DNA from: Candidatus Binatia bacterium
GTDB lineage: Bacteria; Desulfobacterota; Binatia; Bin18
Length of the DNA stretch: 64,000 nucleotides
Direction of reading: 5' to 3'
Assembly: GCA_951812575.1 (NCBI GenBank)
Contig: OX638322.1
Coordinates: 1,173,925 to 1,237,924 of the forward strand
The position numbers and the translations under genes were made by a program. Numbering within the stretch: the first letter of the stretch is position 1; each line of letters starts with the position of its first letter. This document shows positions 1 through 64,000 of the stretch, piece by piece. The notes below the pieces were generated by a model. That model was not told where the DNA came from and did not search any database. It worked only from the letters and a program-made list of their open reading frames with translations.

Positions 1-1
1 T

Positions 2-649
2 GCAACGGGTGGCTTTGCCGGGGCCGCGGTGGCGGCGGCCGTTCGTTTTGGAGTGGCTCGCGGGGTCTTTTCCAACGAGTCCGGCTTAGGTTCTGCTGCG
101 ATAGCCCATGCTGCCGCCAAGACCAACGATCCGGTTCGGCAGGGCCTTATCGCTATGCTCGGCACCTTCATTGATACGCTCATCGTTTGCACCATGACCG
201 CGCTGGTCATTCTTACCTCTGGTGCCTGGGTTGCGACAGGTGCCGATGGTGGCGGTCTGACTGGAGCGGTCCTGACGTCTACGGCCTTTCAGCACTCCAT
301 AACCGGGGGAGACTATATCGTCACTATTACGTTGGTCGTCTTTGCCTTTACGACCATCCTGGGTTGGTCCTATTACGGCGAGCGGTGCTGGCAATACCTG
401 TTCGGCGAAAACAGCCTGATCGTTTACCGCGTGTTGTGGATCGTGGCAGCACTGGGTTTTGCCAATGTGAAGGTGGATTTCGTCTGGAATTTGTCTGATA
501 CCCTCAACGGCCTGATGGCCGTGCCTAACCTGGTTGGCCTCCTCCTGCTGGCACCGATGGTCTTCCGCGTGACGCGCGACTTCTTCGCCACCTCACAGCA
601 TGAGAGGGATTGGGGATTGGGGAGGCCCAACTCCCAATCCCTGCAATGA
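2..649 (+). CDS. sodium:alanine symporter family (AGCS) protein, C-terminal part
   Basis: The open frame runs in from the window edge, so the N-terminal half is missing. About 215 residues are visible, with several hydrophobic helices. The segment around RGVFSNESGLGSAAIAHAAA matches the AGCS (DagA/AlsT) amino-acid:cation symporter signature, followed by helices typical of its second half (IDTLIVCTMTALVIL; TILGWSYYGERCWQYLFG). By family it imports alanine or glycine with Na+ or H+ across the inner membrane. The last 15 or so residues (DWGLGRPNSQSLQ) are encoded by a GGGATTGGGG-type hairpin repeat and are probably not ancestral. It is convergent with the LysR gene, whose stop lies 8 bp away. 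Confidence 0.85.
   Translation, partial: ATGGFAGAAVAAAVRFGVARGVFSNESGLGSAAIAHAAAKTNDPVRQGLIAMLGTFIDTLIVCTMTALVILTSGAWVATGADGGGLTGAVLTSTAFQHSITGGDYIVTITLVVFAFTTILGWSYYGERCWQYLFGENSLIVYRVLWIVAALGFANVKVDFVWNLSDTLNGLMAVPNLVGLLLLAPMVFRVTRDFFATSQHERDWGLGRPNSQSLQ
606..641. repeat. GGGATTGGGG hairpin repeat at the end of the AGCS gene
   Basis: Tandem GGGATTG units are followed by the inverse ATCCC-rich arm (CTCCCAATCCC), giving a short hairpin. It lies inside the last codons of the symporter gene and may also act as a bidirectional terminator between the convergent genes. A related copy lies at 41896-41953. I recall similar G-rich heptamer hairpins from many bacterial and metagenomic genomes. Confidence 0.6.
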
Positions 650-657
650 CCTCGCTT

Positions 658-1587
658 CTACGCGATAGCCTGGAGAACCTGGTCCGAGGACTCTGAAGAC
701 TGCTGGGCGGGCTTGTCTTTGAGAAAATCAATAAATTTTTGGGTCGCCTGGGTAAAACGGCGACCCCGCTTGGAAATAAGGCCGAGTGGGCGCATCAGGA
801 CTTCGCCGGAAAACTGGACAACCTTGAGGGTCTCATTCTTGACCTCAAGAGAAACGGTCGGCTCGGGGACAATGGCGATCCCCACGTCTATTTCGACCGC
901 GCGTTTGATCGTTTCGACATTATCCATTTCCATCATGTATTGGACTTTGATCCCGTGCCGCCGGAAAAGACGATCAAGCGCCCGACGCGTTGGAATATCA
1001 CGTTCAAAGCCGATAAATTGCTCGCCGTCAAGCTTCTTGATGTTGATACGCCGGAGTGAGGCAAATCGATGTTGCGGGGCGCAAATCAAGACCAACCGGT
1101 CCTCCCGGAACGGGGTGAGTCGAATCTGGGGCCGCTTACTCGGATAAGCGACAATACCGAGATCAATATCGCCGTGACTGACATCTTCGTAGATTTTGTT
1201 GACGCGGGTATATTCCAGGTGGATATTGACATCGGGAAATGTCTGCAGATAGCGCTTGAGCGGCGAAGAGAGCTCATAGAGTCCGACGCTATAGACCGTG
1301 GCCACCCGAACAGTGCCCGCAACCGAACGGGAGAGGGTCTGGATGCCGTCTTCGATTTCACGATACTTCTGCACAATCTCCTTGCCCGCCTCATACAAGA
1401 CCTGACCCGCCTGTGTCAGGCGCACATTTCCCTTCGAGCGTTCTACCAGTTCTCTTCCGTAGCGTTCTTCCAAGCCGCGAATCTGCTGACTGACTGCAGA
1501 TTGGGTAATAAAATTTTTTGAGGAGGCGAGCGAAAAGCTGCCGGTCTCAGCAAGATCACAAAAGACCTTCAATGTTTCAATATGCAT
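658..1587 (-). CDS. LysR-family transcriptional regulator
   Basis: This is 309 residues, the usual LysR length. Residues 1-60 form the winged helix-turn-helix (METLKVFCDLAETGSFS-type start; ITQSAVSQQIRGLEERYG recognition helix). Residues 90-290 form the periplasmic-binding-like effector domain (GTVRVATVYSVGLYELSS; GDIDLGIVAYP; VEIDVGIAIVPE). The overall pattern resembles CysB/CysL-like regulators, but the effector cannot be deduced. It is read away from the 1706-2077 gene across an AT-rich gap holding both promoters, so it may regulate itself or that gene. The C-terminal 15 residues are low-complexity. The start ATG at 1587 gives the standard N-terminus. Confidence 0.9.
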   Translation of the reverse strand: MHIETLKVFCDLAETGSFSLASSKNFITQSAVSQQIRGLEERYGRELVERSKGNVRLTQAGQVLYEAGKEIVQKYREIEDGIQTLSRSVAGTVRVATVYSVGLYELSSPLKRYLQTFPDVNIHLEYTRVNKIYEDVSHGDIDLGIVAYPSKRPQIRLTPFREDRLVLICAPQHRFASLRRINIKKLDGEQFIGFERDIPTRRALDRLFRRHGIKVQYMMEMDNVETIKRAVEIDVGIAIVPEPTVSLEVKNETLKVVQFSGEVLMRPLGLISKRGRRFTQATQKFIDFLKDKPAQQSSESSDQVLQAIA

Positions 1588-1705
1588 GATTACTAATAAT
1601 TGAAAGAAGATTTTTTCACTTTACTTATAGATGAATTTCCGCTATTTTTCCACCCTATATACGCAATCACCGTAACTTATGAATCTTTTGTGGAGGAGAG
1701 GCTCT
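1588..1705. promoter_or_regulatory. AT-rich divergent promoter region
   Basis: This 118-bp gap lies between the LysR start and the small conserved gene and is much richer in A/T than its surroundings. It holds ATTACTAATAAT directly at the LysR start and TATAGATGAATTT and CTATATACGC elements that could serve as -10 regions. LysR proteins commonly bind T-N11-A sites in such divergent gaps. I cannot define the exact site. A GGAGG lies 8-12 bp before the ATG at 1706. Confidence 0.4.
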
Positions 1706-2077
1706 ATGTTTGAACCAGACACCCTCTTGCCGGAGCAATATTTTACCTTGCTCGGGCGTAAACCCCTACAGGGTGAGAAACGACTTCTGCTGGCTATGCT
1801 AGAGGATGCAGTTCATTGTTTCCAAACCTATTTGCTGGCAAAAAAGCCCCACGAGCGGCGACTCTTTCAGGAGGCCGAAGAGTGGATTATTTCCACTGAT
1901 GGGCTCTGGTTTTTCTCTTTTGAAAATATTTGTGACGTGCTGGACATCAATCCGGACAGGATGCGTGAAGCGCTCAAGGCGTGGAAAGAGGAGCAGACGC
2001 TCCGCTACGCCCAGCACGGTGAAGCCCTGGTTGATGTCGCTCTCAGCGTGGAGATTCCCGCCCGCGCCGACATCTAA
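1706..2077 (+). CDS. small conserved protein of unknown function (123 aa)
   Basis: The ATG at 1706 follows TGGAGGAGAG, so I prefer it over upstream in-frame starts. The product is 123 residues, soluble, with no signal peptide. It begins MFEPDTLLPEQYFTLL and contains two amphipathic helices (EKRLLLAMLEDAVHCFQTYL; RLFQEAEEWI) and a segment FSFENICDVLDINPDRMREA that looks like a helix-turn-helix of the type in sigma-like or Cro-like folds. I recall similar short proteins in deltaproteobacterial and Tectomicrobia-type genomes, without assigned function. DNA binding is inference only. A strong hairpin follows the stop. Confidence 0.7.
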   Translation: MFEPDTLLPEQYFTLLGRKPLQGEKRLLLAMLEDAVHCFQTYLLAKKPHERRLFQEAEEWIISTDGLWFFSFENICDVLDINPDRMREALKAWKEEQTLRYAQHGEALVDVALSVEIPARADI

Positions 2078-2107
2078 TCTCCTACGGTATCTGACACACA
2101 AACGGAT

Positions 2108-2136
2108 GGGAAAAGCCTCGCGTTCAGGCTTTTCCC
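2108..2136. terminator. hairpin terminator between the small gene and cobS
   Basis: A perfect 11-bp inverted repeat (GGGAAAAGCCT / AGGCTTTTCCC) with a 7-nt loop sits between two converging genes. There is no clear T-run after the stem, so it may work in either direction or need Rho. Confidence 0.55.
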
Positions 2137-2162
2137 GCTCCCATCACCGCCCCAGTTGCCGA

Positions 2163-2912
2163 CTATGATGGGGAAGCGCTAGCCCTCCCTCCGGCGAGGA
2201 GGACGAAGAGGCAGAGCGCGGCGGTCTCGACGAGTTCCGCTATTGCACCCCAGTGCTCTCCGGCGACGCCTCCCAGGCGGTGATTGCAAAACAGCGTAAC
2301 GCCAATAATGAGTCCGCCCAGGGGCAGAACGAGCGCAATCCCAGCAATTTCAATCAGCGTAAACAAGACGCCCAGAGCAATGAGGCTGGAGAGGGCAAAC
2401 TCATTGAACTGGACCCCGTGTACAAATGTCGTGCCCGGTCCCTCAGTTCGAGCCGGACGGGAGCTATAGGCCATCACCACACACGCCCACCGACCCAGCA
2501 TAGGTCCGAGGAAGAGGGCGATGTCTCGATAGCCACCGAGGAGCATATCCAAGGCGCGTACTTTGCACGCGAGGAGGAAAAAAAGGACCAAGACGCCAAG
2601 CGCTCCACGCGCAGACGTTCTCCTCGCCGGGCCCGAGCCGCCAAACAGAGCGTCAGTACTCTTCACGACCCCATCAAGATGAACCCCTCGACTCACGACC
2701 GCCAGCAATCCAACCAGCAGGATGCTGAGCCCTGTCGTTGGGAGCACAGGCCGGAGCAACCAGTCCACCCCCCAGACCAGTGCACCGAGGAGGAGCCCAA
2801 CCAGCGGGAAAAAGACTGCAGACCGCCCACAGGCCGTGGCATCAAGAGGCAGCGCTCTTTTCGTCCGGATGATGGTGAGAAAATGTAAAGCCGTCAGGAA
2901 GTTGGTCAGCAT
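2163..2912 (-). CDS. cobS: adenosylcobinamide-GDP ribazoletransferase (cobalamin-5'-phosphate synthase)
   Basis: This 249-residue, highly hydrophobic protein has the usual CobS length. It starts with NFLTALHFLTIIRT, continues with FFPLVGLLLGALVWG, and has the motif RGVHLDGVVKSTDALFGG, the CobS active-site region (H-LDG---D---GG). It joins the nucleotide loop to adenosylcobinamide-GDP in the inner membrane, the last step of coenzyme B12 assembly. No other cob gene and no obvious cobalamin riboswitch is present. It lies downstream of nuoN on the same strand with an 89-bp gap, so it may be co-transcribed with the nuo genes. It is convergent with the small conserved gene. Confidence 0.9.
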   Translation of the reverse strand: MLTNFLTALHFLTIIRTKRALPLDATACGRSAVFFPLVGLLLGALVWGVDWLLRPVLPTTGLSILLVGLLAVVSRGVHLDGVVKSTDALFGGSGPARRTSARGALGVLVLFFLLACKVRALDMLLGGYRDIALFLGPMLGRWACVVMAYSSRPARTEGPGTTFVHGVQFNEFALSSLIALGVLFTLIEIAGIALVLPLGGLIIGVTLFCNHRLGGVAGEHWGAIAELVETAALCLFVLLAGGRASASPS

Positions 2913-3001
2913 CCTGGCCCGTATACCACTTCCCCGCCTGCGCGCAAACAGCCGGAGTCAGTGCCAGCCGACGGAGCGGACGCGGCTCCTCTTGGTTTAC
3001 C

Positions 3002-4459
3002 TTATCCCAACGACAAAAACGAGGCTCCGGCTAAAGACATGGACGCGGACGGGAAGACGCCCATCAGTACCGTACCGATTGCGGCGATCAGGATGGCCAC
3101 CCCTAACGCGGAACGAAGTGAGGGCAATTCGACAATCGCCTCGCCCTCACGCATATACATATTGACGACGACGCGAATATAGTAATAGGCGGATACTACG
3201 CTATTCAGCACGCCAATGACCGCGAGCCAGATATAGCCGGCCTGCACCGCGGCGCTGAAAATATAGAACTTGCCGGTGAACCCGACCAGCGGCGGAACCC
3301 CCGTGAGAGAGAGCATAAACACGGTCATGGCCATCCCCAGGGCCGGATAACGAAAACCGAGGCCGGCATAATCGTCAAGCTCTTCATGCGGCTCACCCCT
3401 ACGCCCAACAGCGACCATCACTCCGAACGCGCCCAGATTCATCAGCCCATAGGCCACCAGATAATACATCAGAGCCGCGCCACCCAGCTCCTTACCGGCC
3501 ACCATGGCGACCAGGAGATAGCCGGCATGGGCAATGCTTGAATAGGCCAGCATGCGTTTGATGTTGTGCTGAACAAGCGCAGTGATATTTCCCACCGTCA
3601 TGGTAAGGGCGGCTACGACCCACAGAATACCCTGCCAATCCGCATGGACCGCGCCCAAGGTATGCAGGAATATCCGGGCAAATGCGGCAAATGCGGCGGC
3701 TTTGACACCGACCGCCATAAAAGCGGTAACGGTTGTGGGTGCGCCCTGATACACATCCGGGGTCCAGACGTGGAACGGGACGGCGGCCACCTTAAATCCA
3801 AAGCCGACGATCAAGAGACCCATACCAATCAACAGCAAGGGCGAAGAGCCCTGGGTACCGACGTGTTCGGCAATAGGTCCGAGCTGCACGCTGCCCGTCG
3901 CCCCATAAATCAGGGCAATGCCATACAGCAAGAATCCGCTCGCAAACGCCCCGAGGAGAAAATATTTGAGCGCCGCTTCATGCGAGGTGAGATGTTGCCG
4001 CCAGATCCCGGCCAGGACGTATACGGCAATCGACATGGTTTCCAGACCCAGAAAGATCAAAATGAGGTCGGTGGCAGCAGCCATGACCGTCATACCGACC
4101 GTGGCAAAGAGAATGAGTGCGTAATACTCTCCGTGCCGAATCTCTGCGGTTTCGAGATAGCTCAGAGACATCAACACCGTCAGACCCGCGACCAGACAAA
4201 AGACAAGATTAAAGAACAGGGCATACGCATCGAGGGCGAACATGCCGCTAAACGACTCAACATCGTTATGGCCCCACAACAACCAGGAACACAGCGCCGT
4301 GACAACAATACCCGTCAGGCTCAGCCAGCCGAGCAGAGAGCGCTCCTCGTCCTTCATCCAGATGTCCCAGAACAGGGCCAGCATGCCGGTCACGGACAGG
4401 AGCAGGGTCGGCAGGACCGAGAGCCAATTAACGGCGGGGAGTGTCATGTCCATACTCAA
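3002..4459 (-). CDS. nuoN: NADH-quinone oxidoreductase subunit N
   Basis: This 485-residue antiporter-like membrane subunit of complex I has about 14 hydrophobic helices. The motif VWTPDVYQGAPTTVTAFM and the helix GNITALVQHNIKRMLAYSSI are characteristic of NuoN/M/L proton channels; the lysine in NIKRML and charged residues in mid-membrane are proton-path residues in the family. The start overlaps the nuoM stop (ATGA type), so translation is probably coupled. A second ATG three codons downstream is an alternative start. It is the last gene of the nuo cluster. Confidence 0.95.
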   Translation of the reverse strand: MSMDMTLPAVNWLSVLPTLLLSVTGMLALFWDIWMKDEERSLLGWLSLTGIVVTALCSWLLWGHNDVESFSGMFALDAYALFFNLVFCLVAGLTVLMSLSYLETAEIRHGEYYALILFATVGMTVMAAATDLILIFLGLETMSIAVYVLAGIWRQHLTSHEAALKYFLLGAFASGFLLYGIALIYGATGSVQLGPIAEHVGTQGSSPLLLIGMGLLIVGFGFKVAAVPFHVWTPDVYQGAPTTVTAFMAVGVKAAAFAAFARIFLHTLGAVHADWQGILWVVAALTMTVGNITALVQHNIKRMLAYSSIAHAGYLLVAMVAGKELGGAALMYYLVAYGLMNLGAFGVMVAVGRRGEPHEELDDYAGLGFRYPALGMAMTVFMLSLTGVPPLVGFTGKFYIFSAAVQAGYIWLAVIGVLNSVVSAYYYIRVVVNMYMREGEAIVELPSLRSALGVAILIAAIGTVLMGVFPSASMSLAGASFLSLG

Positions 4460-6090
4460 CCTTTTAGGTCTCTTGGGTCTGTTGGGTCGATTGGGTCGAT
4501 TGAGTCTTTGGGGTCCGTTGGGTCAAGGCTCAACGAACCCAATGACTCAACGGACTCAACTGACCCAATGGACTCAACTGACCCAATGGACTCAACTGAC
4601 TCCACCGACTTATTATCGGCGGTTTGATGAATCCGCGCCAAGGTGGCTTCTACCGACTTTTCCATCCGGCTGAGGAAGGGCTTGGGGTAGAGACCCATCA
4701 GCAACATCAGGGCGATCAACGGAACGAATATGGCTAGCTCGCGGCGGGACAGGTCGGTCAGCTTGGCGTTCTCCGGCTGCGTCAGCGGTCCGAAAACAAC
4801 CCGCTGATACAGACGCAGCATATAGACGGCACCCAGAACAACGCCGGAAACCGCTATCGCACCGACCAGCGTGTTCGCCTGAAAGGTCCCCAAGAGGATG
4901 AGGAACTCCCCAACAAATCCGTTCAAGCCCGGCAGGCCGATCGAAGACAGCATGGTAATCAGAAAGACCGAGGCAAAGAGCGGCAGTTGTTTCCATAAGC
5001 CGCCATACTCGCTGATAAGCCGCGTATGGCGGCGTTCATATATCACGCCGACCAACAGGAAGAGGGCACCAGTTGACAGGCCATGGCCGAGCATCTGATA
5101 CAGCGCGCCTTCGATCCCCTGTATATTGAACGCAAACAACCCCAGCATGACAAAGCCGAGGTGGCTGACGGACGAGTAGGCGACCAACTTTTTCATATCC
5201 GGCTGCACCAGAGCCACCAGCGCGCCATACACGATACCAACCACTGAGAGCGCCATAATCAGCGGCACCGCAGCATGGGCGGCATCGGGGAAGAGCGGCA
5301 GGGCAAAACGCAGAAAGCCATAGGTGCCCATTTTGAGCAGTACGCCGGCCAGGATGACGGACCCCCCGGTCGGGGCTTCGACGTGCGCGTCCGGCAGCCA
5401 GGTATGAAAGGGGAAGAGCGGAACCTTAATGGCAAAGGAGAGCGCAAACGCGGCGAACAACCACATTTGGGCGTTGACCGGAATCTCAAGGTCGTACAGG
5501 CGCAGCAGGTCAAAAGTGAGCGTGCCGTGTTGAGTATTATGCAGATAGGCGAGATACAGGATGGCCACCAGCATCAGCAGGCTGCCGACCATGGTGTAGA
5601 GCAGAAATTTGAGCGCGGCATAAATGCGCCGTTCGCCACCCCAGACGCCAATCAGGAAGTACATGGGAATCAGCATGACTTCCCAAAAGACATAGAAGAG
5701 AAAGACATCAACCGCGACAAAGGTCCCGATCATGCCGGTTTCCAGGATGAGAAAGAAAAAGAGATACTCCCTGACCCGCTGTTCCACGCTGCTCCAGGTA
5801 GACAGAATCACCAGCGGCGAAAGAAAGGTCGTCAGCAGCACGAGAAACAGGCTGATGCCATCAACGCCAACATAGTATTCGATCCCGAACTCGCTGATCC
5901 AGGCATAGCGCTCAACGAATTGAAACGCGGCGGTCTCGCTATCAAAGCCGGTGAACAGGCCGAGCGAGATGAAGAACGTGAGCAGCGAAGCGCCAAAGGC
6001 GGTTCGACGGACCAACTCCACCGCATTCTTGTTGAGGGCCAACAGGAAGAACGCCGTCAGCAGCGGAATGAAAACAACGAGGCTTACCAC
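4456..6090 (-). CDS. nuoM: NADH-quinone oxidoreductase subunit M with repeat-encoded tail
   Basis: This 544-residue antiporter-like subunit of complex I has typical motifs VFWEVMLIPMYFLIGVWGG, FHTWLPDAHVEAPTGGSV and LVQPDMKKLVAYSSVSHLG. NuoM is normally about 490-510 residues. The last 50 or so residues (from about 495) are low-complexity Ser-Val-Glu and Asp-Pro units encoded by the 9-nt hairpin repeat at 4466-4606, added after the final helix. The tail probably sits on one membrane face as a disordered extension. The start overlaps the nuoL stop by a few bases, and the stop overlaps the nuoN start. Confidence 0.95.
   Translation of the reverse strand: MVSLVVFIPLLTAFFLLALNKNAVELVRRTAFGASLLTFFISLGLFTGFDSETAAFQFVERYAWISEFGIEYYVGVDGISLFLVLLTTFLSPLVILSTWSSVEQRVREYLFFFLILETGMIGTFVAVDVFLFYVFWEVMLIPMYFLIGVWGGERRIYAALKFLLYTMVGSLLMLVAILYLAYLHNTQHGTLTFDLLRLYDLEIPVNAQMWLFAAFALSFAIKVPLFPFHTWLPDAHVEAPTGGSVILAGVLLKMGTYGFLRFALPLFPDAAHAAVPLIMALSVVGIVYGALVALVQPDMKKLVAYSSVSHLGFVMLGLFAFNIQGIEGALYQMLGHGLSTGALFLLVGVIYERRHTRLISEYGGLWKQLPLFASVFLITMLSSIGLPGLNGFVGEFLILLGTFQANTLVGAIAVSGVVLGAVYMLRLYQRVVFGPLTQPENAKLTDLSRRELAIFVPLIALMLLMGLYPKPFLSRMEKSVEATLARIHQTADNKSVESVESIGSVESIGSVESVESLGSLSLDPTDPKDSIDPIDPTDPRDLKG
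4466..4606. repeat. nonamer hairpin repeat, locus 1 (nuoM 3' end)
   Basis: The left arm has tandem 9-nt units of type GGGTCGATT or GAGTCTTTG. The right arm has units of type GACTCAACT or GACCCAATG. The two arms are mutually complementary and meet at GGGTCAAGGCTCAACG, forming a long imperfect hairpin. It is read in nuoM as S-V-E/S-I-G units and then D-P units. Confidence 0.85.
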
Positions 6091-7994
6091 AGATAATACC
6101 CCAGAATAACGATCGCTCCACAGCAGAACGACAGAGCATAGGTCTGGACATTACCGGTTTGCCAGAAACGCAAGACCGAGCCGTTGGCCTGAATCACCTG
6201 GGCCGTGCCGTTGACCAGGCCATCAATAACGACCGTATCCCACACCTTCCACAGCCAGTCCGAGGCGGCCAGCAGAGGCCGGACAATCACCGCTTCGTAC
6301 AGCTCATCAACATAATACTTGTTCAGCAACAATCGATGCAGGCCGGCGAACTGCCGGCTGAGGCGGTCGGCCCCTCCTCTACCAGGGACAAAAGGGGGGT
6401 CTTGCACATACAGCCGATACGCCAGCCCGATACCTCCCAGCCCAAGCAGGGTCGGCAGATATTTCACCAGGAGCGACACATGCGGATGCTCATGGCCGTA
6501 GAGCGGGCTGAGCAGTTCGGGCAGGGTAAAATAGCCCCCGATCACAGACAGGATAGCCAGCACCACCAGGGGCATGGTCATGACTTGGGGCGATTCATGA
6601 ATATGGTGGGCAACCTCGGGATCAGAACGGTTTTCTCCCCAAAACGTGACAAAGAATAAGCGAAACATATAGAAGGCGGTCAGGCCCGCCCCCAGGGTGC
6701 CAATCAGCCACAGCAGGGGAGAACCGTGCGGACTCCCAAAGGCGTGTTCCAGGATGAGATCCTTGCTGAAAAAACCGGACAGTAAGGGAAACCCGGCAAT
6801 GGCCAGACAGCCGATGGCAAACGTCCCATAGGTGGTCGGCATCTTGCTTTTCAGCCCACCCATCTTGCGGATGTCCTGCTCCTCGCTCATACCGTGGATG
6901 ACACTCCCGGCACCGAGGAAGAGGAGAGCCTTGAAGAAGGCGTGGGTCATGACATGAAACACACCCGCGGCATACGCGCCCACACCCAGCCCGAGAAACA
7001 TATAGCCCAGTTGACTGACCGTTGAGTAGGCCAGGACCTTTTTAATATCGGTCTGCACCAGGGCAATCGTGGCGGCAAACAGGGCGGTGACGGCGCCGAC
7101 CACGGCCACCACGGCTAAGGCGGTCTGGGACAGGGAATACAGGAAATGCATCCGCGCGATCAGATAGATGCCGGCCGTGACCATCGTCGCGGCGTGAATG
7201 AGCGCGCTCACCGGCGTGGGGCCGGCCATGGCGTCCGGCAGCCAGACATAGAGCGGGATTTGGGCCGACTTGCCGGCCGCGCCGACAAAGAAGAGCAGGC
7301 AGACCACCGTCACCGTCGTCACGGGCAGCACTGAGGCGTGGGCCGCGATTTCGCTGAACGACAGCGTCCAGACACCGTGGGCCCCCAGGCTCCAGAACAA
7401 CAGAAACAGGCCCAGCAGAAAACCGGCGTCACCAATCCGGTTGACGATAAAGGCCTTTTTCCCGGCACTGGCCTTTTCGTCGTCCGTATACCAAAAGCCG
7501 ATGAGCAAATAGGAACACAGCCCGACGCCTTCCCAACCGACGAAGAGCAGCAGGATATTATCGCCCAGCACCAGCAGCAGCATGGCGGTGGTAAAGAGGT
7601 TGAGATAGGCAAAATAGCGCACCACATCGTCGTCGTGGGCCATATAGCCAACGGAGTAGACGTGGATGAGAAAACCGACCCCGGTGATGACCATGATCAT
7701 GACACCGGACAAGGGATCGACCCGCAGCGCAATATCAACCTGTAGGGCGCCTGAGTAAATCCAGGGGTAGACACTATCGACCAGGGCACCGCCGTCCGGC
7801 AGTTGGACAAAGGCCGCAAACGCAAAGCAAAACGCCAGGAAGACCATACCCGGCGAAACCCAGTTCACGACCTGTCGGCCATAGCGCGGCCCCAAGAAGA
7901 GGTTGAACACCACTCCGAGCAGGGGAAAGAGAACGATATAGCGCAGGTACGAGACCGTCTGGACGGCGACCTCGGCCGCGTGCGGATGTTCCAT
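6084..7994 (-). CDS. nuoL: NADH-quinone oxidoreductase subunit L
   Basis: This is the largest antiporter-like membrane subunit of complex I, 636 residues with the chosen start. It shows VGWEGVGLCSYLLIGFW, DAMAGPTPVSALIHAATM and TDIKKVLAYSTVSQLGYM, the conserved discharge and proton-channel motifs. The C-terminal part carries the long amphipathic helix region and a last membrane helix (about 590-636). The open frame continues upstream to 8069, but that extension is encoded by a GTAGGGGC repeat. I therefore take ATG 7994 (MEHPHAAEV), although its ribosome-binding site is weak. Confidence 0.93.
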   Translation of the reverse strand: MEHPHAAEVAVQTVSYLRYIVLFPLLGVVFNLFLGPRYGRQVVNWVSPGMVFLAFCFAFAAFVQLPDGGALVDSVYPWIYSGALQVDIALRVDPLSGVMIMVITGVGFLIHVYSVGYMAHDDDVVRYFAYLNLFTTAMLLLVLGDNILLLFVGWEGVGLCSYLLIGFWYTDDEKASAGKKAFIVNRIGDAGFLLGLFLLFWSLGAHGVWTLSFSEIAAHASVLPVTTVTVVCLLFFVGAAGKSAQIPLYVWLPDAMAGPTPVSALIHAATMVTAGIYLIARMHFLYSLSQTALAVVAVVGAVTALFAATIALVQTDIKKVLAYSTVSQLGYMFLGLGVGAYAAGVFHVMTHAFFKALLFLGAGSVIHGMSEEQDIRKMGGLKSKMPTTYGTFAIGCLAIAGFPLLSGFFSKDLILEHAFGSPHGSPLLWLIGTLGAGLTAFYMFRLFFVTFWGENRSDPEVAHHIHESPQVMTMPLVVLAILSVIGGYFTLPELLSPLYGHEHPHVSLLVKYLPTLLGLGGIGLAYRLYVQDPPFVPGRGGADRLSRQFAGLHRLLLNKYYVDELYEAVIVRPLLAASDWLWKVWDTVVIDGLVNGTAQVIQANGSVLRFWQTGNVQTYALSFCCGAIVILGYYLW

Positions 7995-8019
7995 CTCTAC
8001 AGCACCAATCCCCGCCGAT

Positions 8020-8084
8020 GTAGGGGCAACCCTCTGTGGTTGCCCGTGATGTCGAATGAGGACAGGCACAGGGGCCTGCCCCTA
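8020..8084. repeat. GTAGGGGC...GCCCCTAC repeat between nuoK and nuoL
   Basis: The ends are GTAGGGGCAAC and CTGCCCCTAC, with an internal copy of the inner arm (GTGGTTGCCC) and a partial second unit (GACAGGCACAGGGGCCTGCC). The repeat fills most of the gap between nuoL and nuoK. Related copies lie at 44211-44240 and 62232-62261. I recall this type of palindrome from many bacterial genomes. Confidence 0.75.
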
Positions 8085-8109
8085 CAACTCGGTAATTGTG
8101 TCATACGCT

Positions 8110-8412
8110 TTACCACCGCATCAGGTTGAGTTCGTCCGCGTTGACCGTTTCTCGGCCACGGAAAACGAGCAGGATGATGGCCAGCCCAACCGCGACCTCT
8201 GCCGCGGCAACCGACATGACAAAGAACACGATAATCTGTCCGTCCATATTGCCGAAATGCCGGGCCAGGGCCACAAAAGACAGGTTGACGGCGTTGAGCA
8301 TGAGTTCAATCGCCATGAAGATAATAATGATATTGCGGCGCAGGAGAACGCCCGTCACGCCGATGGTGAACAGGATGCCGCTCAGAATGAGATGATAGCT
8401 GGTTGGGACCAT
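8110..8412 (-). CDS. nuoK: NADH-quinone oxidoreductase subunit K
   Basis: This 100-residue protein with three membrane helices is the usual NuoK size. The two conserved membrane glutamates are present in [13 protein letters not shown] and [13 protein letters not shown]; both belong to the complex I proton path. The neighbouring gaps on both sides contain hairpin repeats, which separate it from nuoJ and nuoL but keep the strand and order of a canonical nuo operon. Confidence 0.95.
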
Positions 8413-8430
8413 CTGCCGCCCTCAAAGAGT

Positions 8431-8500
8431 ATTGGGTCTATGGGGTTTGTCGGGTGTGTTGCGTCTGTTGGGTCGGACGCAAAGGACTCAACAGACGCAT
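8431..8500. repeat. nonamer hairpin repeat, locus 2 (nuoJ-nuoK gap)
   Basis: GGGTC- and GCGTC-type 9-nt units are followed by GACTCAACAGACGCA, which is the exact complement of TGCGTCTGTTGGGTC just before it. The result is a 15-bp perfect arm with an 8-nt loop. It occupies nearly the whole intergenic gap. Confidence 0.85.
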
Positions 8501-8509
8501 ACATCTACT

Positions 8510-8998
8510 CTATCGTTTTGCCAAGACCACTGCTCCGACCACCGCGACTAAGAGCAGGATGCCGGTGATTTCAAAGGGCAGCAGATACGTGGTGAAGAGC
8601 TGACTGCCCAAGGCTTCGACCGTTCCGAAGTTCTCGGGCAAGCTGCGCTCGGCCTGCTCGGACGAGGAGCGTTGCAGCAGCAGACCCAGTTCCGCCACCA
8701 GGATGACGCCGCCGATAATAGCCGCCCGGCCCAAGCCGCGGCGTGGTGTCGGCTGGGTGTCGCTCTGCAAATTGAGCAGCATAATCACAAATAAAAACAG
8801 GACCATGATCGCCCCGGCGTACACAATGATCTGGAGCGCGGCGACCATATGAGCGTCCAGGAACAGAAAATAGACCGCCAGCAGAAAAAGGGTCAGGACC
8901 AGAAAGAGGGCACTATAGACTGGGCTGGGATGGGCAATCACCATAATCGCGATCACGACCAACGGAATAGCCAAGGCAAAGAAGGTCACGAAATCCAT
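8510..8998 (-). CDS. nuoJ: NADH-quinone oxidoreductase subunit J
   Basis: This is a 162-residue membrane subunit of complex I. The helix IIVYAGAIMVLFLFVIML is the conserved TM3 pi-bulge region that drives conformational coupling in the family. I chose ATG 8998 (MDFVTFFALAIP), 5 bp after the nuoH stop; the longer frame upstream overlaps nuoH. Five hydrophobic helices are visible, as expected. The C-terminus (LLLVAVVGAVVLAKR) ends just before the nonamer repeat. Confidence 0.94.
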   Translation of the reverse strand: MDFVTFFALAIPLVVIAIMVIAHPSPVYSALFLVLTLFLLAVYFLFLDAHMVAALQIIVYAGAIMVLFLFVIMLLNLQSDTQPTPRRGLGRAAIIGGVILVAELGLLLQRSSSEQAERSLPENFGTVEALGSQLFTTYLLPFEITGILLLVAVVGAVVLAKR

Positions 8999-9003
8999 AG
9001 CGT

Positions 9004-10095
9004 CTACTCGAAAAGGAGAATAATCAGCGCGGTCAGCATAACGTTGGCCAGCGCTAGCGGGAGGAGAATTTTCCACCCCAGGCTGATGAGTTGGTCATAG
9101 CGGAAGCGGGGCAGGGTCCAGCGAATCATGATCTGGAGCCAGCAGAAGAAGAGTACCTTCAGCGTAAACGCCCCGACCTGAAGCAAGGTCACGAGGAGTG
9201 AGGGCAGCGCGAGAGTGCCGCCCCACGGAAAATGAAATCCGTCGCGCAGCAGAAACGGGACCTGCCAACCGCCGAAGAAGAGCGTGGTAATCAGCCCGGC
9301 AACGATAATGGCTTCGACAAAGTCGCCCAGCATGAACATGGCCTGCTTGGCGCCGGAGTACTCGGTGAAATAGCCGGATATCAGCTCGGACTCAGCTTCG
9401 GGCAGATCAAACGGAATCCGTTTGCTCTCGGCTATTCCGGCGGCCAAAAAGATCAGAAAGGCCACCGGTTGATAGACAATGCCCCAGGCCGGAATCCAGC
9501 CACCGATCAGCGCGCCTTGGGCGCGCGTAATCTCCTGTAAGTCCAGCGAGCCAAAGGTCAGGACCACGCCGATGAGCGCCAGCCCCAACGGAATTTCGTA
9601 CGAGATCATCTGGGCGGAGCCCCGAATCCCGCCCAAGAGCGCCCAGCGATTATTGGAGGCCCAGCCACCGAGGACAACGCCGTACACGCTGAGTGAGACC
9701 ATCGCCAAGACATACAGAATGCCGATGTTCAGATTGGCGGCCTGAAGCGTAATTTCCCGCCCGCCGATAATCAGCACGTCGCCAAACGGAATCACAATAA
9801 AGGTGACCAATAAGGGTACCAGGCCAATAGCCGGCGCAAGCGTGTGCAGTAGCTTGTCCGCCCCCGGAGGCACAAAGTCTTCTTTAGTAAACAGCTTGAT
9901 GGGGTCAGCCACCAGGGTGTTCACGATGCCAAGATTAAAGGGGAGTTTTCCAAACACAGCGGCTCGATTGGCCCCAATCCGATCTTGCAGAACCGCGCTG
10001 CCTTTGCGCTCTACCCACAGCAGCAGCCCACCGAGATTCAACACCATCAGCACCATCAGCAGGGTCAGGCTAAACGTGATGAGAAAATCTATCAT
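9004..10095 (-). CDS. nuoH: NADH-quinone oxidoreductase subunit H
   Basis: This 363-residue membrane subunit joins the peripheral and membrane arms and lines the quinone chamber. Diagnostic segments are VERKGSAVLQDRIGANRA near residue 30 and RIPFDLPEAESELISGYFTE near residue 225 (acidic loop of the E-channel). In canonical operons nuoG precedes and nuoI follows nuoH. Here nuoE precedes by 14 bp and nuoJ follows by 5 bp, with no room for either missing gene. Confidence 0.95.
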   Translation of the reverse strand: MIDFLITFSLTLLMVLMVLNLGGLLLWVERKGSAVLQDRIGANRAAVFGKLPFNLGIVNTLVADPIKLFTKEDFVPPGADKLLHTLAPAIGLVPLLVTFIVIPFGDVLIIGGREITLQAANLNIGILYVLAMVSLSVYGVVLGGWASNNRWALLGGIRGSAQMISYEIPLGLALIGVVLTFGSLDLQEITRAQGALIGGWIPAWGIVYQPVAFLIFLAAGIAESKRIPFDLPEAESELISGYFTEYSGAKQAMFMLGDFVEAIIVAGLITTLFFGGWQVPFLLRDGFHFPWGGTLALPSLLVTLLQVGAFTLKVLFFCWLQIMIRWTLPRFRYDQLISLGWKILLPLALANVMLTALIILLFE

Positions 10096-10109
10096 ACGGC
10101 GTCTGACGT

Positions 10110-10616
10110 TCAGGCTCCTGGTGTGGAGGCAGATTCGGCCTGCTTTGCCAACTCATCGATCAGGCTGAGCATACTCTCCGGGGTCTGCTTCTCGTGATAG
10201 TCGTCGTTGACCTGGATAACGGGAGCGGTGCCGCACGAACCCAGGCATTCGACCTCGCTCAGTGAAAACACCTTATCGCCAGTGGTCTGACCGACTTTGA
10301 CGCCGAGCCGGTCTTCCAGGCAGCGGACAATTTTTTCAGCGCCGACCAGGGTGCAGGACAGGTTGGTGCAGACCTGTACGTGACACTGCCCCATCGGCTC
10401 CTTGTAGAACATGGTGTAAAAGGTCGCGACACCCTGCACATAGGCCGGGGACAGGTCGAGCAAATCGGCAACATGCTCCATTGCGTCGGGGCTCAGATAA
10501 CCGAACTCGGTCTGCGCCAGCCACAGTGTCGGCAGAATGGCCGCCTGCTTGGTCGGATAGCGCGTCAGCACTTCCTCAAACCGTTTGTGCGTTTCCGCTG
10601 AAAATCGGACAGCCAT
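10110..10616 (-). CDS. nuoE: NADH-quinone oxidoreductase subunit E
   Basis: This is a 168-residue soluble subunit of the NADH-oxidising module. Four cysteines of the thioredoxin-like [2Fe-2S] (N1a) site are visible as VCTNLSC (about 81-87) and ECLGSCGTAP (about 122-131). It normally pairs with NuoF (FMN, NADH site), which is absent from this cluster. The gap to nuoD upstream is filled by a nonamer hairpin repeat. The start ATG 10616 gives the usual N-terminus (FSAETHKRFEEVLTRYP). Confidence 0.93.
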   Translation of the reverse strand: MAVRFSAETHKRFEEVLTRYPTKQAAILPTLWLAQTEFGYLSPDAMEHVADLLDLSPAYVQGVATFYTMFYKEPMGQCHVQVCTNLSCTLVGAEKIVRCLEDRLGVKVGQTTGDKVFSLSEVECLGSCGTAPVIQVNDDYHEKQTPESMLSLIDELAKQAESASTPGA

Positions 10617-10637
10617 AATCTGCTCTCAGCACTTTTA

Positions 10638-10699
10638 TGAGTCTGTCGAGTCTATTGAGTCCATGGGGTCTGTTGGGTCAAGACCCCGTAGACCCCGTA
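10638..10699. repeat. nonamer hairpin repeat, locus 3 (nuoD-nuoE gap)
   Basis: Units GAGTCTGTC, GAGTCTATT, GAGTCCATG, GGGTCTGTT and GGGTC are followed by a short complementary arm AAGACCCCGTAGACCCCGT. The right end abuts the nuoD stop codon (TAA, minus strand, 10700-10702). Confidence 0.85.
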
Positions 10700-11959
10700 T
10701 TAACGGTCACACTCCCCACCAATCATGTTGATCATGCCAAACGTCGTAATAATGTCAGAGATCAGACACCCGCGTAACATCTCGCCCAGGGCCGCCATAC
10801 CGAAAAAACAGGGCGGACGAACCCGGACGCGATACGGGCGGCCGCTGCCGTCACTGACCAGATAAAAGCTGAGTTCGCCGTTGGCGCCTTCTACACTCAG
10901 AAACGCCTCTCCGGGCGGAATTTTGACGCCCTCTATGACCAGCTTGAAATGGTTCATCAGACCCTCGATATTGCCGTACACCTGTTTTTTTTCAGGCAGC
11001 GTAATACTGGGGTCATCAATACGAATCGGGCCGCTCGGAATACCGTTCAGGGCCTGCTCAATGATGGCCATGCTCTGTTTGATTTCCTCAAAGCGCACGG
11101 AGAAACGGTCGTAATTGTCGCCCTGGGTGCCGGTCGGGATGTCAAACTCAAAACGCTCATAGCCCGAGTAGGGCTGCGCCTTGCGCACATCGTAGGGGAC
11201 ACCGGTTGCGCGCAGCAGCGGCCCGGTGAGGCTGTACGAAATCGCATCTTCCGGAGACATGATGCCAACCCCGGACATGCGGTCAATGAATATCCGATTC
11301 TTGGACAGCAACGTGTCACAGTCACCCAGGAGGCGACGTATATCGGCAAACGCCGCCCGCACGCGCTCGGCAAAGTCCTGTGGCAGATCGTGCGTGATAC
11401 CACCGACCCGGGCATAGCTGACCGTCAGGCGGGCGCCGGTCACGGCCGTGACCAGATCGTACAGGGTCTCACGCGATTCCATCAGATAGAACCCCACGGA
11501 AATCGCGCCGGCTTCAGCCGCGGCCATACCCAGACACGTCAAATGGTCAGTAATCCGCGAAATCTCACTCATGATGACCCGGATATACTGGCAGCGTTCC
11601 GGGACCTCAACGTCAAGCAGGCGTTCGGCCGTCAGGGCAAAGGCCACATTATTAATGAGTGGTGAGGAGTAATTCAGGCGGTCGGTGTAGGGGATGCAGT
11701 GATTCCAGGTGCGCTGCTCACACATCTTCTCAAAGCCGCGGTGCAGATAGCCGATCTCGACATCGCAGTTGAGTATTTTTTCCCCGTCAAGGGTGAGGTT
11801 GAATTTGATTGTGCCATGGGTTGCCGGATGGGACGGACCCATCTGCAATTCCATGATTTCAGAGGTGGGGTCGTGTTCGGCAACCTGACCCCCCTGTGTC
11901 CCCCCCGTTAGGGGGGATTGAGGGGAGTTATGAAGAAGGGGGGCCGCGGCTTCCGCCAT
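10700..11959 (-). CDS. nuoD: NADH-quinone oxidoreductase subunit D
   Basis: This 419-residue 49-kDa quinone-site subunit carries MGPSHPATHGTIKFNL, VEIGYLHRGFEK and RTWNHCIPYTDRLNY near the N-terminus and ends DIITTFGMINMIGGECDR, the canonical NuoD C-terminus. It forms the quinone pocket with NuoB, which is missing here. Residues 8-24 or so (LLHNSPQSPLTGGTQGGQ) are encoded by a poly-C/poly-G hairpin repeat, so the N-terminus looks extended. Translation could also begin at a later site nearer DPTSEIMELQ. Confidence 0.95.
   Translation of the reverse strand: MAEAAAPLLHNSPQSPLTGGTQGGQVAEHDPTSEIMELQMGPSHPATHGTIKFNLTLDGEKILNCDVEIGYLHRGFEKMCEQRTWNHCIPYTDRLNYSSPLINNVAFALTAERLLDVEVPERCQYIRVIMSEISRITDHLTCLGMAAAEAGAISVGFYLMESRETLYDLVTAVTGARLTVSYARVGGITHDLPQDFAERVRAAFADIRRLLGDCDTLLSKNRIFIDRMSGVGIMSPEDAISYSLTGPLLRATGVPYDVRKAQPYSGYERFEFDIPTGTQGDNYDRFSVRFEEIKQSMAIIEQALNGIPSGPIRIDDPSITLPEKKQVYGNIEGLMNHFKLVIEGVKIPPGEAFLSVEGANGELSFYLVSDGSGRPYRVRVRPPCFFGMAALGEMLRGCLISDIITTFGMINMIGGECDR
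11887..11937. repeat. CCCCCC/GGGGGG hairpin repeat in the nuoD N-terminus
   Basis: A CCCCCCGTTAGGGGGG palindrome with flanking C-rich and G-rich units lies in frame within the first 25 codons of nuoD. Poly-C/poly-G palindromes of this type are, from memory, frequent in cyanobacterial and deltaproteobacterial genomes. Confidence 0.6.
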
Positions 11960-11965
11960 AGGTTG

Positions 11966-12475
11966 TTACCCTTTATGCCATGGGTTGGTAATGGGGTCGC
12001 GTTCTTCGACCAGGGGTTGACGTTTGTTGACCGGATAGTCTTTGCGGAGCGGATGGCCGCGGAATTCTTCATACATCAGGATGCGACGCAGGTCCGGGTG
12101 GTCGGTAAACGTAATCCCAAACATATCCCAGACTTCGCGCTCCAGCCAGTCTGCCGACTTCCAGACTGACGCAGCCGAGGGCAACTGAGCACTCTCCTCC
12201 GTAAGTCGAACTTTGACCCGCAGGCGATGATTATGGGTCAGTGAATGCAGGTGGTAAACAACCTCGAAGCGCGGCTCTTTCCCGAAAAAATCAACCCCGG
12301 TTATATCGAGTAACAGGTTGAAAGCAAAATCCGGATGTTCCTTGAGCTGGCTCAAAACAGTCAGCAGGTCGTCCCGATCAATGACAATCGTATCATTCCC
12401 GTGCGAGGAATGCCGCTCTTGTATCGTGCCGGACAAGGCCGTCTCGATATGAGAGAGAATGTCTGCTTCAGCCAT
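11966..12475 (-). CDS. nuoC: NADH-quinone oxidoreductase subunit C
   Basis: This 169-residue 30-kDa subunit of the complex I hydrophilic arm has FEVVYHLHSLTHNHRLRVKV and the signature WLEREVWDMFGITFTDHPDL followed by RRILMYEEFRGHPLRKDYP. It ends shortly after, as NuoC does, and is not fused to NuoD. It begins 17 bp after the nuoA stop; nuoB normally lies between nuoA and nuoC and is absent here. The gap to nuoD is 6 bp. Confidence 0.95.
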   Translation of the reverse strand: MAEADILSHIETALSGTIQERHSSHGNDTIVIDRDDLLTVLSQLKEHPDFAFNLLLDITGVDFFGKEPRFEVVYHLHSLTHNHRLRVKVRLTEESAQLPSAASVWKSADWLEREVWDMFGITFTDHPDLRRILMYEEFRGHPLRKDYPVNKRQPLVEERDPITNPWHKG

Positions 12476-12492
12476 GTCTGCCTACGGGCTGG

Positions 12493-12846
12493 TCAGGTCG
12501 ATTCCAGCCCCCCCTTTTTCACCTCATAGACCAAACCCACAACCAGCACGAGCACGAAGAGTAACATGGCCATGAAGCCGAACAGGCCCAACTGGCGGAA
12601 GACGACCGCCCAGGGATAGAGGAAGACCACTTCGACATCAAAGACAATGAAGAGGATAGCGGCGAGATAGAATTTGACGGAAAAGCGTCCCCACGCAGAA
12701 CCGCTGGGTGGATTGCCACACTCGAACGGTTCGTCCTTGACCGCCGAGTGGGTTTTGACGCCGAGCAGCGTGCTCGCAAAGGTCATGACCAAAGCCACAA
12801 CTCCACCCAGGATCAGCGCAATCAGGACGGGAACGTATTGATCCAT
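12493..12846 (-). CDS. nuoA: NADH-quinone oxidoreductase subunit A
   Basis: This 117-residue, three-helix membrane subunit contains the loop FECGNPPSGSAWGRFSVKFY and the helix LFIVFDVEVVFLYPW, both diagnostic of NuoA. It is the first gene of the minus-strand complex I cluster, so the promoter should lie within 12847-13141. The next gene downstream is nuoC. Confidence 0.95.
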   Translation of the reverse strand: MDQYVPVLIALILGGVVALVMTFASTLLGVKTHSAVKDEPFECGNPPSGSAWGRFSVKFYLAAILFIVFDVEVVFLYPWAVVFRQLGLFGFMAMLLFVLVLVVGLVYEVKKGGLEST

Positions 12847-13141
12847 AGCAAGCTCTTGTCAACTCCGACAGCTACGATAGGCAGCGTATGATCGTGTTGT
12901 CATCTGCCCAATGCCCTCGGCACAAGATACAGAGGCCCGGCACGGTGTCAACAACCCCAAGCACCGGCTTTCTCTACCCTAGACACGGAGCTGTGGCCCC
13001 TTCTTGCTGGTCGCTTTTTCGTGCAGGCGCGCTCGGTCCGTTCAACCGTCCACGGTTGCCTCGTCCCTTCCTTGCAGGAGGACTAGGGAGGTGGTAAACC
13101 TCTTGCACACACGCGGCCCTGGAGGATGGGCCTATATCATG
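12847..13141. other. intergenic region upstream of nuoA and tRNA-Ser
   Basis: This 295-bp gap between divergently read units should carry the nuo promoter (minus strand) and the tRNA-Ser promoter (plus strand). I see no confident -35/-10 pair, no coding segment and no known riboswitch. A short imperfect hairpin (GGAGGACTAGGGAGG / ACCTCTTG area) lies near 13075-13105. Confidence 0.4.
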
Positions 13142-13231
<90 letters not shown>

Positions 13232-13233
13232 GT

Positions 13234-13340
13234 GGTGATAGCTAGGTCCTGCGCAAGGGAAGCCGGGAAATCCGTCAGGTCCGGAAGGAAGCAGCGGTAC
13301 CGGAACTCTCCCTGTGCCGCAGGGTAGCCTAGCTATCACC
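13234..13340 (+). ncRNA. ffs: signal recognition particle RNA, small bacterial type (4.5S)
   Basis: The conserved apical domain CAGGTCCGGAAGGAAGCAGC, with its GGAA tetraloop and Ffh-binding bulges, is present near 13278-13297. It is flanked by GGTCCTGCGC and GCCGCAGGGTAGCC arms. The outer helix extends as GGTGATAGCTA / TAGCTATCACC, which may double as a terminator. It guides Ffh to nascent membrane and secretory proteins. The order SRP RNA-dnaX-ybaB-recR is common in bacteria. Confidence 0.95.
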
Positions 13341-13405
13341 CCTGACGACAGTAGAGTGACATCGCAGCGTAACACACCGGACAACTCCAAACCCTCGGCC
13401 ATGCT

Positions 13406-15145
<1,740 letters not shown>

Positions 15146-15170
15146 ACACGGAAGACGTGGAGGACACAGC

Positions 15171-15488
15171 ATGGCACACAATATGGGAGATATGATGAAG
15201 CAGGCCCAGCAGTTGCAGGCCAAACTGGCTCAGATTCAGGAAGAGGCCGGGAAAAAGACGGTTGAAGCCTCAGCCGGTGGCAGCATGGTCACGGCGACGG
15301 TGAACGGCAAGTTGGAGCTCGTCGCGCTGCGTATTGATCCGGCAGTGGCCTCAGCCGATGATGTCGAAATGCTGCAAGACCTCGTTACCGCCGCAGTGAA
15401 CGAGGGCATTCGGCAAGCCCAGAGCATGATGGCCACTGAAATGGGAAAAGTCACCGGCGGACTCAAGATTCCTGGGCTGAACGCGTGA
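15171..15488 (+). CDS. ybaB: YbaB/EbfC family nucleoid-associated protein
   Basis: This 105-residue protein starts at ATG 15171 (MAHNMGDMMKQAQQLQAKLA), 7 bases after GGAGGA. An N-terminal coiled helix is followed by the beta core VTATVNGKLELVALRIDP and a C-terminal helix with MATEMGKVTGGLKIPG, typical of EbfC. These proteins bind DNA as dimers. The position between dnaX and recR is the classical one, and the three are often co-transcribed. The stop codon is directly followed by a copy of the 55-bp palindromic element. Confidence 0.93.
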   Translation: MAHNMGDMMKQAQQLQAKLAQIQEEAGKKTVEASAGGSMVTATVNGKLELVALRIDPAVASADDVEMLQDLVTAAVNEGIRQAQSMMATEMGKVTGGLKIPGLNA

Positions 15489-15541
15489 AAGAGGAAACGT
15501 GTCCAGCCTTTGCATGTCTGTTGGAGGACACGCTTCCTCTT
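15489..15541. repeat. 55-bp palindromic element, copy 1 (ybaB-recR gap)
   Basis: The arms AAGAGGAAACGTGTCC and GGACACGCTTCCTCTT pair with a single G-T or mismatch position. The asymmetric core contains AGCCTTTGCAT and CTGTTGGA. It begins right after the ybaB stop. Confidence 0.85.
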
Positions 15542-15566
15542 GAGAGCATTGACGATGAGGGATGTA

Positions 15567-15621
15567 AAAGAGTAAACGTATCCAGCATCTGCATCTTTAT
15601 TGGAGGACACGTTTACTCTTT
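15567..15621. repeat. 55-bp palindromic element, copy 2 (immediately before recR)
   Basis: The arms AAAGAGTAAACGTATCC and GGACACGTTTACTCTTT form the hairpin; the core is AGCATCTGCATCTTTATT. It ends at the base before the recR ATG. Its internal GGAGGA (15602-15607) is the only Shine-Dalgarno-like sequence upstream of recR, at an unusually long 14-nt spacing. Confidence 0.87.
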
Positions 15622-16221
15622 ATGACGACGCTGACCCCCGCCCTGGCGCGCCTGGTCCAAGAGTTGGGGAGACTGCCGGGAATTGGAGAGAAAACCGCGA
15701 CGCGCTTGGCCATGTTCATCCTGGGCGCGGGGCGGGACTATGTCGAAAGTCTGGCCGAGTCCATCTGGGCGGTGAAGACCGAGACCACCCTATGCCAGGA
15801 ATGCTTTGGGCTGGCTGAGGGCGAGCGATGTGCTATTTGTCGCGACCCGCAGCGGAGTGCCGAGTCGATCTGCATCGTCGAAGAACCGGCCGACCTGATG
15901 GCCGTCGAGCGGGCGCACGAATATACGGGTCGCTATCATGTCCTGCACGGCGTTTTATCCCCCCTCGATGGTATTGGGCCGGATGAACTCAAGATTGCTC
16001 CCCTCCTGGACCGCCTGCGCTCCGGTACGGTGAAAGAGGTCATTATTGCGACCAACCCCAATGTCGAAGGCGAGGCCACCGCGTTGTATTTGGCCAAGGT
16101 CATCAAGCCGCTGGGCGTCCAGGTGAGCCGGATTGCCCATGGCATTCCGATGGGCGGCGATGTGGAATACACCGACGCGGTCACCCTCGGCCGGGCGATT
16201 GAGGGCCGGCGAGAGATGTAA
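15622..16221 (+). CDS. recR: recombination mediator protein RecR
   Basis: This 199-residue protein has the full RecR architecture. A helix-hairpin-helix (RLPGIGEKTATRLA, about 16-30) comes first, then a four-cysteine zinc motif (CQECFGLAEGERCAIC, about 58-73), then a Toprim domain from about 80 (SICIVEEPADLMAVE) ending GAVTLGRAIEGRRE-like. It acts with RecO and RecF to load RecA on gapped DNA. The 3' 428 bp and the 59 bp after the stop are duplicated at 17737-18223. The 5' end abuts a palindromic element that may provide its ribosome-binding site. Confidence 0.95.
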   Translation: MTTLTPALARLVQELGRLPGIGEKTATRLAMFILGAGRDYVESLAESIWAVKTETTLCQECFGLAEGERCAICRDPQRSAESICIVEEPADLMAVERAHEYTGRYHVLHGVLSPLDGIGPDELKIAPLLDRLRSGTVKEVIIATNPNVEGEATALYLAKVIKPLGVQVSRIAHGIPMGGDVEYTDAVTLGRAIEGRREM

Positions 16222-16280
16222 TCCCACCTTTACTCTTATTTTTTCCTTTGCTAAAACTGCGCTGGCAATAATACTGCCTG
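15794..16280 (+). repeat. 487-bp direct repeat, copy A (recR 3' part and flank)
   Basis: This aligns without gaps to 17737-18223 at a fixed offset of 1943 bp. By my count, positions 15794-16170 differ at about 28 sites, mostly third codon positions. Positions 16171-16280 are identical to 18114-18223. The repeat encloses 1456 bp of unrelated cargo (16281-17736). Confidence 0.9.
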
Positions 16281-16538
16281 CTGGGTTGCCGGATCTTTGG
16301 TCGTGTCTCCAGCGTTATTGAATACCCTGACAACTGGGTCCGTTCGTAGCTCTCCCAGGTCGCTTGCTCTCCCCTTCACTTCGATCGCAAAAATCATTGG
16401 GCGGGTTGACCGCGCCGTTGACAGCGCACTCTCGATCTGGCTTCTAATGTTGAGCAGGGATCGGGCCTGAGTTTGTAGTGCTTCGCCTTCGCTAAGTTGG
16501 TCCTCCGAATACGAACTCAAAAATTTCTCAAGCCGCAC
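16251..16538 (-). CDS. uncharacterised protein, possibly truncated at the repeat junction
   Basis: The frame with a GTG start gives 95 residues. The same frame stays open upstream to about 16652 without a standard start, so the true gene may be longer. The middle (IESALSTARSTRPMIFAIEV) and KGRASDLGELRTDPVVRVF look like a real folded protein. The last 9 or so codons come from the recR-flank repeat, so the native C-terminus was probably lost when the cargo joined. A competing plus-strand frame (16471-16698) ends in ATGA overlap with the next gene, so the coding strand is not certain. Function unknown. Confidence 0.35.
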   Translation of the reverse strand: MRLEKFLSSYSEDQLSEGEALQTQARSLLNIRSQIESALSTARSTRPMIFAIEVKGRASDLGELRTDPVVRVFNNAGDTTKDPATQQAVLLPAQF

Positions 16539-16694
16539 ATCGTTGGCGGCAACTGCGTCCTCAAGAAAGGATAGTGCGCTAAAACCGATTGCGTACCAGG
16601 CGGAATTTCGCGATCCGGTTGTACAAACTGCCAGTCCAGGGGATCTTTATGAACTGATTCTCGACAAGGTGTCGGAAAATGCGGAGGGTGCACA

Positions 16695-17261
16695 ATGACA
16701 TACAAAACCAAACGGAATATACTCAGTCGGCCTCTATACATGCTACTGGCGGTGGCGCTATGCGTCGGAGTGGTGTCTCGCGTAAACGCGGCCTACTACC
16801 CGACTGGCGGTGACCTTTACTACAATGGCCATCTCTACTTAGACTCCTATTTCTACTGGACTTCATTGGGACCATGGTCGATCTCGAACCCTGGGTACGA
16901 GCACGACCTGTGGGTTCACAATCCAAATTTTTTCGTATCTACATGCGTCTCGTACACCAATCTGCCGAGTGGGTACAATGATTGCCCCACAGCGGGCATA
17001 GGCGACCCCAACGGTCCGGTCTTTAGCTTTGGATCGTTCGATGCCGACGCTGTGTCTGACAGTACATATTATTGGGGGGCATGGGAGTTTTATACGCACG
17101 GCTCAGCCGGGACCACACCGTTCAATCTACAGGGTCAGGAAAATGAAAACACTTGTTTGGGTCTACCGACAATCTGGTGCATGTATGCAACTCAGACGCA
17201 CAATTTGATCACTGGATGGCATATGAATTGGGGAGGATATCCAGGCATTATAGACTTTTGA
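16695..17261 (+). CDS. secreted protein of unknown function (188 aa)
   Basis: An N-terminal signal peptide (positively charged start, LLAVALCVGVVS hydrophobic core, VNA-AY cleavage near 33) leads a mature domain unusually rich in Tyr, Trp, Gly and Asn (YYPTGGDLYYNGHLYLDSYF; EHDLWVHNPNFFVSTC). Four cysteines (in the STCVSY, YNDCPT, ENTCLG and IWCMY contexts) could form two disulfides. I do not recognise the family. It lies within the 1.46-kb cargo between the recR repeats, with lower GC than its surroundings, which suggests transfer. Confidence 0.6.
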   Translation: MTYKTKRNILSRPLYMLLAVALCVGVVSRVNAAYYPTGGDLYYNGHLYLDSYFYWTSLGPWSISNPGYEHDLWVHNPNFFVSTCVSYTNLPSGYNDCPTAGIGDPNGPVFSFGSFDADAVSDSTYYWGAWEFYTHGSAGTTPFNLQGQENENTCLGLPTIWCMYATQTHNLITGWHMNWGGYPGIIDF

Positions 17262-17298
17262 CGGAGCAGATGAACATGGTGATAACTGAGCTACAAAC

Positions 17299-17712
17299 AT
17301 GCGGCGACTAGCGGCCTCTTTGGCAATTGTCCTTCTGGCGGGCGCTGTCGGCTTCGCAGTCACGAAGTTGGCAGCGCCCAACCAAGCGTCGTCGTTAACG
17401 GCCACGGAGGAAACTATCACCGACGAAATACTAGCCTCTGCACTGCGTTGCTTAGATAATCCGATCCAACGCTTTCCGATTCTACAGTACGGGGTGGATT
17501 CGCTCGTACCCCTACCACGCGGGAACTCCCAGTTCGAAGCGAATATCGCTATTTCGGACGAGCGACCGGGAGCCTCTCTTACTCCTGGCAAGAGCCGTCT
17601 GAGTCGCGATCGGGGTAGCTACCGCGCAGAAGTGACGGCGTATACGATATTCGCTATTCCGCTTTATACGATCCTCGTCGAGACTCCGGGCGAGTGTTCG
17701 GTCGTTAGGTAA
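17299..17712 (+). CDS. small protein with N-terminal membrane anchor or signal (137 aa)
   Basis: It starts MRRLAASLAIVLLAGAVGFAV, a signal peptide or single anchor, followed by a polar region with no motif I recognise. Two cysteines are present (LRCLDN; ECSVVR). It lies 37 bp after the secreted 188-aa protein on the same strand and could form a two-gene unit with it. It ends 24 bp before the second recR repeat begins. Coding status rests on the intact frame and plausible N-terminus only. Confidence 0.45.
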   Translation: MRRLAASLAIVLLAGAVGFAVTKLAAPNQASSLTATEETITDEILASALRCLDNPIQRFPILQYGVDSLVPLPRGNSQFEANIAISDERPGASLTPGKSRLSRDRGSYRAEVTAYTIFAIPLYTILVETPGECSVVR

Positions 17713-17736
17713 GAGCAGAGCGAGGCAAGAAACGGC

Positions 17737-18164
17737 GCCAGGAATGTTTTGGGCTGGCCGAGGGCGATCAGTGTGCCATTTGTCGCGACCCGCAACGGAG
17801 TGCCGAGTCGATCTGCATCGTCGAAGAACCGGCCGACCTGATGGCCGTCGAACGCTCGCACGAATATACGGGTCGCTATCATGTCCTGCACGGCGTTTTA
17901 TCCCCACTTGACGGCATTGGGCCGGATGAACTCAAAATTGCCCCCCTCCTGGACCGCCTGCGCTCCGGTACGGTGCAAGAGGTCATTATTGCGACCAACC
18001 CCAATGTCGAAGGAGAAGCGACCGCATTGTATCTGGCCAAGGTCATTAAGCCACTGGGCGTCCAGGTGAGTCGGATTGCCCACGGCATTCCGATGGGCGG
18101 CGATGTGGAGTATACCGACGCGGTCACCCTCGGCCGGGCGATTGAGGGCCGGCGAGAGATGTAA
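17737..18164 (+). pseudogene. recR 3' fragment (second copy)
   Basis: This encodes the RecR C-terminal 142 residues, from the middle of the zinc motif through the Toprim domain to the stop. It lacks the HhH domain and the first zinc cysteine. Compared with the intact gene it has about 28 base changes but only about four amino-acid changes (ER to DQ, A to S, K to Q). That implies the fragment diverged in a functional recR of a relative before arriving here. A start at 17841 is possible but would give only the Toprim part. Confidence 0.9.
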
Positions 18165-18223
18165 TCCCACCTTTACTCTTATTTTTTCCTTTGCTAAAAC
18201 TGCGCTGGCAATAATACTGCCTG
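17737..18223 (+). repeat. 487-bp direct repeat, copy B
   Basis: This is the partner of 15794-16280. The terminal 110 bp are identical and the upstream 377 bp are about 92-93% identical by eye. The right end stops 7 bp before tRNA-Asn. Confidence 0.9.
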
Positions 18224-18230
18224 GCTCTAA

Positions 18231-18306
18231 TCCTCGGTAGCTCAATCGGCAGAGCAATCGGCTGTTAACCGATGGGTTGTTGGTTCGAGTCCAACCCGAG
18301 GAGCCA
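18231..18306 (+). tRNA. tRNA-Asn (GTT)
   Basis: The acceptor TCCTCGG pairs with CCGAGGA, then G and encoded CCA. The D-arm is GCTC...GAGC; the anticodon stem-loop ATCGG-CTGTTAA-CCGAT gives anticodon GTT; the T-loop is GGTTCGAGTCC. It sits 7 bp after the second recR repeat, at the right edge of the inserted block. Confidence 0.96.
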
Positions 18307-18345
18307 ACTTCTGACTGTCCAATCTGGCGACTCGTCAGCGAACGT

Positions 18346-18376
18346 AAGACCCCGAGGGCTGACCCCTCGGGGTCTT
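18346..18376 (+). terminator. terminator hairpin after tRNA-Asn
   Basis: AAGACCCCGAGGG and CCCCTCGGGGTCTT form a strong GC-rich stem with a short CTGA-type loop, followed by TTGTCGT. The weak T-run makes efficiency uncertain. Confidence 0.65.
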
Positions 18377-18506
18377 GTCGTATCTACCGTGTTTTCAAGG
18401 AGTTTCGCCCTCTCCTACATGCTCCTCGATTCTCCGGTTCGCAAATTCGACCTGGGGTCGCGTGTGTGCTAACCTGAGGCCGATTTTTCAACGAGAGAGG
18501 ATTGTC

Positions 18507-18803
18507 ATGAAGTTTGCTATGACCGTTGCGGCTGTTGCCGCGTTGCTGTTGATCGCCACGCAGGGCGCGAACGCCGACGAAGTGAATGGGCAGATGTGTC
18601 AGGACGAATTCAACGACCGCAGTCCTGCTAGGAATACGTGTATTCAGGTGGAGGTCAGGCATGCGGGAGGTGACAGATGTAGGCTAAGGGGCCGTTGCGA
18701 GAACAGGGGCGGGAGGCACCAGGACACGGAAATAACTGTGCGTTATGACCATCTCTACAGATTGAACAATTGCAATGGCAAGTTTAAAGACGGGTCTTGC
18801 TGA
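18507..18803 (+). CDS. small secreted six-cysteine protein, possibly CVNH-like lectin
   Basis: It is 98 residues from ATG 18507, preceded by GAGAGAGG. The signal peptide ends at ANA-DE (about residue 23). The mature part has six cysteines (QMCQ, NTCI, DRCR, GRCE, NNCN, GSC), enough for three disulfides. The pattern CENRGGRHQDTEITV... then LNNCNGKF resembles the Cys / T-x-I-x-L / N-x-N-G-x-L layout of cyanovirin-N homology domains, which bind mannose-rich glycans. That assignment is tentative. The longer frame starting at 18375 is not preferred because it spoils the signal peptide. Its 3' end overlaps the minus-strand gene at 18784. Confidence 0.55.
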   Translation: MKFAMTVAAVAALLLIATQGANADEVNGQMCQDEFNDRSPARNTCIQVEVRHAGGDRCRLRGRCENRGGRHQDTEITVRYDHLYRLNNCNGKFKDGSC

Positions 18804-19089
18804 CGAAAACCGCAAAGGTGACCGCTAGCCTGCCCTGAATTTTCCTTCTACCGTTTCTAACGGGGGTTCGAGGGGGTTTCCCCTCGCCAGCCTCGATGGG
18901 CCATGAAGTGGCCCCAAGAGTAGGCTGGCTTAGTTTCTGGATCGTTACGATTTCTAGGGTGTGTTTCTCGTAGCGAAACACAAAATCGTCACCGTAGCGC
19001 ACGCGAATGGGAGCGGGAATTTGCGCTTCTAGCGTCTGAAAGGCCCGATCACAGACCTCTATCGTCTCTCGGAATATAGTCTCACTCAT
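18784..19089 (-). CDS. uncharacterised small protein (101 aa)
   Basis: Starting at MSETIFRETIEVCDRAFQTL, the first 60 residues look like an alpha-beta domain (RVRYGDDFVFRYEKHTLEIV). The remainder is basic, low in structure, and ends in overlap with the six-cysteine gene. The upstream extension of the frame to 19266 is a repeat-derived, unlikely leader (it contains the AAAGCAGAAATCCAG-type repeat near 19190). It may be a 3'-truncated or frameshifted gene. No function assigned. Confidence 0.35.
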   Translation of the reverse strand: MSETIFRETIEVCDRAFQTLEAQIPAPIRVRYGDDFVFRYEKHTLEIVTIQKLSQPTLGATSWPIEAGEGKPPRTPVRNGRRKIQGRLAVTFAVFVSKTRL

Positions 19090-19294
19090 AAAAGAACCTC
19101 GCCATACTTGGCTTGAAACATCTACCTTCTCCAGCCAAATGGCCATCTTCAGGGGCATGGCCGCGTGTGGCCGCCCGTCATGCCTGCGAAAGCAGAAATC
19201 CAGGTTCTCCGCCGCCGGATAGGCCCTTCGACTTCGCTCCGCTCCGCCCTTCATTACGGTTGCCATGACCAGTCTGACTAGCTAATATGACGCC

Positions 19295-19624
19295 GTGGCG
19301 CTCACCTATTCAATCTACGAAGCAAAGGCGCGGTTTTCCGAGGTCATTCGGCAAGTGCGCGAAGGCAAGACCGTCACGGTCTCGTATCGAGGAGAACCAG
19401 TGGCAGAAATCCACTCGATCCGGGAGCGGCGCAAGCCGACGCTCGACGAGCGGTTGAAGGACCTCGAACGTAGCGGCTCCCTGGTTCGTTCGGCCCTCCC
19501 GAGGAGGACGTTCGAGCCGGTTGAACGACGGCCCGGCGCACTATCGAGGTTTCTCGCAGAGCGCGCCGAGAGGGAGGGGGGGAGAAGACTGTCCCGTTTT
19601 TACTGGTCAGAATTTTCAAACTGA
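19295..19624 (+). CDS. Phd/YefM-family antitoxin without its toxin
   Basis: It starts at GTG 19295 (MALTYSIYEAKARFSEVIRQ), the classical Phd/YefM DNA-binding N-terminus, continuing VREGKTVTVSYRGEPVAEI. The middle linker ends in RRPGALSRFLAERAE, the usual end of such antitoxins. The last 20 or so residues (GGRRLSRFYWSEFSN) look unrelated, suggesting a frameshift or junction. A PIN-domain VapC normally follows directly; none is present before the GH28 gene. This is probably a degraded toxin-antitoxin remnant. Confidence 0.75.
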   Translation: MALTYSIYEAKARFSEVIRQVREGKTVTVSYRGEPVAEIHSIRERRKPTLDERLKDLERSGSLVRSALPRRTFEPVERRPGALSRFLAERAEREGGRRLSRFYWSEFSN

Positions 19625-19702
19625 GACACTACCTCATGCATCCATGCACGATTCGGGCAAGCTGGCCGCTACGGCTAATTCGTGAGACCCAGGAGATACC
19701 GA

Positions 19703-22513
19703 ATGCCACCGAAAGACCCACACTCCTTAAAGAGATGCCTGCTTATCTTGTCGATCTCCTTGTTCAGTTTTGCCAATGTCGCGTTCGCAGAACCGACGCA
19801 CCTGGTGGTCAATGATTCTCCAAACGCAGACGATTGGTCTATTCAGGACCGTTTGGTTGTTGGGCAGAAACTGTACGGAGATCGCGATTATGTTGGCGTG
19901 GCGGTCCCAAAGGTATTGCGCGGAGTGCCGTGGATAAGACCTGCGAATGATTCGAAGCGCTCCTCTCATTCCCCAGTCGCAACGTTTGAAGTAACGGTTG
20001 ATTCCCGAGTTTTTGTCGCCTGGGATCAAAGACTGCCGCCGGCGACCTCATGGATTGGTTCTTGGACCTCCACCGACGGAAAATTGGGCACGTCCGAGGG
20101 CAATCACTATGAACTGTATTACAAGGATTATGCAGAGGGTGACGAAGTAGAGTTGCATCCCCTGAACTTCTCGAACTCAAGCAGCATGTACCTGACTTTC
20201 GTGCGACCAAAAGTCATTTCTGACCTCCATGTTTATGACTCACCGCACGCAAGCGATTGGTCAGTTGAAGGGCGTTTGCAAACGGGTCAAGACAAGTATC
20301 ATGGACGAACCGCCGAGTCATTCTTCGATGACCGCATCGGCTCCGTTCCCGATGACCTGGCAGATTCGGAGTGGATCAAGCCCCATGTGGATTCGAATGC
20401 ATACTCCGAGCCAACCCTCGCACGATTTGAAGTCAATGTGGATTGTCAAATTTGGGTCGCCTGGGACCGCACCCAAGCGACGCCAACTTGGTTGCAAGAC
20501 GCTGGCTGGGGCTCAAAAAACCTGGCGCTTAATCACGGAGATTACACTTTTTTTGTCAGAACATACACCGCTGGTGATGAGGTAAATTTGGGTCCCGCAT
20601 CCGCCAACGGCGACATGTATCTCACTGTGGCGAAGCCATTATCACAACTGAACAGATCTGTCATCACATCGTTAGTTGTCAATGACACCGCCAACATGGC
20701 GGATTGGAGTCTGCAGAATGGCCTGACCGTTGGTGATCGCCTGTACGGCGATCGGGAATACAGACTTAGAACACTGCCGGATCGCTTGTACCAACTGCCG
20801 TGGATAAGACCTGCGAATGATTCCAAAGGCTCATCGCTGACGGATTTGGCGAACTTCCAGGTGACACAGGATTCGACGATCTTTATCGCCTGGGATCACC
20901 GCCGAACACGACCGCAGTGGCTTTCATCGGAATATACCGATACCGATTTGTACATGGATCTAAAGCCAGAGGAGCACCACTATCACATCTACGCAAAAGA
21001 CGTTTCTGCTGGTGACACAGTGACGTTAGGCCCGATTGGACATACGAGCGGGGTTTCAATGTACATTCCAATTGTAGAGCCAGCATTCCTAAAGCCGCTC
21101 GATGATCCGTGGGTGATCGTGGACGGATTGAAAGACTACATTGCGGAGACGGAGCCGACCTTTCCGAGTAATACGTGTAACATTGAAGACTTTGGAGCAG
21201 TCGAGCACGACACGCCAGTCTCTGCCAACATCACGGCGAACACCAATGCGTTCAAGGCTGCAATTGAACATTGCGCAAATCTTGGGGGCGGGCAAGTCGT
21301 CGTGCCTGGAGGCGACTACTTTACTGGACCGATAGAGCTAAAAAGCAATATTAATCTTCACGTGAGTGACGGTGGTAGGATACACTTTACAGAGAACCCA
21401 AATGCCTACTTGCCGGTCACGTTGGCGCGGTTCGAAGGCCTCGAGTTGATGAATTTTCGCCCACTCATTTCAGCAAACGGTGTGGAAAACATCGGCATCA
21501 CAGGTTCCGGAGATGCAGTGATCGACGGGCGTTACAGCCACGGCTGGGATGATTGGTTTTCAAAGGAATCATCAGCTAAGACCCATTTGGAGTCGTTGAG
21601 CGATAGCCATACCCGCGCACGGGACCGGATATTTGGTGGCATTGTGGCAAACGGAGACTCGGACAAAGTGTCTTGGCTTCGGCCACACATGTTTCAGGTG
21701 ATCAATACGAAAAATATTGTCGTGAAAGACATTCAATTGGAAAACTCGCCCATGTATTTCATCAATCCGATTCTGTGTCAAAACCTGAATATCGAAAACA
21801 TCACAATCACAGGACACGGGCACAATAACGACGGTATTGATCCCGGATCATGCGAGTACATCTATATACGAAATTCCACACTCGATACGGGGGATGATAA
21901 CATTGCAGTTAAATCAGGCGCTGACGAAGACGGACGCCGTATCGGTCACGCGACCAATAGTGTGGTCATAGAAAACATGGATATGGCCGATGGCCATGGC
22001 GCCGTGGTCCTTGGCAGCGAAATCGCGGCCGGAGTACGTAACGTGTATGCACAAAACATCAAGGCCGGTGTAACAGAGGGAGGCCATACACCAGAGAGTG
22101 AAAACCTTTTGCGAATAAAGTCCAACTCGCAGCGAGGAGGCGTCATTGAGCGAATTTATGTTCGTAACACCGACCCGGCGCACTATTACATCGGGCAGCT
22201 CAGTCAGTCCGCGTTGCGGATAAATAAGCTGTACTCAAACGACGGTAGCGACACCGATGGAGACTATCCGCCGGTAGTTCGTAATGTTACATTGGAGGAT
22301 GTCCACATCGATAGGGTCGACAACGTGCTGTACCTGCGTGAACTGCCGAACGATCCGGACCCTGGCTTTAAGTCGGAAGTTTGGAACATTCAGTTCAAGA
22401 ACAGCACAATTGACCATGTGGACAGTTCCAAAGAGTGCGATGTGAATAGCGACAAGGGGTGGACGCTAACGAACGTCACTATAGAAGGCAGGGACGGATG
22501 TGCCTCCCACTAA
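19703..22513 (+). CDS. secreted GH28-type polygalacturonase with three N-terminal beta-sandwich repeats
   Basis: It is 936 residues from ATG 19703 (after AGGAGAT); signal peptide to about residue 30 (FANVAFA-EP). Three similar modules of about 140 residues follow, starting LVVNDSPNADDWSIQ, LHVYDSPHASDWSVEG and LVVNDTANMADWSLQ, each with an F-x-V-(T/N)-x-D-(S/C) strand and an AWD motif. From about 492 comes a right-handed beta-helix (CNIEDFGAVEHDTP). GH28 catalytic signatures are visible: HNNDGID (about 707-713, the usual NTD being NND here), GDDN (Asp 731/732), GHG (His 765) and RIK (804-806). It probably hydrolyses galacturonan or a related acidic polymer outside the cell. GC is lower than the neighbours. 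No pectate transporter is adjacent. Confidence 0.85.
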   Translation: MPPKDPHSLKRCLLILSISLFSFANVAFAEPTHLVVNDSPNADDWSIQDRLVVGQKLYGDRDYVGVAVPKVLRGVPWIRPANDSKRSSHSPVATFEVTVDSRVFVAWDQRLPPATSWIGSWTSTDGKLGTSEGNHYELYYKDYAEGDEVELHPLNFSNSSSMYLTFVRPKVISDLHVYDSPHASDWSVEGRLQTGQDKYHGRTAESFFDDRIGSVPDDLADSEWIKPHVDSNAYSEPTLARFEVNVDCQIWVAWDRTQATPTWLQDAGWGSKNLALNHGDYTFFVRTYTAGDEVNLGPASANGDMYLTVAKPLSQLNRSVITSLVVNDTANMADWSLQNGLTVGDRLYGDREYRLRTLPDRLYQLPWIRPANDSKGSSLTDLANFQVTQDSTIFIAWDHRRTRPQWLSSEYTDTDLYMDLKPEEHHYHIYAKDVSAGDTVTLGPIGHTSGVSMYIPIVEPAFLKPLDDPWVIVDGLKDYIAETEPTFPSNTCNIEDFGAVEHDTPVSANITANTNAFKAAIEHCANLGGGQVVVPGGDYFTGPIELKSNINLHVSDGGRIHFTENPNAYLPVTLARFEGLELMNFRPLISANGVENIGITGSGDAVIDGRYSHGWDDWFSKESSAKTHLESLSDSHTRARDRIFGGIVANGDSDKVSWLRPHMFQVINTKNIVVKDIQLENSPMYFINPILCQNLNIENITITGHGHNNDGIDPGSCEYIYIRNSTLDTGDDNIAVKSGADEDGRRIGHATNSVVIENMDMADGHGAVVLGSEIAAGVRNVYAQNIKAGVTEGGHTPESENLLRIKSNSQRGGVIERIYVRNTDPAHYYIGQLSQSALRINKLYSNDGSDTDGDYPPVVRNVTLEDVHIDRVDNVLYLRELPNDPDPGFKSEVWNIQFKNSTIDHVDSSKECDVNSDKGWTLTNVTIEGRDGCASH

Positions 22514-22527
22514 TCGTAGCGGCAACC

Positions 22528-22683
22528 TTAACGCAGCAACCCATAGTCTTTTCTCCTGGGTTGGTGTAGGCGCTTGGCGCGTAACGAGTATAAGAGCCAT
22601 AGACAAATGAGCAGAAACAGTGTCAGGAACCGTATTGCTATTTCCTGGGTCGGCTTTGAGGGCGGCGTGACCCGGTTTGCATA
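22528..22683 (-). pseudogene. 3' remnant of a membrane-anchored protein
   Basis: On the minus strand, an open frame without a start encodes about 50 residues ending in a hydrophobic helix (IAIRFLTLFLLICLWLLYSL) and a basic tail with RAKR. It stops at 22528. Its upstream side runs straight into the FKBP fragment, so it looks like the C-terminal stub of a gene cut by rearrangement. Family unknown. Confidence 0.35.
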
Positions 22684-22698
22684 CGTCTGGAGAAGGGG

Positions 22699-22844
22699 TC
22701 AGCTGATCTCGACGAGCTGAAGATCAAACGTCAGGTCCTTGCCCGCCAGAGGATGATTAGCATCGAGCGTGACGGTCGAGTCGGACAGCCCAAGGACTGA
22801 GACCGCTATCGATTGGCCATTTTTCTGCTTGATTTGGAGGCGCT
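22699..22844 (-). pseudogene. FKBP-type prolyl isomerase, 3' fragment
   Basis: This is about 92% identical by eye to the 3' end of the intact FKBP gene (24828-24973). It encodes only the last 47 or so residues, up to the same stop codon. Homology ends abruptly at the shared CGCT. It lies left of the partial VOC copy, the reverse of the order of the intact genes. Confidence 0.8.
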
Positions 22845-22964
22845 TTGTTCATGGGACCTCCCTTGACTGTGACTAGGAAGATGATGATTTTAGCTACTCT
22901 GCGGCGCGGGCTGCCACCTCGTTTCGGGTTGCCACGCGCTACACCGCCCCGCGCGAGCCGCCGC

Positions 22965-23324
22965 TCAGACTTCGACGAGCTCGAGAATGATGCCGTCCGG
23001 ATCCCGGAAGCAGCAGAACTTGAAGTCGCCGAAGCCGGGGAAGTGCGGCGTCTGCGGGGGCGAGAGAGACGCCCCGCCCTTGTCCTTTAGATCGCCGTAG
23101 GCCGTGTCGATGTCGCCGACTTTGAGCGCGATGCGCCCGATCCCGTTGTTGCTGCACTCGGGTCCTGCGTGATGGAAGTAGATCGTGCGGATTCCACCCC
23201 GCTTACCCCGTCCCGACCCCATCCAACGCAGCTTCCGTATCCCTCCGGTTCCCCGAATCACTGGCGCAGCGCCTGGGTTGGCGACAATGGCCGCCTCCAT
23301 GGCTTGTCGATTTGCTTCCGACAT
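22965..23324 (-). pseudogene. chimeric ORF: RelE/HigB-like toxin fragment fused to VOC C-terminus
   Basis: The frame can be read from about 23374 (no start codon) as VFFTKTYERAVRKLMSEANR, then GTGGIRKLRWMGSGRGKRGG and IRTIYFHH, the hallmark of RelE/HigB-type mRNA interferases (P-G-TGG-RK-R-W, GKRGG-R). At about 23162 it switches in frame to ECSNNGIGRIALKVGDID and ends as the VOC protein of 24266-24718. The toxin lacks its start and C-terminal residues, and the VOC lacks its first half. It is a recombination product and probably non-functional, but it is an open, translatable 119-residue frame from ATG 23324. Confidence 0.8.
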
Positions 23325-23375
23325 GAGCTTGCGTACCGCTCGCTCATACGTCTTGGTGAAGAAGACCGGCCGGGC

Positions 23376-23768
23376 TTACAGCAGCGACACCCCCTCAAGC
23401 CGTGCGGCCTTCTGGTCGAAGGTGTACAGCGGCTGGGCTCCGGACCGTTCGGCCGCCGCCAGGATCATCAGGTCGGAAAATCCAGGGCCACTCGCCCGAT
23501 ACCGGAACACCGCCCGGGCGACATCGTTGGCCTCCTCGATCACCAGACCCTCGGTTGCCACGAGTTCTTCCACTATCGTTGCAATCCGGTCACGAGAAAA
23601 ACCATAGGCCCGTTCCAGCACCCAGACGAGTTCAACCATCACCTCACGGCAGATGTAGCCGGGCCGTTCGCCCGTGAGCGATTCCAGGAGCGCGCGGGCG
23701 GCGTCGGCTTGCTGTACATCGTCGCGGACCAGATAGCGCACGAGGACGTTGGTGTCGAGTGCGATCAT
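23376..23768 (-). CDS. vapC: VapC-family PIN-domain ribonuclease toxin
   Basis: This is a 130-residue PIN domain. Acidic residues of the Mg2+ site are in place: MIALDTNVLVRYLV (Asp5), REVMVELVWVLE (Glu), SGPGFSDLMILAAAE (Asp) and LYTFDQKAARL (Asp). VapC toxins cleave tRNA or rRNA. The start overlaps the antitoxin stop by 4 bp, a standard toxin-antitoxin arrangement. The 3' end abuts the truncated RelE-like frame. Confidence 0.92.
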   Translation of the reverse strand: MIALDTNVLVRYLVRDDVQQADAARALLESLTGERPGYICREVMVELVWVLERAYGFSRDRIATIVEELVATEGLVIEEANDVARAVFRYRASGPGFSDLMILAAAERSGAQPLYTFDQKAARLEGVSLL

Positions 23769-23998
23769 CCCTCACATGCCCCGTCGGCTACAGCCTGCTC
23801 CATTTCCTCCAACGTGACGGCGGAACCGTCATGCCGCAGGGCGCCGAACAGCCGGCTGATGGGACGCACGGGCAGAAGGCGCACCTCGCCGTCGGTGATG
23901 ACGTAGCGAACCCGGTCCCCAGCTTGCAGGCCGAGTGACTCCCGAACAGGCTTGGGCAGTGTCGTTTGGCCCTTCTTCGTAACGGAGGATTCAATCAT
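23765..23998 (-). CDS. vapB: AbrB/SpoVT-type antitoxin of the VapC toxin
   Basis: It is 77 residues from ATG 23998 (MIESSVTKKGQTTLPKPVRE), a swapped-hairpin AbrB DNA-binding fold (SLGLQAGDRVRYVI). The C-terminal tail (SAVTLEEMEQAVADGA) should wrap the toxin. The longer frame to 24049 runs through an AT-rich operator-like region and lacks a good start. It would neutralise VapC and repress the pair. Confidence 0.9.
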   Translation of the reverse strand: MIESSVTKKGQTTLPKPVRESLGLQAGDRVRYVITDGEVRLLPVRPISRLFGALRHDGSAVTLEEMEQAVADGACEG

Positions 23999-24025
23999 GA
24001 CTATGCTCCTAATGCCTTTTAATAT

Positions 24026-24050
24026 ATTGATTTGCCTTACTAAAATCAAT
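24026..24050 (-). promoter_or_regulatory. inverted repeat upstream of vapB, probable operator
   Basis: ATTGATTT and AAATCAAT form a perfect 8-bp inverted repeat with a 9-bp spacer, inside an AT-rich stretch (TTTTAATATATTG) that stands out in this GC-rich region. It lies 28 bp upstream of the antitoxin start, the expected place for autoregulation. Confidence 0.55.
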
Positions 24051-24265
24051 TAAGAAAGGATTATTGACTATATGTCATACCTTCATGAACCTTCATCAGC
24101 CGGTGACCGAACACGCGTTGTCGGTGGGCGAGTTTGTTCGCCAAGACAGCCATATCGCAACCCTGGTCGCGCTCGACCCACTGTATGATTTTAGCTACTC
24201 TGCGGCGCGGGCGGCCACCTCGTTTTGAGTTGCCAGGCGCTGCGCCGCCCCGCGCAAGCCGCCGC
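24051..24265. other. intergenic segment with a short open fragment
   Basis: A plus-strand frame from ATG 24085 runs 47 codons (MNLHQPVTEHALSVGEFVRQ...) to a stop near 24228. It might be the 5' stub of a broken gene. From 24185 onwards the sequence is duplicated at 22884-23162, including the VOC 3' flank. Confidence 0.3.
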
Positions 24266-24718
24266 TCAGACTTCGACGAGCTCGAGAACGATGCCGTCCG
24301 GATCCCGGAAGCAGCAGAACTTGAAGTCGCCGAAGCCGGGGAAGTGCAGCGTCTGCGGGGGCGAGAGAAACGCCACGCCCTTGTCCTTTAGATCGCCGTA
24401 GGCCGTGTCGATGTCGCCGACTTTGAGCGCGATGCGCCCGATCCCGTTGTTGCTGCACTCGGGGTAAGGCCGGCCCGTCGTCGCGGGCTCGATCCATTGC
24501 TCGACGTCGATGAGCAGCGCATCCTCGTCGTCACCGAGGCGTATGAGCGCCCAGCGCATGCGACCGTTCCCTTCGTAGCCAAAACCCCTGGCGATGATGG
24601 GATCGTCGGTTGTGACCTCACCGTAGACCACGGAAAAGCCCAGCACGTCGCAGTAAAACGCGAGCGTTCTGTCCAGATCCTCTACCACGATGTTGACGTG
24701 AAATATTCCCTGCAGCAT
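24266..24718 (-). CDS. VOC-family (glyoxalase/dioxygenase-like) protein
   Basis: It is 150 residues from ATG 24718 (MLQGIFHVNIVVEDLDRTLA), preceded by AGAGGAGG. Two beta-alpha-beta-beta-beta modules are visible, the second starting NNGIGRIALKVGDIDTAYGD and ending FCCFRDPDGIVLELVEV with the metal-ligand Glu. His7 and Glu near 148 are candidate metal ligands; the expected His in module 2 (position of RIAL) is absent. Substrate unknown. A 3' half copy sits at 22965-23162 in a chimeric frame. Confidence 0.88.
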   Translation of the reverse strand: MLQGIFHVNIVVEDLDRTLAFYCDVLGFSVVYGEVTTDDPIIARGFGYEGNGRMRWALIRLGDDEDALLIDVEQWIEPATTGRPYPECSNNGIGRIALKVGDIDTAYGDLKDKGVAFLSPPQTLHFPGFGDFKFCCFRDPDGIVLELVEV

Positions 24719-24827
24719 GGCTTGCCTCCTCTTTCGTTGATAATGGCCGCGGCGCACGCCTGCCAGAGCGCCTATCCGCTCACGGACGTGGCGGATGCGG
24801 GCGACTTGCGTTCGTCTGGAGGAGGGG

Positions 24828-25256
24828 TCAGCTGATCTCGACGAGTTGCAGATCAAACGTCAGGTCTTTGCCCGCCAGAGGGTGGTTGGCATCGAGCCTG
24901 ACGGTCGAGTCGGACAGCCCAAGGACTGAGACCGCTATCGATTGGCCGTTTTTCTGATTGATTTGGAGACGCTGGCCAACTTTCAGTTTGACGCTATCCG
25001 GAAATTGATTGCGCCGGACCTCGGTGGTCATCTCGTCCCGATGGGGACCGTAGGCTTCCGCAGCCGGAACGAGGACGGTCTTTGATTCCTGGGGACGCAT
25101 CCCAATGACGGCCTGCTCAACCCCGTGGAGCACCTGGCCTTTGCCAATGGTAAATTGCAAGGTCTCACGCTCCACGGAGGAGTCGAAGACTGACCCATCG
25201 TCGAGTCTGCCGGTATATTGAACGCGGACGGTATCCCCGTCCTTTGCCCTAATCAT
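24828..25256 (-). CDS. FKBP-type peptidyl-prolyl isomerase (SlyD-like)
   Basis: This 142-residue protein has GDTVRVQYTGRLDDGSVFDS (FKBP core), IGKGQVLHGVEQAVIGM, and an insert-in-flap chaperone domain (about 66-125), then HPLAGKDLTFDLQLVEI, as in SlyD. The histidine-rich metal-binding tail of E. coli SlyD is missing. It catalyses proline isomerisation and assists folding in the cytoplasm. Its 3' end is duplicated as a fragment at 22699-22844. Confidence 0.92.
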   Translation of the reverse strand: MIRAKDGDTVRVQYTGRLDDGSVFDSSVERETLQFTIGKGQVLHGVEQAVIGMRPQESKTVLVPAAEAYGPHRDEMTTEVRRNQFPDSVKLKVGQRLQINQKNGQSIAVSVLGLSDSTVRLDANHPLAGKDLTFDLQLVEIS

Positions 25257-25292
25257 GGGACTCCTCCTGAGAAGCTAAGCGCCGCTTTCCTT

Positions 25293-25347
25293 GAAGAGTA
25301 AACGTGTCCTCCAAAAACATGCAGATGCTGGACACGTTTACTCTTTC
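25293..25347. repeat. 55-bp palindromic element, copy 3 (FKBP-RRM gap)
   Basis: The arms GAAGAGTAAACGTGTCC and GGACACGTTTACTCTTTC enclose the core TCCAAAAACATGCAGATGCT, in the orientation opposite to copies 1 and 2. It fills the gap and abuts the stop codon of the RRM gene. Confidence 0.88.
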
Positions 25348-25637
25348 TACCAATTGCGGTCGCCGCCATCCCTCCTCGGGCCTCGTGAGCGTTCTCTTTG
25401 CGGCCGGGCTTCGTTGACGGTCAACGGCCGCCCTTGCAGTTCATTGCCGTTCAGGCGCTCTATTGCCGCTTGCGCTTCCTCTTGATTTTCCATTTCAACA
25501 AAGCCAAACCCCCGCGATTTTCCAGAGAACCGATCAGTAATGATATTGACCGATGTCACTGCGCCTGATTCACTGAAGAGGGCTTCGAGCTCTTCCTGCG
25601 TGGTACCGAAGGGAAGATTACCAACAAAGATTTTCAT
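25347..25637 (-). CDS. RRM-type RNA-binding protein
   Basis: It is 96 residues from ATG 25637, an RNA recognition motif with RNP2 (KIFVGNLPFG) and RNP1 (SRGFGFVEM), followed by a short Arg/Gly-rich tail (RSRGPRRDGGDRNW). Such single-RRM proteins in bacteria (cyanobacterial Rbp type) are often induced by cold and bind mRNA. A long 5' region (25638-25998) with a hairpin near 25679-25713 may be a regulated leader. Confidence 0.93.
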   Translation of the reverse strand: MKIFVGNLPFGTTQEELEALFSESGAVTSVNIITDRFSGKSRGFGFVEMENQEEAQAAIERLNGNELQGRPLTVNEARPQRERSRGPRRDGGDRNW

Positions 25638-25678
25638 ACTATTCCTTTCTAGGGGAGGAGGTCCTCCTGAAACGTACA

Positions 25679-25713
25679 AAGCCCTGAGAACCATATGAGA
25701 AGGTCCCCAGGGC
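25679..25713 (-). other. hairpin in the leader of the RRM gene
   Basis: AAGCCCTG and CAGGGCTT pair, with an additional inner GGACC/GGTTCT match around CATATG. It lies 42-76 bp upstream of the RRM start in the transcribed direction. It could be a terminator for something upstream or a leader structure. No known riboswitch family is recognised. Confidence 0.35.
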
Positions 25714-25998
25714 TTATGATCGTGCGAACCAGCTCAACTCGACAGGGGAGCAACTGTCTCCGCTCCCTTTCTTCCTGATAGAACTGTATTGCTTTTTCGC
25801 GTTGAACGCAACCGTGCGAACGGCGGCTCGTGTCTCACACGAAAATTTCTCCCTCCTCTCGCACTCCCACCGGAAACGAACGGTGCCGCGTTCGGCGTGA
25901 TCCCGTCGCGTTACCACTCAGGGCGTGCTTCCATCTTTCCGGTAACTCTTTTACAGTGAAGGTGTATTACTCTGATGTCGAGCGGAGGAGCACACACG
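25714..25998. other. divergent intergenic region, RRM gene and ABM gene
   Basis: No coding segment is supported in these 285 bp. Promoters for both directions should lie here. A TTTACA...TATTAC pair about 30-50 bp upstream of the ABM start is a weak candidate. GGAGG precedes the ABM ATG. Confidence 0.35.
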
Positions 25999-26352
25999 AT
26001 GTTTGTTGTCACGAACCGGATTCCCGTTGCGGAAGGACATGAAGCAGACTTTGAGGATCGGTTTCGGCACCGAGCCCATCTGATCGACCAGTCCCCAGGG
26101 TTTATCAAAAACCTGGTGATGCGACCGGTCCAGCGCCGGTTCAACCACCAGACGGGTGAGTGGGAAGAAAAAGAAGAGCAGGGGTTTTATCTGGTCCAGA
26201 CCTATTGGGAGAGCGAGCAGGCGTTTTGGGACTGGACAAAAAGCGAGTCCTTCCGCATCGCCCATAGCAACCGTCCGCCCGCGGAAATGTTTGCCGGCGC
26301 AAATGTGCTGGAAATCCATGAAGTGGTGCTGAACACGGAAGCAAACGACTAG
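25999..26352 (+). CDS. ABM-domain monooxygenase (heme-degrading HmoB/IsdG-like)
   Basis: It is 117 residues from ATG 25999, with GGAGG 11 bp upstream. The ferredoxin-like ABM fold is visible as FVVTNRIPVAEGHEADFEDR, then SPGFIKNLVMRP and FYLVQTYWESEQAFWDWTKS. The pattern (R-PV--G----FE--F, SPGF, WES--AF--W) matches small antibiotic-biosynthesis-monooxygenase proteins, some of which degrade heme. The actual substrate cannot be told. It is followed 22 bp later by tldD on the same strand. Confidence 0.85.
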   Translation: MFVVTNRIPVAEGHEADFEDRFRHRAHLIDQSPGFIKNLVMRPVQRRFNHQTGEWEEKEEQGFYLVQTYWESEQAFWDWTKSESFRIAHSNRPPAEMFAGANVLEIHEVVLNTEAND

Positions 26353-26374
26353 GCAGAACCGGGGCGGAGGAGGC

Positions 26375-27850
26375 ATGGATCAGCAACACGAGCAGATAGC
26401 CGAACGCTTTCGGCGCATCATGCCACGCGTCGATTTCTGTTCGCTCCGCATTGTGCGCGAGCGCTCGGAGTCGCTGGCGATCCGTCAGGATGTCTTACAG
26501 CCCGTATCGAACGGCGACGACCTGGGAGCCATGGTGACGGTCATCCAGCAGGGTGGCTGCGGCTATGCCGGAACGAGCGACCTGACTGAGACGGGATTGA
26601 GTCGCGCGCTCGAACACGCCCAGGGGTGGGCGCAGCGCAGCGCGGAGCGGAGCGTGACGGACTTCTCTCAGGTGGGCTTTACCCATCCGCAGGGTGAGTA
26701 TGAGACGCCGGTAGCTGTCGCCTGGGACACGGTCTCCCTGGCCGATAAAATCGCGCTGCTCCAGCAGGAGAGCGCCCGTCTGCAGGGGGGGCTTGGGGGA
26801 CCCTTCCCCCACAAAAAAAAGGACGAGCGGATTGTCGATTGGGAGGCCAGCCTGTGGCATACGCGGAGCGACACGCTGTATATCACGAACGATGATGCCC
26901 GTATCCGCCAGCGGGGCTGCTATACCGTCCCGATGCTGAGCGTCACCGCCAACGCCGGCACAGAGACGCACACGCGGACCTTCGGCGGACGCGGCTATTG
27001 CCGCCAGGGAGGACTGGAAGTCCTGGACCAGACCGGATTTTATACGGTTGCGCCGCAACTCAGCGCCGAGGCGGTCCAGCTCCTGAGTGCGCCCGATTGT
27101 CCGGCCGGACGGATGAACGTGCTCCTCGCCCCGGATCAGATGATGCTTCAGATTCATGAGTCGATCGGCCACCCGCTTGAGCTTGATCGCATTCTCGGGG
27201 ATGAGCGCAACTATGCCGGGACCAGCTTTGTGACGCCGGACATGTTCGGCACCTACCAGTACGGCTCGGACTTGCTGGATATCACCTTTGATCCCTCCCG
27301 ACCCGAACAGTACGCCAGCTATCAATTCGACGACGACGGCCAGCCCGCCCGGAAAGAGTATCTGATCAAGAACGGCCGCCTGCTGCGCGGGCTGGGCGGG
27401 GCGGTCTCACAGGCGCGGCTGGGCCTGCCCGGCGTTGCCAACGCCCGCGCCGATACGTGGAACAGGCCGACGATTGACCGCATGGCGAATCTGAATCTGG
27501 AACCGGGAGTGTCCGATTTTTCGTCCATGGTCGGCGCTATCGAGCGGGGCGTGTATATGAAGACCAACTGTTCCTGGTCCATTGATGATTCGCGCAACAA
27601 GTTCCAGTTTGGCTGCGAGTGGGGCCAGTTGATTGAAGACGGCAGGCTAACAACGGTGGTCAAAAAACCAAACTACCGAGGGGTATCGGCCACGTTCTGG
27701 CGCAACCTGGCCATGGTCGGCAACCTGGACAGTTATGAGGTGCTCGGCACCCCGTTCTGTGGCAAGGGCGAGCCCAATCAGGTCATCCGGGTTGGGCATG
27801 CCGCTCCGGCCTGCGTGTTCTCGGACGTTGAGATCTTTGGGGGCGAGTAA
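26375..27850 (+). CDS. tldD: TldD metalloprotease subunit
   Basis: This 491-residue TldD family member starts after GGAGGAGGC. The zinc motif HESIGHPLELDRILGDE (about 260-276) is intact. TldD with TldE forms a barrel-shaped protease that digests unfolded or modified peptides. Residues 140-153 (QGGLGGPFPHKKK) are encoded by a GGGGGG...CCCCCC hairpin just before DERIVDWEASLW and look like an in-frame insertion. tldE follows after a nonamer repeat. Confidence 0.93.
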   Translation: MDQQHEQIAERFRRIMPRVDFCSLRIVRERSESLAIRQDVLQPVSNGDDLGAMVTVIQQGGCGYAGTSDLTETGLSRALEHAQGWAQRSAERSVTDFSQVGFTHPQGEYETPVAVAWDTVSLADKIALLQQESARLQGGLGGPFPHKKKDERIVDWEASLWHTRSDTLYITNDDARIRQRGCYTVPMLSVTANAGTETHTRTFGGRGYCRQGGLEVLDQTGFYTVAPQLSAEAVQLLSAPDCPAGRMNVLLAPDQMMLQIHESIGHPLELDRILGDERNYAGTSFVTPDMFGTYQYGSDLLDITFDPSRPEQYASYQFDDDGQPARKEYLIKNGRLLRGLGGAVSQARLGLPGVANARADTWNRPTIDRMANLNLEPGVSDFSSMVGAIERGVYMKTNCSWSIDDSRNKFQFGCEWGQLIEDGRLTTVVKKPNYRGVSATFWRNLAMVGNLDSYEVLGTPFCGKGEPNQVIRVGHAAPACVFSDVEIFGGE

Positions 27851-27852
27851 AA

Positions 27853-27977
27853 AAGAGTCTGTTGAGTCTCGGCAGCCCCAAAGGACCCAATGACCCCAAG
27901 GACCCAAATGACCCCAAGGACCCAATGACCCAAAGGACCCAAATGACCCCAAGGACCCAAATGACCCCAAGGACCCA
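27853..27977. repeat. nonamer hairpin repeat, locus 5 (tldD-tldE gap)
   Basis: A short left arm (AGAGTCTGTTGAGTCT) is followed by about a dozen right-arm units (AAGGACCCA, AATGACCCC). Arms are very unequal, so only the first part can fold back. The last AAGGA lies 10 bp before the tldE ATG and could be its ribosome-binding site. Confidence 0.85.
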
Positions 27978-27982
27978 CAAAG

Positions 27983-29308
27983 ATGCAGGAGTATTTCTAC
28001 CAGCTTGCTGACTTCATCATCGGCCATCTGACCGGAGAGGAGCACGCGCTGTGTCATTTTGCGGCTGAGGACTCGGACTTCGTGCGCTTCAATCACAGCG
28101 CCATCCGCCAGGCGGGAACGGTGGCGCAACGTTCCATCGCCATTGAACTCATTGTTGGACAACGTCACGCAGCCGGGGATATCAGCCTGTGCGGCGACTT
28201 TGCCGTGGACAGTCGGCGCACCCGCGCCGTGCTGGACAGCCTACGCACCCAGCTTCCCCATCTACCCGAAGACCCGCATTTGCTGTACGCGACCGAGGTC
28301 CAATCGAGTGAACATCACGGCGAAAACCGGCTGCCGGAAGAACGGGGAATGATCGTCGACGCCGTCCTGCAGGCCGGACAGGGGCGGGATCTGGTTGGCT
28401 TTTACGCGGCCGGCGGCATACACGCGGGTTTTGCCAATTCCTTTGGCCAGCGCAACTGGTTCTCGACCTATACCTATAGTGCGGACTGGAGTTTCTATCT
28501 CAGTGGCGACAAAGCAGTGAAAACGGCGGATGCCGGCTTTGTGTGGAATCCGAACGTCTTTCAACACAAGGTCGATACCGCAGCCCGGCAACTGGCCGCG
28601 CTTTCCATGCCGGCCAAGACCATTACACCGGGCCGCTACCGGGTGTATCTCGCGCCCCCGGCCGTGTGTGAGATCATGGACCTGCTGAATTGGGGCGGAT
28701 TCGGCCTCAAGGAGCAAGAGACGAAACAAACGCCGCTGATCAAGATGACCCAGGAGGGAGCGGAGCTGCACCCGGCTGTCACGCTTATTGAAAATACGCA
28801 GGACGGAGTCGCTCCGAACTTTCAGGAGGATGGCTTTCGCAAACCGGACCAGGTCCAGCTCATCACCCACGGTCGCCGGGGAGACTGTCTGGTGTCGCCC
28901 CGGTCTGCCAAGGAATATGGCGTAGCAACCAATGGGGCGTCGAGCTGGGAGGCGGCCGAATCCATTGAGATGGCCGCAGGGGAACTGACGCAGGATACGC
29001 TGCTGGCGCAACTGGACACCGGCCTCTATATCAACAATTTATGGTATCTGAACTATTCGGACCGGGCGGCCTGCCGCATGACCGGCATGACCCGGTTTGC
29101 CACCTTCTGGGTGGAAAATGGCGAGATTCAAGCGCCGCTCAATGTGATGCGGTTTGACGAATCGCTCTACCGCATGCTAGGGACGAACCTGATTGGCATC
29201 ACCGCCGAGCGTGACTATCTGCTCGATCCCAACACCTATCATGCCCGCTCAACCGGCAGCAGCCGACTGCCGGGACTTTTGATCGACGCCTTCACCCTGA
29301 CCTTGTAG
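27983..29308 (+). CDS. tldE: TldE/PmbA protease partner subunit
   Basis: This 441-residue PmbA/TldE family protein lacks the HExxxH zinc motif, as expected of the non-catalytic subunit. Visible segments include RNWFSTYTYSADWSFYL and the C-terminal TGLYINNLWYLNYSDRAACR and VENGEIQAPLNVMRFDES. It should pair with the product of tldD. The only Shine-Dalgarno-like sequence is an AAGGA within the upstream repeat. Confidence 0.92.
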   Translation: MQEYFYQLADFIIGHLTGEEHALCHFAAEDSDFVRFNHSAIRQAGTVAQRSIAIELIVGQRHAAGDISLCGDFAVDSRRTRAVLDSLRTQLPHLPEDPHLLYATEVQSSEHHGENRLPEERGMIVDAVLQAGQGRDLVGFYAAGGIHAGFANSFGQRNWFSTYTYSADWSFYLSGDKAVKTADAGFVWNPNVFQHKVDTAARQLAALSMPAKTITPGRYRVYLAPPAVCEIMDLLNWGGFGLKEQETKQTPLIKMTQEGAELHPAVTLIENTQDGVAPNFQEDGFRKPDQVQLITHGRRGDCLVSPRSAKEYGVATNGASSWEAAESIEMAAGELTQDTLLAQLDTGLYINNLWYLNYSDRAACRMTGMTRFATFWVENGEIQAPLNVMRFDESLYRMLGTNLIGITAERDYLLDPNTYHARSTGSSRLPGLLIDAFTLTL

Positions 29309-29343
29309 GGAACCCGTCCCTCTCGGGGGTATGAAAGGGACTC

Positions 29344-31317
29344 GTGAACCTTCCCCTCCCAGCGCGCGTCACAATCTGTCTGGTTCTGTTCCTGCTGGGG
29401 GTATCGTCCGCCGCGGCCCAGGACCAGACCCTCACCGGCTGGTTCAGCTTCACCGTCGCCGATTATCCGACCGAGTCCGGTCTTGCCTCTGAAATCACCT
29501 ACGAGTTGACTGAAGACTCGGGCGAGCGGTACGAACTCCTGATTGATATCGAACTCATGCAGCCGCTCGGCGGCCCGGTGACGGTGAACCGCAAGCGGGT
29601 GACAGTCGTAGGGGCATGGGAGCATGACCCGCTCTGGTTCCGAGTCCGCTCCATTGAGCTGGCTCCGTCGCCCTTGACCGACACACCGGGGAGGACCTTT
29701 ACCACCTGCGTCGATTTTCTGTCGGCCTCACGTCATCTCTTCGGATCGGGGCGAGACACCGCCAGTGTCCAGGTCAAGGCGACGAGTGATTGTGCCTGGT
29801 CGGCAACGAGCCACGCTGGGTGGCTGCGCATCACGTCCGAGGGTACGGGAAGGGGCTCCGGCAGTGTCCGTTATACGGTGGCGGCTAACCCCAGCCCTGC
29901 TGTCCGAACTGGCACACTCAGCATTGACGGTTGGACCTTCACAGTGACTCAGGCAGGAACCAGGGATCGCCTGTTTGCTGACAACATGGAGAGTGGAACA
30001 GAAGGCTGGACTGAGTCTTCTTGTGAGCCACGCCCCTGTTCTAGTGGTTCTCCCTGGGCGCTGACCAGGACTTCCTCCCGGAGCGGGACACGTGCCTGGA
30101 CGGACAGTCCTGGGGAGAATTATCAGCATAACCAGAATGTTATCTTGTGGTCTCCGGTTATTGATCTGACCAGGGTGACTTCGGCCACCCTGACCTTCTG
30201 GCATCAGTACGACTTTGCCAGTGGCGATCAGGGCAGTGTGTGGATTGCACGGCAACAGGAGGATGGAAGCTGGAGGACAGAGGCACGTTTGCGGTCTTTC
30301 ATCGGCACTCAGCCAGCTTGGATACAGACATCTCTTGACCTGAGCCCTTTCGTTGGGGCACGTATACACTTCGCCTTCCAACTGTGGTCTGATGCCACTG
30401 AGACCGCCGACGGGTGGTACATCGACGACGTGGCTGTGTTCTCAACGGATTTCGTCTCCCCCGTGACCCTGGAGAACCCCCGATCCGCCTCCTTCCAGAG
30501 CGGGATAGGGGTCATATCGGGCTGGGCGTGTCACGCTAACGAGATTGTCATTGAACTGGATGGGATGCCGCTGCAAGCGGGCTATGGCACCACGCGGAAT
30601 GATACGCGCAGTCGCTGCGGCGACGCCAACAATGGCTTCAGTCTGTTGTGGAACTGGAACAACCTGGGGGCAGGGCCGCATACGGTCCGGGCGCTGATTG
30701 ACGGGGTGGAGTTTGCCACTACGACCGTGCGGGTAACGACCTTTGGGGAGGATCCCTTCCCGCGGGGCTGGCGTGGGACGTTTGCCCTGCCCGACTTCCC
30801 CGCCGCCGGGGAGACCACCAGAGTCCGGTGGGAAGAGTCACTGCAGAACTTTGTCATCACGGACGGGCAGCCGCATACTGGAGAGGGGCATGATCGAGTA
30901 GCGGGGGTGCACGCCGTCTTGGAAAACCCGTCACTGGGGTCGGCACAGAGTGGAGTGGGGGTGATTTCCGGCTGGGCGTGCGAGGCAGGGGAAATTGTCA
31001 TTGAGCTGGATGGGATGCCACTGCAAGCCGCTTACGGAACGGTACGAGAGGATACCCGTGGCGTCTGTGGCGATGCCAACAATGGCTTCAGCCTGTTGTG
31101 GAATTGGAACAACCTGGGGCCGGGGCCGCATACGGTCCGGGCCCTGCTTGACGGGCAGGAGTTTGCCGCCACGACCGTGCGGGTGACGACCCTGAGGGAG
31201 TATCCCTTCCCGCGGGACTTGAGTGGCACATTTCCCATTCCAGATTTCCCCCGCCCTGGGGAGAACAAACGGCTGCGATGGGAAGAGTCGCTCCAGAACT
31301 TTGTCATTATTCCCTGA
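29344..31317 (+). CDS. secreted multidomain protein with BACON-like, MAM-like and two repeated C-terminal modules
   Basis: It is 657 residues from GTG 29344 (preceded by AAAGGGA); signal peptide to about 26 (SSAAAQ). Domains: an N-terminal region with RKRVTVVGAWEHDPLWFR; a BACON-like beta-sandwich (CAWSATSHAGWLRITSEG) around 140-210; a MAM/LamG-like domain (FADNMESGTEGWTES to GWYIDDVAVFS) around 220-365; then two near-identical modules of about 125 residues with GVISGWAC, VIELDGMPLQA, CGDANNGFSLLWNWNNLG and WEESLQNFVI. The modules' paired cysteines may form disulfides. It probably acts in adhesion or polymer binding outside the cell. A TonB receptor follows. Confidence 0.75.
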   Translation: MNLPLPARVTICLVLFLLGVSSAAAQDQTLTGWFSFTVADYPTESGLASEITYELTEDSGERYELLIDIELMQPLGGPVTVNRKRVTVVGAWEHDPLWFRVRSIELAPSPLTDTPGRTFTTCVDFLSASRHLFGSGRDTASVQVKATSDCAWSATSHAGWLRITSEGTGRGSGSVRYTVAANPSPAVRTGTLSIDGWTFTVTQAGTRDRLFADNMESGTEGWTESSCEPRPCSSGSPWALTRTSSRSGTRAWTDSPGENYQHNQNVILWSPVIDLTRVTSATLTFWHQYDFASGDQGSVWIARQQEDGSWRTEARLRSFIGTQPAWIQTSLDLSPFVGARIHFAFQLWSDATETADGWYIDDVAVFSTDFVSPVTLENPRSASFQSGIGVISGWACHANEIVIELDGMPLQAGYGTTRNDTRSRCGDANNGFSLLWNWNNLGAGPHTVRALIDGVEFATTTVRVTTFGEDPFPRGWRGTFALPDFPAAGETTRVRWEESLQNFVITDGQPHTGEGHDRVAGVHAVLENPSLGSAQSGVGVISGWACEAGEIVIELDGMPLQAAYGTVREDTRGVCGDANNGFSLLWNWNNLGPGPHTVRALLDGQEFAATTVRVTTLREYPFPRDLSGTFPIPDFPRPGENKRLRWEESLQNFVIIP

Positions 31318-31385
31318 GCACGTGCGCCAACCGCAGCGACTTATCATACAGACGAGGCCGGAGAGCAGGAGGTTTTACACCCGCC

Positions 31386-33608
31386 GTGCAAGAAGCGAAC
31401 GATCACAGACACCTGATACCTGAAGAAAAGCGTCCTGCCCTGCACCGTCTGTCCGGTTGGGTGTGCTGCATCATTGTGCTGCTGTGGACGGCGGAGACGG
31501 GCTACAGCCACGACATACCCGGCCTTCGGGAAGCCGAGCACCCTGCTGGGCCAACGAAACAGTTGCCGCTGATGACTGTCACCGAGCGCCGACCGATCAG
31601 CGCGGCCACCGAAACTCGTGTACGCGAAAAAGACTTTGCCGTTCGGCCGCACAACACGGCCTGGGAAATGCTGAATAATCTGCCCGGATTTGTGGCCGGT
31701 CAGCACGCCGGGGGCGGCAAAGCCATGCAATACTTCTTGCGCGGTTTTGATAATGACCATGGCACTGACGTGGCCATCAGTGTTGACGGTATCCCTGTCA
31801 ATATGGTCAGTCATGCCCACGGTCAGGGCTATGCGGACCTCAATTTTTTGATCCCCGAGGTGGTCGAGTCCATTGACTACCGCAAGGGTCCTTATTTTGC
31901 GGACGCCGGGAATTTTGCCAACTCAGGTTCGGTCAACTTTGTGACCAAAGAAGATACCGTCGAAAACTCGCTCCGCGCCGTGGGTGGAAGTTTCAACACC
32001 ATGCGCTATGTCGGCATCCTGTCGCCGCGCCTCGGTCCGGTGCAGAGCCTGGTCGCCAACGAAGTCTACTTCTCCGACGGGCCGTTCAAGCACGGCGAGA
32101 ATTTTGTCAAATATAATTTCTTCGGCAAGTTTAGCCTCAGGCCGAGCCCAACCTCGAAGCTGAGTCTGTGGACCTCGCTGTATACTGGCGACTGGGATGC
32201 CTCGGGTCAGATTCCACTCCGAGAGGTCAGGAGCGGACGGCTGAACCGGTTCGGCTCGCTCGACTCGACCGAGGGCGGACGCTCAGACCGGGAAAACGTG
32301 AACCTCATCTACACGGCAACCCCAAGTCCAGAGGAAAGCTGGTTTGTGCAACTCTACTTCAGCCGCTACCGCCTGCGCATGTTCTCAAATTTTACGTTTT
32401 TCAGCGGTGACCCGGTGCGGGGCGATGGTATTGAACAACTCGATAGCCGTGTACTGTTTGGCGGCCGGGCGCATTATCATCGGTTGTGGACACTTGGCAG
32501 CGTGCCGCTTGAGAGCACCCTTGGTTTTGAGACACGCAACGATAACGCCGATATCGGCTTGTTTCGGCAGCAGCGGCGGCAACGGTTTTTCACCACCCAG
32601 AAAGCCGAGGTCTGGGAGAATGCCTTCAGCGGCTATACCCAGCACGAGCTGTTTTTACGTGAGTGGCTGCGGTTCATCGTCGGCCTGCGCGGTGACGTGT
32701 TTGTCTTTGATGTTGATGACCGGTCTCCGCGCGAGGTGACGGATACCCCGCGGCTCCAGGGCAAAAAGAGTAAACGTGTCCTCCAGCAGGCAACAGATGC
32801 TGGACACGTTTACTCTTCTACGACCGACGGCATTGTCAGCCCCAAGGCCAGTCTGATTGTATCGCCCTTTACCAACCCTGCGAGCCTGTGGCACCAGACC
32901 GACCTCTTTCTCAATTTTGGGATGGGCTATCATTCCAACGATGCCCGGGATGCGGTCCAGCCGGGGGGCAGCGGGCTGGCGCGCTCAACCGGCGCAGAAA
33001 TCGGGGCGCGCACGAGGCTGTATAATCGGGTCGAGTTGGCCTCCTCGCTGTGGTGGCTCGACCTGGGTAGCGAGCTGGTCTTTGTGGGTGACGAGGGCAC
33101 GACCGAACAGCGTGGCCCCACGCGCCGCTGGGGCGTGGATATTGAGATACGGGCCGAAGTATTGCCCTGGCTGTTGTTTGACTATGACCTGACCTATGCC
33201 GACCCCCGCTTTCGCGTCACGGGCGATGCCATTCCCCTGGCTCCGACTTTGCTGATGAACGGGGGGCTGACGGCCTACCCGATTGAGAATTTCTCTGCCG
33301 CCCTGCGGGTACGCTTCCTGGACGACCGAGCCGCTAATGAAAATCGGAGCGTGATTGCACGGGGCTATACCCTGATCGACCTGCTCATGCGCTACCGCTG
33401 GCGCAACATTGAGGTGTCCTTTGATGTGCTCAATCTCGCCGATACCGACTGGCGAGAGACGCAGTTTGCGACAGACTCCTGTCTCCGGCGCGAAGTCGGT
33501 AGAGACAGCCGGTGCCCTCGGGACGGCGGCGGGCCGGGAATTGCCGACACCAATATGGTGTCCGGCTACGGCATCAAGGTCCGCAGTGGGCTGACGGTGT
33601 TTTTCTAG
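31386..33608 (+). CDS. TonB-dependent outer-membrane receptor with an in-frame palindromic element
   Basis: I prefer GTG 31386, after AGGAGG at 31367, which gives a signal region (LSGWVCCIIVLLWTAETG) and 740 residues; the frame opens at 31278. A candidate TonB box (PLMTVTE) precedes the plug domain (NTAWEMLNNLPGFVAGQHAG; VDGIPVNMVSHAHGQGYADL). The rest is a beta-barrel with a terminal Phe after strongly amphipathic strands. Residues about 461-478 (KSKRVLQQATDAGHVYSS) are encoded by a palindromic element and should fall in an extracellular loop or periplasmic turn. Substrate unknown; siderophore, heme or cobalamin are the usual ones. Confidence 0.9.
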   Translation: MQEANDHRHLIPEEKRPALHRLSGWVCCIIVLLWTAETGYSHDIPGLREAEHPAGPTKQLPLMTVTERRPISAATETRVREKDFAVRPHNTAWEMLNNLPGFVAGQHAGGGKAMQYFLRGFDNDHGTDVAISVDGIPVNMVSHAHGQGYADLNFLIPEVVESIDYRKGPYFADAGNFANSGSVNFVTKEDTVENSLRAVGGSFNTMRYVGILSPRLGPVQSLVANEVYFSDGPFKHGENFVKYNFFGKFSLRPSPTSKLSLWTSLYTGDWDASGQIPLREVRSGRLNRFGSLDSTEGGRSDRENVNLIYTATPSPEESWFVQLYFSRYRLRMFSNFTFFSGDPVRGDGIEQLDSRVLFGGRAHYHRLWTLGSVPLESTLGFETRNDNADIGLFRQQRRQRFFTTQKAEVWENAFSGYTQHELFLREWLRFIVGLRGDVFVFDVDDRSPREVTDTPRLQGKKSKRVLQQATDAGHVYSSTTDGIVSPKASLIVSPFTNPASLWHQTDLFLNFGMGYHSNDARDAVQPGGSGLARSTGAEIGARTRLYNRVELASSLWWLDLGSELVFVGDEGTTEQRGPTRRWGVDIEIRAEVLPWLLFDYDLTYADPRFRVTGDAIPLAPTLLMNGGLTAYPIENFSAALRVRFLDDRAANENRSVIARGYTLIDLLMRYRWRNIEVSFDVLNLADTDWRETQFATDSCLRREVGRDSRCPRDGGGPGIADTNMVSGYGIKVRSGLTVFF
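32765..32818. repeat. 55-bp palindromic element, copy 4 (inside the TonB receptor gene)
   Basis: AAGAGTAAACGTGTCC and GGACACGTTTACTCTT form perfect arms around TCCAGCAGGCAACAGATGCT. It is in frame, in the same orientation as copy 3, and disrupts nothing in the reading frame. Confidence 0.9.
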
Positions 33609-33631
33609 GAGGGACAATACCGGTGTTGCCC

Positions 33632-34843
33632 CTACTGAAACGGGGCGTCGTTGTCCACGCCTAACAGGTGTTTCCCAACCAGTTCCGAGACCCGGTCGGG
33701 ATGGGCGTTGATATGCAGCGGCATGGCCTGAAAGTCGCGATAGCGGCGCTCAAAAGAGCCCCCTTCGCGCAAGCCGTTGCCGCCCTGGACGCGCAAGAGC
33801 AGCCGCATGGCTTCGTCACACAGCCGAAGCGCCGTCATGCTATAGCTAAGCTGGCGCAGATAGTCCGTCTCCGTAGGGATACTACCCGCCTCGATCCGCG
33901 CGTCCGTTTCCGCACAGCCCGTCAGGACGGCTGCGCGGGCCGAGCTAATAGCGGCTCCGGCCTGACCGATGTTGAGCTGGACCGCTGTCCGGTCGGCGAC
34001 TTTCACCCCAAAAATAGCTACCCGGCCGCTCAGCCCCTGACAGGCTTCCGCCAACGCGGCCGAGGCAACCCCGACCGCCTGCGCGCCGAGCCAGAGATCG
34101 GACACCGCCGACCAGTCCTCACGATAGCGGTGGGCGACCATAGGGCGGTCCGGGTCTCGAAATTGGACCCGAAAGTCTATGGGAAAAGACCGGATCAACG
34201 CGGCTGGAACGGTCGCAGCCTCATAATTGATGTGATCGGTGGCCGAGGCGCGCAGGCTCATCGAGAGCCAGGTTGGGTCAATAGACACGCCCTGAGCATC
34301 GGTCCGGACAACGGTAAAACGCAAATCCGGTTTTTCGTCCGGCTGTTGGGTCTCGCGGTCGAGCGCAAACAAACAGGCGGCCCAATCCCCATAGCGAGAG
34401 CCGGAGGCAAAGCTGGCCCGACCGTTGAGAATCAGGTCTTCCCCTTCAATTTTGCCGTGGACGCTGGTGCCCGCTCCCGCGGGAAAACTGACCCATTCCC
34501 GGCGGGCGACCATCTGCCGCAGGACACTGCTGCCGTCCGGGCCGAGCTGACCACAGATAAAGTGAAACACGCACAAGTGATTCCACAGGCACCAGGCGGT
34601 CGAAGCACAGGCCCCGGCCACGGCTTCCAGCTCCTGAGCGATGACCCCGATACTGGCCTCGATCCCGCCGATATTACGCGTGGCCGAGGCCCGAATGAGG
34701 TCGGTGTTTTTGATGGCGCTGATCACTCCCGGATCGACGCTGCGAGTCCGGTCGGCGTGGGCGGCCTGCTCGGCAATGACGGGCAGGATCGGGGCGCACA
34801 GCAGATCGCTATCAGTGTTGAGAAAGGTCGGGACAGGCTGCAT
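33632..34843 (-). CDS. acyl-CoA dehydrogenase-like flavoprotein (HsaA/DszC-type)
   Basis: It is 403 residues, with the acyl-CoA dehydrogenase three-domain layout. The N-terminal helices contain ASIGVIAQELEAVAGACAST. The middle beta domain contains GEDLILNGRASFASGSRYGDW. The C-terminal helices contain LRVQGGNGLREGGSFERRYRD, the position of the usual quinone-like G-G-x-G motif. The pattern fits group D flavin monooxygenases such as HsaA and DszC better than classic dehydrogenases, since no clear catalytic Glu is identifiable. Substrate unknown. The stop is 24 bp from the convergent TonB receptor. Confidence 0.8.
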   Translation of the reverse strand: MQPVPTFLNTDSDLLCAPILPVIAEQAAHADRTRSVDPGVISAIKNTDLIRASATRNIGGIEASIGVIAQELEAVAGACASTAWCLWNHLCVFHFICGQLGPDGSSVLRQMVARREWVSFPAGAGTSVHGKIEGEDLILNGRASFASGSRYGDWAACLFALDRETQQPDEKPDLRFTVVRTDAQGVSIDPTWLSMSLRASATDHINYEAATVPAALIRSFPIDFRVQFRDPDRPMVAHRYREDWSAVSDLWLGAQAVGVASAALAEACQGLSGRVAIFGVKVADRTAVQLNIGQAGAAISSARAAVLTGCAETDARIEAGSIPTETDYLRQLSYSMTALRLCDEAMRLLLRVQGGNGLREGGSFERRYRDFQAMPLHINAHPDRVSELVGKHLLGVDNDAPFQ

Positions 34844-34864
34844 GGATCACTCTTGGTGGTGGCG

Positions 34865-35488
34865 TTAGGGCGTGTGCTCCAGGGCCCACAGAATCAGGTC
34901 GGCAGTCCCCTCGTCTCCCCAGCGGCTGGAATCGAGCAGTAGGGTATAGTGGCTCGGGTCGCGCCAGTCGCCATGGTAGAAGGTGTGGACGTAATCGGCC
35001 CGGATCTTGTCCATGCCGGCAATCCGCTGCCGGGCCTGGGCGTGGTCCAGACCCTCGGCTTCGACCACGCGCTCGATCCGGGTTTCGAGCGGCGCGTGCA
35101 GGAACACGTGCAGGGCCTCGGGATGGTGCTCAAGGATGCGATTCCCCCCGCGGCCCACAAGAATCGCCCTCCCCCTTTGGGCCACCTCCTCAACGATGGT
35201 TTTGGTCATGCGCACGAGTTGGGCATCGTTGAGCCACAGCGGCGGCGGAACATCATAGGCGGACTCAAAGCCGCCCAGACCGAACAGACCGACCATGCGC
35301 TCAATAAAGGAGTCGACCCGCTCGTCTTTTGCGTCAATATAGTCTTCCGCGACCTGATACTGCGAGGCGATCTGCCGCACGATCTCTTTTTCCCAGACCG
35401 TCCAGTTCAAACGCCGACCCAGCTCACGGGCAATCAGGCTGCCACCGCTGCCGTAGAGATGAGATAGAGTCAGGATGGACTTTCCCAT
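34865..35488 (-). CDS. cytidylate kinase-like P-loop protein
   Basis: It is 207 residues. It starts KSILTLSHLYGSGGSLIARELGRR, a variant P-loop (GSGGS) typical of the cytidylate-kinase-like family, with GRAILVGRGGNRIL and RIAGMDKIRADYVHTFYHGDW, the family's arginine-rich lid and substrate region. The phosphate acceptor in this family is not known. It is 21 bp upstream of the acyl-CoA dehydrogenase-like gene on the same strand, so the two may be co-transcribed. Confidence 0.85.
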   Translation of the reverse strand: MGKSILTLSHLYGSGGSLIARELGRRLNWTVWEKEIVRQIASQYQVAEDYIDAKDERVDSFIERMVGLFGLGGFESAYDVPPPLWLNDAQLVRMTKTIVEEVAQRGRAILVGRGGNRILEHHPEALHVFLHAPLETRIERVVEAEGLDHAQARQRIAGMDKIRADYVHTFYHGDWRDPSHYTLLLDSSRWGDEGTADLILWALEHTP

Positions 35489-35559
35489 GATCGCCTCCCT
35501 ATTGACTCACGATGAGTGAGCGCATTCTAGGAACCCGGACGTTCCTTTGTCAATTCTCT

Positions 35560-35611
35560 CCACAGGGTACACCTGTCCTCCGACAGATATGCAGCTGCAC
35601 GTTTATTCTGT
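35560..35611. repeat. degraded 55-bp palindromic element
   Basis: ACAGGGTACACCTGTCCTCC followed by CAGATATGCAGCTGCACG and TTTATTCTG keeps the core and part of each arm of the 55-bp family but lacks full pairing. It lies in the gap between the kinase-like gene and the FG-GAP gene. Confidence 0.55.
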
Positions 35612-35617
35612 ATCTCC

Positions 35618-37012
35618 CTAGCGCCGGGACACAAACAGAAAGGCGCGGCCAACGGCCGGCTTATCCCGGATGAGTTGACCCGGCGCCCCGAAAACGAATT
35701 CCGGGATGTGGTCGGCGTTAATATCGCCGGGCGAGGCCAGCGCATAGCCGAACATCGAACCCTGGTGCGGGTAGGGATTGTCAAAGGTAATCAAATGACG
35801 GCCGTCGCGGCCGTTGTAGAGAAAGACTTCTCCCTGGACGTGAAACTGATCGACCCTCTGAAATGGGGCGCTAACCAGGATTTCGGGGATCTCATCCGTG
35901 TTCACGTCCGGTATGGCGGACATGATCCAGCCAAACCCGGCCGAGGGGCGTGGGGCCGGGTCGTGGAAGGTCAGCAGCAGGCTGCCGTCCGTGCCGCTAA
36001 AGGCAAAGGCCGCCCCCTGGGCGGCGACTGCCCCGACATCCTGATAGGGCGCGCCAATGAGCAGGTCCGGGACGCTATCCTCATTCAGATCTCCGGCCGG
36101 TGTGACATGCCAACCGAACGACGCGCCAGCCTGCGGCTGGGGGTGATCGATGGAGTACAGCAGGCTGCCATCCGCGCCGCTATACACATAGACTCGTCCC
36201 TGCGTGCTCCGGCCCTCAACAGTGGAGTAAGGCGCACCGACAAGAATATCCGGGATGCTATCGCGGTTCAGGTCGCCCGCCGAGTTGACCGTCCAGCCAA
36301 AGCCTTCGGCGCCGGAATCGGCTGGGGGGGCGAGGGTGTGGAGGGCCGTGCCATCGCGGCCGCTAAAGACAAACACCCGGCCCTCGTGGTCCTGGCCGTG
36401 CGCGCCCACAATGAAGTCGGGAAGACCGTCTCCGTTCAGGTCCCCGGCAGAAGCGACGGACCAGCCAAACCCCGCGCCCGCACTCTGTTGGGGCGCTTCG
36501 AGGGAGCGGAGGAGCTGGCCATCGCGGCCACTAAAGACAAAGGCCTGTCCGCTGCCGACACGCTTGCTCACGTTGTGTTCGTTGCCGTCCTCGGCGGTCC
36601 AGCCAAAGACCAGCGCCTCCGCACTGCCGGCTTCGCCCTGGCCGAAAGCGCCAACGAGACAATCCGGTATGCCGTCCTGATTCACATCGCCGGCCGCGGC
36701 AACGGAAAATCCAAACGCGGCATCCGCTTGGGGATGCGGGTCGTCCAGCTCCAATAAGAGCTCACCGCTCTGACCATCGAACACAAAGGCCCGCCCCTGG
36801 TGGTTATTCCCGCCCCAGGCTTGCTCGTACGCGCCAACAATATAGTCGGGGATTGCGTCGCCATTCACATCACCCAGCGTCGATAAGGCGGAAGAGAAGC
36901 CGGAAAAGGACAGGCGATTCGGGGTATCCAAGATACGAATCTCCGGGCCCGCCCAGGTCGGACCGCAGAGAAAGAGCACGATGCTCAGCCACAGAAACGG
37001 AACAAGCCACAT
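35618..37012 (-). CDS. secreted FG-GAP (integrin-alpha-like) beta-propeller protein
   Basis: I start at ATG 37012 (MWLVPFLWLSIVLFLCG), a signal peptide, giving 464 residues. The upstream extension to 37084 is only T-Q-K units from a repeat. About seven FG-GAP repeats follow, each with a D-x-N-x-D-x-x-P-D calcium motif (GDVNGDAIPDYIVGA, GDVNQDGIPDCLVGA, GDLNGDGLPDFIVGA, GDLNEDSVPDLLIGA) and a phenylalanine-rich F-G-W-S strand, consistent with a seven-bladed propeller. Likely exported; ligand unknown. AAAGGA just upstream of ATG comes from the repeat. Confidence 0.88.
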   Translation of the reverse strand: MWLVPFLWLSIVLFLCGPTWAGPEIRILDTPNRLSFSGFSSALSTLGDVNGDAIPDYIVGAYEQAWGGNNHQGRAFVFDGQSGELLLELDDPHPQADAAFGFSVAAAGDVNQDGIPDCLVGAFGQGEAGSAEALVFGWTAEDGNEHNVSKRVGSGQAFVFSGRDGQLLRSLEAPQQSAGAGFGWSVASAGDLNGDGLPDFIVGAHGQDHEGRVFVFSGRDGTALHTLAPPADSGAEGFGWTVNSAGDLNRDSIPDILVGAPYSTVEGRSTQGRVYVYSGADGSLLYSIDHPQPQAGASFGWHVTPAGDLNEDSVPDLLIGAPYQDVGAVAAQGAAFAFSGTDGSLLLTFHDPAPRPSAGFGWIMSAIPDVNTDEIPEILVSAPFQRVDQFHVQGEVFLYNGRDGRHLITFDNPYPHQGSMFGYALASPGDINADHIPEFVFGAPGQLIRDKPAVGRAFLFVSRR

Positions 37013-37015
37013 ACG

Positions 37016-37131
37016 GGTCCTTTGGGTCTTTGGAGTCTTTTGGGTCTTTTGGGTCTTTTGGGTCTTTTGGGTCTTTTGGGTCAAGACTCAACGGACACAC
37101 TGACTCAACCGACCCAATAGACTCAACTAAG
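37016..37131. repeat. nonamer hairpin repeat, locus 6 (upstream of FG-GAP gene)
   Basis: Left arm: GGGTCTTTG then repeated GGGTCTTTT units. Right arm: GACTCAACG, GACTCAACC, GACCCAATA, GACTCAACT. Arms meet at GGGTCAAGACTC. It sits within 20 bp of the FG-GAP start. Confidence 0.88.
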
Positions 37132-37164
37132 GCCCGTCGGTCATATCCTAGCCCTGACGGGCTG

Positions 37165-37764
37165 TCAAACCGTCTTTCTCCGGCCGCTCGCCAGCATATA
37201 GACTTCGGCCGAGCCCTTGCGCGTCGCTTCCGGGCGGGAGGTTTTGACCGTCTGAAAGGCGGAGCGTAACGTCATGACAAAAGGCTGATAGTCTGCGCTC
37301 ATAAAGGTTTTGAGGAATAAGTTACCGCCTGGCTTCAACAGGGGGGTACAGCAGGTCAGAGCGGTCTGGCATAGGGCGGAAACGCGGGCGTCATCGGCTT
37401 CGCGCACCCCACTCAGCTTGGGCGCCATGTCCGAGAGGACGACATCGGCCGGGCGACCCAGGGTGGCGAGGAGGGCGTGCTGCTGCTCCGGGTCGGTGGC
37501 ATCGCCCTGCACCAGGGTGACGTTGGCAAGCGGGAGGGGCTCCAGCTTGACCAGATCGATACCCAGCACCCGCCCGGACGGCCCGACCGCCTTGGCCGCA
37601 ACCTGGACCCAGCCGCCCGGCCACGCACCGAGATCAATGACCCAGTTCCCCGCTCGCAAAAAGCGCCAGGTACGGTTGAGTTCCAGGAGTTTGTACGCCG
37701 CGCGGGAGCGATAGCCCGCCCGCTTGGCTTTTTTATAGAAGGCGTCCTTGCGTTTGTACGCCAC
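37165..37764 (-). CDS. rlmE: 23S rRNA (uridine-2552 2'-O) methyltransferase
   Basis: It is 199 residues, with the RlmE/FtsJ features: SRAAYKLLELNRTWRFLRAG, SAM site DLGAWPGGWVQVA, and the K-D-K-E tetrad positions near RAAYK, LSDMAPKLSGVR and NLFLKTFMSAD. It methylates the 23S A-loop during 50S assembly. It reads in the same direction as the FG-GAP gene downstream. The start ATG 37764 gives the expected basic N-terminus (AYKRKDAFYKKAKRAGYRSR). Confidence 0.93.
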   Translation of the reverse strand: MAYKRKDAFYKKAKRAGYRSRAAYKLLELNRTWRFLRAGNWVIDLGAWPGGWVQVAAKAVGPSGRVLGIDLVKLEPLPLANVTLVQGDATDPEQQHALLATLGRPADVVLSDMAPKLSGVREADDARVSALCQTALTCCTPLLKPGGNLFLKTFMSADYQPFVMTLRSAFQTVKTSRPEATRKGSAEVYMLASGRRKTV

Positions 37765-37849
37765 GTTTCAATCCTCACCGGCCCGTTCGGACCGATGCTT
37801 CGGACATTTTTCCTGGGAGCACGGACACCCTGCCCGCTTGGGGAATCGG

Positions 37850-38620
37850 CTATTTGGGCGCCATACGAATGGCCCCGTCGAGCCGAATGGTTTCACCATT
37901 TAACATGGCGTTCTCGATGATCTGGCAGGCCAGGGCGGCGTATTCCGCCGGACGGCCCAGGCGTTGCGGAAAGGGCACGCTGGCCCCGAGCGCCTGCCGG
38001 GCCGGCTCGGGCAGCCCCATCAGCATCGGCGTCTCAAAAATCCCCGGCGCGATGGTACAGCAGCGTATCCCGGTCCGGGACAGGTCGCGGGCAATCGGCA
38101 GCGTCATACCGACAACGCCGCCTTTTGAGGCCGAATAGGCCGCCTGCCCGATCTGCCCGTCAAAGGCCGCAACCGAGGCCGTGTTGATGATAACGCCGCG
38201 CTCACCGTCGTCGTTCGGCGCGTTTTGCGCCATGTGCGCAGCAACGAAGCGAATCACGTTAAACGTGCCGATGAGGTTGACCTCTACGGTTTTGCGGAAC
38301 GGTCCGAGGTTGAGCGGCTCGTTGCCCTTGCCCAGGGTCCGGCCCGCGGTGGCAATACCGGCGCAATTGACCGCGACATGGACGGCACCGAAGTGTTCGA
38401 CCGCCTGACTCAGGGCTGCCGCCAATTGATCGTCATTGGTCACGTCTGCTTCGAGAAACGTGGCCCGGTCCCCGAGTTCCTGGGCAATGGCGGCGGCGTT
38501 TGATTTGCTCAGGTCAAGCACCGCTACACTGGCCCCTCGGGCCACCAGCGTCCGCGCCGTTGCCTCGCCCAGGCCGGAACCGCCACCAGTGACGACCGCC
38601 ACACTCTGCTGAATATCCAT
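37850..38620 (-). CDS. short-chain dehydrogenase (type II 3-hydroxyacyl-CoA dehydrogenase-like)
   Basis: It is 256 residues from ATG 38620, preceded by GGAGGA. The cofactor motif [14 protein letters not shown], catalytic Ser in [10 protein letters not shown] and Tyr-x3-Lys (YSASK) are all present. The C-terminal region ([29 protein letters not shown]) resembles HSD17B10-type 3-hydroxyacyl-CoA dehydrogenases used in isoleucine and fatty-acid breakdown. The frame upstream of 38620 lacks coding character. Confidence 0.92.
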
Positions 38621-38658
38621 ATCTGTCCTCCATAGTGAGCTCGGCTTGCTCTGCTGGC

Positions 38659-41600
38659 TCAGGTCTGCCAGGGCCGAATGTAGCGTTGATATACTTTTGG
38701 CAGTTCCGTGGGAAGGGATGTCACGTCTTCGAGGACCATATAGCGGGAGGGCGCGCACATGTCCCGCAGATAATCATGCCCGGCCTTATCGATGGTCAGA
38801 CAGAAGGTCAGCACGCCGGCCTGGTCGGCCTCGCGCAGCGCCATCATGGTGTCCTGAATGCCGTAGGTGGCTGAGCGCCGGTCAGTGCCATAGTCCATGT
38901 CCTGGGGAAAGCCGTCGCTGAGCAGGACCAGGAGCTTGACCCGACAGGCGATGTCTTTGAGCTTTTCCAGGGAATGGCGGATGGCCGGGCCCATCCGGGT
39001 CGAACGCTTGGGTTCAATCGCGCCGATCCGGCCCTTAATGGTCGGAGAGAGAGACTCGGTGAAGGATTTGACGTGATAGAACTCGACATTGTCACGGCCC
39101 TGACCGGAAAAGCCATAGACCGCATAGGCATCACCGATCTCCTCCAGCGCTTCCGCCATCAAAACCAGGGCTTCTTTGGTGACATCGATAATGCGACGGG
39201 GCTTGGGCTGCGGCGCCCCAGGTTTTTTCTTCCACGCGGCCAGCCAATCGTCGTCAGGATCATCCTGAGCATCCCGAGCATCCTGATCCACCACCGGTTC
39301 GTCGGTTGAGGCACTCATATCCAGCAGAAACAGGGCCGCAACATCCCGCTCGGTCTGGCGTTTGGTGGTATAGACCTTGGGCGAGGGCGCAAGCCGCGCC
39401 CGACGGTCGCTGACTGCGGTAATCACCGCATTCAGATCAAACTCCTCGCCGTCCTCAAGCCCGCGCACGAGTCGATACTGCTCGGGACGGATACGTTGAA
39501 ACTCGGCCTTGATGGCTGGGGTGAGGGCGACATAATCGCCCAGGGTCTTGGCAAAAAACTCACCCGCATCGCCGCTGAGCATAATTTCACGCAGCCGACA
39601 CCAGCGCGCCCGATAATCGGCAATATGATAATCCCACTCGTCATAGAAAAAGGTCAAGGCTTCCTGCCGTTCTCTGCGGCGCCCGGTACTCACCAGCGTG
39701 CCATTCTCGGGTAAGCGGGCGTCCGGGTCGGAGTGGGCCGGCAGCTTGCCGTCCAGGTCCGTAATATATAAGCCCTGCGGGTTCAGGCTGTCCGGCTTGC
39801 CCTGGCGGATGTTGAGTTCTACTCCGGCCTCAAGCAGGGCTTTGAGCTCTTCCGGGGAAAGGGGCGCGCCGCCGGTATCGTCATCTTCCTCGGGCTCTAA
39901 TGTCAACTGAGGTAATTCCGGCATATCTTCCGCCGGCGGCGGACTGTCATCGGTCATGTCCGGGTCAATGAGCGCATCGCCGGTCATTTTTTCAAACAGC
40001 GCCGCTTCGAACGAGGCCGGGTCCTGATCCTGGCGTTGTACCATCACCAGCGAGGACAGAATGCGCTGATACGTATCGGCTGCCCGCCGGGCCGAATCAT
40101 ACACCGTGTCAGACGGCTGCGAGGGGAGCGACAAGGTAGAAAAGAGGGCTCGCAAGGTTTCGGGCAGGAGCGAGGGCAGGGATACGGCGTTCAGCCAGTC
40201 GAGGTCCGACCGCAACCCGCGGTAGGACTGCCCGATCCGGTGGGTCACGCGCCGCGTTTCCACGAGCAGAAAAAGGGCTTCGACCACATGGGGGTGGGGG
40301 AAACAGGCAAAGAAAGCGCCCAGACCGCCGGTGGGTGGACCTGAGTCCTTGGGGTCTATGGGGTCCTTAGAGTCTATGGGGTCCTTGGGGTCTTGGGGTT
40401 GCCGTGACTCAATCGACCCTCCGAGCTGGCGGACTTCCTCTGAGAGCTGTGGCCACAAGCGTTCCAGACGAAAGTCGTAGGTGCCAAACTCGCGCCGGCC
40501 GGCCTGCAGCATGGCCAGGGCGCGAAAGAGTCTGAAATTCTCCTCATATGTTGGAAAAAGGTCGATTCGAGCCGGCAATGGAATGGCGTCTCCGGGAAGG
40601 GGACCAGAGGGGCCCGGGGGACCCGTCCCCCACGAAACAGCTTCGAGCGCCGGCGGATAAGAGAAGAATTCCTGGCGCTCGATACCGGCCGCCCAGCCGG
40701 ACAACATCTGGATATACTTACGCAGCACTTCCTGGACTTCTTCCAGATTGACTCCGGTGTCGTCGTGTCGCAGGACGCGCAGGCTGGTCCGCGATTCCAG
40801 CGCAAAAAATGTTACCCCCGCTTCCGGGCGGGTGCGCCCGATGTCGCGTCCCGTGGCGATCCATTCCAGCAAACGCTGCTCGCCGGCTTCCTCATAGGCT
40901 CGGGGTAAGGTCCGGATGGCCGGAGGAATGCCGGGCGCGAAATCCTGGGCCAGGGCGACCAATGCCTTACGCAGTGCCGGACGCTGGACGCTCTCAATCG
41001 CGTTGAGGCAAGGGGCCATGAGAGGAAAGAGCGAGAGTAGAGCCTCAGGGTCGGAGCGGATCACCGGTGCCAGGATGGCCAGCAAAAAAGTCCGGAGAGC
41101 GGGTGGCAACCCGGTCAGCACAGCCGAGAGTTGCGCAAAGATGGCTTCGGCCGCGGCGGGCGAATGGTTGGCCGCAGCCTGACAGTCCACTAATAATTGG
41201 AGGCGGATCTTTTCGGTCAGCTCGGCAAAGCCGCTGGGCAGTGTCGTGTAAAACGTCCAGGGGCCGGAATCCTGGACGAGCACGCCTAAGACGGCCCACT
41301 CCCGCATTTCTGCCGGGCTCAGAACGGGCAGGGCGAGCGGGGCGGCGGAGAAATAGGAGAGCGCCAGAAACTCGCCCTTCCAGCCCTTTTTCCTGAGCAA
41401 CGTACTGCCGTGCCTTGCCCAGGCGTGCAGGCGCTCTGTGAGCGGAGCCGGCAGGTCCGGCAGCAACGGAGCCGAGGTCTGTAAGAATTGCGCGCCCAGG
41501 CGGCGCGAAACCTGAAGGACTTCGCAACCGACTGCGACCCACGCCTCGACCTGATCCCAGCCGAGCCGGGCCAGCGCGTCGGGAGGAATGGAAAAATACG

Positions 41601-41883
41601 CTACGGCCCCTTCACGCGAGGTCGGCTCGTGCCGGACAAATTGTTCACCAACCTGCACCCAGTGCGCAAACCGGTCCTCCCCAAACGCCTGCCAGGCGGC
41701 CGGGGCGTTGCGACAGAACACCTGGGCCAGGGTGAGCGAGCTGTCCGCCAGCCGATCACCAGCCGCGAGCAGGGTCTCCCGGGCCGGGGCCGGCAGGGCA
41801 TCGAGTTCGGCCAACAAGGCTTGGCCGCGCGGCCCACCGAGCAAATGCCGGGTATCAAACCACAGGTTGCGAACGGATGACAT
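38659..41883 (-). CDS. large VWA-domain protein, NorD/CbbO-like
   Basis: It is 1074 residues. The first 430 or so are helical, possibly HEAT-like. A middle region follows with [19 protein letters not shown]. The last 200 or so form a VWA domain with MIDAS DMSAST and [20 protein letters not shown], ending [18 protein letters not shown] as in NorD/CbbO proteins. Those work with a MoxR-type AAA ATPase (NorQ/CbbQ) to insert metal into enzymes. No such ATPase is adjacent. Residues about 490-514 are a D-P-K linker from a nonamer repeat, and a GGGGGACGGGTCCCCC palindrome encodes part of the segment near 420. Confidence 0.82.
40341..40417. repeat. nonamer hairpin repeat, locus 7 (inside VWA gene)
   Basis: Units GAGTCCTTG, GGGTCTATG, GGGTCCTTA, GAGTCTATG, GGGTCCTTG, then a short right arm (GACTCAATCGACCC). 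Read on the minus strand as repeated D-P-K / D-S-K / D-P-I. Confidence 0.85.
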
Positions 41884-41895
41884 GAAGGGGAGGAG

Positions 41896-41953
41896 GTTGG
41901 AGATTAGGGGTTAGGGGTTGGTCCCCAATCCCCAGTCCCCAATCCCTAGTTCC
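41896..41953. repeat. GGGGTTAGGGG / CCCCAATCCCC hairpin repeat (ilvE-VWA gap)
   Basis: Tandem TTAGGGG units and TTGGTCCCC are followed by AATCCCCAGTCCCC units of opposite strand. The family is that of 606-641. It fills the gap before the VWA gene start. Confidence 0.6.
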
Positions 41954-41958
41954 TAATT

Positions 41959-42873
41959 CTATACATAGGTCAGCCAATCCTGATATTTTGGATTGGTGCC
42001 TTTAATGACGGTATCGAAGCGGGCTTTGAGTTCTCGTGTCACCGCTCCGGGCGTTTCCCCACGGATCACCCGGTCGTCGAGCTCACGAATCGGCGTCACC
42101 TCGGCGGCCGTGCCGGTAAAAAAGACCTCGTCGGCAAGATAGACCTCGTCCCGGGTGATCCGGTCCTCTTCCAGCGGGACATCCATATCTCGCAGCAGGG
42201 TGATGGCGGTATCACGGGTAATGCCGGGCAGGAGCGAAGACGACAGCGGCGGCGTTTTGATCCTGCCCCGCCGGACGACAAAGATATTTTCTCCCGGCCC
42301 TTCGGCCACATAGCCGTCGGTATCGAGCAGCAGGGCCTCGTCATAGCCCAGCGCCCAGACCTCTTGACCGGCAAGAATGGAATTCAGATAGGTGCCGACG
42401 GCCTTGGCCTTGGTCATCAGGGTATTGACGTGAAAGCGCTGAAACGACGAGGTTTTGACCCGAATACCCTTGAGCAGCCCTTCCTCGCCCAGATAGGCCC
42501 CCCAGGCCCAGGCCGCAATGGAAACGCGAATCGGGTTGGTCCTGGCGTGCAGGCCGCGGTCTCCTTCACCGACAAAGACCAGCGGACGGATATAGCACTC
42601 CTTGAGGGCGTTGGCCCGCACTGTTTCCAGGCAGGCCCGGATAACATCGTCTTGGGAAAAGGGGATCGTGAGCCCGAGGATGTGGGCCGAGTCGAACAAC
42701 CGCTCAATATGTTCGGGTAAGCGGAAAACGCCGGACCGACCGTCTTCACCCGCATAGCAGCGAATGCCTTCAAATACGCCCACACCGTAGTGAAGCGTAT
42801 GGGTGAGGACATGGACTTTTGCCTCGTCCCAGGGAACGAGTTCACCGTCCATCCAGATTTTGCCGTTTTCCAC
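41959..42873 (-). CDS. ilvE: branched-chain amino acid aminotransferase
   Basis: It is 304 residues from GTG 42873, preceded by AAGGAGG, which I prefer to ATG 42930. Class IV PLP aminotransferase features: HTLHYGVGVFEGIRCY, NTLMTKAKAVGTYLNSILA with the PLP lysine, VAEGPGENIFVVRRG and LLPGITRDTAITLL. It makes valine, leucine and isoleucine from their keto acids with glutamate. It follows moeA on the same strand with an 80-bp gap. Confidence 0.95.
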   Translation of the reverse strand: MENGKIWMDGELVPWDEAKVHVLTHTLHYGVGVFEGIRCYAGEDGRSGVFRLPEHIERLFDSAHILGLTIPFSQDDVIRACLETVRANALKECYIRPLVFVGEGDRGLHARTNPIRVSIAAWAWGAYLGEEGLLKGIRVKTSSFQRFHVNTLMTKAKAVGTYLNSILAGQEVWALGYDEALLLDTDGYVAEGPGENIFVVRRGRIKTPPLSSSLLPGITRDTAITLLRDMDVPLEEDRITRDEVYLADEVFFTGTAAEVTPIRELDDRVIRGETPGAVTRELKARFDTVIKGTNPKYQDWLTYV

Positions 42874-42953
42874 AGAAACCTCCTTGCGAAAAGAAGTTTT
42901 TTGCAAATCAGAAGCCCTGGGGAAAGTCAACGGGTGGGGAAGGTCCGAGTCGC

Positions 42954-44198
42954 CTAAAAGGGCAACTCGGTGGGCATGAACTCTTCTCGATCAAGGACGA
43001 TAGCGGTCGCGGTGCTACCTTTGCGGAGCAGCGCTATCTCGGGCGGTCCGATCACCAGGCTCTCTCCGAGAGAAAGCGAACTCAGGACGCCGGAGCTTTG
43101 GGTGCCGGTTGAGTGCGCCACATAGCCGGACCCGTTCCGGGTCAACTGACAGCGAACGAATTCCGTCAGGCCCTGCGCCTTGGAAATGTCTTCACCAAGG
43201 GTAACCTGGACGGTCGGAAAGAAGAGCTTACGATAGCCAGCCATACGGCGGAGCGCGGCCCAGGTGTAGAGATAGAAACACACCAGAGCGGAAACCGGAT
43301 TGCCGGGCAGACCAAAATACGGGCGTCCGCGGAGCAGGCCGAACGTCAGCGGCTTGCCCGGCTTTTGGGCGACCCGCCAGAACAGGCGCTCAATGCCAAT
43401 ATCGTCCATGGCTGCTTTGACAAAATCAAAATCCCCGACCGATACCCCGCCGGTCGACAACACGACGTCATGTCGCACAGCCTCTTCGAGTGCGGCGCGC
43501 GTTTCTTCCAGACTATCACGGGCAATGGCCAAGGGAACGGGCTGACCGCCGGCCTCACGCACGGCCGCAGCCAGCGTGTAGGCGTTGGAGTTCACAATCT
43601 GACCCGGTTGCAGCGGCATATCGACTTCGGCCAGTTCATCGCCCGTACTCAAGATGGCGACCCTGGGATGCTGATGAACGAGCACAAAGCTGCGGCCGAC
43701 CGAGGCCAGCAGCCCGATATCCGCCGGACGCAGGACACGCCCCGGCTTGAGAATCGTCTGACCGGGTTGGATGTCCTCACCGCTCGCGCGGATATTATTG
43801 CCCTTGGGTCCGGCCTTGCAAATGAGCACCTGGTCGGGTTGTTCCTGGGTGTCTTCGACCTTGATGACGGTATCGGCGCCCGGCGGCAGGACCGCACCGG
43901 TCATGATTTTACTCGCCGTCTTGGGTGCGACCGTTTTGGTTGGCACGGCGCCGGCTTGAATGACTTCCAGGACGGACAGCCGGGCTGGCTGGTCTGCCTG
44001 GGCGGACTGAATATCGTCATGCCGAACCGCATAGCCATCCATGGCTGAGTTGGTAAACGGCGGGACTTTGCGGACAGACTGAACCTCCTCAGCCAGGACG
44101 CGCCCGGTTGCTTCAAACAGACCGATCCGCTCGCCGGCCAGCGGACAGACGGTCTCCAAAATCTGGGTCAGGGCCTCATGGACGGAGATCATACGCAT
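42954..44198 (-). CDS. moeA: molybdopterin molybdenumtransferase
   Basis: It is 414 residues. Features: PPFTNSAMDGYAVRHDD (N-terminal MPT domain), ILSTGDELAEVDMPLQPGQI, DVVLSTGGVSVGDFDFVKAA and FGLPGNPVSALVCFYLY, all MoeA hallmarks. It inserts molybdate into adenylylated molybdopterin. Other moa/mob genes are not nearby. Two in-frame ATGs lie two codons apart near the start (GTATGCGTATG). It is 38 bp downstream of purE with a repeat in the gap. Confidence 0.95.
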   Translation of the reverse strand: MRMISVHEALTQILETVCPLAGERIGLFEATGRVLAEEVQSVRKVPPFTNSAMDGYAVRHDDIQSAQADQPARLSVLEVIQAGAVPTKTVAPKTASKIMTGAVLPPGADTVIKVEDTQEQPDQVLICKAGPKGNNIRASGEDIQPGQTILKPGRVLRPADIGLLASVGRSFVLVHQHPRVAILSTGDELAEVDMPLQPGQIVNSNAYTLAAAVREAGGQPVPLAIARDSLEETRAALEEAVRHDVVLSTGGVSVGDFDFVKAAMDDIGIERLFWRVAQKPGKPLTFGLLRGRPYFGLPGNPVSALVCFYLYTWAALRRMAGYRKLFFPTVQVTLGEDISKAQGLTEFVRCQLTRNGSGYVAHSTGTQSSGVLSSLSLGESLVIGPPEIALLRKGSTATAIVLDREEFMPTELPF

Positions 44199-44210
44199 AC
44201 CCTCCGAAAT

Positions 44211-44240
44211 GTAGGGGCACCCCCCTGTGGTTGCCCCTAC
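44211..44240. repeat. GTAGGGGC...GCCCCTAC repeat between moeA and purE
   Basis: This is a near-perfect 30-bp palindrome (GTAGGGGCACC / GGTTGCCCCTAC). Its right end, CTAC, provides the purE stop codon (TAG, minus strand, 44237-44239). Confidence 0.8.
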
Positions 44241-44743
44241 AGCCCACCGGCCTTGACGCGCTCCTGTAAACGTCGGTCTTTGTCTCGCGTCTTTTCAACC
44301 AGTTCGGCTTTGAAGGCCTGAAACCGTTCTAGCAGACCGGCACTACTGGTTGCCAGTATTTGAACGGCCAGCAGGCCGGCGTTGCGGGCGCCATCAATGG
44401 CGACGGTCGCTACCGGCACGCCGGCCGGCATCTGGACAATCGACAGGAGTGAGTCTTGTCCGTTTAGGGCCGCGCTTTTGATTGGTACCCCGATAACCGG
44501 CAGGGGGGTATGGCCGGCAACGACCCCGGCCAGATGGGCCGCTCCCCCGGCCCCGGCAATAATGACCTTGAGGCCCCGCTCAACCGCCTGACTCGCGTAG
44601 TCGGTGGCATCGTGCGGTGTCCGGTGGGCGGACAGGACGCGGATTTCATACCCAACCTCAAACTCCTCACAGACTTTGGCCGCTTGTTTCATCGTCTCGA
44701 GGTCTGAATCGCTACCCATAACAATACCGATCTGGGGGGTCAT
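44237..44743 (-). CDS. purE: 5-(carboxyamino)imidazole ribonucleotide mutase
   Basis: It is 168 residues. [28 protein letters not shown] and [18 protein letters not shown] are class I PurE signatures; His in SAHR and Ser in MGSDSD are active-site residues. It catalyses the carboxylation step of purine synthesis. The usual partner purK is not present. The stop codon is supplied by the GTAGGGGC repeat. It lies 2 bp after the murF stop on the same strand. Confidence 0.95.
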
Positions 44744-44745
44744 GC

Positions 44746-46158
44746 TTACTCCTTTCCATTCCGCTCAACGAGCGCTTCCAATATCTGCTCCAGATGCACA
44801 CCGCGAGAGCCTTTGACCAACATGAGTTGCGGCCCGTCAACCTGCCGCACCAGCGCATGGACACACGGGGCGGCGGCTGTTGCATCGGGGAAGACGTGGG
44901 CCGGGAGCCCGGCCTGAACCGCGGCCTCGGCAAGCTGCGGGGCGTACTGACCAACCGTCACCAGAGCGTCCGGGACGGGTTTGAGCCCGGCGACATAGGC
45001 CCCGATCTCCCGGTGCCGCAACTCGCCGACCACTCCCAATTCGAGCATATCGCCCAAGACGAGGATCAACCGCTCGCCAGCATTCCGAATCGTGTTGGCG
45101 GTCTGGAGCGCGTGCTGCATGGAGGCTGGATTCGCATTATAGCAGTCGTCCAGCCCGGTCAGTTGATAGGCCGGCACACTGAACGGGGTGAGACGGCGGG
45201 GGGCACCCTGGGCGGTCCGCAGCGTTGCGCAGGCCGTCTCAAGGTCCAAACCGTTCTCCAGCACTGCGGCAATAGTCGCGAGGGCCGCGGGGACGCAGTG
45301 GGAACCGATGAGCGGCAGTTGTACCTGTCGGCACTGTCCCAGGGCGTGCAGCTCAAAACTCGTCCCCGTCCGTGACATCTGAATCTGCGCGGCCCGCACC
45401 TGATTGGCGGGCTGTTCGCCAAAGGTGACAATCCGGCACCGGGCCTGGCGCTGGACGGCGGCCAGCAGCATAGGGTCGTCGCCATTGATAATGACCACCC
45501 CGTCAGGCGGCAGGGCAGCGAGCAGCTCGATTTCGGCTGCCAGCACTCCGGCCAGGTCGCCGAGCGTCTCGGTGTGTTCTTCGCTAATGGTGGTAATGAC
45601 ACCAATATGGGGCTGGGCGAAACGGCCCAGCGCGGTGAGTTCTCCGGGGCCGCTCGTTCCCATTTCCAGAACCAGAAAGTCGTCCTCCGGCGCGGCGCGT
45701 AGCAGAGTCAGCGGCAGGCCGATGTGATTATTCAGATTCCCCTGGGTCGCCCAGGTGGGTCGTTGGGCGATAAAGACCTGGGCCATCAGCTCTTTGGTCG
45801 TTGTTTTGCCGTTGCTGCCGGCAATGCCAATCACCCGTGCGGCAAGCCGCTGGCGGTGCCAGGTGGCGAGGTCTTGGAGCGCGGTCAGCGGGTCGGAGAC
45901 TTCGATACCGGTAGCCCCGTCGGGTTGTCCGACCGGGAAAGACGGCGAAAAAAGAAAGCCGGCCGCTCCGCCCTCCACCGCAGCCGAGATATAGCGATGG
46001 CCATTGACCCGCTCCCCGGCGAGCGGAACGAACAGCGCCTGGGGTACGATATGGCGCGAATCAATGCTGACCGAGGTAAAGAGTGTGTCCGGGCGACCCC
46101 ACCTGAGCGTGCCTCCGGTGGCGGTGCAAATGTCGTGCGCGCGCAGTGAAACTCCCAC
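44746..46158 (-). CDS. murF: UDP-MurNAc-tripeptide--D-Ala-D-Ala ligase
   Basis: It is 470 residues. [19 protein letters not shown] (P-loop), [32 protein letters not shown] and [15 protein letters not shown] are standard MurF segments. It adds the D-Ala-D-Ala dipeptide in cytoplasmic peptidoglycan precursor synthesis. No other mur or fts genes flank it, so it is outside a classical dcw cluster here. It is divergent from the CCA-transferase gene. Confidence 0.95.
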
Positions 46159-46274
46159 AATAGGCCAACTCTATCGAGGCGGCCTGGGCGTCGCAAGCGC
46201 ACAGGTGCGGAGCGTTTCTCCGGGAGACGGTGTGCTCCGTTGCTCTCCTGGGCGCGGCGTGTCACCATGCGCGT

Positions 46275-47597
46275 ATGAGCCAGCGGATCGATCAGGCCAG
46301 GACGATTGTGCAGATGCTGCACCGACATGGCCATACGGCTTATTTTGCCGGTGGCTGTGTGCGGGATCGCCTCCTTGGCATTCCGGCCAAAGACTTCGAT
46401 ATCACCACGGATGCCCGGACCGTCGAGATCCGGAAGATATTTTCGCAGACGATCCCGGTCGGGGCGCAGTTCGGCGTTATCCTCGTTGTCCTGGAGGGTG
46501 TTCCCTATGAGGTGGCAACGTTTCGGGCGGATGGGGCCTATCATGATGGCCGTCACCCGGTAGCGGTCCGCTTCAGCACGGCCCGGGAGGACGCGCTGAG
46601 ACGCGATTTCACGATTAACGGCATGTTCTTTGACCCGCTGACGGACACGGTTATCGATTATGTGGACGGGCAGGCAGACCTGCACAACCGGATCATTCGG
46701 GCCATTGGGAAGCCGACGGCGCGTTTTCACGAGGACCGCATACGCCTGCTGCGAGCCGTCCGCTTTGCCGCCCGGCTGGGCTTCGCTATTGAGCCCGAGA
46801 CCTGGCGGGCCGTGGGCCAGTTCGCTCCGACGCTGACCGACATGGCCTGGGAGCGGATCGGCGACGAGATAGTGAAACTCCTGACCGAGGGCGGCGCCCA
46901 CTCGGGGATGAAGCTGTTGGCGGAGTCGGGCCTGCTGGCGGCCGTGCTGCCCGAGGTTCTGGCGCTACGCGGGGTGGCACAGTCACCCGATTTTCATCCC
47001 GAGGGCGATGTATTTATTCACACGCTGTTAGTTCTGCACCATCTCGACACCCTGGAGCAGCCGAGCGAGAGCTTGGCCCTGGGCGCGCTGCTCCACGATA
47101 TCGCCAAACCCCACTGCCAGCAGCGAGCCGGAGAGCGCATCACCTTTCACGGTCACTGCGAGTCCGGCGCGGAGATGGCGGTCGATATCTGTCAGCGTCT
47201 GAAACGCGCGCGCGCGACTTGGGAGCGGGTGGCCTTCCTGGTCAAAAACCACCTGCGTCTGCTCGACGCGCCCCGCATGCGAGCGGCAACGCTCAAACGC
47301 TTTCTCCGCCTCGACGGTATTGAAGAGCTGCTGGAGCTCGCCCGTCTGGACGCCCTGGCGTCGCACGGCAATCTTGAGGCGTATACCTTCTGCCGTCAAA
47401 AACTGCTCGCGCTCGGCCCCGCGGAGTTGCGCCCGCCCCGGTTGCTGAGCGGACGGGACTTGATCCAGCTCGGATTTCAGCCCGGCCCGCAGTTCTCCAG
47501 CATCCTGAGGGCGCTGGAGGAAGCCCAACTCGAAGGCCGGGTGCGCACCCGGCAGGCTGCGCTCTCCTGGGTGCACCAGAACTGGCAGCAGCCCTAA
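46275..47597 (+). CDS. CCA tRNA nucleotidyltransferase / poly(A) polymerase family protein
   Basis: It is 440 residues from ATG 46275 (MSQRIDQARTIVQML). Class II nucleotidyltransferase motifs: FAGGCVRDRLLGI with the acidic pair in KDFDITTDAR, RRDFTINGMFFD, and EDRIRLLRAVRFAARLGF. An HD-type phosphohydrolase segment follows (ALGALLHDIAKPHCQQ). It adds or repairs the tRNA 3' CCA. The exact start is uncertain because no clear ribosome-binding site precedes it. The 3' end overlaps the convergent phoR gene by 4 bp. Confidence 0.9.
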   Translation: MSQRIDQARTIVQMLHRHGHTAYFAGGCVRDRLLGIPAKDFDITTDARTVEIRKIFSQTIPVGAQFGVILVVLEGVPYEVATFRADGAYHDGRHPVAVRFSTAREDALRRDFTINGMFFDPLTDTVIDYVDGQADLHNRIIRAIGKPTARFHEDRIRLLRAVRFAARLGFAIEPETWRAVGQFAPTLTDMAWERIGDEIVKLLTEGGAHSGMKLLAESGLLAAVLPEVLALRGVAQSPDFHPEGDVFIHTLLVLHHLDTLEQPSESLALGALLHDIAKPHCQQRAGERITFHGHCESGAEMAVDICQRLKRARATWERVAFLVKNHLRLLDAPRMRAATLKRFLRLDGIEELLELARLDALASHGNLEAYTFCRQKLLALGPAELRPPRLLSGRDLIQLGFQPGPQFSSILRALEEAQLEGRVRTRQAALSWVHQNWQQP

Positions 47598-49150
47598 GAA
47601 GTCTGAGGAGTGTACTCCGACGCAGGGGACGTAAGCGGCAGGGCGACCCGGACTGTGGTTCCGTGATTGACCCTGCTCTCGATCTGGAGTGCGCCGTTAT
47701 GGGCCATCACAATATGTTTGACAATGGCCAGCCCCAAACCTGTTCCCCCCAACTCGCGGGAACGGGCTTTATCCACCCGGTAAAAACGCTGGGTCAGGCG
47801 CGGGATATCGGCTTCCGGGATGCCACAGCCGGTATCGGCTATGGCAATCTCCAGCCAGTCCTGGCTGCCGTTGCCTGTAACATCAAGGACAGGTTTTGTG
47901 TCAGTTGGGTCTCTTGGGTCCTTGGGGTCCTTTGACTCAACAGACTCAACAGACTCAACAGACTCAACAGACTCAACAGACTCAGCAGCAGGGTGCAGTA
48001 CCGCGCTGACCGTGACCCGACCCTGAGCGGGCGTATATTTGACCGCGTTGTCAATCAGGTTGATCAGGACCTGGTGCAGGCGGTCCCGATCTCCTCTCAC
48101 GGTTGGGAGGGCGGGCGGAAGATGCTGAGAGAGGGTGACCTGCCCCCGCTGGGCTTTCTCCTGTAGCATATCAAACGCTTCCTGGACGAGTTCAGGAATA
48201 TGGAGTTCCTTCCGATGGAGCTCGGCCTGCCCCAATTCCAGGTTGGATAAGGTCAACAAGTCGTCTATGAGGCGGCTAAGGCGTTCCGAGTGCCGGTCAA
48301 TAATCGTAAGGAAGCGGGTCGCGTGCTCGGGATCGTGGAGGGCACCCGTGAGCAGGGTTTCCGCATAGCCCTTGATCGCGGTGAGCGGGGTCCGAAGTTC
48401 GTGCGACACATTGGCCACAAAGTCTGCCCGGATGGATTCGAGCTGTTTGATTGGGGTCAAATCGTGACAGCTTAACACATATCCGCTGGCTGGTGGGCGG
48501 CTTCCCTGAGGCCCTCCATACTCTCCGCTGTGGGGCAGGCGCAAGACGCTCACGGCGAGTTGTCGTGGCTCCCGGCCCTCGACTTCGATTTCCTGGGTGA
48601 CTCCCTCAGCCGATTCGGCGGACAAAAGCTGGTGCAGGACAGGGTGGCGGGAAAATTCCTGAAAGGGCCGCCCCTGCCAGTCTTCCGTTGGGTCCAGGCC
48701 AAACAAGTGCAGAGCGGCCGGGTTCCAGCGCACGATGTTGCCATGCGGATCAAGCACGACAATGCCTTCAGCCATGCTGTGGAGCAGGGCTTCGAGTTCT
48801 TTCTTTTCGTCTTGGAGCTGCTGAAGGTGTCGGCCTTGCGTCGTAAGGAGTCGGGAGAGCCGGTACTCGATGGTGCCCAGCACGTCGTTTTTGCGGACAG
48901 GCAGCGCGGGGAGCAGGGCTCGGCTCGGGGTCACGGAAAGAAAAGCGCTGAGCGCGTTCAAACGTTGCCGCAACTGTGTCCGCTGACGCAGGGCAGTGCC
49001 CAGCGCGGCAATGCCACAGATAAGGGCTGCATACCAGACCCACTGCGGACGTGCGTCCGCGGGAAGGGACAAAAGGAGATAGAGCAGGAGCAGGGCCAGC
49101 AGAGCGAGACCGACCGGAAACAGCACGGCAAAGGTAATATTGTCTCTCAC
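47594..49150 (-). CDS. phoR: phosphate-regulon sensor histidine kinase with repeat insertion in the ATPase domain
   Basis: It is 518 residues, with two N-terminal helices (about 8-55), a PAS domain (SMAEGIVVLDPHGNIVRWNP), H-box SHELRTPLTAIKGYAETLL, N-box DNAVKYTP, G1 DTGCGIP and G2 GTGLGLAIVKH. Residues about 387-417 (S-V-E units then K-D-P units) come from a nonamer repeat and lie between the N-box strand and the G1 strand, inside the catalytic domain. It should phosphorylate PhoB under phosphate limitation. It is the last gene of the Pho cluster. Confidence 0.93.
   Translation of the reverse strand: MRDNITFAVLFPVGLALLALLLLYLLLSLPADARPQWVWYAALICGIAALGTALRQRTQLRQRLNALSAFLSVTPSRALLPALPVRKNDVLGTIEYRLSRLLTTQGRHLQQLQDEKKELEALLHSMAEGIVVLDPHGNIVRWNPAALHLFGLDPTEDWQGRPFQEFSRHPVLHQLLSAESAEGVTQEIEVEGREPRQLAVSVLRLPHSGEYGGPQGSRPPASGYVLSCHDLTPIKQLESIRADFVANVSHELRTPLTAIKGYAETLLTGALHDPEHATRFLTIIDRHSERLSRLIDDLLTLSNLELGQAELHRKELHIPELVQEAFDMLQEKAQRGQVTLSQHLPPALPTVRGDRDRLHQVLINLIDNAVKYTPAQGRVTVSAVLHPAAESVESVESVESVESVESKDPKDPRDPTDTKPVLDVTGNGSQDWLEIAIADTGCGIPEADIPRLTQRFYRVDKARSRELGGTGLGLAIVKHIVMAHNGALQIESRVNHGTTVRVALPLTSPASEYTPQTS
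47899..47992. repeat. nonamer hairpin repeat, locus 8 (inside phoR)
   Basis: Left arm: GGGTCTCTT, GGGTCCTTG, GGGTCCTTT. Right arm: five GACTCAACA units and GACTCAGCA. In phoR it is read as E-S-V repeated, then K-D-P / R-D-P. Confidence 0.9.
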
Positions 49151-49185
49151 ACGAACGGGCTGCGTTGCATCCGGTAGCTGCGCGA

Positions 49186-49932
49186 TCAGGCCTCGAGCGC
49201 CTCCGGATTAAATTTATACCCAACCCCACGCACGGTCAGCAGCAGACTCGGGTTGGCGTCATCTTGCTCAATACGCTTCCGCAGGCGACGGATATGGACG
49301 TCGACCGTACGGGGCTCAATATAGACGTTATGCCCCCACACCAGATCGAGGATTTGGGTTCGGCTGAAAACGCGGTTGGGGGACTGGACGAAAAATTTGA
49401 GCAGTTCAAACTCGCGCAGCCCCAGTTCGAGCGGATGACCATCGAGCTGCACTTCGTAGGTATCGTAATCGATCTGCAGCCGGCCACGGGCATACATCTG
49501 GTGCGGCTGGTCCGCAGGCGGCCCGTAGGTCCGTCGCAGAACAGCTTTGACCCGAGCGACGAGTTCGCGCGGACTGAAGGGTTTGGTAATGTAGTCGTCC
49601 GCCCCCATTTCGAGGCCCAGAACCTTATCGACCTCGGAGGCGCGCGCCGTCAGCATCAGAATCGGGACGGTGGCCATCTTGTCTTGTGCGCGCAACGTTC
49701 GACACACCTCAAGGCCGGACAGGCCGGGCAGCATGAGGTCGAGAATAATAAGCGCCGGCCGTTCAATAGCAGCAAGACGCAGACTCACTTCGCCGTCACT
49801 CGCTTCGAGGACGGTAAAACCTTCGGTTTCCAGATGATACCGTACCAGGTCGCGGATGTCTTTTTCATCCTCGATGATCAGCACTTTCCGCTTGGACTCG
49901 GCCGCCTCCGCCAGCTGCTGGTGTACCGCCAT
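49186..49932 (-). CDS. phoB: phosphate-regulon response regulator
   Basis: It is 248 residues, with a receiver domain (VLIIEDEKDIRDLV; phosphoacceptor Asp in IILDLMLPG; MADDYITKPFSP-type Lys) and an OmpR/PhoB winged helix (RVFSRTQILDLVWGHNVYIE; RTVDVHIRRLRKRIE). It binds Pho boxes to activate phosphate-scavenging genes. The first 13 residues before KVLIIEDE are extra and may mean the start lies slightly downstream. It overlaps nothing; 35 bp before phoR. Confidence 0.95.
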   Translation of the reverse strand: MAVHQQLAEAAESKRKVLIIEDEKDIRDLVRYHLETEGFTVLEASDGEVSLRLAAIERPALIILDLMLPGLSGLEVCRTLRAQDKMATVPILMLTARASEVDKVLGLEMGADDYITKPFSPRELVARVKAVLRRTYGPPADQPHQMYARGRLQIDYDTYEVQLDGHPLELGLREFELLKFFVQSPNRVFSRTQILDLVWGHNVYIEPRTVDVHIRRLRKRIEQDDANPSLLLTVRGVGYKFNPEALEA

Positions 49933-49945
49933 AGCCTCCTCGGTT

Positions 49946-50701
49946 TTAGACTGACTCGGGTAAGGGCGAGAGGTGGCGTATACTCTTGCCCTTGGCCAGA
50001 TAGATCACCATCTCGGCGATATTGGTGGCGTGGTCTGCCACCCGCTCAAGGTATTTGGCAATAAACAATATCCGCATGGCGCGGGGGGCGTATTCGGGTT
50101 CCTGCCGCATCTGAGACAGCATGGTGTTGAAGATCTGCGCGGTTAAATCATCGATCCGGTCATCGCGCTGACACACACTCAGGGCCAAGTCGGGCGCCTC
50201 AGCCACAAAATCGCCGAGTTTATCTCCGAGGGTAATACGCGTATCGGAGGTGGCGGTGACATCAGAGGAGGACTGCAAGAAAGCGTCGAGACTATCGCGC
50301 AGCATGGCCCGGGCGCCCTCGGCCATTTCGGGTAATTCCGGCCGCGGGGCGAGGGGCGCTTCCTGATTGAGCTCAATTGCCCGCTCACAGATATTCTCGG
50401 CGATATCGCCGATGCGCTCGAGATCGGTGGAAATCCGCAGACTGGTGGTAATAAAACGCAGATCCCGCGCGGCCGGCTGATGCAGGGCAAGGAGACGGAT
50501 ACAGGCTTCATCAATGGCAACATCAAGATAGTTGACCATATGGTCACGCTCTATGACCTCATGGGCGGTCTGCGAGTCGCGCTCGACGAACGAGTTGAAA
50601 GCGTCTCCGATCTGCTTTTCAACCAGCCCGCCCATTTCCAACACCTTGGCCCGAAGCTGCTGGAGTTCTTCTTCGTATTGGCTATCCGTATGAAGTGGCA
50701 T
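49946..50701 (-). CDS. phoU: phosphate signalling accessory protein
   Basis: It is 251 residues, two three-helix PhoU repeats: MGGLVEKQIGDAFNSF...VNYLDVAIDE, RFITTSLRISTDLERIGD, NICERAI, and in repeat 2 RAMRILFIAKYLERVADHAT with NIAEM. These D/E-x-x-x-D motifs bind metal clusters. PhoU links PstSCAB activity to PhoR inhibition. It is 13 bp downstream of pstB and 13 bp upstream of phoB. Confidence 0.95.
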   Translation of the reverse strand: MPLHTDSQYEEELQQLRAKVLEMGGLVEKQIGDAFNSFVERDSQTAHEVIERDHMVNYLDVAIDEACIRLLALHQPAARDLRFITTSLRISTDLERIGDIAENICERAIELNQEAPLAPRPELPEMAEGARAMLRDSLDAFLQSSSDVTATSDTRITLGDKLGDFVAEAPDLALSVCQRDDRIDDLTAQIFNTMLSQMRQEPEYAPRAMRILFIAKYLERVADHATNIAEMVIYLAKGKSIRHLSPLPESV

Positions 50702-50714
50702 AAGGCCTCCGCTT

Positions 50715-51572
50715 CTAGCCGAATCGGCCGGTAATATAGTCTTCCGTGGCCTGTTTTTCCGGGGTCGTAAATAGTTTTTCGGTCCCCCCGAACTCTATCA
50801 ACTCACCCAAATACATAAAAGCGGTGAAATCCGAGACCCGTGCGGCCTGCTGCATATTGTGGGTGACGATGACAATCGTATACTGCTTTTTCAGCTCATG
50901 AATGAGTTCCTCAATTTTTGTCGTGGCAATCGGATCCAGGGCGGAGCAGGGTTCATCCATCAGGACGACTTCGGGCTCAACCGCAATGGTCCGGGCGATG
51001 CACAGGCGTTGGTGCTGCCCACCGGATAAACCCAGCGCATTGTCGTGCAGCCGATCCTTGGCTTCTTCCCACAGCGCCGCGTTGCGCAGGCTCTTCTCGA
51101 CAATGTCGTCGAGCTGCGCCTTGTTGTGAATTCCGAGCACCCGCGGCCCGTAAGCCACGTTTTCGTAGATGGTCTTGGGAAAGGGATTCGGCTTTTGGAA
51201 CACCATGCCGACCCGTTTGCGCAGCTCGGTGACGTCCAGGGTTTGATCAAGAATTTGGATGCCACCCACGATAATACTGCCGCTGGTCGTACAGCCATCG
51301 ATCAGGTCGTTCAGACGGTTCAGACAGCGCAGCAGGGTGGACTTGCCACAACCCGACGGGCCTATGAAGGCCGTCACCTGGCCTTTGGCAATATCCATAT
51401 TGATATGCTTGAGGGTCTGGGTCGTGCCGTCGTAGCTAAGACACACGTCCCGAATTTCGACTTCCACAGTGTTGCGCGTACCAAGTGCCGTAGGGTCATG
51501 ACCGTTGCCCGAATCCGGTCGCGGCGGCAAGGTGACGGCATGGCCGACTGGGGATTTTTCCTGGCTTTCCAT
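50715..51572 (-). CDS. pstB: phosphate ABC transporter ATP-binding protein
   Basis: It is 285 residues from ATG 51572, preceded by GGAGG. Walker [20 protein letters not shown], signature [16 protein letters not shown], Walker [14 protein letters not shown] and the H-loop [10 protein letters not shown] are intact. The N-terminal 35 residues before [10 protein letters not shown] are longer than usual and low-complexity. It energises phosphate import. Confidence 0.96.
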
Positions 51573-51585
51573 GCTAATCCTCCCT

Positions 51586-53325
51586 TTAGAAGGCGCCAAA
51601 GCGTAGGCGGCTGCGTAAGCGGTTCCGAATCGCAATCGCAGCCAGGTTCAAGGCAATGACAATCACAATCAGCAGCAGGGTCGTCATAAAGACCATAGGC
51701 TTGGCCGCCTCGACATTCGGCGACTGAAAACCGACATCGTAAATATGAAACCCCAGGTGCATGAATTTTCGTTCCAGGTGAAAGAACGGCCAGTGGCCGT
51801 CAACGGGCAGGGTTGGGGCCAGTTTGACAACGCCGGTGATCATCAGCGGAGCGACTTCCCCGGCGCCGCGGGCCATGGCCAGAATAGTCCCGGTCAGGAT
51901 GCCCGGCAACGCGCCGGGAATAACGATTTTTCGCAGGGTCTCCCATTTGGTCGCGCCCAGGGCCAAGGAGCCCTCCCGCCATTCTGTGGGGATGGAGGAC
52001 AGCGATTCTTCTGTTGCGACAATAACCACCGGGACGGTCAGCAAGGCCAAGGTCAACGAGGCCCATAGAATCCCGCCGGTTCCATAGGTCGGGGTGGGGA
52101 GAGAATCCTGGTAGAAGAGCTGGTCCAGCGACCCGCCGATCACATACACAAAAAACCCCAGGCCGAAGACGCCAAACACAATCGAGGGCACCCCGGCAAG
52201 ATTGTTGACCGCGATCCGGACGGCGCGAACCAGGGGACCCTGCTTGGCATACTCGCGCAGATACAGGGCGGCAACCACGCCAAAGGGGACCACCACAATA
52301 CTCATGATGATGACCATCATGACCGTCCCGAAAATAGCGGGGAACACGCCGCCTTCGGTGTTTGCCTCGCGCGGGTCTTCCCAAAAGAATTCCCAGAAGC
52401 GCGTCACATACAGGCCGAGGCGTTCCAACCAGTTCATATTATTGGGCAGAAAGCCGCGCACCACACCGGCAATGGCCAGCTCTTTCTCTTTGCCGTTAAT
52501 GTCCTGCACAGTAATGTGATAGCGTGAGTTTTCCTGGTATAGGGCCGCGAGCTCTTGGGCCTTTTCCTCATAGACCTGTTGCCAGGAGGCTATTTCCTGC
52601 TCAAGGCCGGCGACTTTTTCGGCGGCCCGGGTCGGATCGGTTTCCCGGCGTTGCGTCCGCTTGACCTCAATGCGCAGTTGTTCGAGGTCGTAGTTGATAT
52701 CCCCGATATCCTTCTTTTCGATGGCGTGGATATCATCCAGCGTCGCTTGCGTCCTGGCGTGGAGTTCGAGGAATTTTGGCCAGGCCTGGTCAAAGCCCTC
52801 GGCGACGATTTCGCCGTCCTGCCGCACCGTGGTGAGAAAGCCAAAAAACGGACCCCATTCATACCGTTCCAAATAAATCACCTGCTCGGGAAACGCATGC
52901 CCGGTCATCAGGCTGTCATCCACCCAGCGAAAATCGGAGCCGTACAGGTCACGGTTGGCGACCTGGAATTGCGTCCGGTAGTATTCCCGGACGTCTCCGG
53001 TCTGTTGCGGAATAGCCTCCTGAGCACGGACCGCCCCCAGGAGCTTTTGTCCGTTCTGAAGGTCAACGGCTCTGAGTTGATCGGGCCAAAAGAACCCGAG
53101 CGCATTGGCCCCAACGATCCAGATTAAGGCAGCGATCATGAGCAAACTGAAAGCCAGGGTTCCCCCCGTCATCCAGATAAACGGGTCGCCGCTGCGTAGA
53201 AAGCCTTTGAAGAGGACACGTGTCCTCCAATGAGTCTGTGTAATGCTGGACACGTGTCCTCTTTTGAACATGCCACCTCCCGATGCGTGTGGCGCTACGG
53301 GTGCCGGAGGATTAAATGCGGCCAT
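51586..53325 (-). CDS. pstA: phosphate ABC transporter permease with long periplasmic coiled-coil region
   Basis: Several starts are possible: TTG 53352, ATG 53325 or ATG 53271. The last follows GGGAGGTGGC closely and would fall inside the palindromic element. With 53325 it is 579 residues. A first helix (about 50-75) is followed by a periplasmic region with a coiled coil ([17 protein letters not shown]...), then six membrane helices with the permease EAA-like loop ([18 protein letters not shown]). Residues about 21-38 ([18 protein letters not shown]) are encoded by the element. It pairs with PstC. Confidence 0.9.
53211..53266. repeat. 55-bp palindromic element, copy 5 (5' end of pstA)
   Basis: The arms GAAGAGGACACGTGTCC and GGACACGTGTCCTCTTT enclose TCCAATGAGTCTGTGTAATGCT. 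Compared with the main consensus both arms carry GGACACG where others have GTAAACG, so pairing is kept. It is in frame in pstA. Confidence 0.88.
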
Positions 53326-55645
53326 AACGGTCTCGTAAGCGCTGGCGGACAACTTCCGCCGCAGTATTGACCAGAAACGTTAAAATAAAGAGGAGCAGGG
53401 CGGCCAAAAAGAGGATGCGGTAGAGCGTCCCGCCGTGGGGCGCTTCCGGGATTTCCACCGCGATATTCGCCGATAGGGCGCGGAAGCCCGTAAAAGGATC
53501 AAAATCCATGACGGGCGTATTACCGGTGGCCATCAGGACAATCATGGTTTCCCCGACCGCCCGGCCAAAGCCGATCATAATCGCCGAGAACACACCCGGG
53601 CTGGCCGTCGGCAGCACGACCCGCAGGGCGGTTTGCCAGCGCGTCGCCCCAAGCGCTAACGAGCCTGAAATAAGATGCTGGGGCACGTTGGAAAAGGCAT
53701 CTTCACATATGGTGTAGATAATGGGGATAACGGCAAAGCCCATCGCAAAACCCACAACCAGGGAGTTGCGGGGGTCGTACCGCACCCCGGTGGTGTCGTA
53801 CAGCCACTGGGGGAAATCGCCGGCGAAAAAGGCCGCCTCAAGCGGATTGTCAAGCAGGACACACACATAGATGGTGAGCATGAGCAGCGGGCCCAGAAAC
53901 ACGAGTTCCGTGCCCGGTTTCAGGCTGCTGCGAAATCCAAGCGGCAGCAGCCGCCAGGCAAACGAGGCGCCCAAGGTCACCAGGGGCAGTGCAATAAACA
54001 GCAGCAGCAGGGCGGGCACCATGTCGGCCACCAGGGGCGCCAGCCACAGACCGGCGAAAAAGCCGAGCACGACGCTGGGCAGGGCGGCCATCACCTCAAC
54101 CGAGGGCTTAACCATATTGCGTAGGCGCGGGTGCATGAACTGGGAGGTATATATCGCGCCGCACAAACTGAGGGGAATGGCTAGCAGCAGAGCGTAAAAT
54201 GTTCCTTTTAAGGTCCCGTAGGCCAGTGGGGAGAGGCTGAATTTCGGCTCAAAATCGTCCGTTCCACTGCTGGACTGCCAGGTATAGTCCGGGGCGTCAT
54301 AGCCCTCGTACCATATCTTCCCGAACAGGGCCGAGAGGGTGATCTCGGGATGAGGGTTGTCAACCGCCCAGTTGTACAGCTGGCCTTCTTGATTGAGAGC
54401 GATGATACCATTTGTCCGGGGGGCATAGGCGAGCTGCGTAATCGGGCTGCCGGTTGTGTCACGGCTCAACATAGTGGCTTCAGTGGTGGAATACTGTATA
54501 CGAACCGTGCCGTTGGTATCGCCGGTCACGAAGCCTTTATTCCGTGGAGAGGGGGAGATGGTCGTGATGGCTGCGTCGTGGGACTGCATGACATGAATTT
54601 CACGGAAGGGAAGTTCGGCCGGATTGTCCTGATCGCGCACCTGGAACCAGACACTCACCCCCCCGGCGCCATCTCCCATGACCAGAGAGCGGTCGCCAAT
54701 CAACCAGGCCATTACCCGAACGGGAGCCCGCTCTTGACTCCGCAAGCGCGGCATGACCTGGGGCGTGGCGGCGTTGCGAATATCCCAATGGATCACTTCG
54801 CCGGTTTCTAACGCGGCAAAGACGTTCCGCTGTTCCGCATCCAACGTCAACGCTGTCGCGTCCGCATCCAGCGCAACTGAGAGCTCTGTGCGGTGTTCCG
54901 ATACTTGGGGTTCGCCTAAGAACGATTCTTCGATTGTCCGGGACAGAAAGAGGAGGGTGCGTGGGCCGAGCAGGGCGGCCAGGGTCATCTTCTCCTCGTC
55001 TTCGCTGGTGCTCTGATAAGCCAGAGCACGAATAGCACGGCCCTGCGGGTCAAGGACAATCGCCTCATCTTCCGTGACCTGAGGCGTGCTGATGCGGGTC
55101 TTGCCCTCAAACGAGACCGGGAAGGAGATCGTCAGGGGAATAACGACACCGTCAGCGGTTCCGAGCGCGGCGGTGTGGGTCAGGTTGCGATAGTGGACCG
55201 CCGTGATCTGTCGTCCCTGCAGGGCTTGGATCTCATAACGCTGGAGGAGGCGGTTGTCTGAGAGGGAGAGAAAATCAACCGTTCCCGCCTGGGTAATGGT
55301 GTAGGCGATCTCTCGATATTCATCGATGCCCAGAGCCAAGACATCCGCATGAGGCCCCTTGCCGACCAGATGGGTCAACGGAATTGGCGGGGTCTCAAGC
55401 TCCGCAGTGGGTGCCTTCCAGAGGGGTAAGGTTTCGGCCACGATCACAAAGAGAATAGCGGCAATACTCAGAATAACGGCAAAGCCACCAGCGGTGATCA
55501 GAATAGTCGCAGCCTTATCAACCAGCTTTTTCCGCTGGAGTCGGCTTTTATCTTCAGTCGCCGAGAGACGAACGCCGACCGGCTGCGCTCCGTTTGCGAC
55601 CGGCAGCGATGACGGTTGGGATGGACGTTCCTGCGTCTCCGGCAT
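53312..55645 (-). CDS. pstC: phosphate ABC transporter permease with periplasmic beta-propeller-like domain
   Basis: It is 777 residues, more than twice the minimal PstC. One helix (about 45-70, TILITAGGFAVILSIAAILF) precedes a large extracytoplasmic region (about 85-430) with WD40/propeller-like strands (AIRALAYQSTSEDEEKM; VIHWDIRNAATPQVM). The C-terminal 330 residues carry six helices with the permease loop LGATRWQTALRVVLPTASPG. Similar long PstC proteins occur in gammaproteobacteria. Its end overlaps the pstA start region. Confidence 0.9.
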   Translation of the reverse strand: MPETQERPSQPSSLPVANGAQPVGVRLSATEDKSRLQRKKLVDKAATILITAGGFAVILSIAAILFVIVAETLPLWKAPTAELETPPIPLTHLVGKGPHADVLALGIDEYREIAYTITQAGTVDFLSLSDNRLLQRYEIQALQGRQITAVHYRNLTHTAALGTADGVVIPLTISFPVSFEGKTRISTPQVTEDEAIVLDPQGRAIRALAYQSTSEDEEKMTLAALLGPRTLLFLSRTIEESFLGEPQVSEHRTELSVALDADATALTLDAEQRNVFAALETGEVIHWDIRNAATPQVMPRLRSQERAPVRVMAWLIGDRSLVMGDGAGGVSVWFQVRDQDNPAELPFREIHVMQSHDAAITTISPSPRNKGFVTGDTNGTVRIQYSTTEATMLSRDTTGSPITQLAYAPRTNGIIALNQEGQLYNWAVDNPHPEITLSALFGKIWYEGYDAPDYTWQSSSGTDDFEPKFSLSPLAYGTLKGTFYALLLAIPLSLCGAIYTSQFMHPRLRNMVKPSVEVMAALPSVVLGFFAGLWLAPLVADMVPALLLLFIALPLVTLGASFAWRLLPLGFRSSLKPGTELVFLGPLLMLTIYVCVLLDNPLEAAFFAGDFPQWLYDTTGVRYDPRNSLVVGFAMGFAVIPIIYTICEDAFSNVPQHLISGSLALGATRWQTALRVVLPTASPGVFSAIMIGFGRAVGETMIVLMATGNTPVMDFDPFTGFRALSANIAVEIPEAPHGGTLYRILFLAALLLFILTFLVNTAAEVVRQRLRDRYGRI

Positions 55646-55697
55646 GATAGACCTACCTTATGCTATTCTGCGAACAGGGCAAGCGGCGAACGTGAAC

Positions 55698-55754
55698 GAA
55701 AGAGGAAACGTGTCCAGCCTTGTACCTGTTATTGGAGGACACATTTCCTCTTTC
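55698..55754. repeat. 55-bp palindromic element, copy 6 (pstS-pstC gap)
   Basis: The arms GAAAGAGGAAACGTGTCC and GGACACATTTCCTCTTTC enclose AGCCTTGTACCTGTTATT, in the orientation of copies 1 and 2. It is the main content of the 182-bp gap between pstS and pstC. Confidence 0.88.
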
Positions 55755-55827
55755 GAAGAAGGGCGGGGGGAGTCCCCCGCCCTTGTGTTGCTTCATCCTG
55801 GTTCGAACGTGTGCGTAAGAAGGGCGC

Positions 55828-56799
55828 TTATTCCTCCATTGCTACTCGATCTTCATTCACCAGCTTGGCAGACATTGGATAGTAGCCGTCCTTGACCACG
55901 ATCTCTTGTCCTTCTTTGCTCAGGACAAACTTGAGAAATTCCTTGGTCAGGGGATCAAGCGCCTTGTTCGGTTCTTTGTTCACATAGACATACAGGAAAC
56001 GGGACAGGGGGTACTTCCCGCTGGCCACGTTCCCGTAGGTGGGCTCGACATAGTCGCTGCCCTCTTTGACCAAGGGGATGGGGCGCACGCCCGAGGTCGT
56101 GTAGCCGATACCGCTATAGCCCGCGCCGTTGCTGTCTTCGCTCACACCTTGAACCACAGAGGCTGAGCCCGGCTGCTCTTTCACCGTATCCTTGTAGTCT
56201 CCCTTGCACAGCGCGACCTTCTTGAAGAAGCCATAGGTGCCGGAGGCGGAATTCCGGCCGTACAGGCTGATCGGAGCTGAGGCCCAGTTTCCTGTCAGAC
56301 CCAGGTCTCCCCAGGTGGCAGTATCCAGAGGCGCACCACATTTGCGGTTTTTCGAGAACAGGGCATCGACCTGCTGAATGTTGAGGCCCTGGATCGGATT
56401 GTCCTTATTGACAAAGACGGCCAGCGAGTCGAGCGAGGTCCGAATCGGGGTCGGTTTGTATCCGAACTTCTTCTCAAACTCGTCCGTCTCTTTGCTTTTC
56501 ATGGCGCGGGACATGGGGCCAAGTTGGGCCGTGGCTTCAATCAAAGCGGGAGGGGCCGTACTTGAGCCTTTGCCTTCGATCTGGACGTTCACGTTGGGAT
56601 AGACTTTTTTGAAGCCTTCGGCCCAGAGGGTCATCAGGTTGTTGAGCGTGTCTGAGCCGATGCTGTTCAGGTTGCCCGAGATACCGCTGACCTTTTCATA
56701 GCTGGGCAGGTCAGCATCGACCTGAATCGTCTGGGCGTTTGCCACCGAGGCGCTCAGCGCCACGGCTCCACACAGGGTCAGTATTTTCCGTATTTTCAT
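55828..56799 (-). CDS. pstS: phosphate ABC transporter substrate-binding protein
   Basis: It is 323 residues. Signal peptide to about 22 ([11 protein letters not shown]). The phosphate-binding fold shows [39 protein letters not shown] and [10 protein letters not shown], and later [12 protein letters not shown]. It belongs to the PstS-like periplasmic binding proteins and delivers phosphate to PstC/PstA. It lies 19 bp downstream of the porin gene. Confidence 0.94.
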
Positions 56800-56818
56800 A
56801 CTCTCTCCTCTCTGATGT

Positions 56819-58234
56819 TTAGAAATCTACCTGAAAACGCGCCTGGACGATGTCGGCGTCGCCGCAGTGATCGCCCATGTCGCCTTTGTAGTAGCAGTCA
56901 TCCTCGTCCAACATGGCCCGCACATAGTTCAGCATGATGCGCACGTTGGGGTTGAGATACCAGTTGACGCCGAAGGTGAAGTTGCTCAACTCGCCACCGT
57001 TCATGTCCTCATCGTTCAGGTCGATCATGGAGTAGCGGGCCGCGAGTTCCAGGGCTCCGTAACCGCCCTTCCAGTCGAAGTTTTTCTTGGGCTTGACGCG
57101 GTTGAAGGCTCCGCTGGAGGTCTTATAGGGCCGGTGCTCGCCGGTCAGGAAGAAGCTGCCGAAGATATAGTAGCCGTTGTAGTGGAGGTCCTCACCCGTG
57201 GGCCGGTCGGCCAGGGCGCTCATCCACTCGAACTGGAGCGAAGCCGGGCCGTAGACCAGGGCCACCTCGGGGGCGAAATAGTCCACGTCCTCGACGTGGA
57301 ACCGGGGGGTTTCCACCAGGCGGGGGCCGAGGTGGGCTTCGGGTCGCTGACGGAAGCGAATCGGCTCGTTCTCATCGTGGAAGGCGTGGCGGTAGGAGAG
57401 GCCGAGGTGGACGAGCTGCCGGCCCTTTTCCACATACCAGGGCAGCATGGTCAGCCGGGTGGTGGCGTTATAGGTCCCGCTGTTGCCGAAAGTCGAACTG
57501 GTGTCGGCCGGGTTGCCCTGGCGGAAAAAGCCGAACGCCGCGGTGGCGCGCTTGTCCATAAAGGAGCGGTTGAGGCGCACACCGAGGTTACGGCTGCTGG
57601 AGAACACGTTGGGCAACGAGCGCTCCATAAAGGTGATGTATTTACTGCTGGTCAGCTCTTCGAGCGAGAACGGTTCCTTGAAATGGCCGACCGTGAAGTT
57701 CCCGGCCATGGGGACTTTCTTGATCTGGATATAGGCATCCTTGAACGGGTCAGAACTGGCAAAGTCGTACTGAAACTTGTATTTGATGTTGCCGTAGACG
57801 CTGCCTTCCATGAAGAGGCGCGCCCGCCGGAACTCGCTGCCGTCGCCGATGCGGCCAAACTGCCGGCGCAGTTCCTCGTCGGTGCTGTAGACGGCCCAGT
57901 CGTTCTGGATCCGACCACCAATCTTCAGCTTGAATTGGCCATCGGCCGAGTCGAGCCGTAACCCACCCTTCCAGTAAGCAGCCAGAAAGTTTTTCTTGCC
58001 GACGTTTTTCTCTAAGCCCTCGACCTTCTGCGTCAGGCCCGAGGCGGCTTCAACCTTCTCATCCTCGGCTTGGGCTTTAATCATCAGATCGCGGTACTGC
58101 TGCTCGCTGATCTGCCCATTGGCTTTGAGGATATCCAGGATTTCTGCGGCCACATTCTTGGCCTGGACTGGCCGCGCCAGAAGCAGCCCGGCCGCAACAA
58201 GGCCGACGCAAAACGCTAATCCTAATCGTCTCAT
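56819..58234 (-). CDS. phosphate-selective porin (OprO/OprP family)
   Basis: It is 471 residues from ATG 58234, preceded by GGAGGAGAC. Signal peptide to about 26 (ARPVQA-KN). A short periplasmic coiled coil ([36 protein letters not shown]) is followed by a 16-strand-type barrel ([40 protein letters not shown]) ending with Phe. It should let phosphate or polyphosphate cross the outer membrane. It is the first gene of the Pho cluster and follows a candidate Pho box. Confidence 0.92.
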
Positions 58235-58360
58235 AGAGTATGTCTCCTCCTCCAGTGTTGAATTCTTGCTCTGACTTTTCTCCAGTACCTTGGTTGACAC
58301 ATGTTTCCGCAGATCACCCCCTCTCGTGCGGGCCAGAGGTGAACAAGGTAAGTTCGAGCT

Positions 58361-58378
58361 GTTACAAGAGAGTGACAG
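58361..58378 (-). promoter_or_regulatory. candidate Pho box and promoter of the porin-pst operon
   Basis: On the minus strand CTGTCACTCTCTTGTAAC consists of two 7-bp half-sites (CTGTCAC, TTGTAAC) at 11-bp periodicity, close to the PhoB consensus CTGTCAT-N4-CTGTCAT. A possible -10 (TACCTT) follows 10 bp after the box, the expected spacing for PhoB-activated promoters. The transcript would lead into the porin gene 110-120 bp downstream. Confidence 0.6.
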
Positions 58379-58426
58379 GGCCGTTATGAATGCGTGAAAA
58401 TCCAGGTCGGGTATGTATCGACGAGG

Positions 58427-58840
58427 TTAGCCGATTGCCCGACAGCCTGCGGGTCTCGACTTGTTCAAAGCGGGAGAGAGCTGGTGGTGGACAAGCCGAC
58501 AGAGTTCGGCAATGGAAAACGGCTTGCTTAAACAGGAGTATACACCGCTGTGTTGCAGTTCTTTTTGCTGTCGCTGAGAGGCTAGTGCACTCACCACAAT
58601 AGTCGGTACCCGACGGATGCGTGCATCCGAATGCTGACGGATATATTCGAGGACCTGCCAGCCGCTTTTTAGCGGCAACAGGAGGTCTAAAGTCACCAAG
58701 TCGGGTCCAAAGGATTCAACCCGTACGCAGGCCTGCTCTCCATCTTCGACGATTTCGACGCAGTAGCCCGCCTGCTCCAGGTTATAGGCGATCAGATGGG
58801 CAATACTGGGCTCATCCTCCACTACCAGAACTTTTTTCAA
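58427..58840 (-). CDS. single-domain response regulator (CheY-like receiver)
   Basis: It is 137 residues, only a receiver domain: KKVLVVEDEPSIAHLIAYNL (acidic pocket), phosphoacceptor Asp in LVTLDLLLPLKSGW, Thr/Ser in IVVSALAS and Lys in CLSKPFSIAEL. There is no output domain. It lies just upstream of the Pho promoter, in the same direction, but with its own gap, so a link to phosphate signalling is speculative. The last 10 or so residues are non-conserved. Confidence 0.9.
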   Translation of the reverse strand: MKKVLVVEDEPSIAHLIAYNLEQAGYCVEIVEDGEQACVRVESFGPDLVTLDLLLPLKSGWQVLEYIRQHSDARIRRVPTIVVSALASQRQQKELQHSGVYSCLSKPFSIAELCRLVHHQLSPALNKSRPAGCRAIG

Positions 58841-58932
58841 CAGTGCGTTCCCTCCTTACGGCCAGAGGGGACGGTAGGAAGGTGAGATTGCAGGAATATG
58901 GCAAGCCTGTGAAGAAGTAATGATTTTCAATG

Positions 58933-60186
58933 CTACTGCGCGGTGGTTTGTCTTTCCTGGGGTGATACTCCCTGAGCGGATTGGAGGATAGAAGCGGGGG
59001 CGGTCGAGGCAAACCAGCCCTCGGTGCGCTGGCAAAAACGAACCAACATCAGCATCACCGGGACCTCGATGAGCACGCCCACAACGGTCGCCAGGGCGGC
59101 TCCGGATGACAGCCCAAACAGCATGGTTGCCGTGGCAATGGCTACCTCGAAATGGTTGGAGGCACCAATGAGCGCAGTCGGGGCCGCATTCTGGTACGAC
59201 AGTCTGAGAACCCTCGCCAGTCCGTACGCCAGCGCGAAAACAAGGATCGTTTGAATGAAGAGGGGGATCGCAATCCAGACGATCATCAGCGGTTTGGACA
59301 GAATCATTGCGCCTTTGAGGGAGAACAGCAGGACCAGGGTGATGAGCAGGGCGCTGATGGTGACCGGCGTGAGAAAGTGGAGAAACCGCTCACGAAACCA
59401 TTGTTCACCCTTGGTCCGCATAATCCACTGACGCGAGCAATAGCCGGCCACCAGCGGAAGGGCGACATACACGCCAATGGACAGCAGCAGGGCCTGCCAG
59501 GGGACCGGCAGACGACCGATCCCGAGGAGTACATCGCCCAGCACACCGTACAGGACGAGCATGGTCAGGGAATTAATCGCGACCATGACAAGCGTCAGCC
59601 CATCATTCCCCTTGGCCAGATAGCCCCAGACCAGGACCATGGCCGTACAGGGTGCAATGCCCAGCAGGATACAACCCGCCAGATAGCTGCGCCACAGCGG
59701 CACCTCCAACATCTTGATGCCGTCAACCACCACGACGGTCCCGGAGCCGTAATACGACCCCACCGGCAGATTGAGACCGAACGGCATCTTGACGTGGTCA
59801 ACGGCGTCCGGACCGATGAAATCGAGAAAGAAGTTCCCGAGAAAAAGCACGGCAATCGCATACATGGTGAAGGGTTTGATGGCCCAATTGATAAACAGGG
59901 TGAGTCCAACCGGACGGGCGCTCTTCCCCGCTCGAACGACCTCGGCAAAGTCGATTTTGACCATGATGGGGTACATCATGAAAAACAAACAGATCGCAAT
60001 CGGAATCGAGACCACCGGCGCGTCACCAACATACAAGGAGAGCCCGTCAAGAAAGGTCGCCATACCCGGTGCGACACTCCCCAGACCGATGCCCGCGGCA
60101 ATGCACAACAGAACCCAGACGGTCAGGTAGCGCTCAAAGGCACTCAGCCCCTGTGACGGCTTAAACGGAGATGGTTTGGTGGCCAT
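58933..60186 (-). CDS. acr3: ACR3-family arsenite efflux transporter
   Basis: It is 417 residues, ten membrane helices. ACR3 features: [40 protein letters not shown] with the essential helix-4 cysteine, and [20 protein letters not shown]. It exports arsenite (as As(OH)3/H+ exchange) across the inner membrane. No ArsR repressor or ArsC reductase is visible, but the glutathione transferase upstream may relate to arsenic. Confidence 0.93.
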
Positions 60187-60395
60187 TGGTGTACTCTACT
60201 CTTGAAAGAAAACGGAGTCCAAAGGGGAAGAACTCAGGCCATGTGACCTAAGCCAAAGAATATGACACTGACGTTACAAATCGAAAACATCTGTGTGAAT
60301 TGTGCATACTTCCTTCGACTCTCAGGAGAGAACGGACGGGGTGCGATCCTACTAGAGCGTTTCACGATACGTTGTAGCCGTGCCAGTACGCGCTC
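60187..60395. other. intergenic region upstream of acr3
   Basis: Together with the following repeat this is a 311-bp gap. AT-rich segments (GAATATGACACTGACG; GTTACAAATCG) near 60255-60285 may carry the acr3 promoter. No inverted repeat matching an ArsR operator is convincing. Confidence 0.35.
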
Positions 60396-60477
60396 GTCAT
60401 GCCGGACTTGATCCGGCATCCAGAGGCCGGGAGGCTGGGGACCTGGATTCCGGCTTTCGCAGGAATGACGGGCTGCT
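60396..60477. repeat. CGTCATGCC...GAATGACG dispersed palindrome
   Basis: CGTCATGCCGGACTTGATCC and GGCTTTCGCAGGAATGACG form partly complementary arms around CCGGGAGGCTGGGG. It belongs to the CGTCATTCCCGCGAAAGCGGGAATCC type of repeat that I recall from many proteobacteria. A second, degraded copy lies near 19176-19215. Confidence 0.65.
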
Positions 60478-60497
60478 ACATAGCATCGTCATTTGCG

Positions 60498-61241
60498 CTA
60501 GGCGCAGCACGCGAGGTCTTCCTCGCGACATTCCGTTGGTCCACAGCAGGCTGTTGCGGATTGCTTTTTCGCGAGTTGGCCGAGATAAGTCGTGTCCGCT
60601 AAGTAAAAGGCGGTAAATCGGCTCTCAAAGTCCTCTGCAACCGACCTTTCGGCAATCCCTGTTGCCAGCACAGCTTCCTGCCAGCGCTTCACTTTTGGAA
60701 ACGCTCCGAGAAAGTCAAAGTCCGTATAGCGTTCGATAATCGCGGCGCGATGGAGCAAGGGCAGCCAGGCGATATCCACCATGCCCAGGCTGTCTCCATG
60801 AAAGTATGGACCTTCCCCAAGCCGAGCTCCTATTCTTGCTTCCATTCTTTCTTCCATTTTGGCGAAAGCCGTGCCCAATGTTGCTCGGCCTTCCTCCAGT
60901 CTCTGTTCATCCGGACTGCGTTGCACGCTGCATTGCATTAAGTAATGCTTTGATGCCAGATAAGACCAGGCGCGATCTTGGGCTTTCTTGACCGGGTCGT
61001 GAGCGGACATTGGGGTTCCCGTCGTTTCGTCCAGGTATTCGACAATCGCATCGGATTCGAACAGGACCTGGTCATCATCCGTTATCAGAATCGGCACCTG
61101 GCCGTTCGGAGAGGCTTCGAGAAACCACGCCGGCTTCTTGCTGAGGTCGATATATTCGACATCGTACGGAACGTGCTTGGCCTCCAGCAGGGCAGTGACA
61201 CGTTGCACAAAAGGGCACGTTTTAAAGCTGACAATTTTCAT
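60498..61241 (-). CDS. omega-like glutathione S-transferase with a cysteine-rich tail
   Basis: It is 247 residues. The N-terminal thioredoxin domain has the catalytic CPFVQR motif (Cys-type, as in omega GSTs), the cis-proline SPNGQVPIL and glutathione-binding FESDAIVEYLDE. A helical C-terminal domain follows (ARIGARLGEGPYFHGDSLGM; VDIAWLPLLHRA). The last 15 or so residues contain five cysteines (ACCGPTEC, LACCA), including two vicinal pairs. Omega GSTs reduce methylarsonate in animals, and vicinal cysteines bind As(III). With the ACR3 exporter next door, an arsenic role is plausible but not proven. Confidence 0.82.
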   Translation of the reverse strand: MKIVSFKTCPFVQRVTALLEAKHVPYDVEYIDLSKKPAWFLEASPNGQVPILITDDDQVLFESDAIVEYLDETTGTPMSAHDPVKKAQDRAWSYLASKHYLMQCSVQRSPDEQRLEEGRATLGTAFAKMEERMEARIGARLGEGPYFHGDSLGMVDIAWLPLLHRAAIIERYTDFDFLGAFPKVKRWQEAVLATGIAERSVAEDFESRFTAFYLADTTYLGQLAKKQSATACCGPTECREEDLACCA

Positions 61242-61558
61242 CCGCTCCTCCTTCGCTGTTATATTTTCAAATACGACGCAGTCTGTTTATACAGACGGAC
61301 GAGGCGGGGCAAAGGACGCAAAAATCAGTTCCTGCGGGACTCAAAGATAAGCGGAACAAGAAAAGGCCCGTAGGAGAAAGGAGGGGAAACCTACGGGCCT
61401 TGATACACGCCGAGTCGGGGAGAACTCAGCTATGTATGCGTGTGTTCTTAAACAGTATGAGGATTTTTATAGCATGAACAAACCGGCTTGGGAAGATAAC
61501 TTAGCCTGAATTATGTGAATTGCTATTATTAGAGAAATTGATAGGTGCCTGCCTGTCC
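61242..61558. other. intergenic region between the GST and the SHOCT lipoprotein
   Basis: It contains a strong terminator-like hairpin (61363-61401) and an AT-rich part (61440-61545). The GST promoter is probably in the 61242-61360 part (TATTTTCAAATACGACGCAG). No other coding segment is supported. Confidence 0.4.
61361..61403 (-). terminator. Rho-independent terminator after the lipoprotein gene
   Basis: AAGGCCCGTAGG and CCTACGGGCCTT form a perfect 12-bp stem with a 15-nt loop. On the minus strand the stem is followed by TTCTTG, a T-rich run, so it should terminate transcription from the lipoprotein gene. Confidence 0.75.
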
Positions 61559-62200
61559 TTACAATGCTTTCAGAATCTCCGACCGTTTCCGTTCGTATTC
61601 CTCGGCGTTGAGATAGCCCTGGTCCCGCAGCCGCTCAATATCCTTCAGGCGCTCCTCCGGGAGGCGCGCTGGGGGAGCGAGCGCGGCCTCGCGGAGTTGA
61701 CGCTTCTCTTGTCCCGTAAGCGGGCGACCGGCCAAATAAGCCTGAACATGCTCCCGGACCGGGTCCAGAAGCGTGCGTGGGAGAGCGCTTTCATCGTCTC
61801 CACCAACCGGCCCCCCATCCGAAACCTGGACCGCGCTCCTCCCTTGGGTGGTGTAAATCATAATGTCGTGTTTGGCATACCCGAACCAGTGCTCTTCAAA
61901 CGGGTTCAACAGGTGAACGAAATACGTGTCGCCGTGGTGCTTATTCACCGTATCGCGTGCGTGCCAGCCTTCAGCTTTTGCGGCCTGGATCACCAGGGCG
62001 GCAAGTTGCTCTGCGGGGACAGAAAACTCTATGGCCTGGTTGTCGTCCGACCAGATACCTTCCGGGTCCAGCTTCCCTTCTTGGGCGAGCTGAGCCACCG
62101 GCGTATGGGTTGACGCCGGTGGGAGGTCTGGTGTCAGGGTTTCAGCGCAGCCGGTGAGACACAGACCGATGACCGGCATGAGCAGGGATACCGTGCGCAT
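61559..62200 (-). CDS. lipoprotein with C-terminal SHOCT domain
   Basis: It is 213 residues. The signal peptide ends in lipobox LTGC (Cys18). The body carries FHVHLLNPFEEHWFGYAK-like segments and MIYTTQGRSAVQVSDGG. The last 35 residues (RLKDIERLRDQGYLNAEEYE) form a SHOCT (short C-terminal) motif, a probable interaction helix hairpin. Anchored in the membrane facing the periplasm; function unknown. Confidence 0.8.
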   Translation of the reverse strand: MRTVSLLMPVIGLCLTGCAETLTPDLPPASTHTPVAQLAQEGKLDPEGIWSDDNQAIEFSVPAEQLAALVIQAAKAEGWHARDTVNKHHGDTYFVHLLNPFEEHWFGYAKHDIMIYTTQGRSAVQVSDGGPVGGDDESALPRTLLDPVREHVQAYLAGRPLTGQEKRQLREAALAPPARLPEERLKDIERLRDQGYLNAEEYERKRSEILKAL

Positions 62201-62231
62201 AGGCTTCCTCTACACGACCATATGACACAAA

Positions 62232-62261
62232 TGTAGGGGCTGCCCCCTGTTGTGGCTGCCC
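62232..62261. repeat. GTAGGGGC repeat, degraded copy between mgtE and the lipoprotein gene
   Basis: GTAGGGGCTGCCCCCTG followed by GTGGCTGCCC retains the left arm of the family; the right arm is lost. Confidence 0.55.
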
Positions 62262-62278
62262 GGAACTGCGTCGTCCCT

Positions 62279-63676
62279 TCAGACAAACTGTAAGAACAAC
62301 GTTAAAATGCCCAGAAAAGACAAAAAGCCAAAAATATCGGTGCATGCGGTCACAAACACGTTTGAGGCTACCGCCGGGTCAACCCCCAGACGACGGAGAG
62401 TCAGGGGGACCATACTGCCGACAAACGCCGCAATGATCAGGTTGGCCAGCAGCGCCAGCGCCAGCACGACCCCCAGGGTGGCATCGCCCTTCCACAGATA
62501 GGCAACGATGCCGGCCGCACCGCCAAGAGCAATACCATTACCCAGCGCGATGGTCAGTTCCTTGACTAACACCCGCCTGGTTTGGGTCAGCGGGACTTCC
62601 CCCAGCGCAATGCCCCGCACGATGACGGTCAGCGTTTGCACACCAGCGTTCCCGCCTTGGGCTGCAACAATCGTCATAAAGGCCGCGGCAATGGCAATTT
62701 GCTGAATCGTTCCTTCAAAAAAGGCAATGACCAGAGCACTCAGCGTGGTGGTCACCAAATTGAGCGCCAGCCAGGGCAGACGAAGACGGATAGACTGCCA
62801 GGGAGAGTCCAGCACTTCTTCCTCTTCATCCAGACCGGCAAGCTTATAAATGTCTTCCGTCGCCTCCTCCTCCATGACATCCACCACGTCATCGACCGTA
62901 ATACGGCCGAGCAAGCAGCCCTCGCTATCGACTACGGGCAGAGAAATCAGGTCATATTTTTTAAACATCTGGGCGACCTGTTCCTGGTCCAGGTCCGCTC
63001 GAACCGAAATGACCTGCTGGTCCATAACGGTTTCGACGAGATCAGACGGGCGGGCGAGGATGAACTTCCGGAGGGGGAGGACGCCGACGAGGCGATTGGC
63101 GTGATTGACGATAAAGACGCTGTGGATATCCGGGATTTCATCGCTCTGACTGCGAATCATCTCAGTGGCCTGGTCGATACGCGTGCCTTGGGACACGACC
63201 ATATACTCGACCTGCATGATTCCGCCGGCCGTATCCTCGGGATAACGCAAGAGTTGGCTGACTTCATCGGACACGTCCTGCGGCACTTCGTCGAGGACCG
63301 CTTGGGCGCGCCGCGCCGACAGGGAGGCCAACAGGTCCGTGGCATCATCAGAGTCAAGATATTCGACCAAATCTCCCAGCCCGTCATCCGACAGGCGTGC
63401 AACGAGGTCGTCTTTGGTGTGGGCGGAAACGAGGCTTAAGACTTCGGCTGCCTGTGGGGCGGCCAGAAAGCCAAACACCTTGTACTTCACCTCGGGCTCT
63501 TCCAGCACATTCAACAACTCTGCGGTGTCCGCCGGATGCAGGCCGGCGACCCCCGTCCGCACAATCTCGTCCTGACCCAACTCGGCCTGAATGACGAGAT
63601 GTTCGAGGGAAGGCGGTTGCGGGGGGCCCTGAGGCGAGGCCGCTGCAACCGGCGGATATGTCGTCTGCGCTTCCAT
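62279..63676 (-). CDS. mgtE: magnesium transporter MgtE
   Basis: It is 465 residues from ATG 63676 (MEAQTTYPPVAA). N domain: VRTGVAGLHPADTAELLNVL. Two CBS domains follow (MQVEYMVVSQGTRID; DQQVISVRADLDQEQVAQMF). The transmembrane domain has RLPWLALNLVTTTLSALVIA and MTIVAAQGGNAGVQTLTVIV (pore Asn-Gly region), and SAVIAAFVGSMVPL-type helices. It is a Mg2+ channel gated by cytoplasmic Mg2+. The frame upstream to 63769 is not preferred. Confidence 0.93.
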   Translation of the reverse strand: MEAQTTYPPVAAASPQGPPQPPSLEHLVIQAELGQDEIVRTGVAGLHPADTAELLNVLEEPEVKYKVFGFLAAPQAAEVLSLVSAHTKDDLVARLSDDGLGDLVEYLDSDDATDLLASLSARRAQAVLDEVPQDVSDEVSQLLRYPEDTAGGIMQVEYMVVSQGTRIDQATEMIRSQSDEIPDIHSVFIVNHANRLVGVLPLRKFILARPSDLVETVMDQQVISVRADLDQEQVAQMFKKYDLISLPVVDSEGCLLGRITVDDVVDVMEEEATEDIYKLAGLDEEEEVLDSPWQSIRLRLPWLALNLVTTTLSALVIAFFEGTIQQIAIAAAFMTIVAAQGGNAGVQTLTVIVRGIALGEVPLTQTRRVLVKELTIALGNGIALGGAAGIVAYLWKGDATLGVVLALALLANLIIAAFVGSMVPLTLRRLGVDPAVASNVFVTACTDIFGFLSFLGILTLFLQFV

Positions 63677-64000
63677 GCGTCGTCCGAACTGTAGCTGCCA
63701 AATCACAAAAGATGAATGGCCTGGAATGAGATGAGAGCGCCCAGAGCGGGTGCGGCCTGGCAGCGTCACATATTTTTCATCGCAGCGTCACAATGTTGCC
63801 ATATAATGAGGAGACAACAGGAGACGTTATCCTTCCCCCTGGCGTTGCTAGGTATCGTGTCGATCTCCCTCCCTAGGATCACGCGCCCTGGCAGCGCCCC
63901 TCCTCTCATTGATGCCCGATTTGTCACCAGCGCCATTTGTCACCAGCGACAAGCAGGATGGCCCCCCGCTCTGGCGGCCGGGCCCGAACTGTCTTCCGAG
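63677..64000. other. window-end region upstream of mgtE
   Basis: These 324 bp have no supported gene. They include direct repeats of GCAGCGTCACA (63756, 63782) and of ATTTGTCACCAGCG (63919 and 63934) and a TATAAT (63802-63807). The TATAAT has no good -35 partner. A plus-strand open frame from about 63842 may begin here and continue beyond the window; I do not call it. Confidence 0.35.

Follow-up and report, generated by a model that had tools for sequence, protein, structure and literature searches.

Hairpin repeats of small size, REP among them, are commonly interspersed in genomes; the units that build their arms, the steps by which they grow and the formation of linkers from them are rarely visible. 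REPs are described as palindromes of 20-40 bp, tagged with GTAG or CGTC at one end and present in many copies per genome; most lie close to a 3' end, in gaps that are co-directional or convergent, and some intragenic REPs are translated in frame, several of them in replication and repair genes (PMC3733652). The same source describes Rickettsia palindromic elements (RPE) as palindromic repeats lying in frame within ordinary genes. PARCELs are tandem repeats with dyad symmetry that have spread horizontally and encode an amphipathic motif of 25 residues (PMC2996958). In Streptococcus pneumoniae, BOX elements are modular, with a variable number of tandem boxB units and a predicted RNA hairpin, and they occur in clusters with repeats of other families or inserted into them (PMC3049150). 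The TAACTGA repeats of marine Beggiatoaceae are short intergenic tandem units with a punctate phylogeny; these heptamers are almost exclusively direct (one indirect repeat is reported) and mostly lie just upstream of start codons (PMC4679880). Finally, 23S rRNA intervening sequences (IVS) are described as hairpins with a gene for an S23/IVP-family protein between the arms (PMC4990558).

The arrays of a nine-base unit that we analyzed in a 64,000-nucleotide stretch of a Candidatus Binatia bacterium chromosome (the window) share features with each of these systems. Like REPs of the GTAG and CGTC super-families, they lie in co-directional and convergent gaps and some are intragenic and in frame; however, their arms are variable runs of the 9-nt unit, and the unpaired GTAG/CGTC tag was not seen at the ends that were read. 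In the GTAG type, the repeat flanks a gene for a RAYT transposase. A RAYT-driven REP found no support here: the genome's lone Y1 transposase (its only PF01797 match) has other repeats beside it, and the array finder detected no arrays in its 3.2-kb locus. With BOX they have in common the interspersed occurrence, the variable number of tandem units and the predicted hairpin, but BOX is described with boxA and boxC ends distinct from boxB and with target duplications, whereas in the arrays the unit itself builds both arms. Like RPEs and PARCELs, they are palindromic and in part lie in the reading frame of ordinary genes, where they are translated, although the array unit codes for 3 residues rather than 25 and most array loci are intergenic. 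TAACTGA repeats are similarly short tandem units scattered between genes but do not have complementary arms. The likeness to IVS concerns one locus, outside rRNA, where a gene of the same protein family lies between 9-nt array arms. We class the arrays with the small interspersed hairpin repeats (REP, BOX), as a variant form.

Unit, arms and distribution in the genome

The initial annotation had reported eight two-armed arrays in the window, and TRF together with direct reading found them in these places (Table 1), with the unit GRGTCNNTT in one arm and AANNGACYC in the other. TRF alone called seven of the eight. The degenerate copy at 8431-8500 falls below the 4-unit threshold of our array finder and was seen by eye and in the alignment of orthologues.

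Table 1. Features of the window and state of the orthologous sites in the seven genomes compared (G000 to G006).
Feature	Positions	Form and context	Orthologous sites
Array 1	4466..4606	Two-armed; C-terminal tail of NuoM-like protein, ORF 4456-6090, minus strand	Array-like sequence in 7/7; G005 copy degenerate
Array 2	8431..8500	Degenerate; between nuo genes	Array in G000, G001, G002, G004; empty in G003, G005; 55-bp palindrome in G006
Array 3	10638..10699	Gap separating two co-directional nuo genes	Array in G000, G001, G002, G004; other sequence in G003, G005, G006
Array 4	14611..14727	In frame within dnaX, ORF 13406-15145, plus strand; residues ~402-439, past domain III	Array in 5/6 genomes with data; absent from G006; no data for G004
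Array 5	27853..27977	Flanked by two co-directional PmbA/TldD-like genes	Array in G000, G003, G005; 55-bp palindrome in G002, G006; no data for G001, G004
Array 6	37015..37131	FtsJ-like gene on one side, FG-GAP gene on the other, both minus strand	Array in G000-G004; one different, array-free sequence common to G005 and G006
Array 7	40341..40419	In frame within ORF 38659-41883, minus strand, no Pfam match	Array only in G000 and G004
Array 8	47899..47992	In frame within PAS/HisKA/HATPase kinase, ORF 47594-49150, minus strand	Array in G000, G001, G004
55-bp palindromic repeat	15491..15545	Further copies start near 15570, 25296, 32768, 53212, 55702	

More copies exist throughout the genome, and the paucity of other copies that the initial annotation named as a refutation was not borne out: the pattern GRGTCNNTTGRGTCNNTTGRGTC gave 184 matches in the 5.18-Mb genome, and the reversed pattern gave none. 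When the array finder was run on 1.244 Mb (59 sampled stretches plus the window), it returned 16 rows, three of which belong to one unrelated repeat-rich protein gene (446-448.5 kb) and were dropped; the remaining rows represent 13 loci, seven of them in the window. On the same sample, the reversed sequence yielded one row and the scrambled motif none. Genome-wide, we parsed 47 loci, 36 two-armed and 11 scored as one-armed. This total is a lower bound because the loci were drawn from the stretches around pattern matches and the genome sample; further candidates lie at 427278 (under threshold) and 5172397 (outside the stretches fetched). The loci had been described as spread through operons. 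Instead, they are clustered, as for 33 of the 47 the nearest other locus is no more than 20 kb away (mean 14 and maximum 32 under a uniform null, 5000 draws), and the first 1.5 Mb holds 33 of them. The window is thus an unusually dense stretch.

In all 36 two-armed loci, most of which exceed 40 bp, the GRGTC arm comes first; the swapped order was found at none of the 47 loci. The units abut directly, and this lack of spacers rules out a CRISPR, in agreement with the initial annotation. Its strict period of nine did not hold: unit steps in the genome's own arrays measure 9 nt in 300 of 322 cases, 8 nt in 20 and 10 nt in 2, and the 319 steps counted in relatives and phage contigs include 264 of 9 nt and 53 of 8 nt. 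One member of a duplicated pair (68395/5122380) was left out of the unit-identity, arm-pairing, unit-step and codon-phase counts. As for the proposed complementarity, the motif is indeed inverted and the arms pair at the GRGTC and TT positions, but pairing is mostly missing at both N positions. Full arm-arm complementarity as a selected feature was rejected, since these positions pair at a frequency of 0.376 in the genome's own arrays compared to 0.486 in shuffled loci, a result obtained again on repetition; the deficit is weaker in the set of relatives plus phage, where 14% of shuffles are as low.

The apex between the arms varies in length and sequence. Neither a shared tag column nor fixed end modules were found in the 36-nt flanks of the array ends (39 left, 43 right), and the flank profiles contain no T-run column at the right ends, where an intrinsic terminator would have a U run after its G+C-rich hairpin. 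An AGGTC...GACCT end unit appeared possible by eye and was discarded, as the profiles show no strong common column beyond the decaying unit.

Within an arm, adjacent units carry identical NN in 75 of 152 cases (14% by chance), while NN identity between arms is below the shuffled-locus mean. Likeness within but not between arms is what is expected from slippage in each arm separately. Unit number also differs between orthologues. It differs, too, within a duplication of 4 kb or more, whose two copies are 98.5% identical and have arrays with 16 and 14 GACYC units. These homogenised units and number differences agree with the replication slippage suggested initially.

Alleles in related genomes and arrays on phage contigs

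A 3-unit pattern was present in all six other genomes of this genus of uncultured bacteria and in 2 of 91 relatives further removed. Because congeneric genomes that were assembled separately contain the same arrays, assembly error, the other refutation named initially, was likewise not borne out. At seven of the eight window loci, orthologues differ in the presence or absence of the array, and one additional site is filled only in G004. Clean empty sites are few: those at 8431 in G003 and G005 fit a duplication of 2 nt or less, and at 913703 the array is cleanly absent from G001 with the ribosome-binding site retained. Most array-free alleles are segment replacements rather than traces of clean insertion, and a target-site duplication, which a BOX or MITE would be expected to leave, was established at none of the orthologous sites compared. 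The genome tree was built from three of four segments; the first was left out because G002 does not have it. The sister genomes G003 and G005 differ at 37016, where G005 and the distant G006 carry the same array-free sequence, so that recombination or repeated change must be invoked.

A second family, the 55-bp palindrome, occupies gene junctions in common with the arrays; 1.244 Mb yielded 30 copies, and the reversed control none. Array 2 is enclosed by AAAGAGTA...TACTCT, the ends of this palindrome. An approximate search for leftover palindrome ends beside arrays found none among the 47 loci; therefore, 8431 (outside the 47) and the alleles of 27853 are the sole palindrome/array cases. Different palindromes occupy one junction in different species at 8431, 27853 and 8006-8122.

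Nine more arrays were found on four viral contigs (L239, L240, L243 and L310), two of which are tail operons of tailed phages, with the arrays in gaps between genes. The GRGTC arm also comes first in the two-armed loci read in relatives, in G008 and G063 and on viral contigs. The two-armed pattern matched 65 stretches in viral contigs, but 61 of these belong to a family whose unit number is fixed at two (GGGTCATTT type and its close variants), which was put aside as distinct from the arrays. As to the phage host, megablast of L243 gave no match in the phage collection, a protein-to-locus search with a tail gene of L240 returned nothing but this gene, and for an L243 gene the four distant relatives had no arrays.

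The variable apex and the signs of slippage would also fit a separate origin of each array, from a chance palindrome that slippage extended in place, without dispersal. We regard this as very unlikely: convergence would hardly produce one unit consensus and one arm order across many loci, near absence beyond the genus and the same unit in phage contigs. Presence or absence at orthologous sites and the copies in phage tail operons indicate a dispersed, variable family. Active self-propagation, as considered initially, is supported by neither an enzyme nor a target-site duplication nor an observed transposition.

Gene context, coding phase and predicted folding

The 47 arrays lie in co-directional gaps (22), convergent gaps (6), a divergent gap (1) and genes (14), and 4 are partial. 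Hence, placement is REP-like for 28 of the 29 intergenic arrays; of the 225 kb of intergenic sequence sampled, 57 kb belong to divergent gaps, the class in which only one array lies. In 20 of the 22 co-directional cases, the array starts within 50 nt of the upstream stop codon as called. Within coding sequences, the 16 GRGTC arms that are translated are all read in one codon phase, and units begin at a codon start in 83 of 86 cases (GRGTC) and 57 of 71 cases (GACYC), coding for (G/E)S(V/I) and DP(K/T) linkers. A stop is impossible in the phase used by each arm. Since nine bases are three codons and this phase is free of stops, arrays that are in frame remain there as hydrophilic linkers or tails. 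Selection of the unit spacing by the reading frame was rejected, as 9-nt steps are no more frequent in intragenic arrays (93 of 99) than in others (207 of 223, p 0.81).

On the strand tested, 29 of 36 two-armed arrays are predicted to fold with z < -2 (mean -4.2), compared to means of -0.3 for GRGTC-only and +1.2 for GACYC-only arrays. This, together with the position just after stop codons, the different palindromes at one junction across species and the presence of arrays in compact phage operons, would be consistent with selected RNA elements in host and phage, in which hairpins transcribed at gene junctions within operons would control how stable the mRNA is, how it is processed or whether transcription partly ends between adjacent genes. 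We consider such a function possible, though rather unlikely. Relatives often do not have the array although gene order is kept, 7 of the 36 fold no better than z -2 (among them the array at 27853, z +2.0), 14 of the 47 arrays are intragenic, and palindromes at common sites may only mark tolerant places. At gathering score, Rfam matched only an SRP RNA and two tRNAs, all in the window, among the four sources scanned (window, L199, L240 and L243), and a known RNA family was rejected for these.

The IVP locus and the origin of the arrays

The genome's only match to PF05635 (23S_rRNA_IVP; E 2.4e-31) is flanked by a GRGTC array and a GACYC array of 10 units each (903282-903908). Genes named by eye as glmU-like and glmS-like are its neighbours, and it is adjoined by protein genes rather than inserted in a 23S rRNA helix, the site from which RNase III excises an IVS. 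The arrangement recurs in G001, G002 and G004; at the same site, G005 has a short GRGTC/GACTC remnant and no such gene, and G003 and G006 have GACYC units with the GRGTC arm missing.

We take this locus as a lead to a protein-coding form of the array element. The arrays would then be the non-autonomous versions of a mobile hairpin element that, when complete, has a protein gene at its apex, as in the S23/IVP-encoding rRNA intervening sequences. The repeated layout and the gene-free remnant in G005 speak for this reading, which we nevertheless hold to be unlikely: it is drawn from a single IVP locus, the GACYC units of G003 and G006 suggest that an array may have been in place before the gene arrived next to it, and a mobilising role of IVP is put forward in PMC4990558 only as a hypothesis. 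Equally improbable in our estimate is a broader scenario of a hairpin element travelling with phages, with an IVP-bearing full form, apex-deleted short forms and a single stop-free phase, through which copies that land within or across genes would build flexible linkers and could fuse adjacent genes into multidomain proteins.

On balance, the data lean towards an interspersed hairpin family with arms made of runs of the nine-base unit, which changes length by slippage and spreads passively between sites and strains. A common seed hairpin would account for the single arm order, and the arms probably lengthen and shorten by replication slippage. Copies likely move as passive elements by recombination, perhaps with phage, and would be retained where a transcribed hairpin does little harm, through tolerance rather than a selected function; those ending up in reading frames may persist as linkers or tails. 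Several observations count against this passive family: the prevalence of segment replacements with no target-site duplication established, the absence of a RAYT gene linked to arrays, the pattern of G003, G005 and G006 at 37016, the chromosomal clustering, which it does not account for, and the excess of non-pairing N positions, which could reflect selection on structure.

If the IVP locus is the full-length form, two unexplained kinds of element become linked, and the arrays in phage tail operons offer a possible route between genomes. Across the seven related genomes, a junction may be filled by an array, empty or taken up by another sequence, and unit number changes mostly in three-codon steps, so that slippage growth, spread and the domestication of linkers can be traced site by site.

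Array family and arm order

All eight arrays that the initial annotation had reported in the window are present in the sequence (see the table below). Left arms are built from GRGTCNNTT units, right arms from the complementary sequence. The genome consists of one contig of 5,178,102 bases, with the window at 1,173,925-1,237,924, and holds 184 matches to a three-unit pattern and none to the reversed pattern. A two-armed pattern matched 50 times on each strand, and array loci are clustered along the chromosome. The three-unit pattern was also found in all six other genomes of the genus, G001-G006 (4 to 113 matches each), and, of 91 relatives outside the genus, in two, namely G008 and G063. Among 246 other genomes sampled across the phylum from outside the genus, none had the two-armed pattern. 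By NuoL, the closest named relatives are Desulfurellaceae bacterium bin18 and Candidatus Binatota bacterium CO36406bin_18, and the host is presumably a member of the Binatota group; such bins are sponge-derived.

Forty-seven loci were parsed from fetched stretches of the genome. Thirty-six have two arms, the GRGTC arm first and then the GACYC arm; by score, four have GRGTC units only (one is truncated at the end of its stretch) and seven GACYC units only. Swapped arms occurred at none of the 47 loci. Since either order would give a palindrome, the use of one order alone suggests that the arrays share a seed or that the apex is constrained. When the plus strand was compared with 40 shuffles per array, the predicted fold had a z-score below -2 in 29 of the 36 two-armed arrays (mean -4.2), and no such stable fold was predicted for arrays with one kind of unit only. 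Pairing of N positions between the arms was 0.376 in this genome, as against 0.486 expected from other loci. Values as low were obtained in 0.15% of 2000 shuffles and, in a repeat, in 0.05% of 4000; in the relatives and phage the effect was less clear (14% of shuffles as low). This low pairing may mean that the arms descend from an asymmetric seed or that perfect palindromes are avoided.

Position relative to genes and translation in frame

With genes called by a simple codon-usage caller, 22 of the 47 arrays lie in co-directional gaps, six in convergent gaps and one in a divergent gap, although divergent gaps make up 57 kb of the 225 kb of intergenic sequence in the sample; 14 arrays are intragenic and four overlap a gene end. 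In 20 of the 22 co-directional cases, the array starts at most 50 nt from the upstream stop. The two exceptions are the locus with a PF05635 gene, which the caller missed, and an array overlapping the end of its gene.

Inside called genes, the start of the unit coincides with that of a codon for 83 of 86 GRGTC units and 57 of 71 GACYC units, and this is the majority phase in 16/16 GRGTC arms and 12/17 GACYC arms. It is translated as (G/E)S(V/I) and D(P/S)(K/T), respectively, and codon inspection showed that neither arm can contain a stop in this phase. One further stop-free phase exists for the GRGTC arm; it is leucine-rich and scarcely used. Arrays follow domain III of DnaX, join an EF-Tu-like domain to an APS-kinase domain in one protein, separate an aminotransferase domain from a Mur-ligase domain, and flank on both sides the stretch between RNase H-like and AAA domains. 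A DPN-type tract in a protein with a phage baseplate hub domain resembles the array motif, but is unrelated.

Features and their positions (window coordinates unless an L-number, denoting a fetched stretch, is given; fractions are genomes of the genus)
Feature	Position	Observation
Array	4466	array in 7/7
Array	8431	array in 4/7, empty in 2, 55-bp palindrome in 1
Array	10638	array in 4/7
Array	14611	array in 5/6
Array	27853	array in 3/5, 55-bp palindrome in remaining 2
Array	37016	array in 5/7
Array	40341	array in 2/7
Array	47899	array in 3/7
Gap adjoining NuoL-like gene	8006-8122	palindrome TGTAGGGGCAACC... here and in G001, G002, G003, G006; replaced by additional array in G004; neither in G005
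55-bp palindromic repeat AAAGAGTAAACGTGTCC...GGACACGTTTACTCTTT	starts 15491, 15570, 25296, 32768, 53212, 55702	30 copies within 1.244 Mb of genomic sequence
Duplicated segment	L192 (genome 66.4-70.5 kb) and L211 (5120.4-5124.5 kb)	close to both contig ends
PF05635 (23S_rRNA_IVP) gene	L199 1983-2609	sole match of the genome; upstream of glmS-like gene
Arrays flanking a 2-hydroxyacid dehydrogenase gene	L197 2067-3179	one GACYC-only and one GRGTC-only array, order reversed, separated by about 1 kb; inverted copies of a different repeat outside the pair
PF01797 (Y1 transposase) gene	L191 1420-2598 (minus)	sole match of the genome, REP-associated by look; adjoins other repeats translating as MAALPGE/MPALPGE
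Protein with phage baseplate hub domain (PF05954)	L136 8355-14015 (minus)	1886 aa; very long DPN-type tract
recR 3' part	15794-16280 and 17737-18223	repeated downstream, 94% identity
Bacterial small SRP RNA	13240-13337	between tRNA-Ser and dnaX

Alleles, a PF05635 gene between arms, and phage contigs

Most array-free alleles have other sequence in place of the array and are not simple empty sites, and no target duplication was established at the alleles compared. At the array at 913703 of the genome, G001 is without array and retains the ribosome-binding site. In a tree built on 7,083 aligned columns, G003 groups with G005 and G002 with G006. The presence patterns do not fit this tree in a simple way, indicating that loss, recombination or repeated gain occurred.

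The PF05635 gene has a 10-unit GRGTC array on one side and a 10-unit GACYC array on the other, an order also found in G001, G002 and G004. In G005 the gene is missing and each arm is reduced to a short remnant; G003 and G006 have GACYC units only, in G003 adjoining another palindrome. PMC4990558 describes rRNA intervening sequences as carrying a gene of this kind between complementary ends, for which mobility was proposed, and the array-flanked locus has the same arrangement. It could be a protein-coding copy of the hairpin; being one locus, it is a lead and not proof.

Nine arrays were found in four IMG/VR contigs. In two of these, genes adjoining arrays have matches to phage tail families, among them tail tube and tape measure. 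Seven of the nine start at most 20 nt from the called upstream gene end, including one with an 18-nt overlap. Of 65 stretches from viral contigs, 55 (L252, L257 and L260 among them) contain a different fixed hairpin, GGGTCATTTGGGTCA...TGACCCAAATGACCC, which is widespread in GC-rich viral contigs, with copies sometimes adjacent.

Relation to known repeats and growth of the arms

The arrays resemble REPs in placement and in-frame copies (PMC3733652) and BOX elements in modular growth and nesting (PMC3049150), but neither a REP tag nor BOX-type end modules were found at arrays, and no REP-linked transposase (RAYT) adjoins them. Searches of the open-access literature by exact strings and by topic returned no name for the family, and scans of the window, L199 and two of the viral contigs (L240, L243) gave no Rfam match to the arrays. 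We therefore take them as a new variant among small hairpin repeats.

Neighbouring units have both N positions in common in 75 of 152 cases, compared to 14% by chance; the two arms of one locus do not have them in common. The step between units is 9 in 300 of 322 cases, and unit number varies between orthologous arrays. The duplicated segment (at least 4 kb, 98.5% identity) carries 16 GACYC units in one copy and 14 in the other, although this pair may reflect assembly of two strains. We consider growth by slippage the most likely mechanism, in which slippage would lengthen the arms of a dispersed hairpin.
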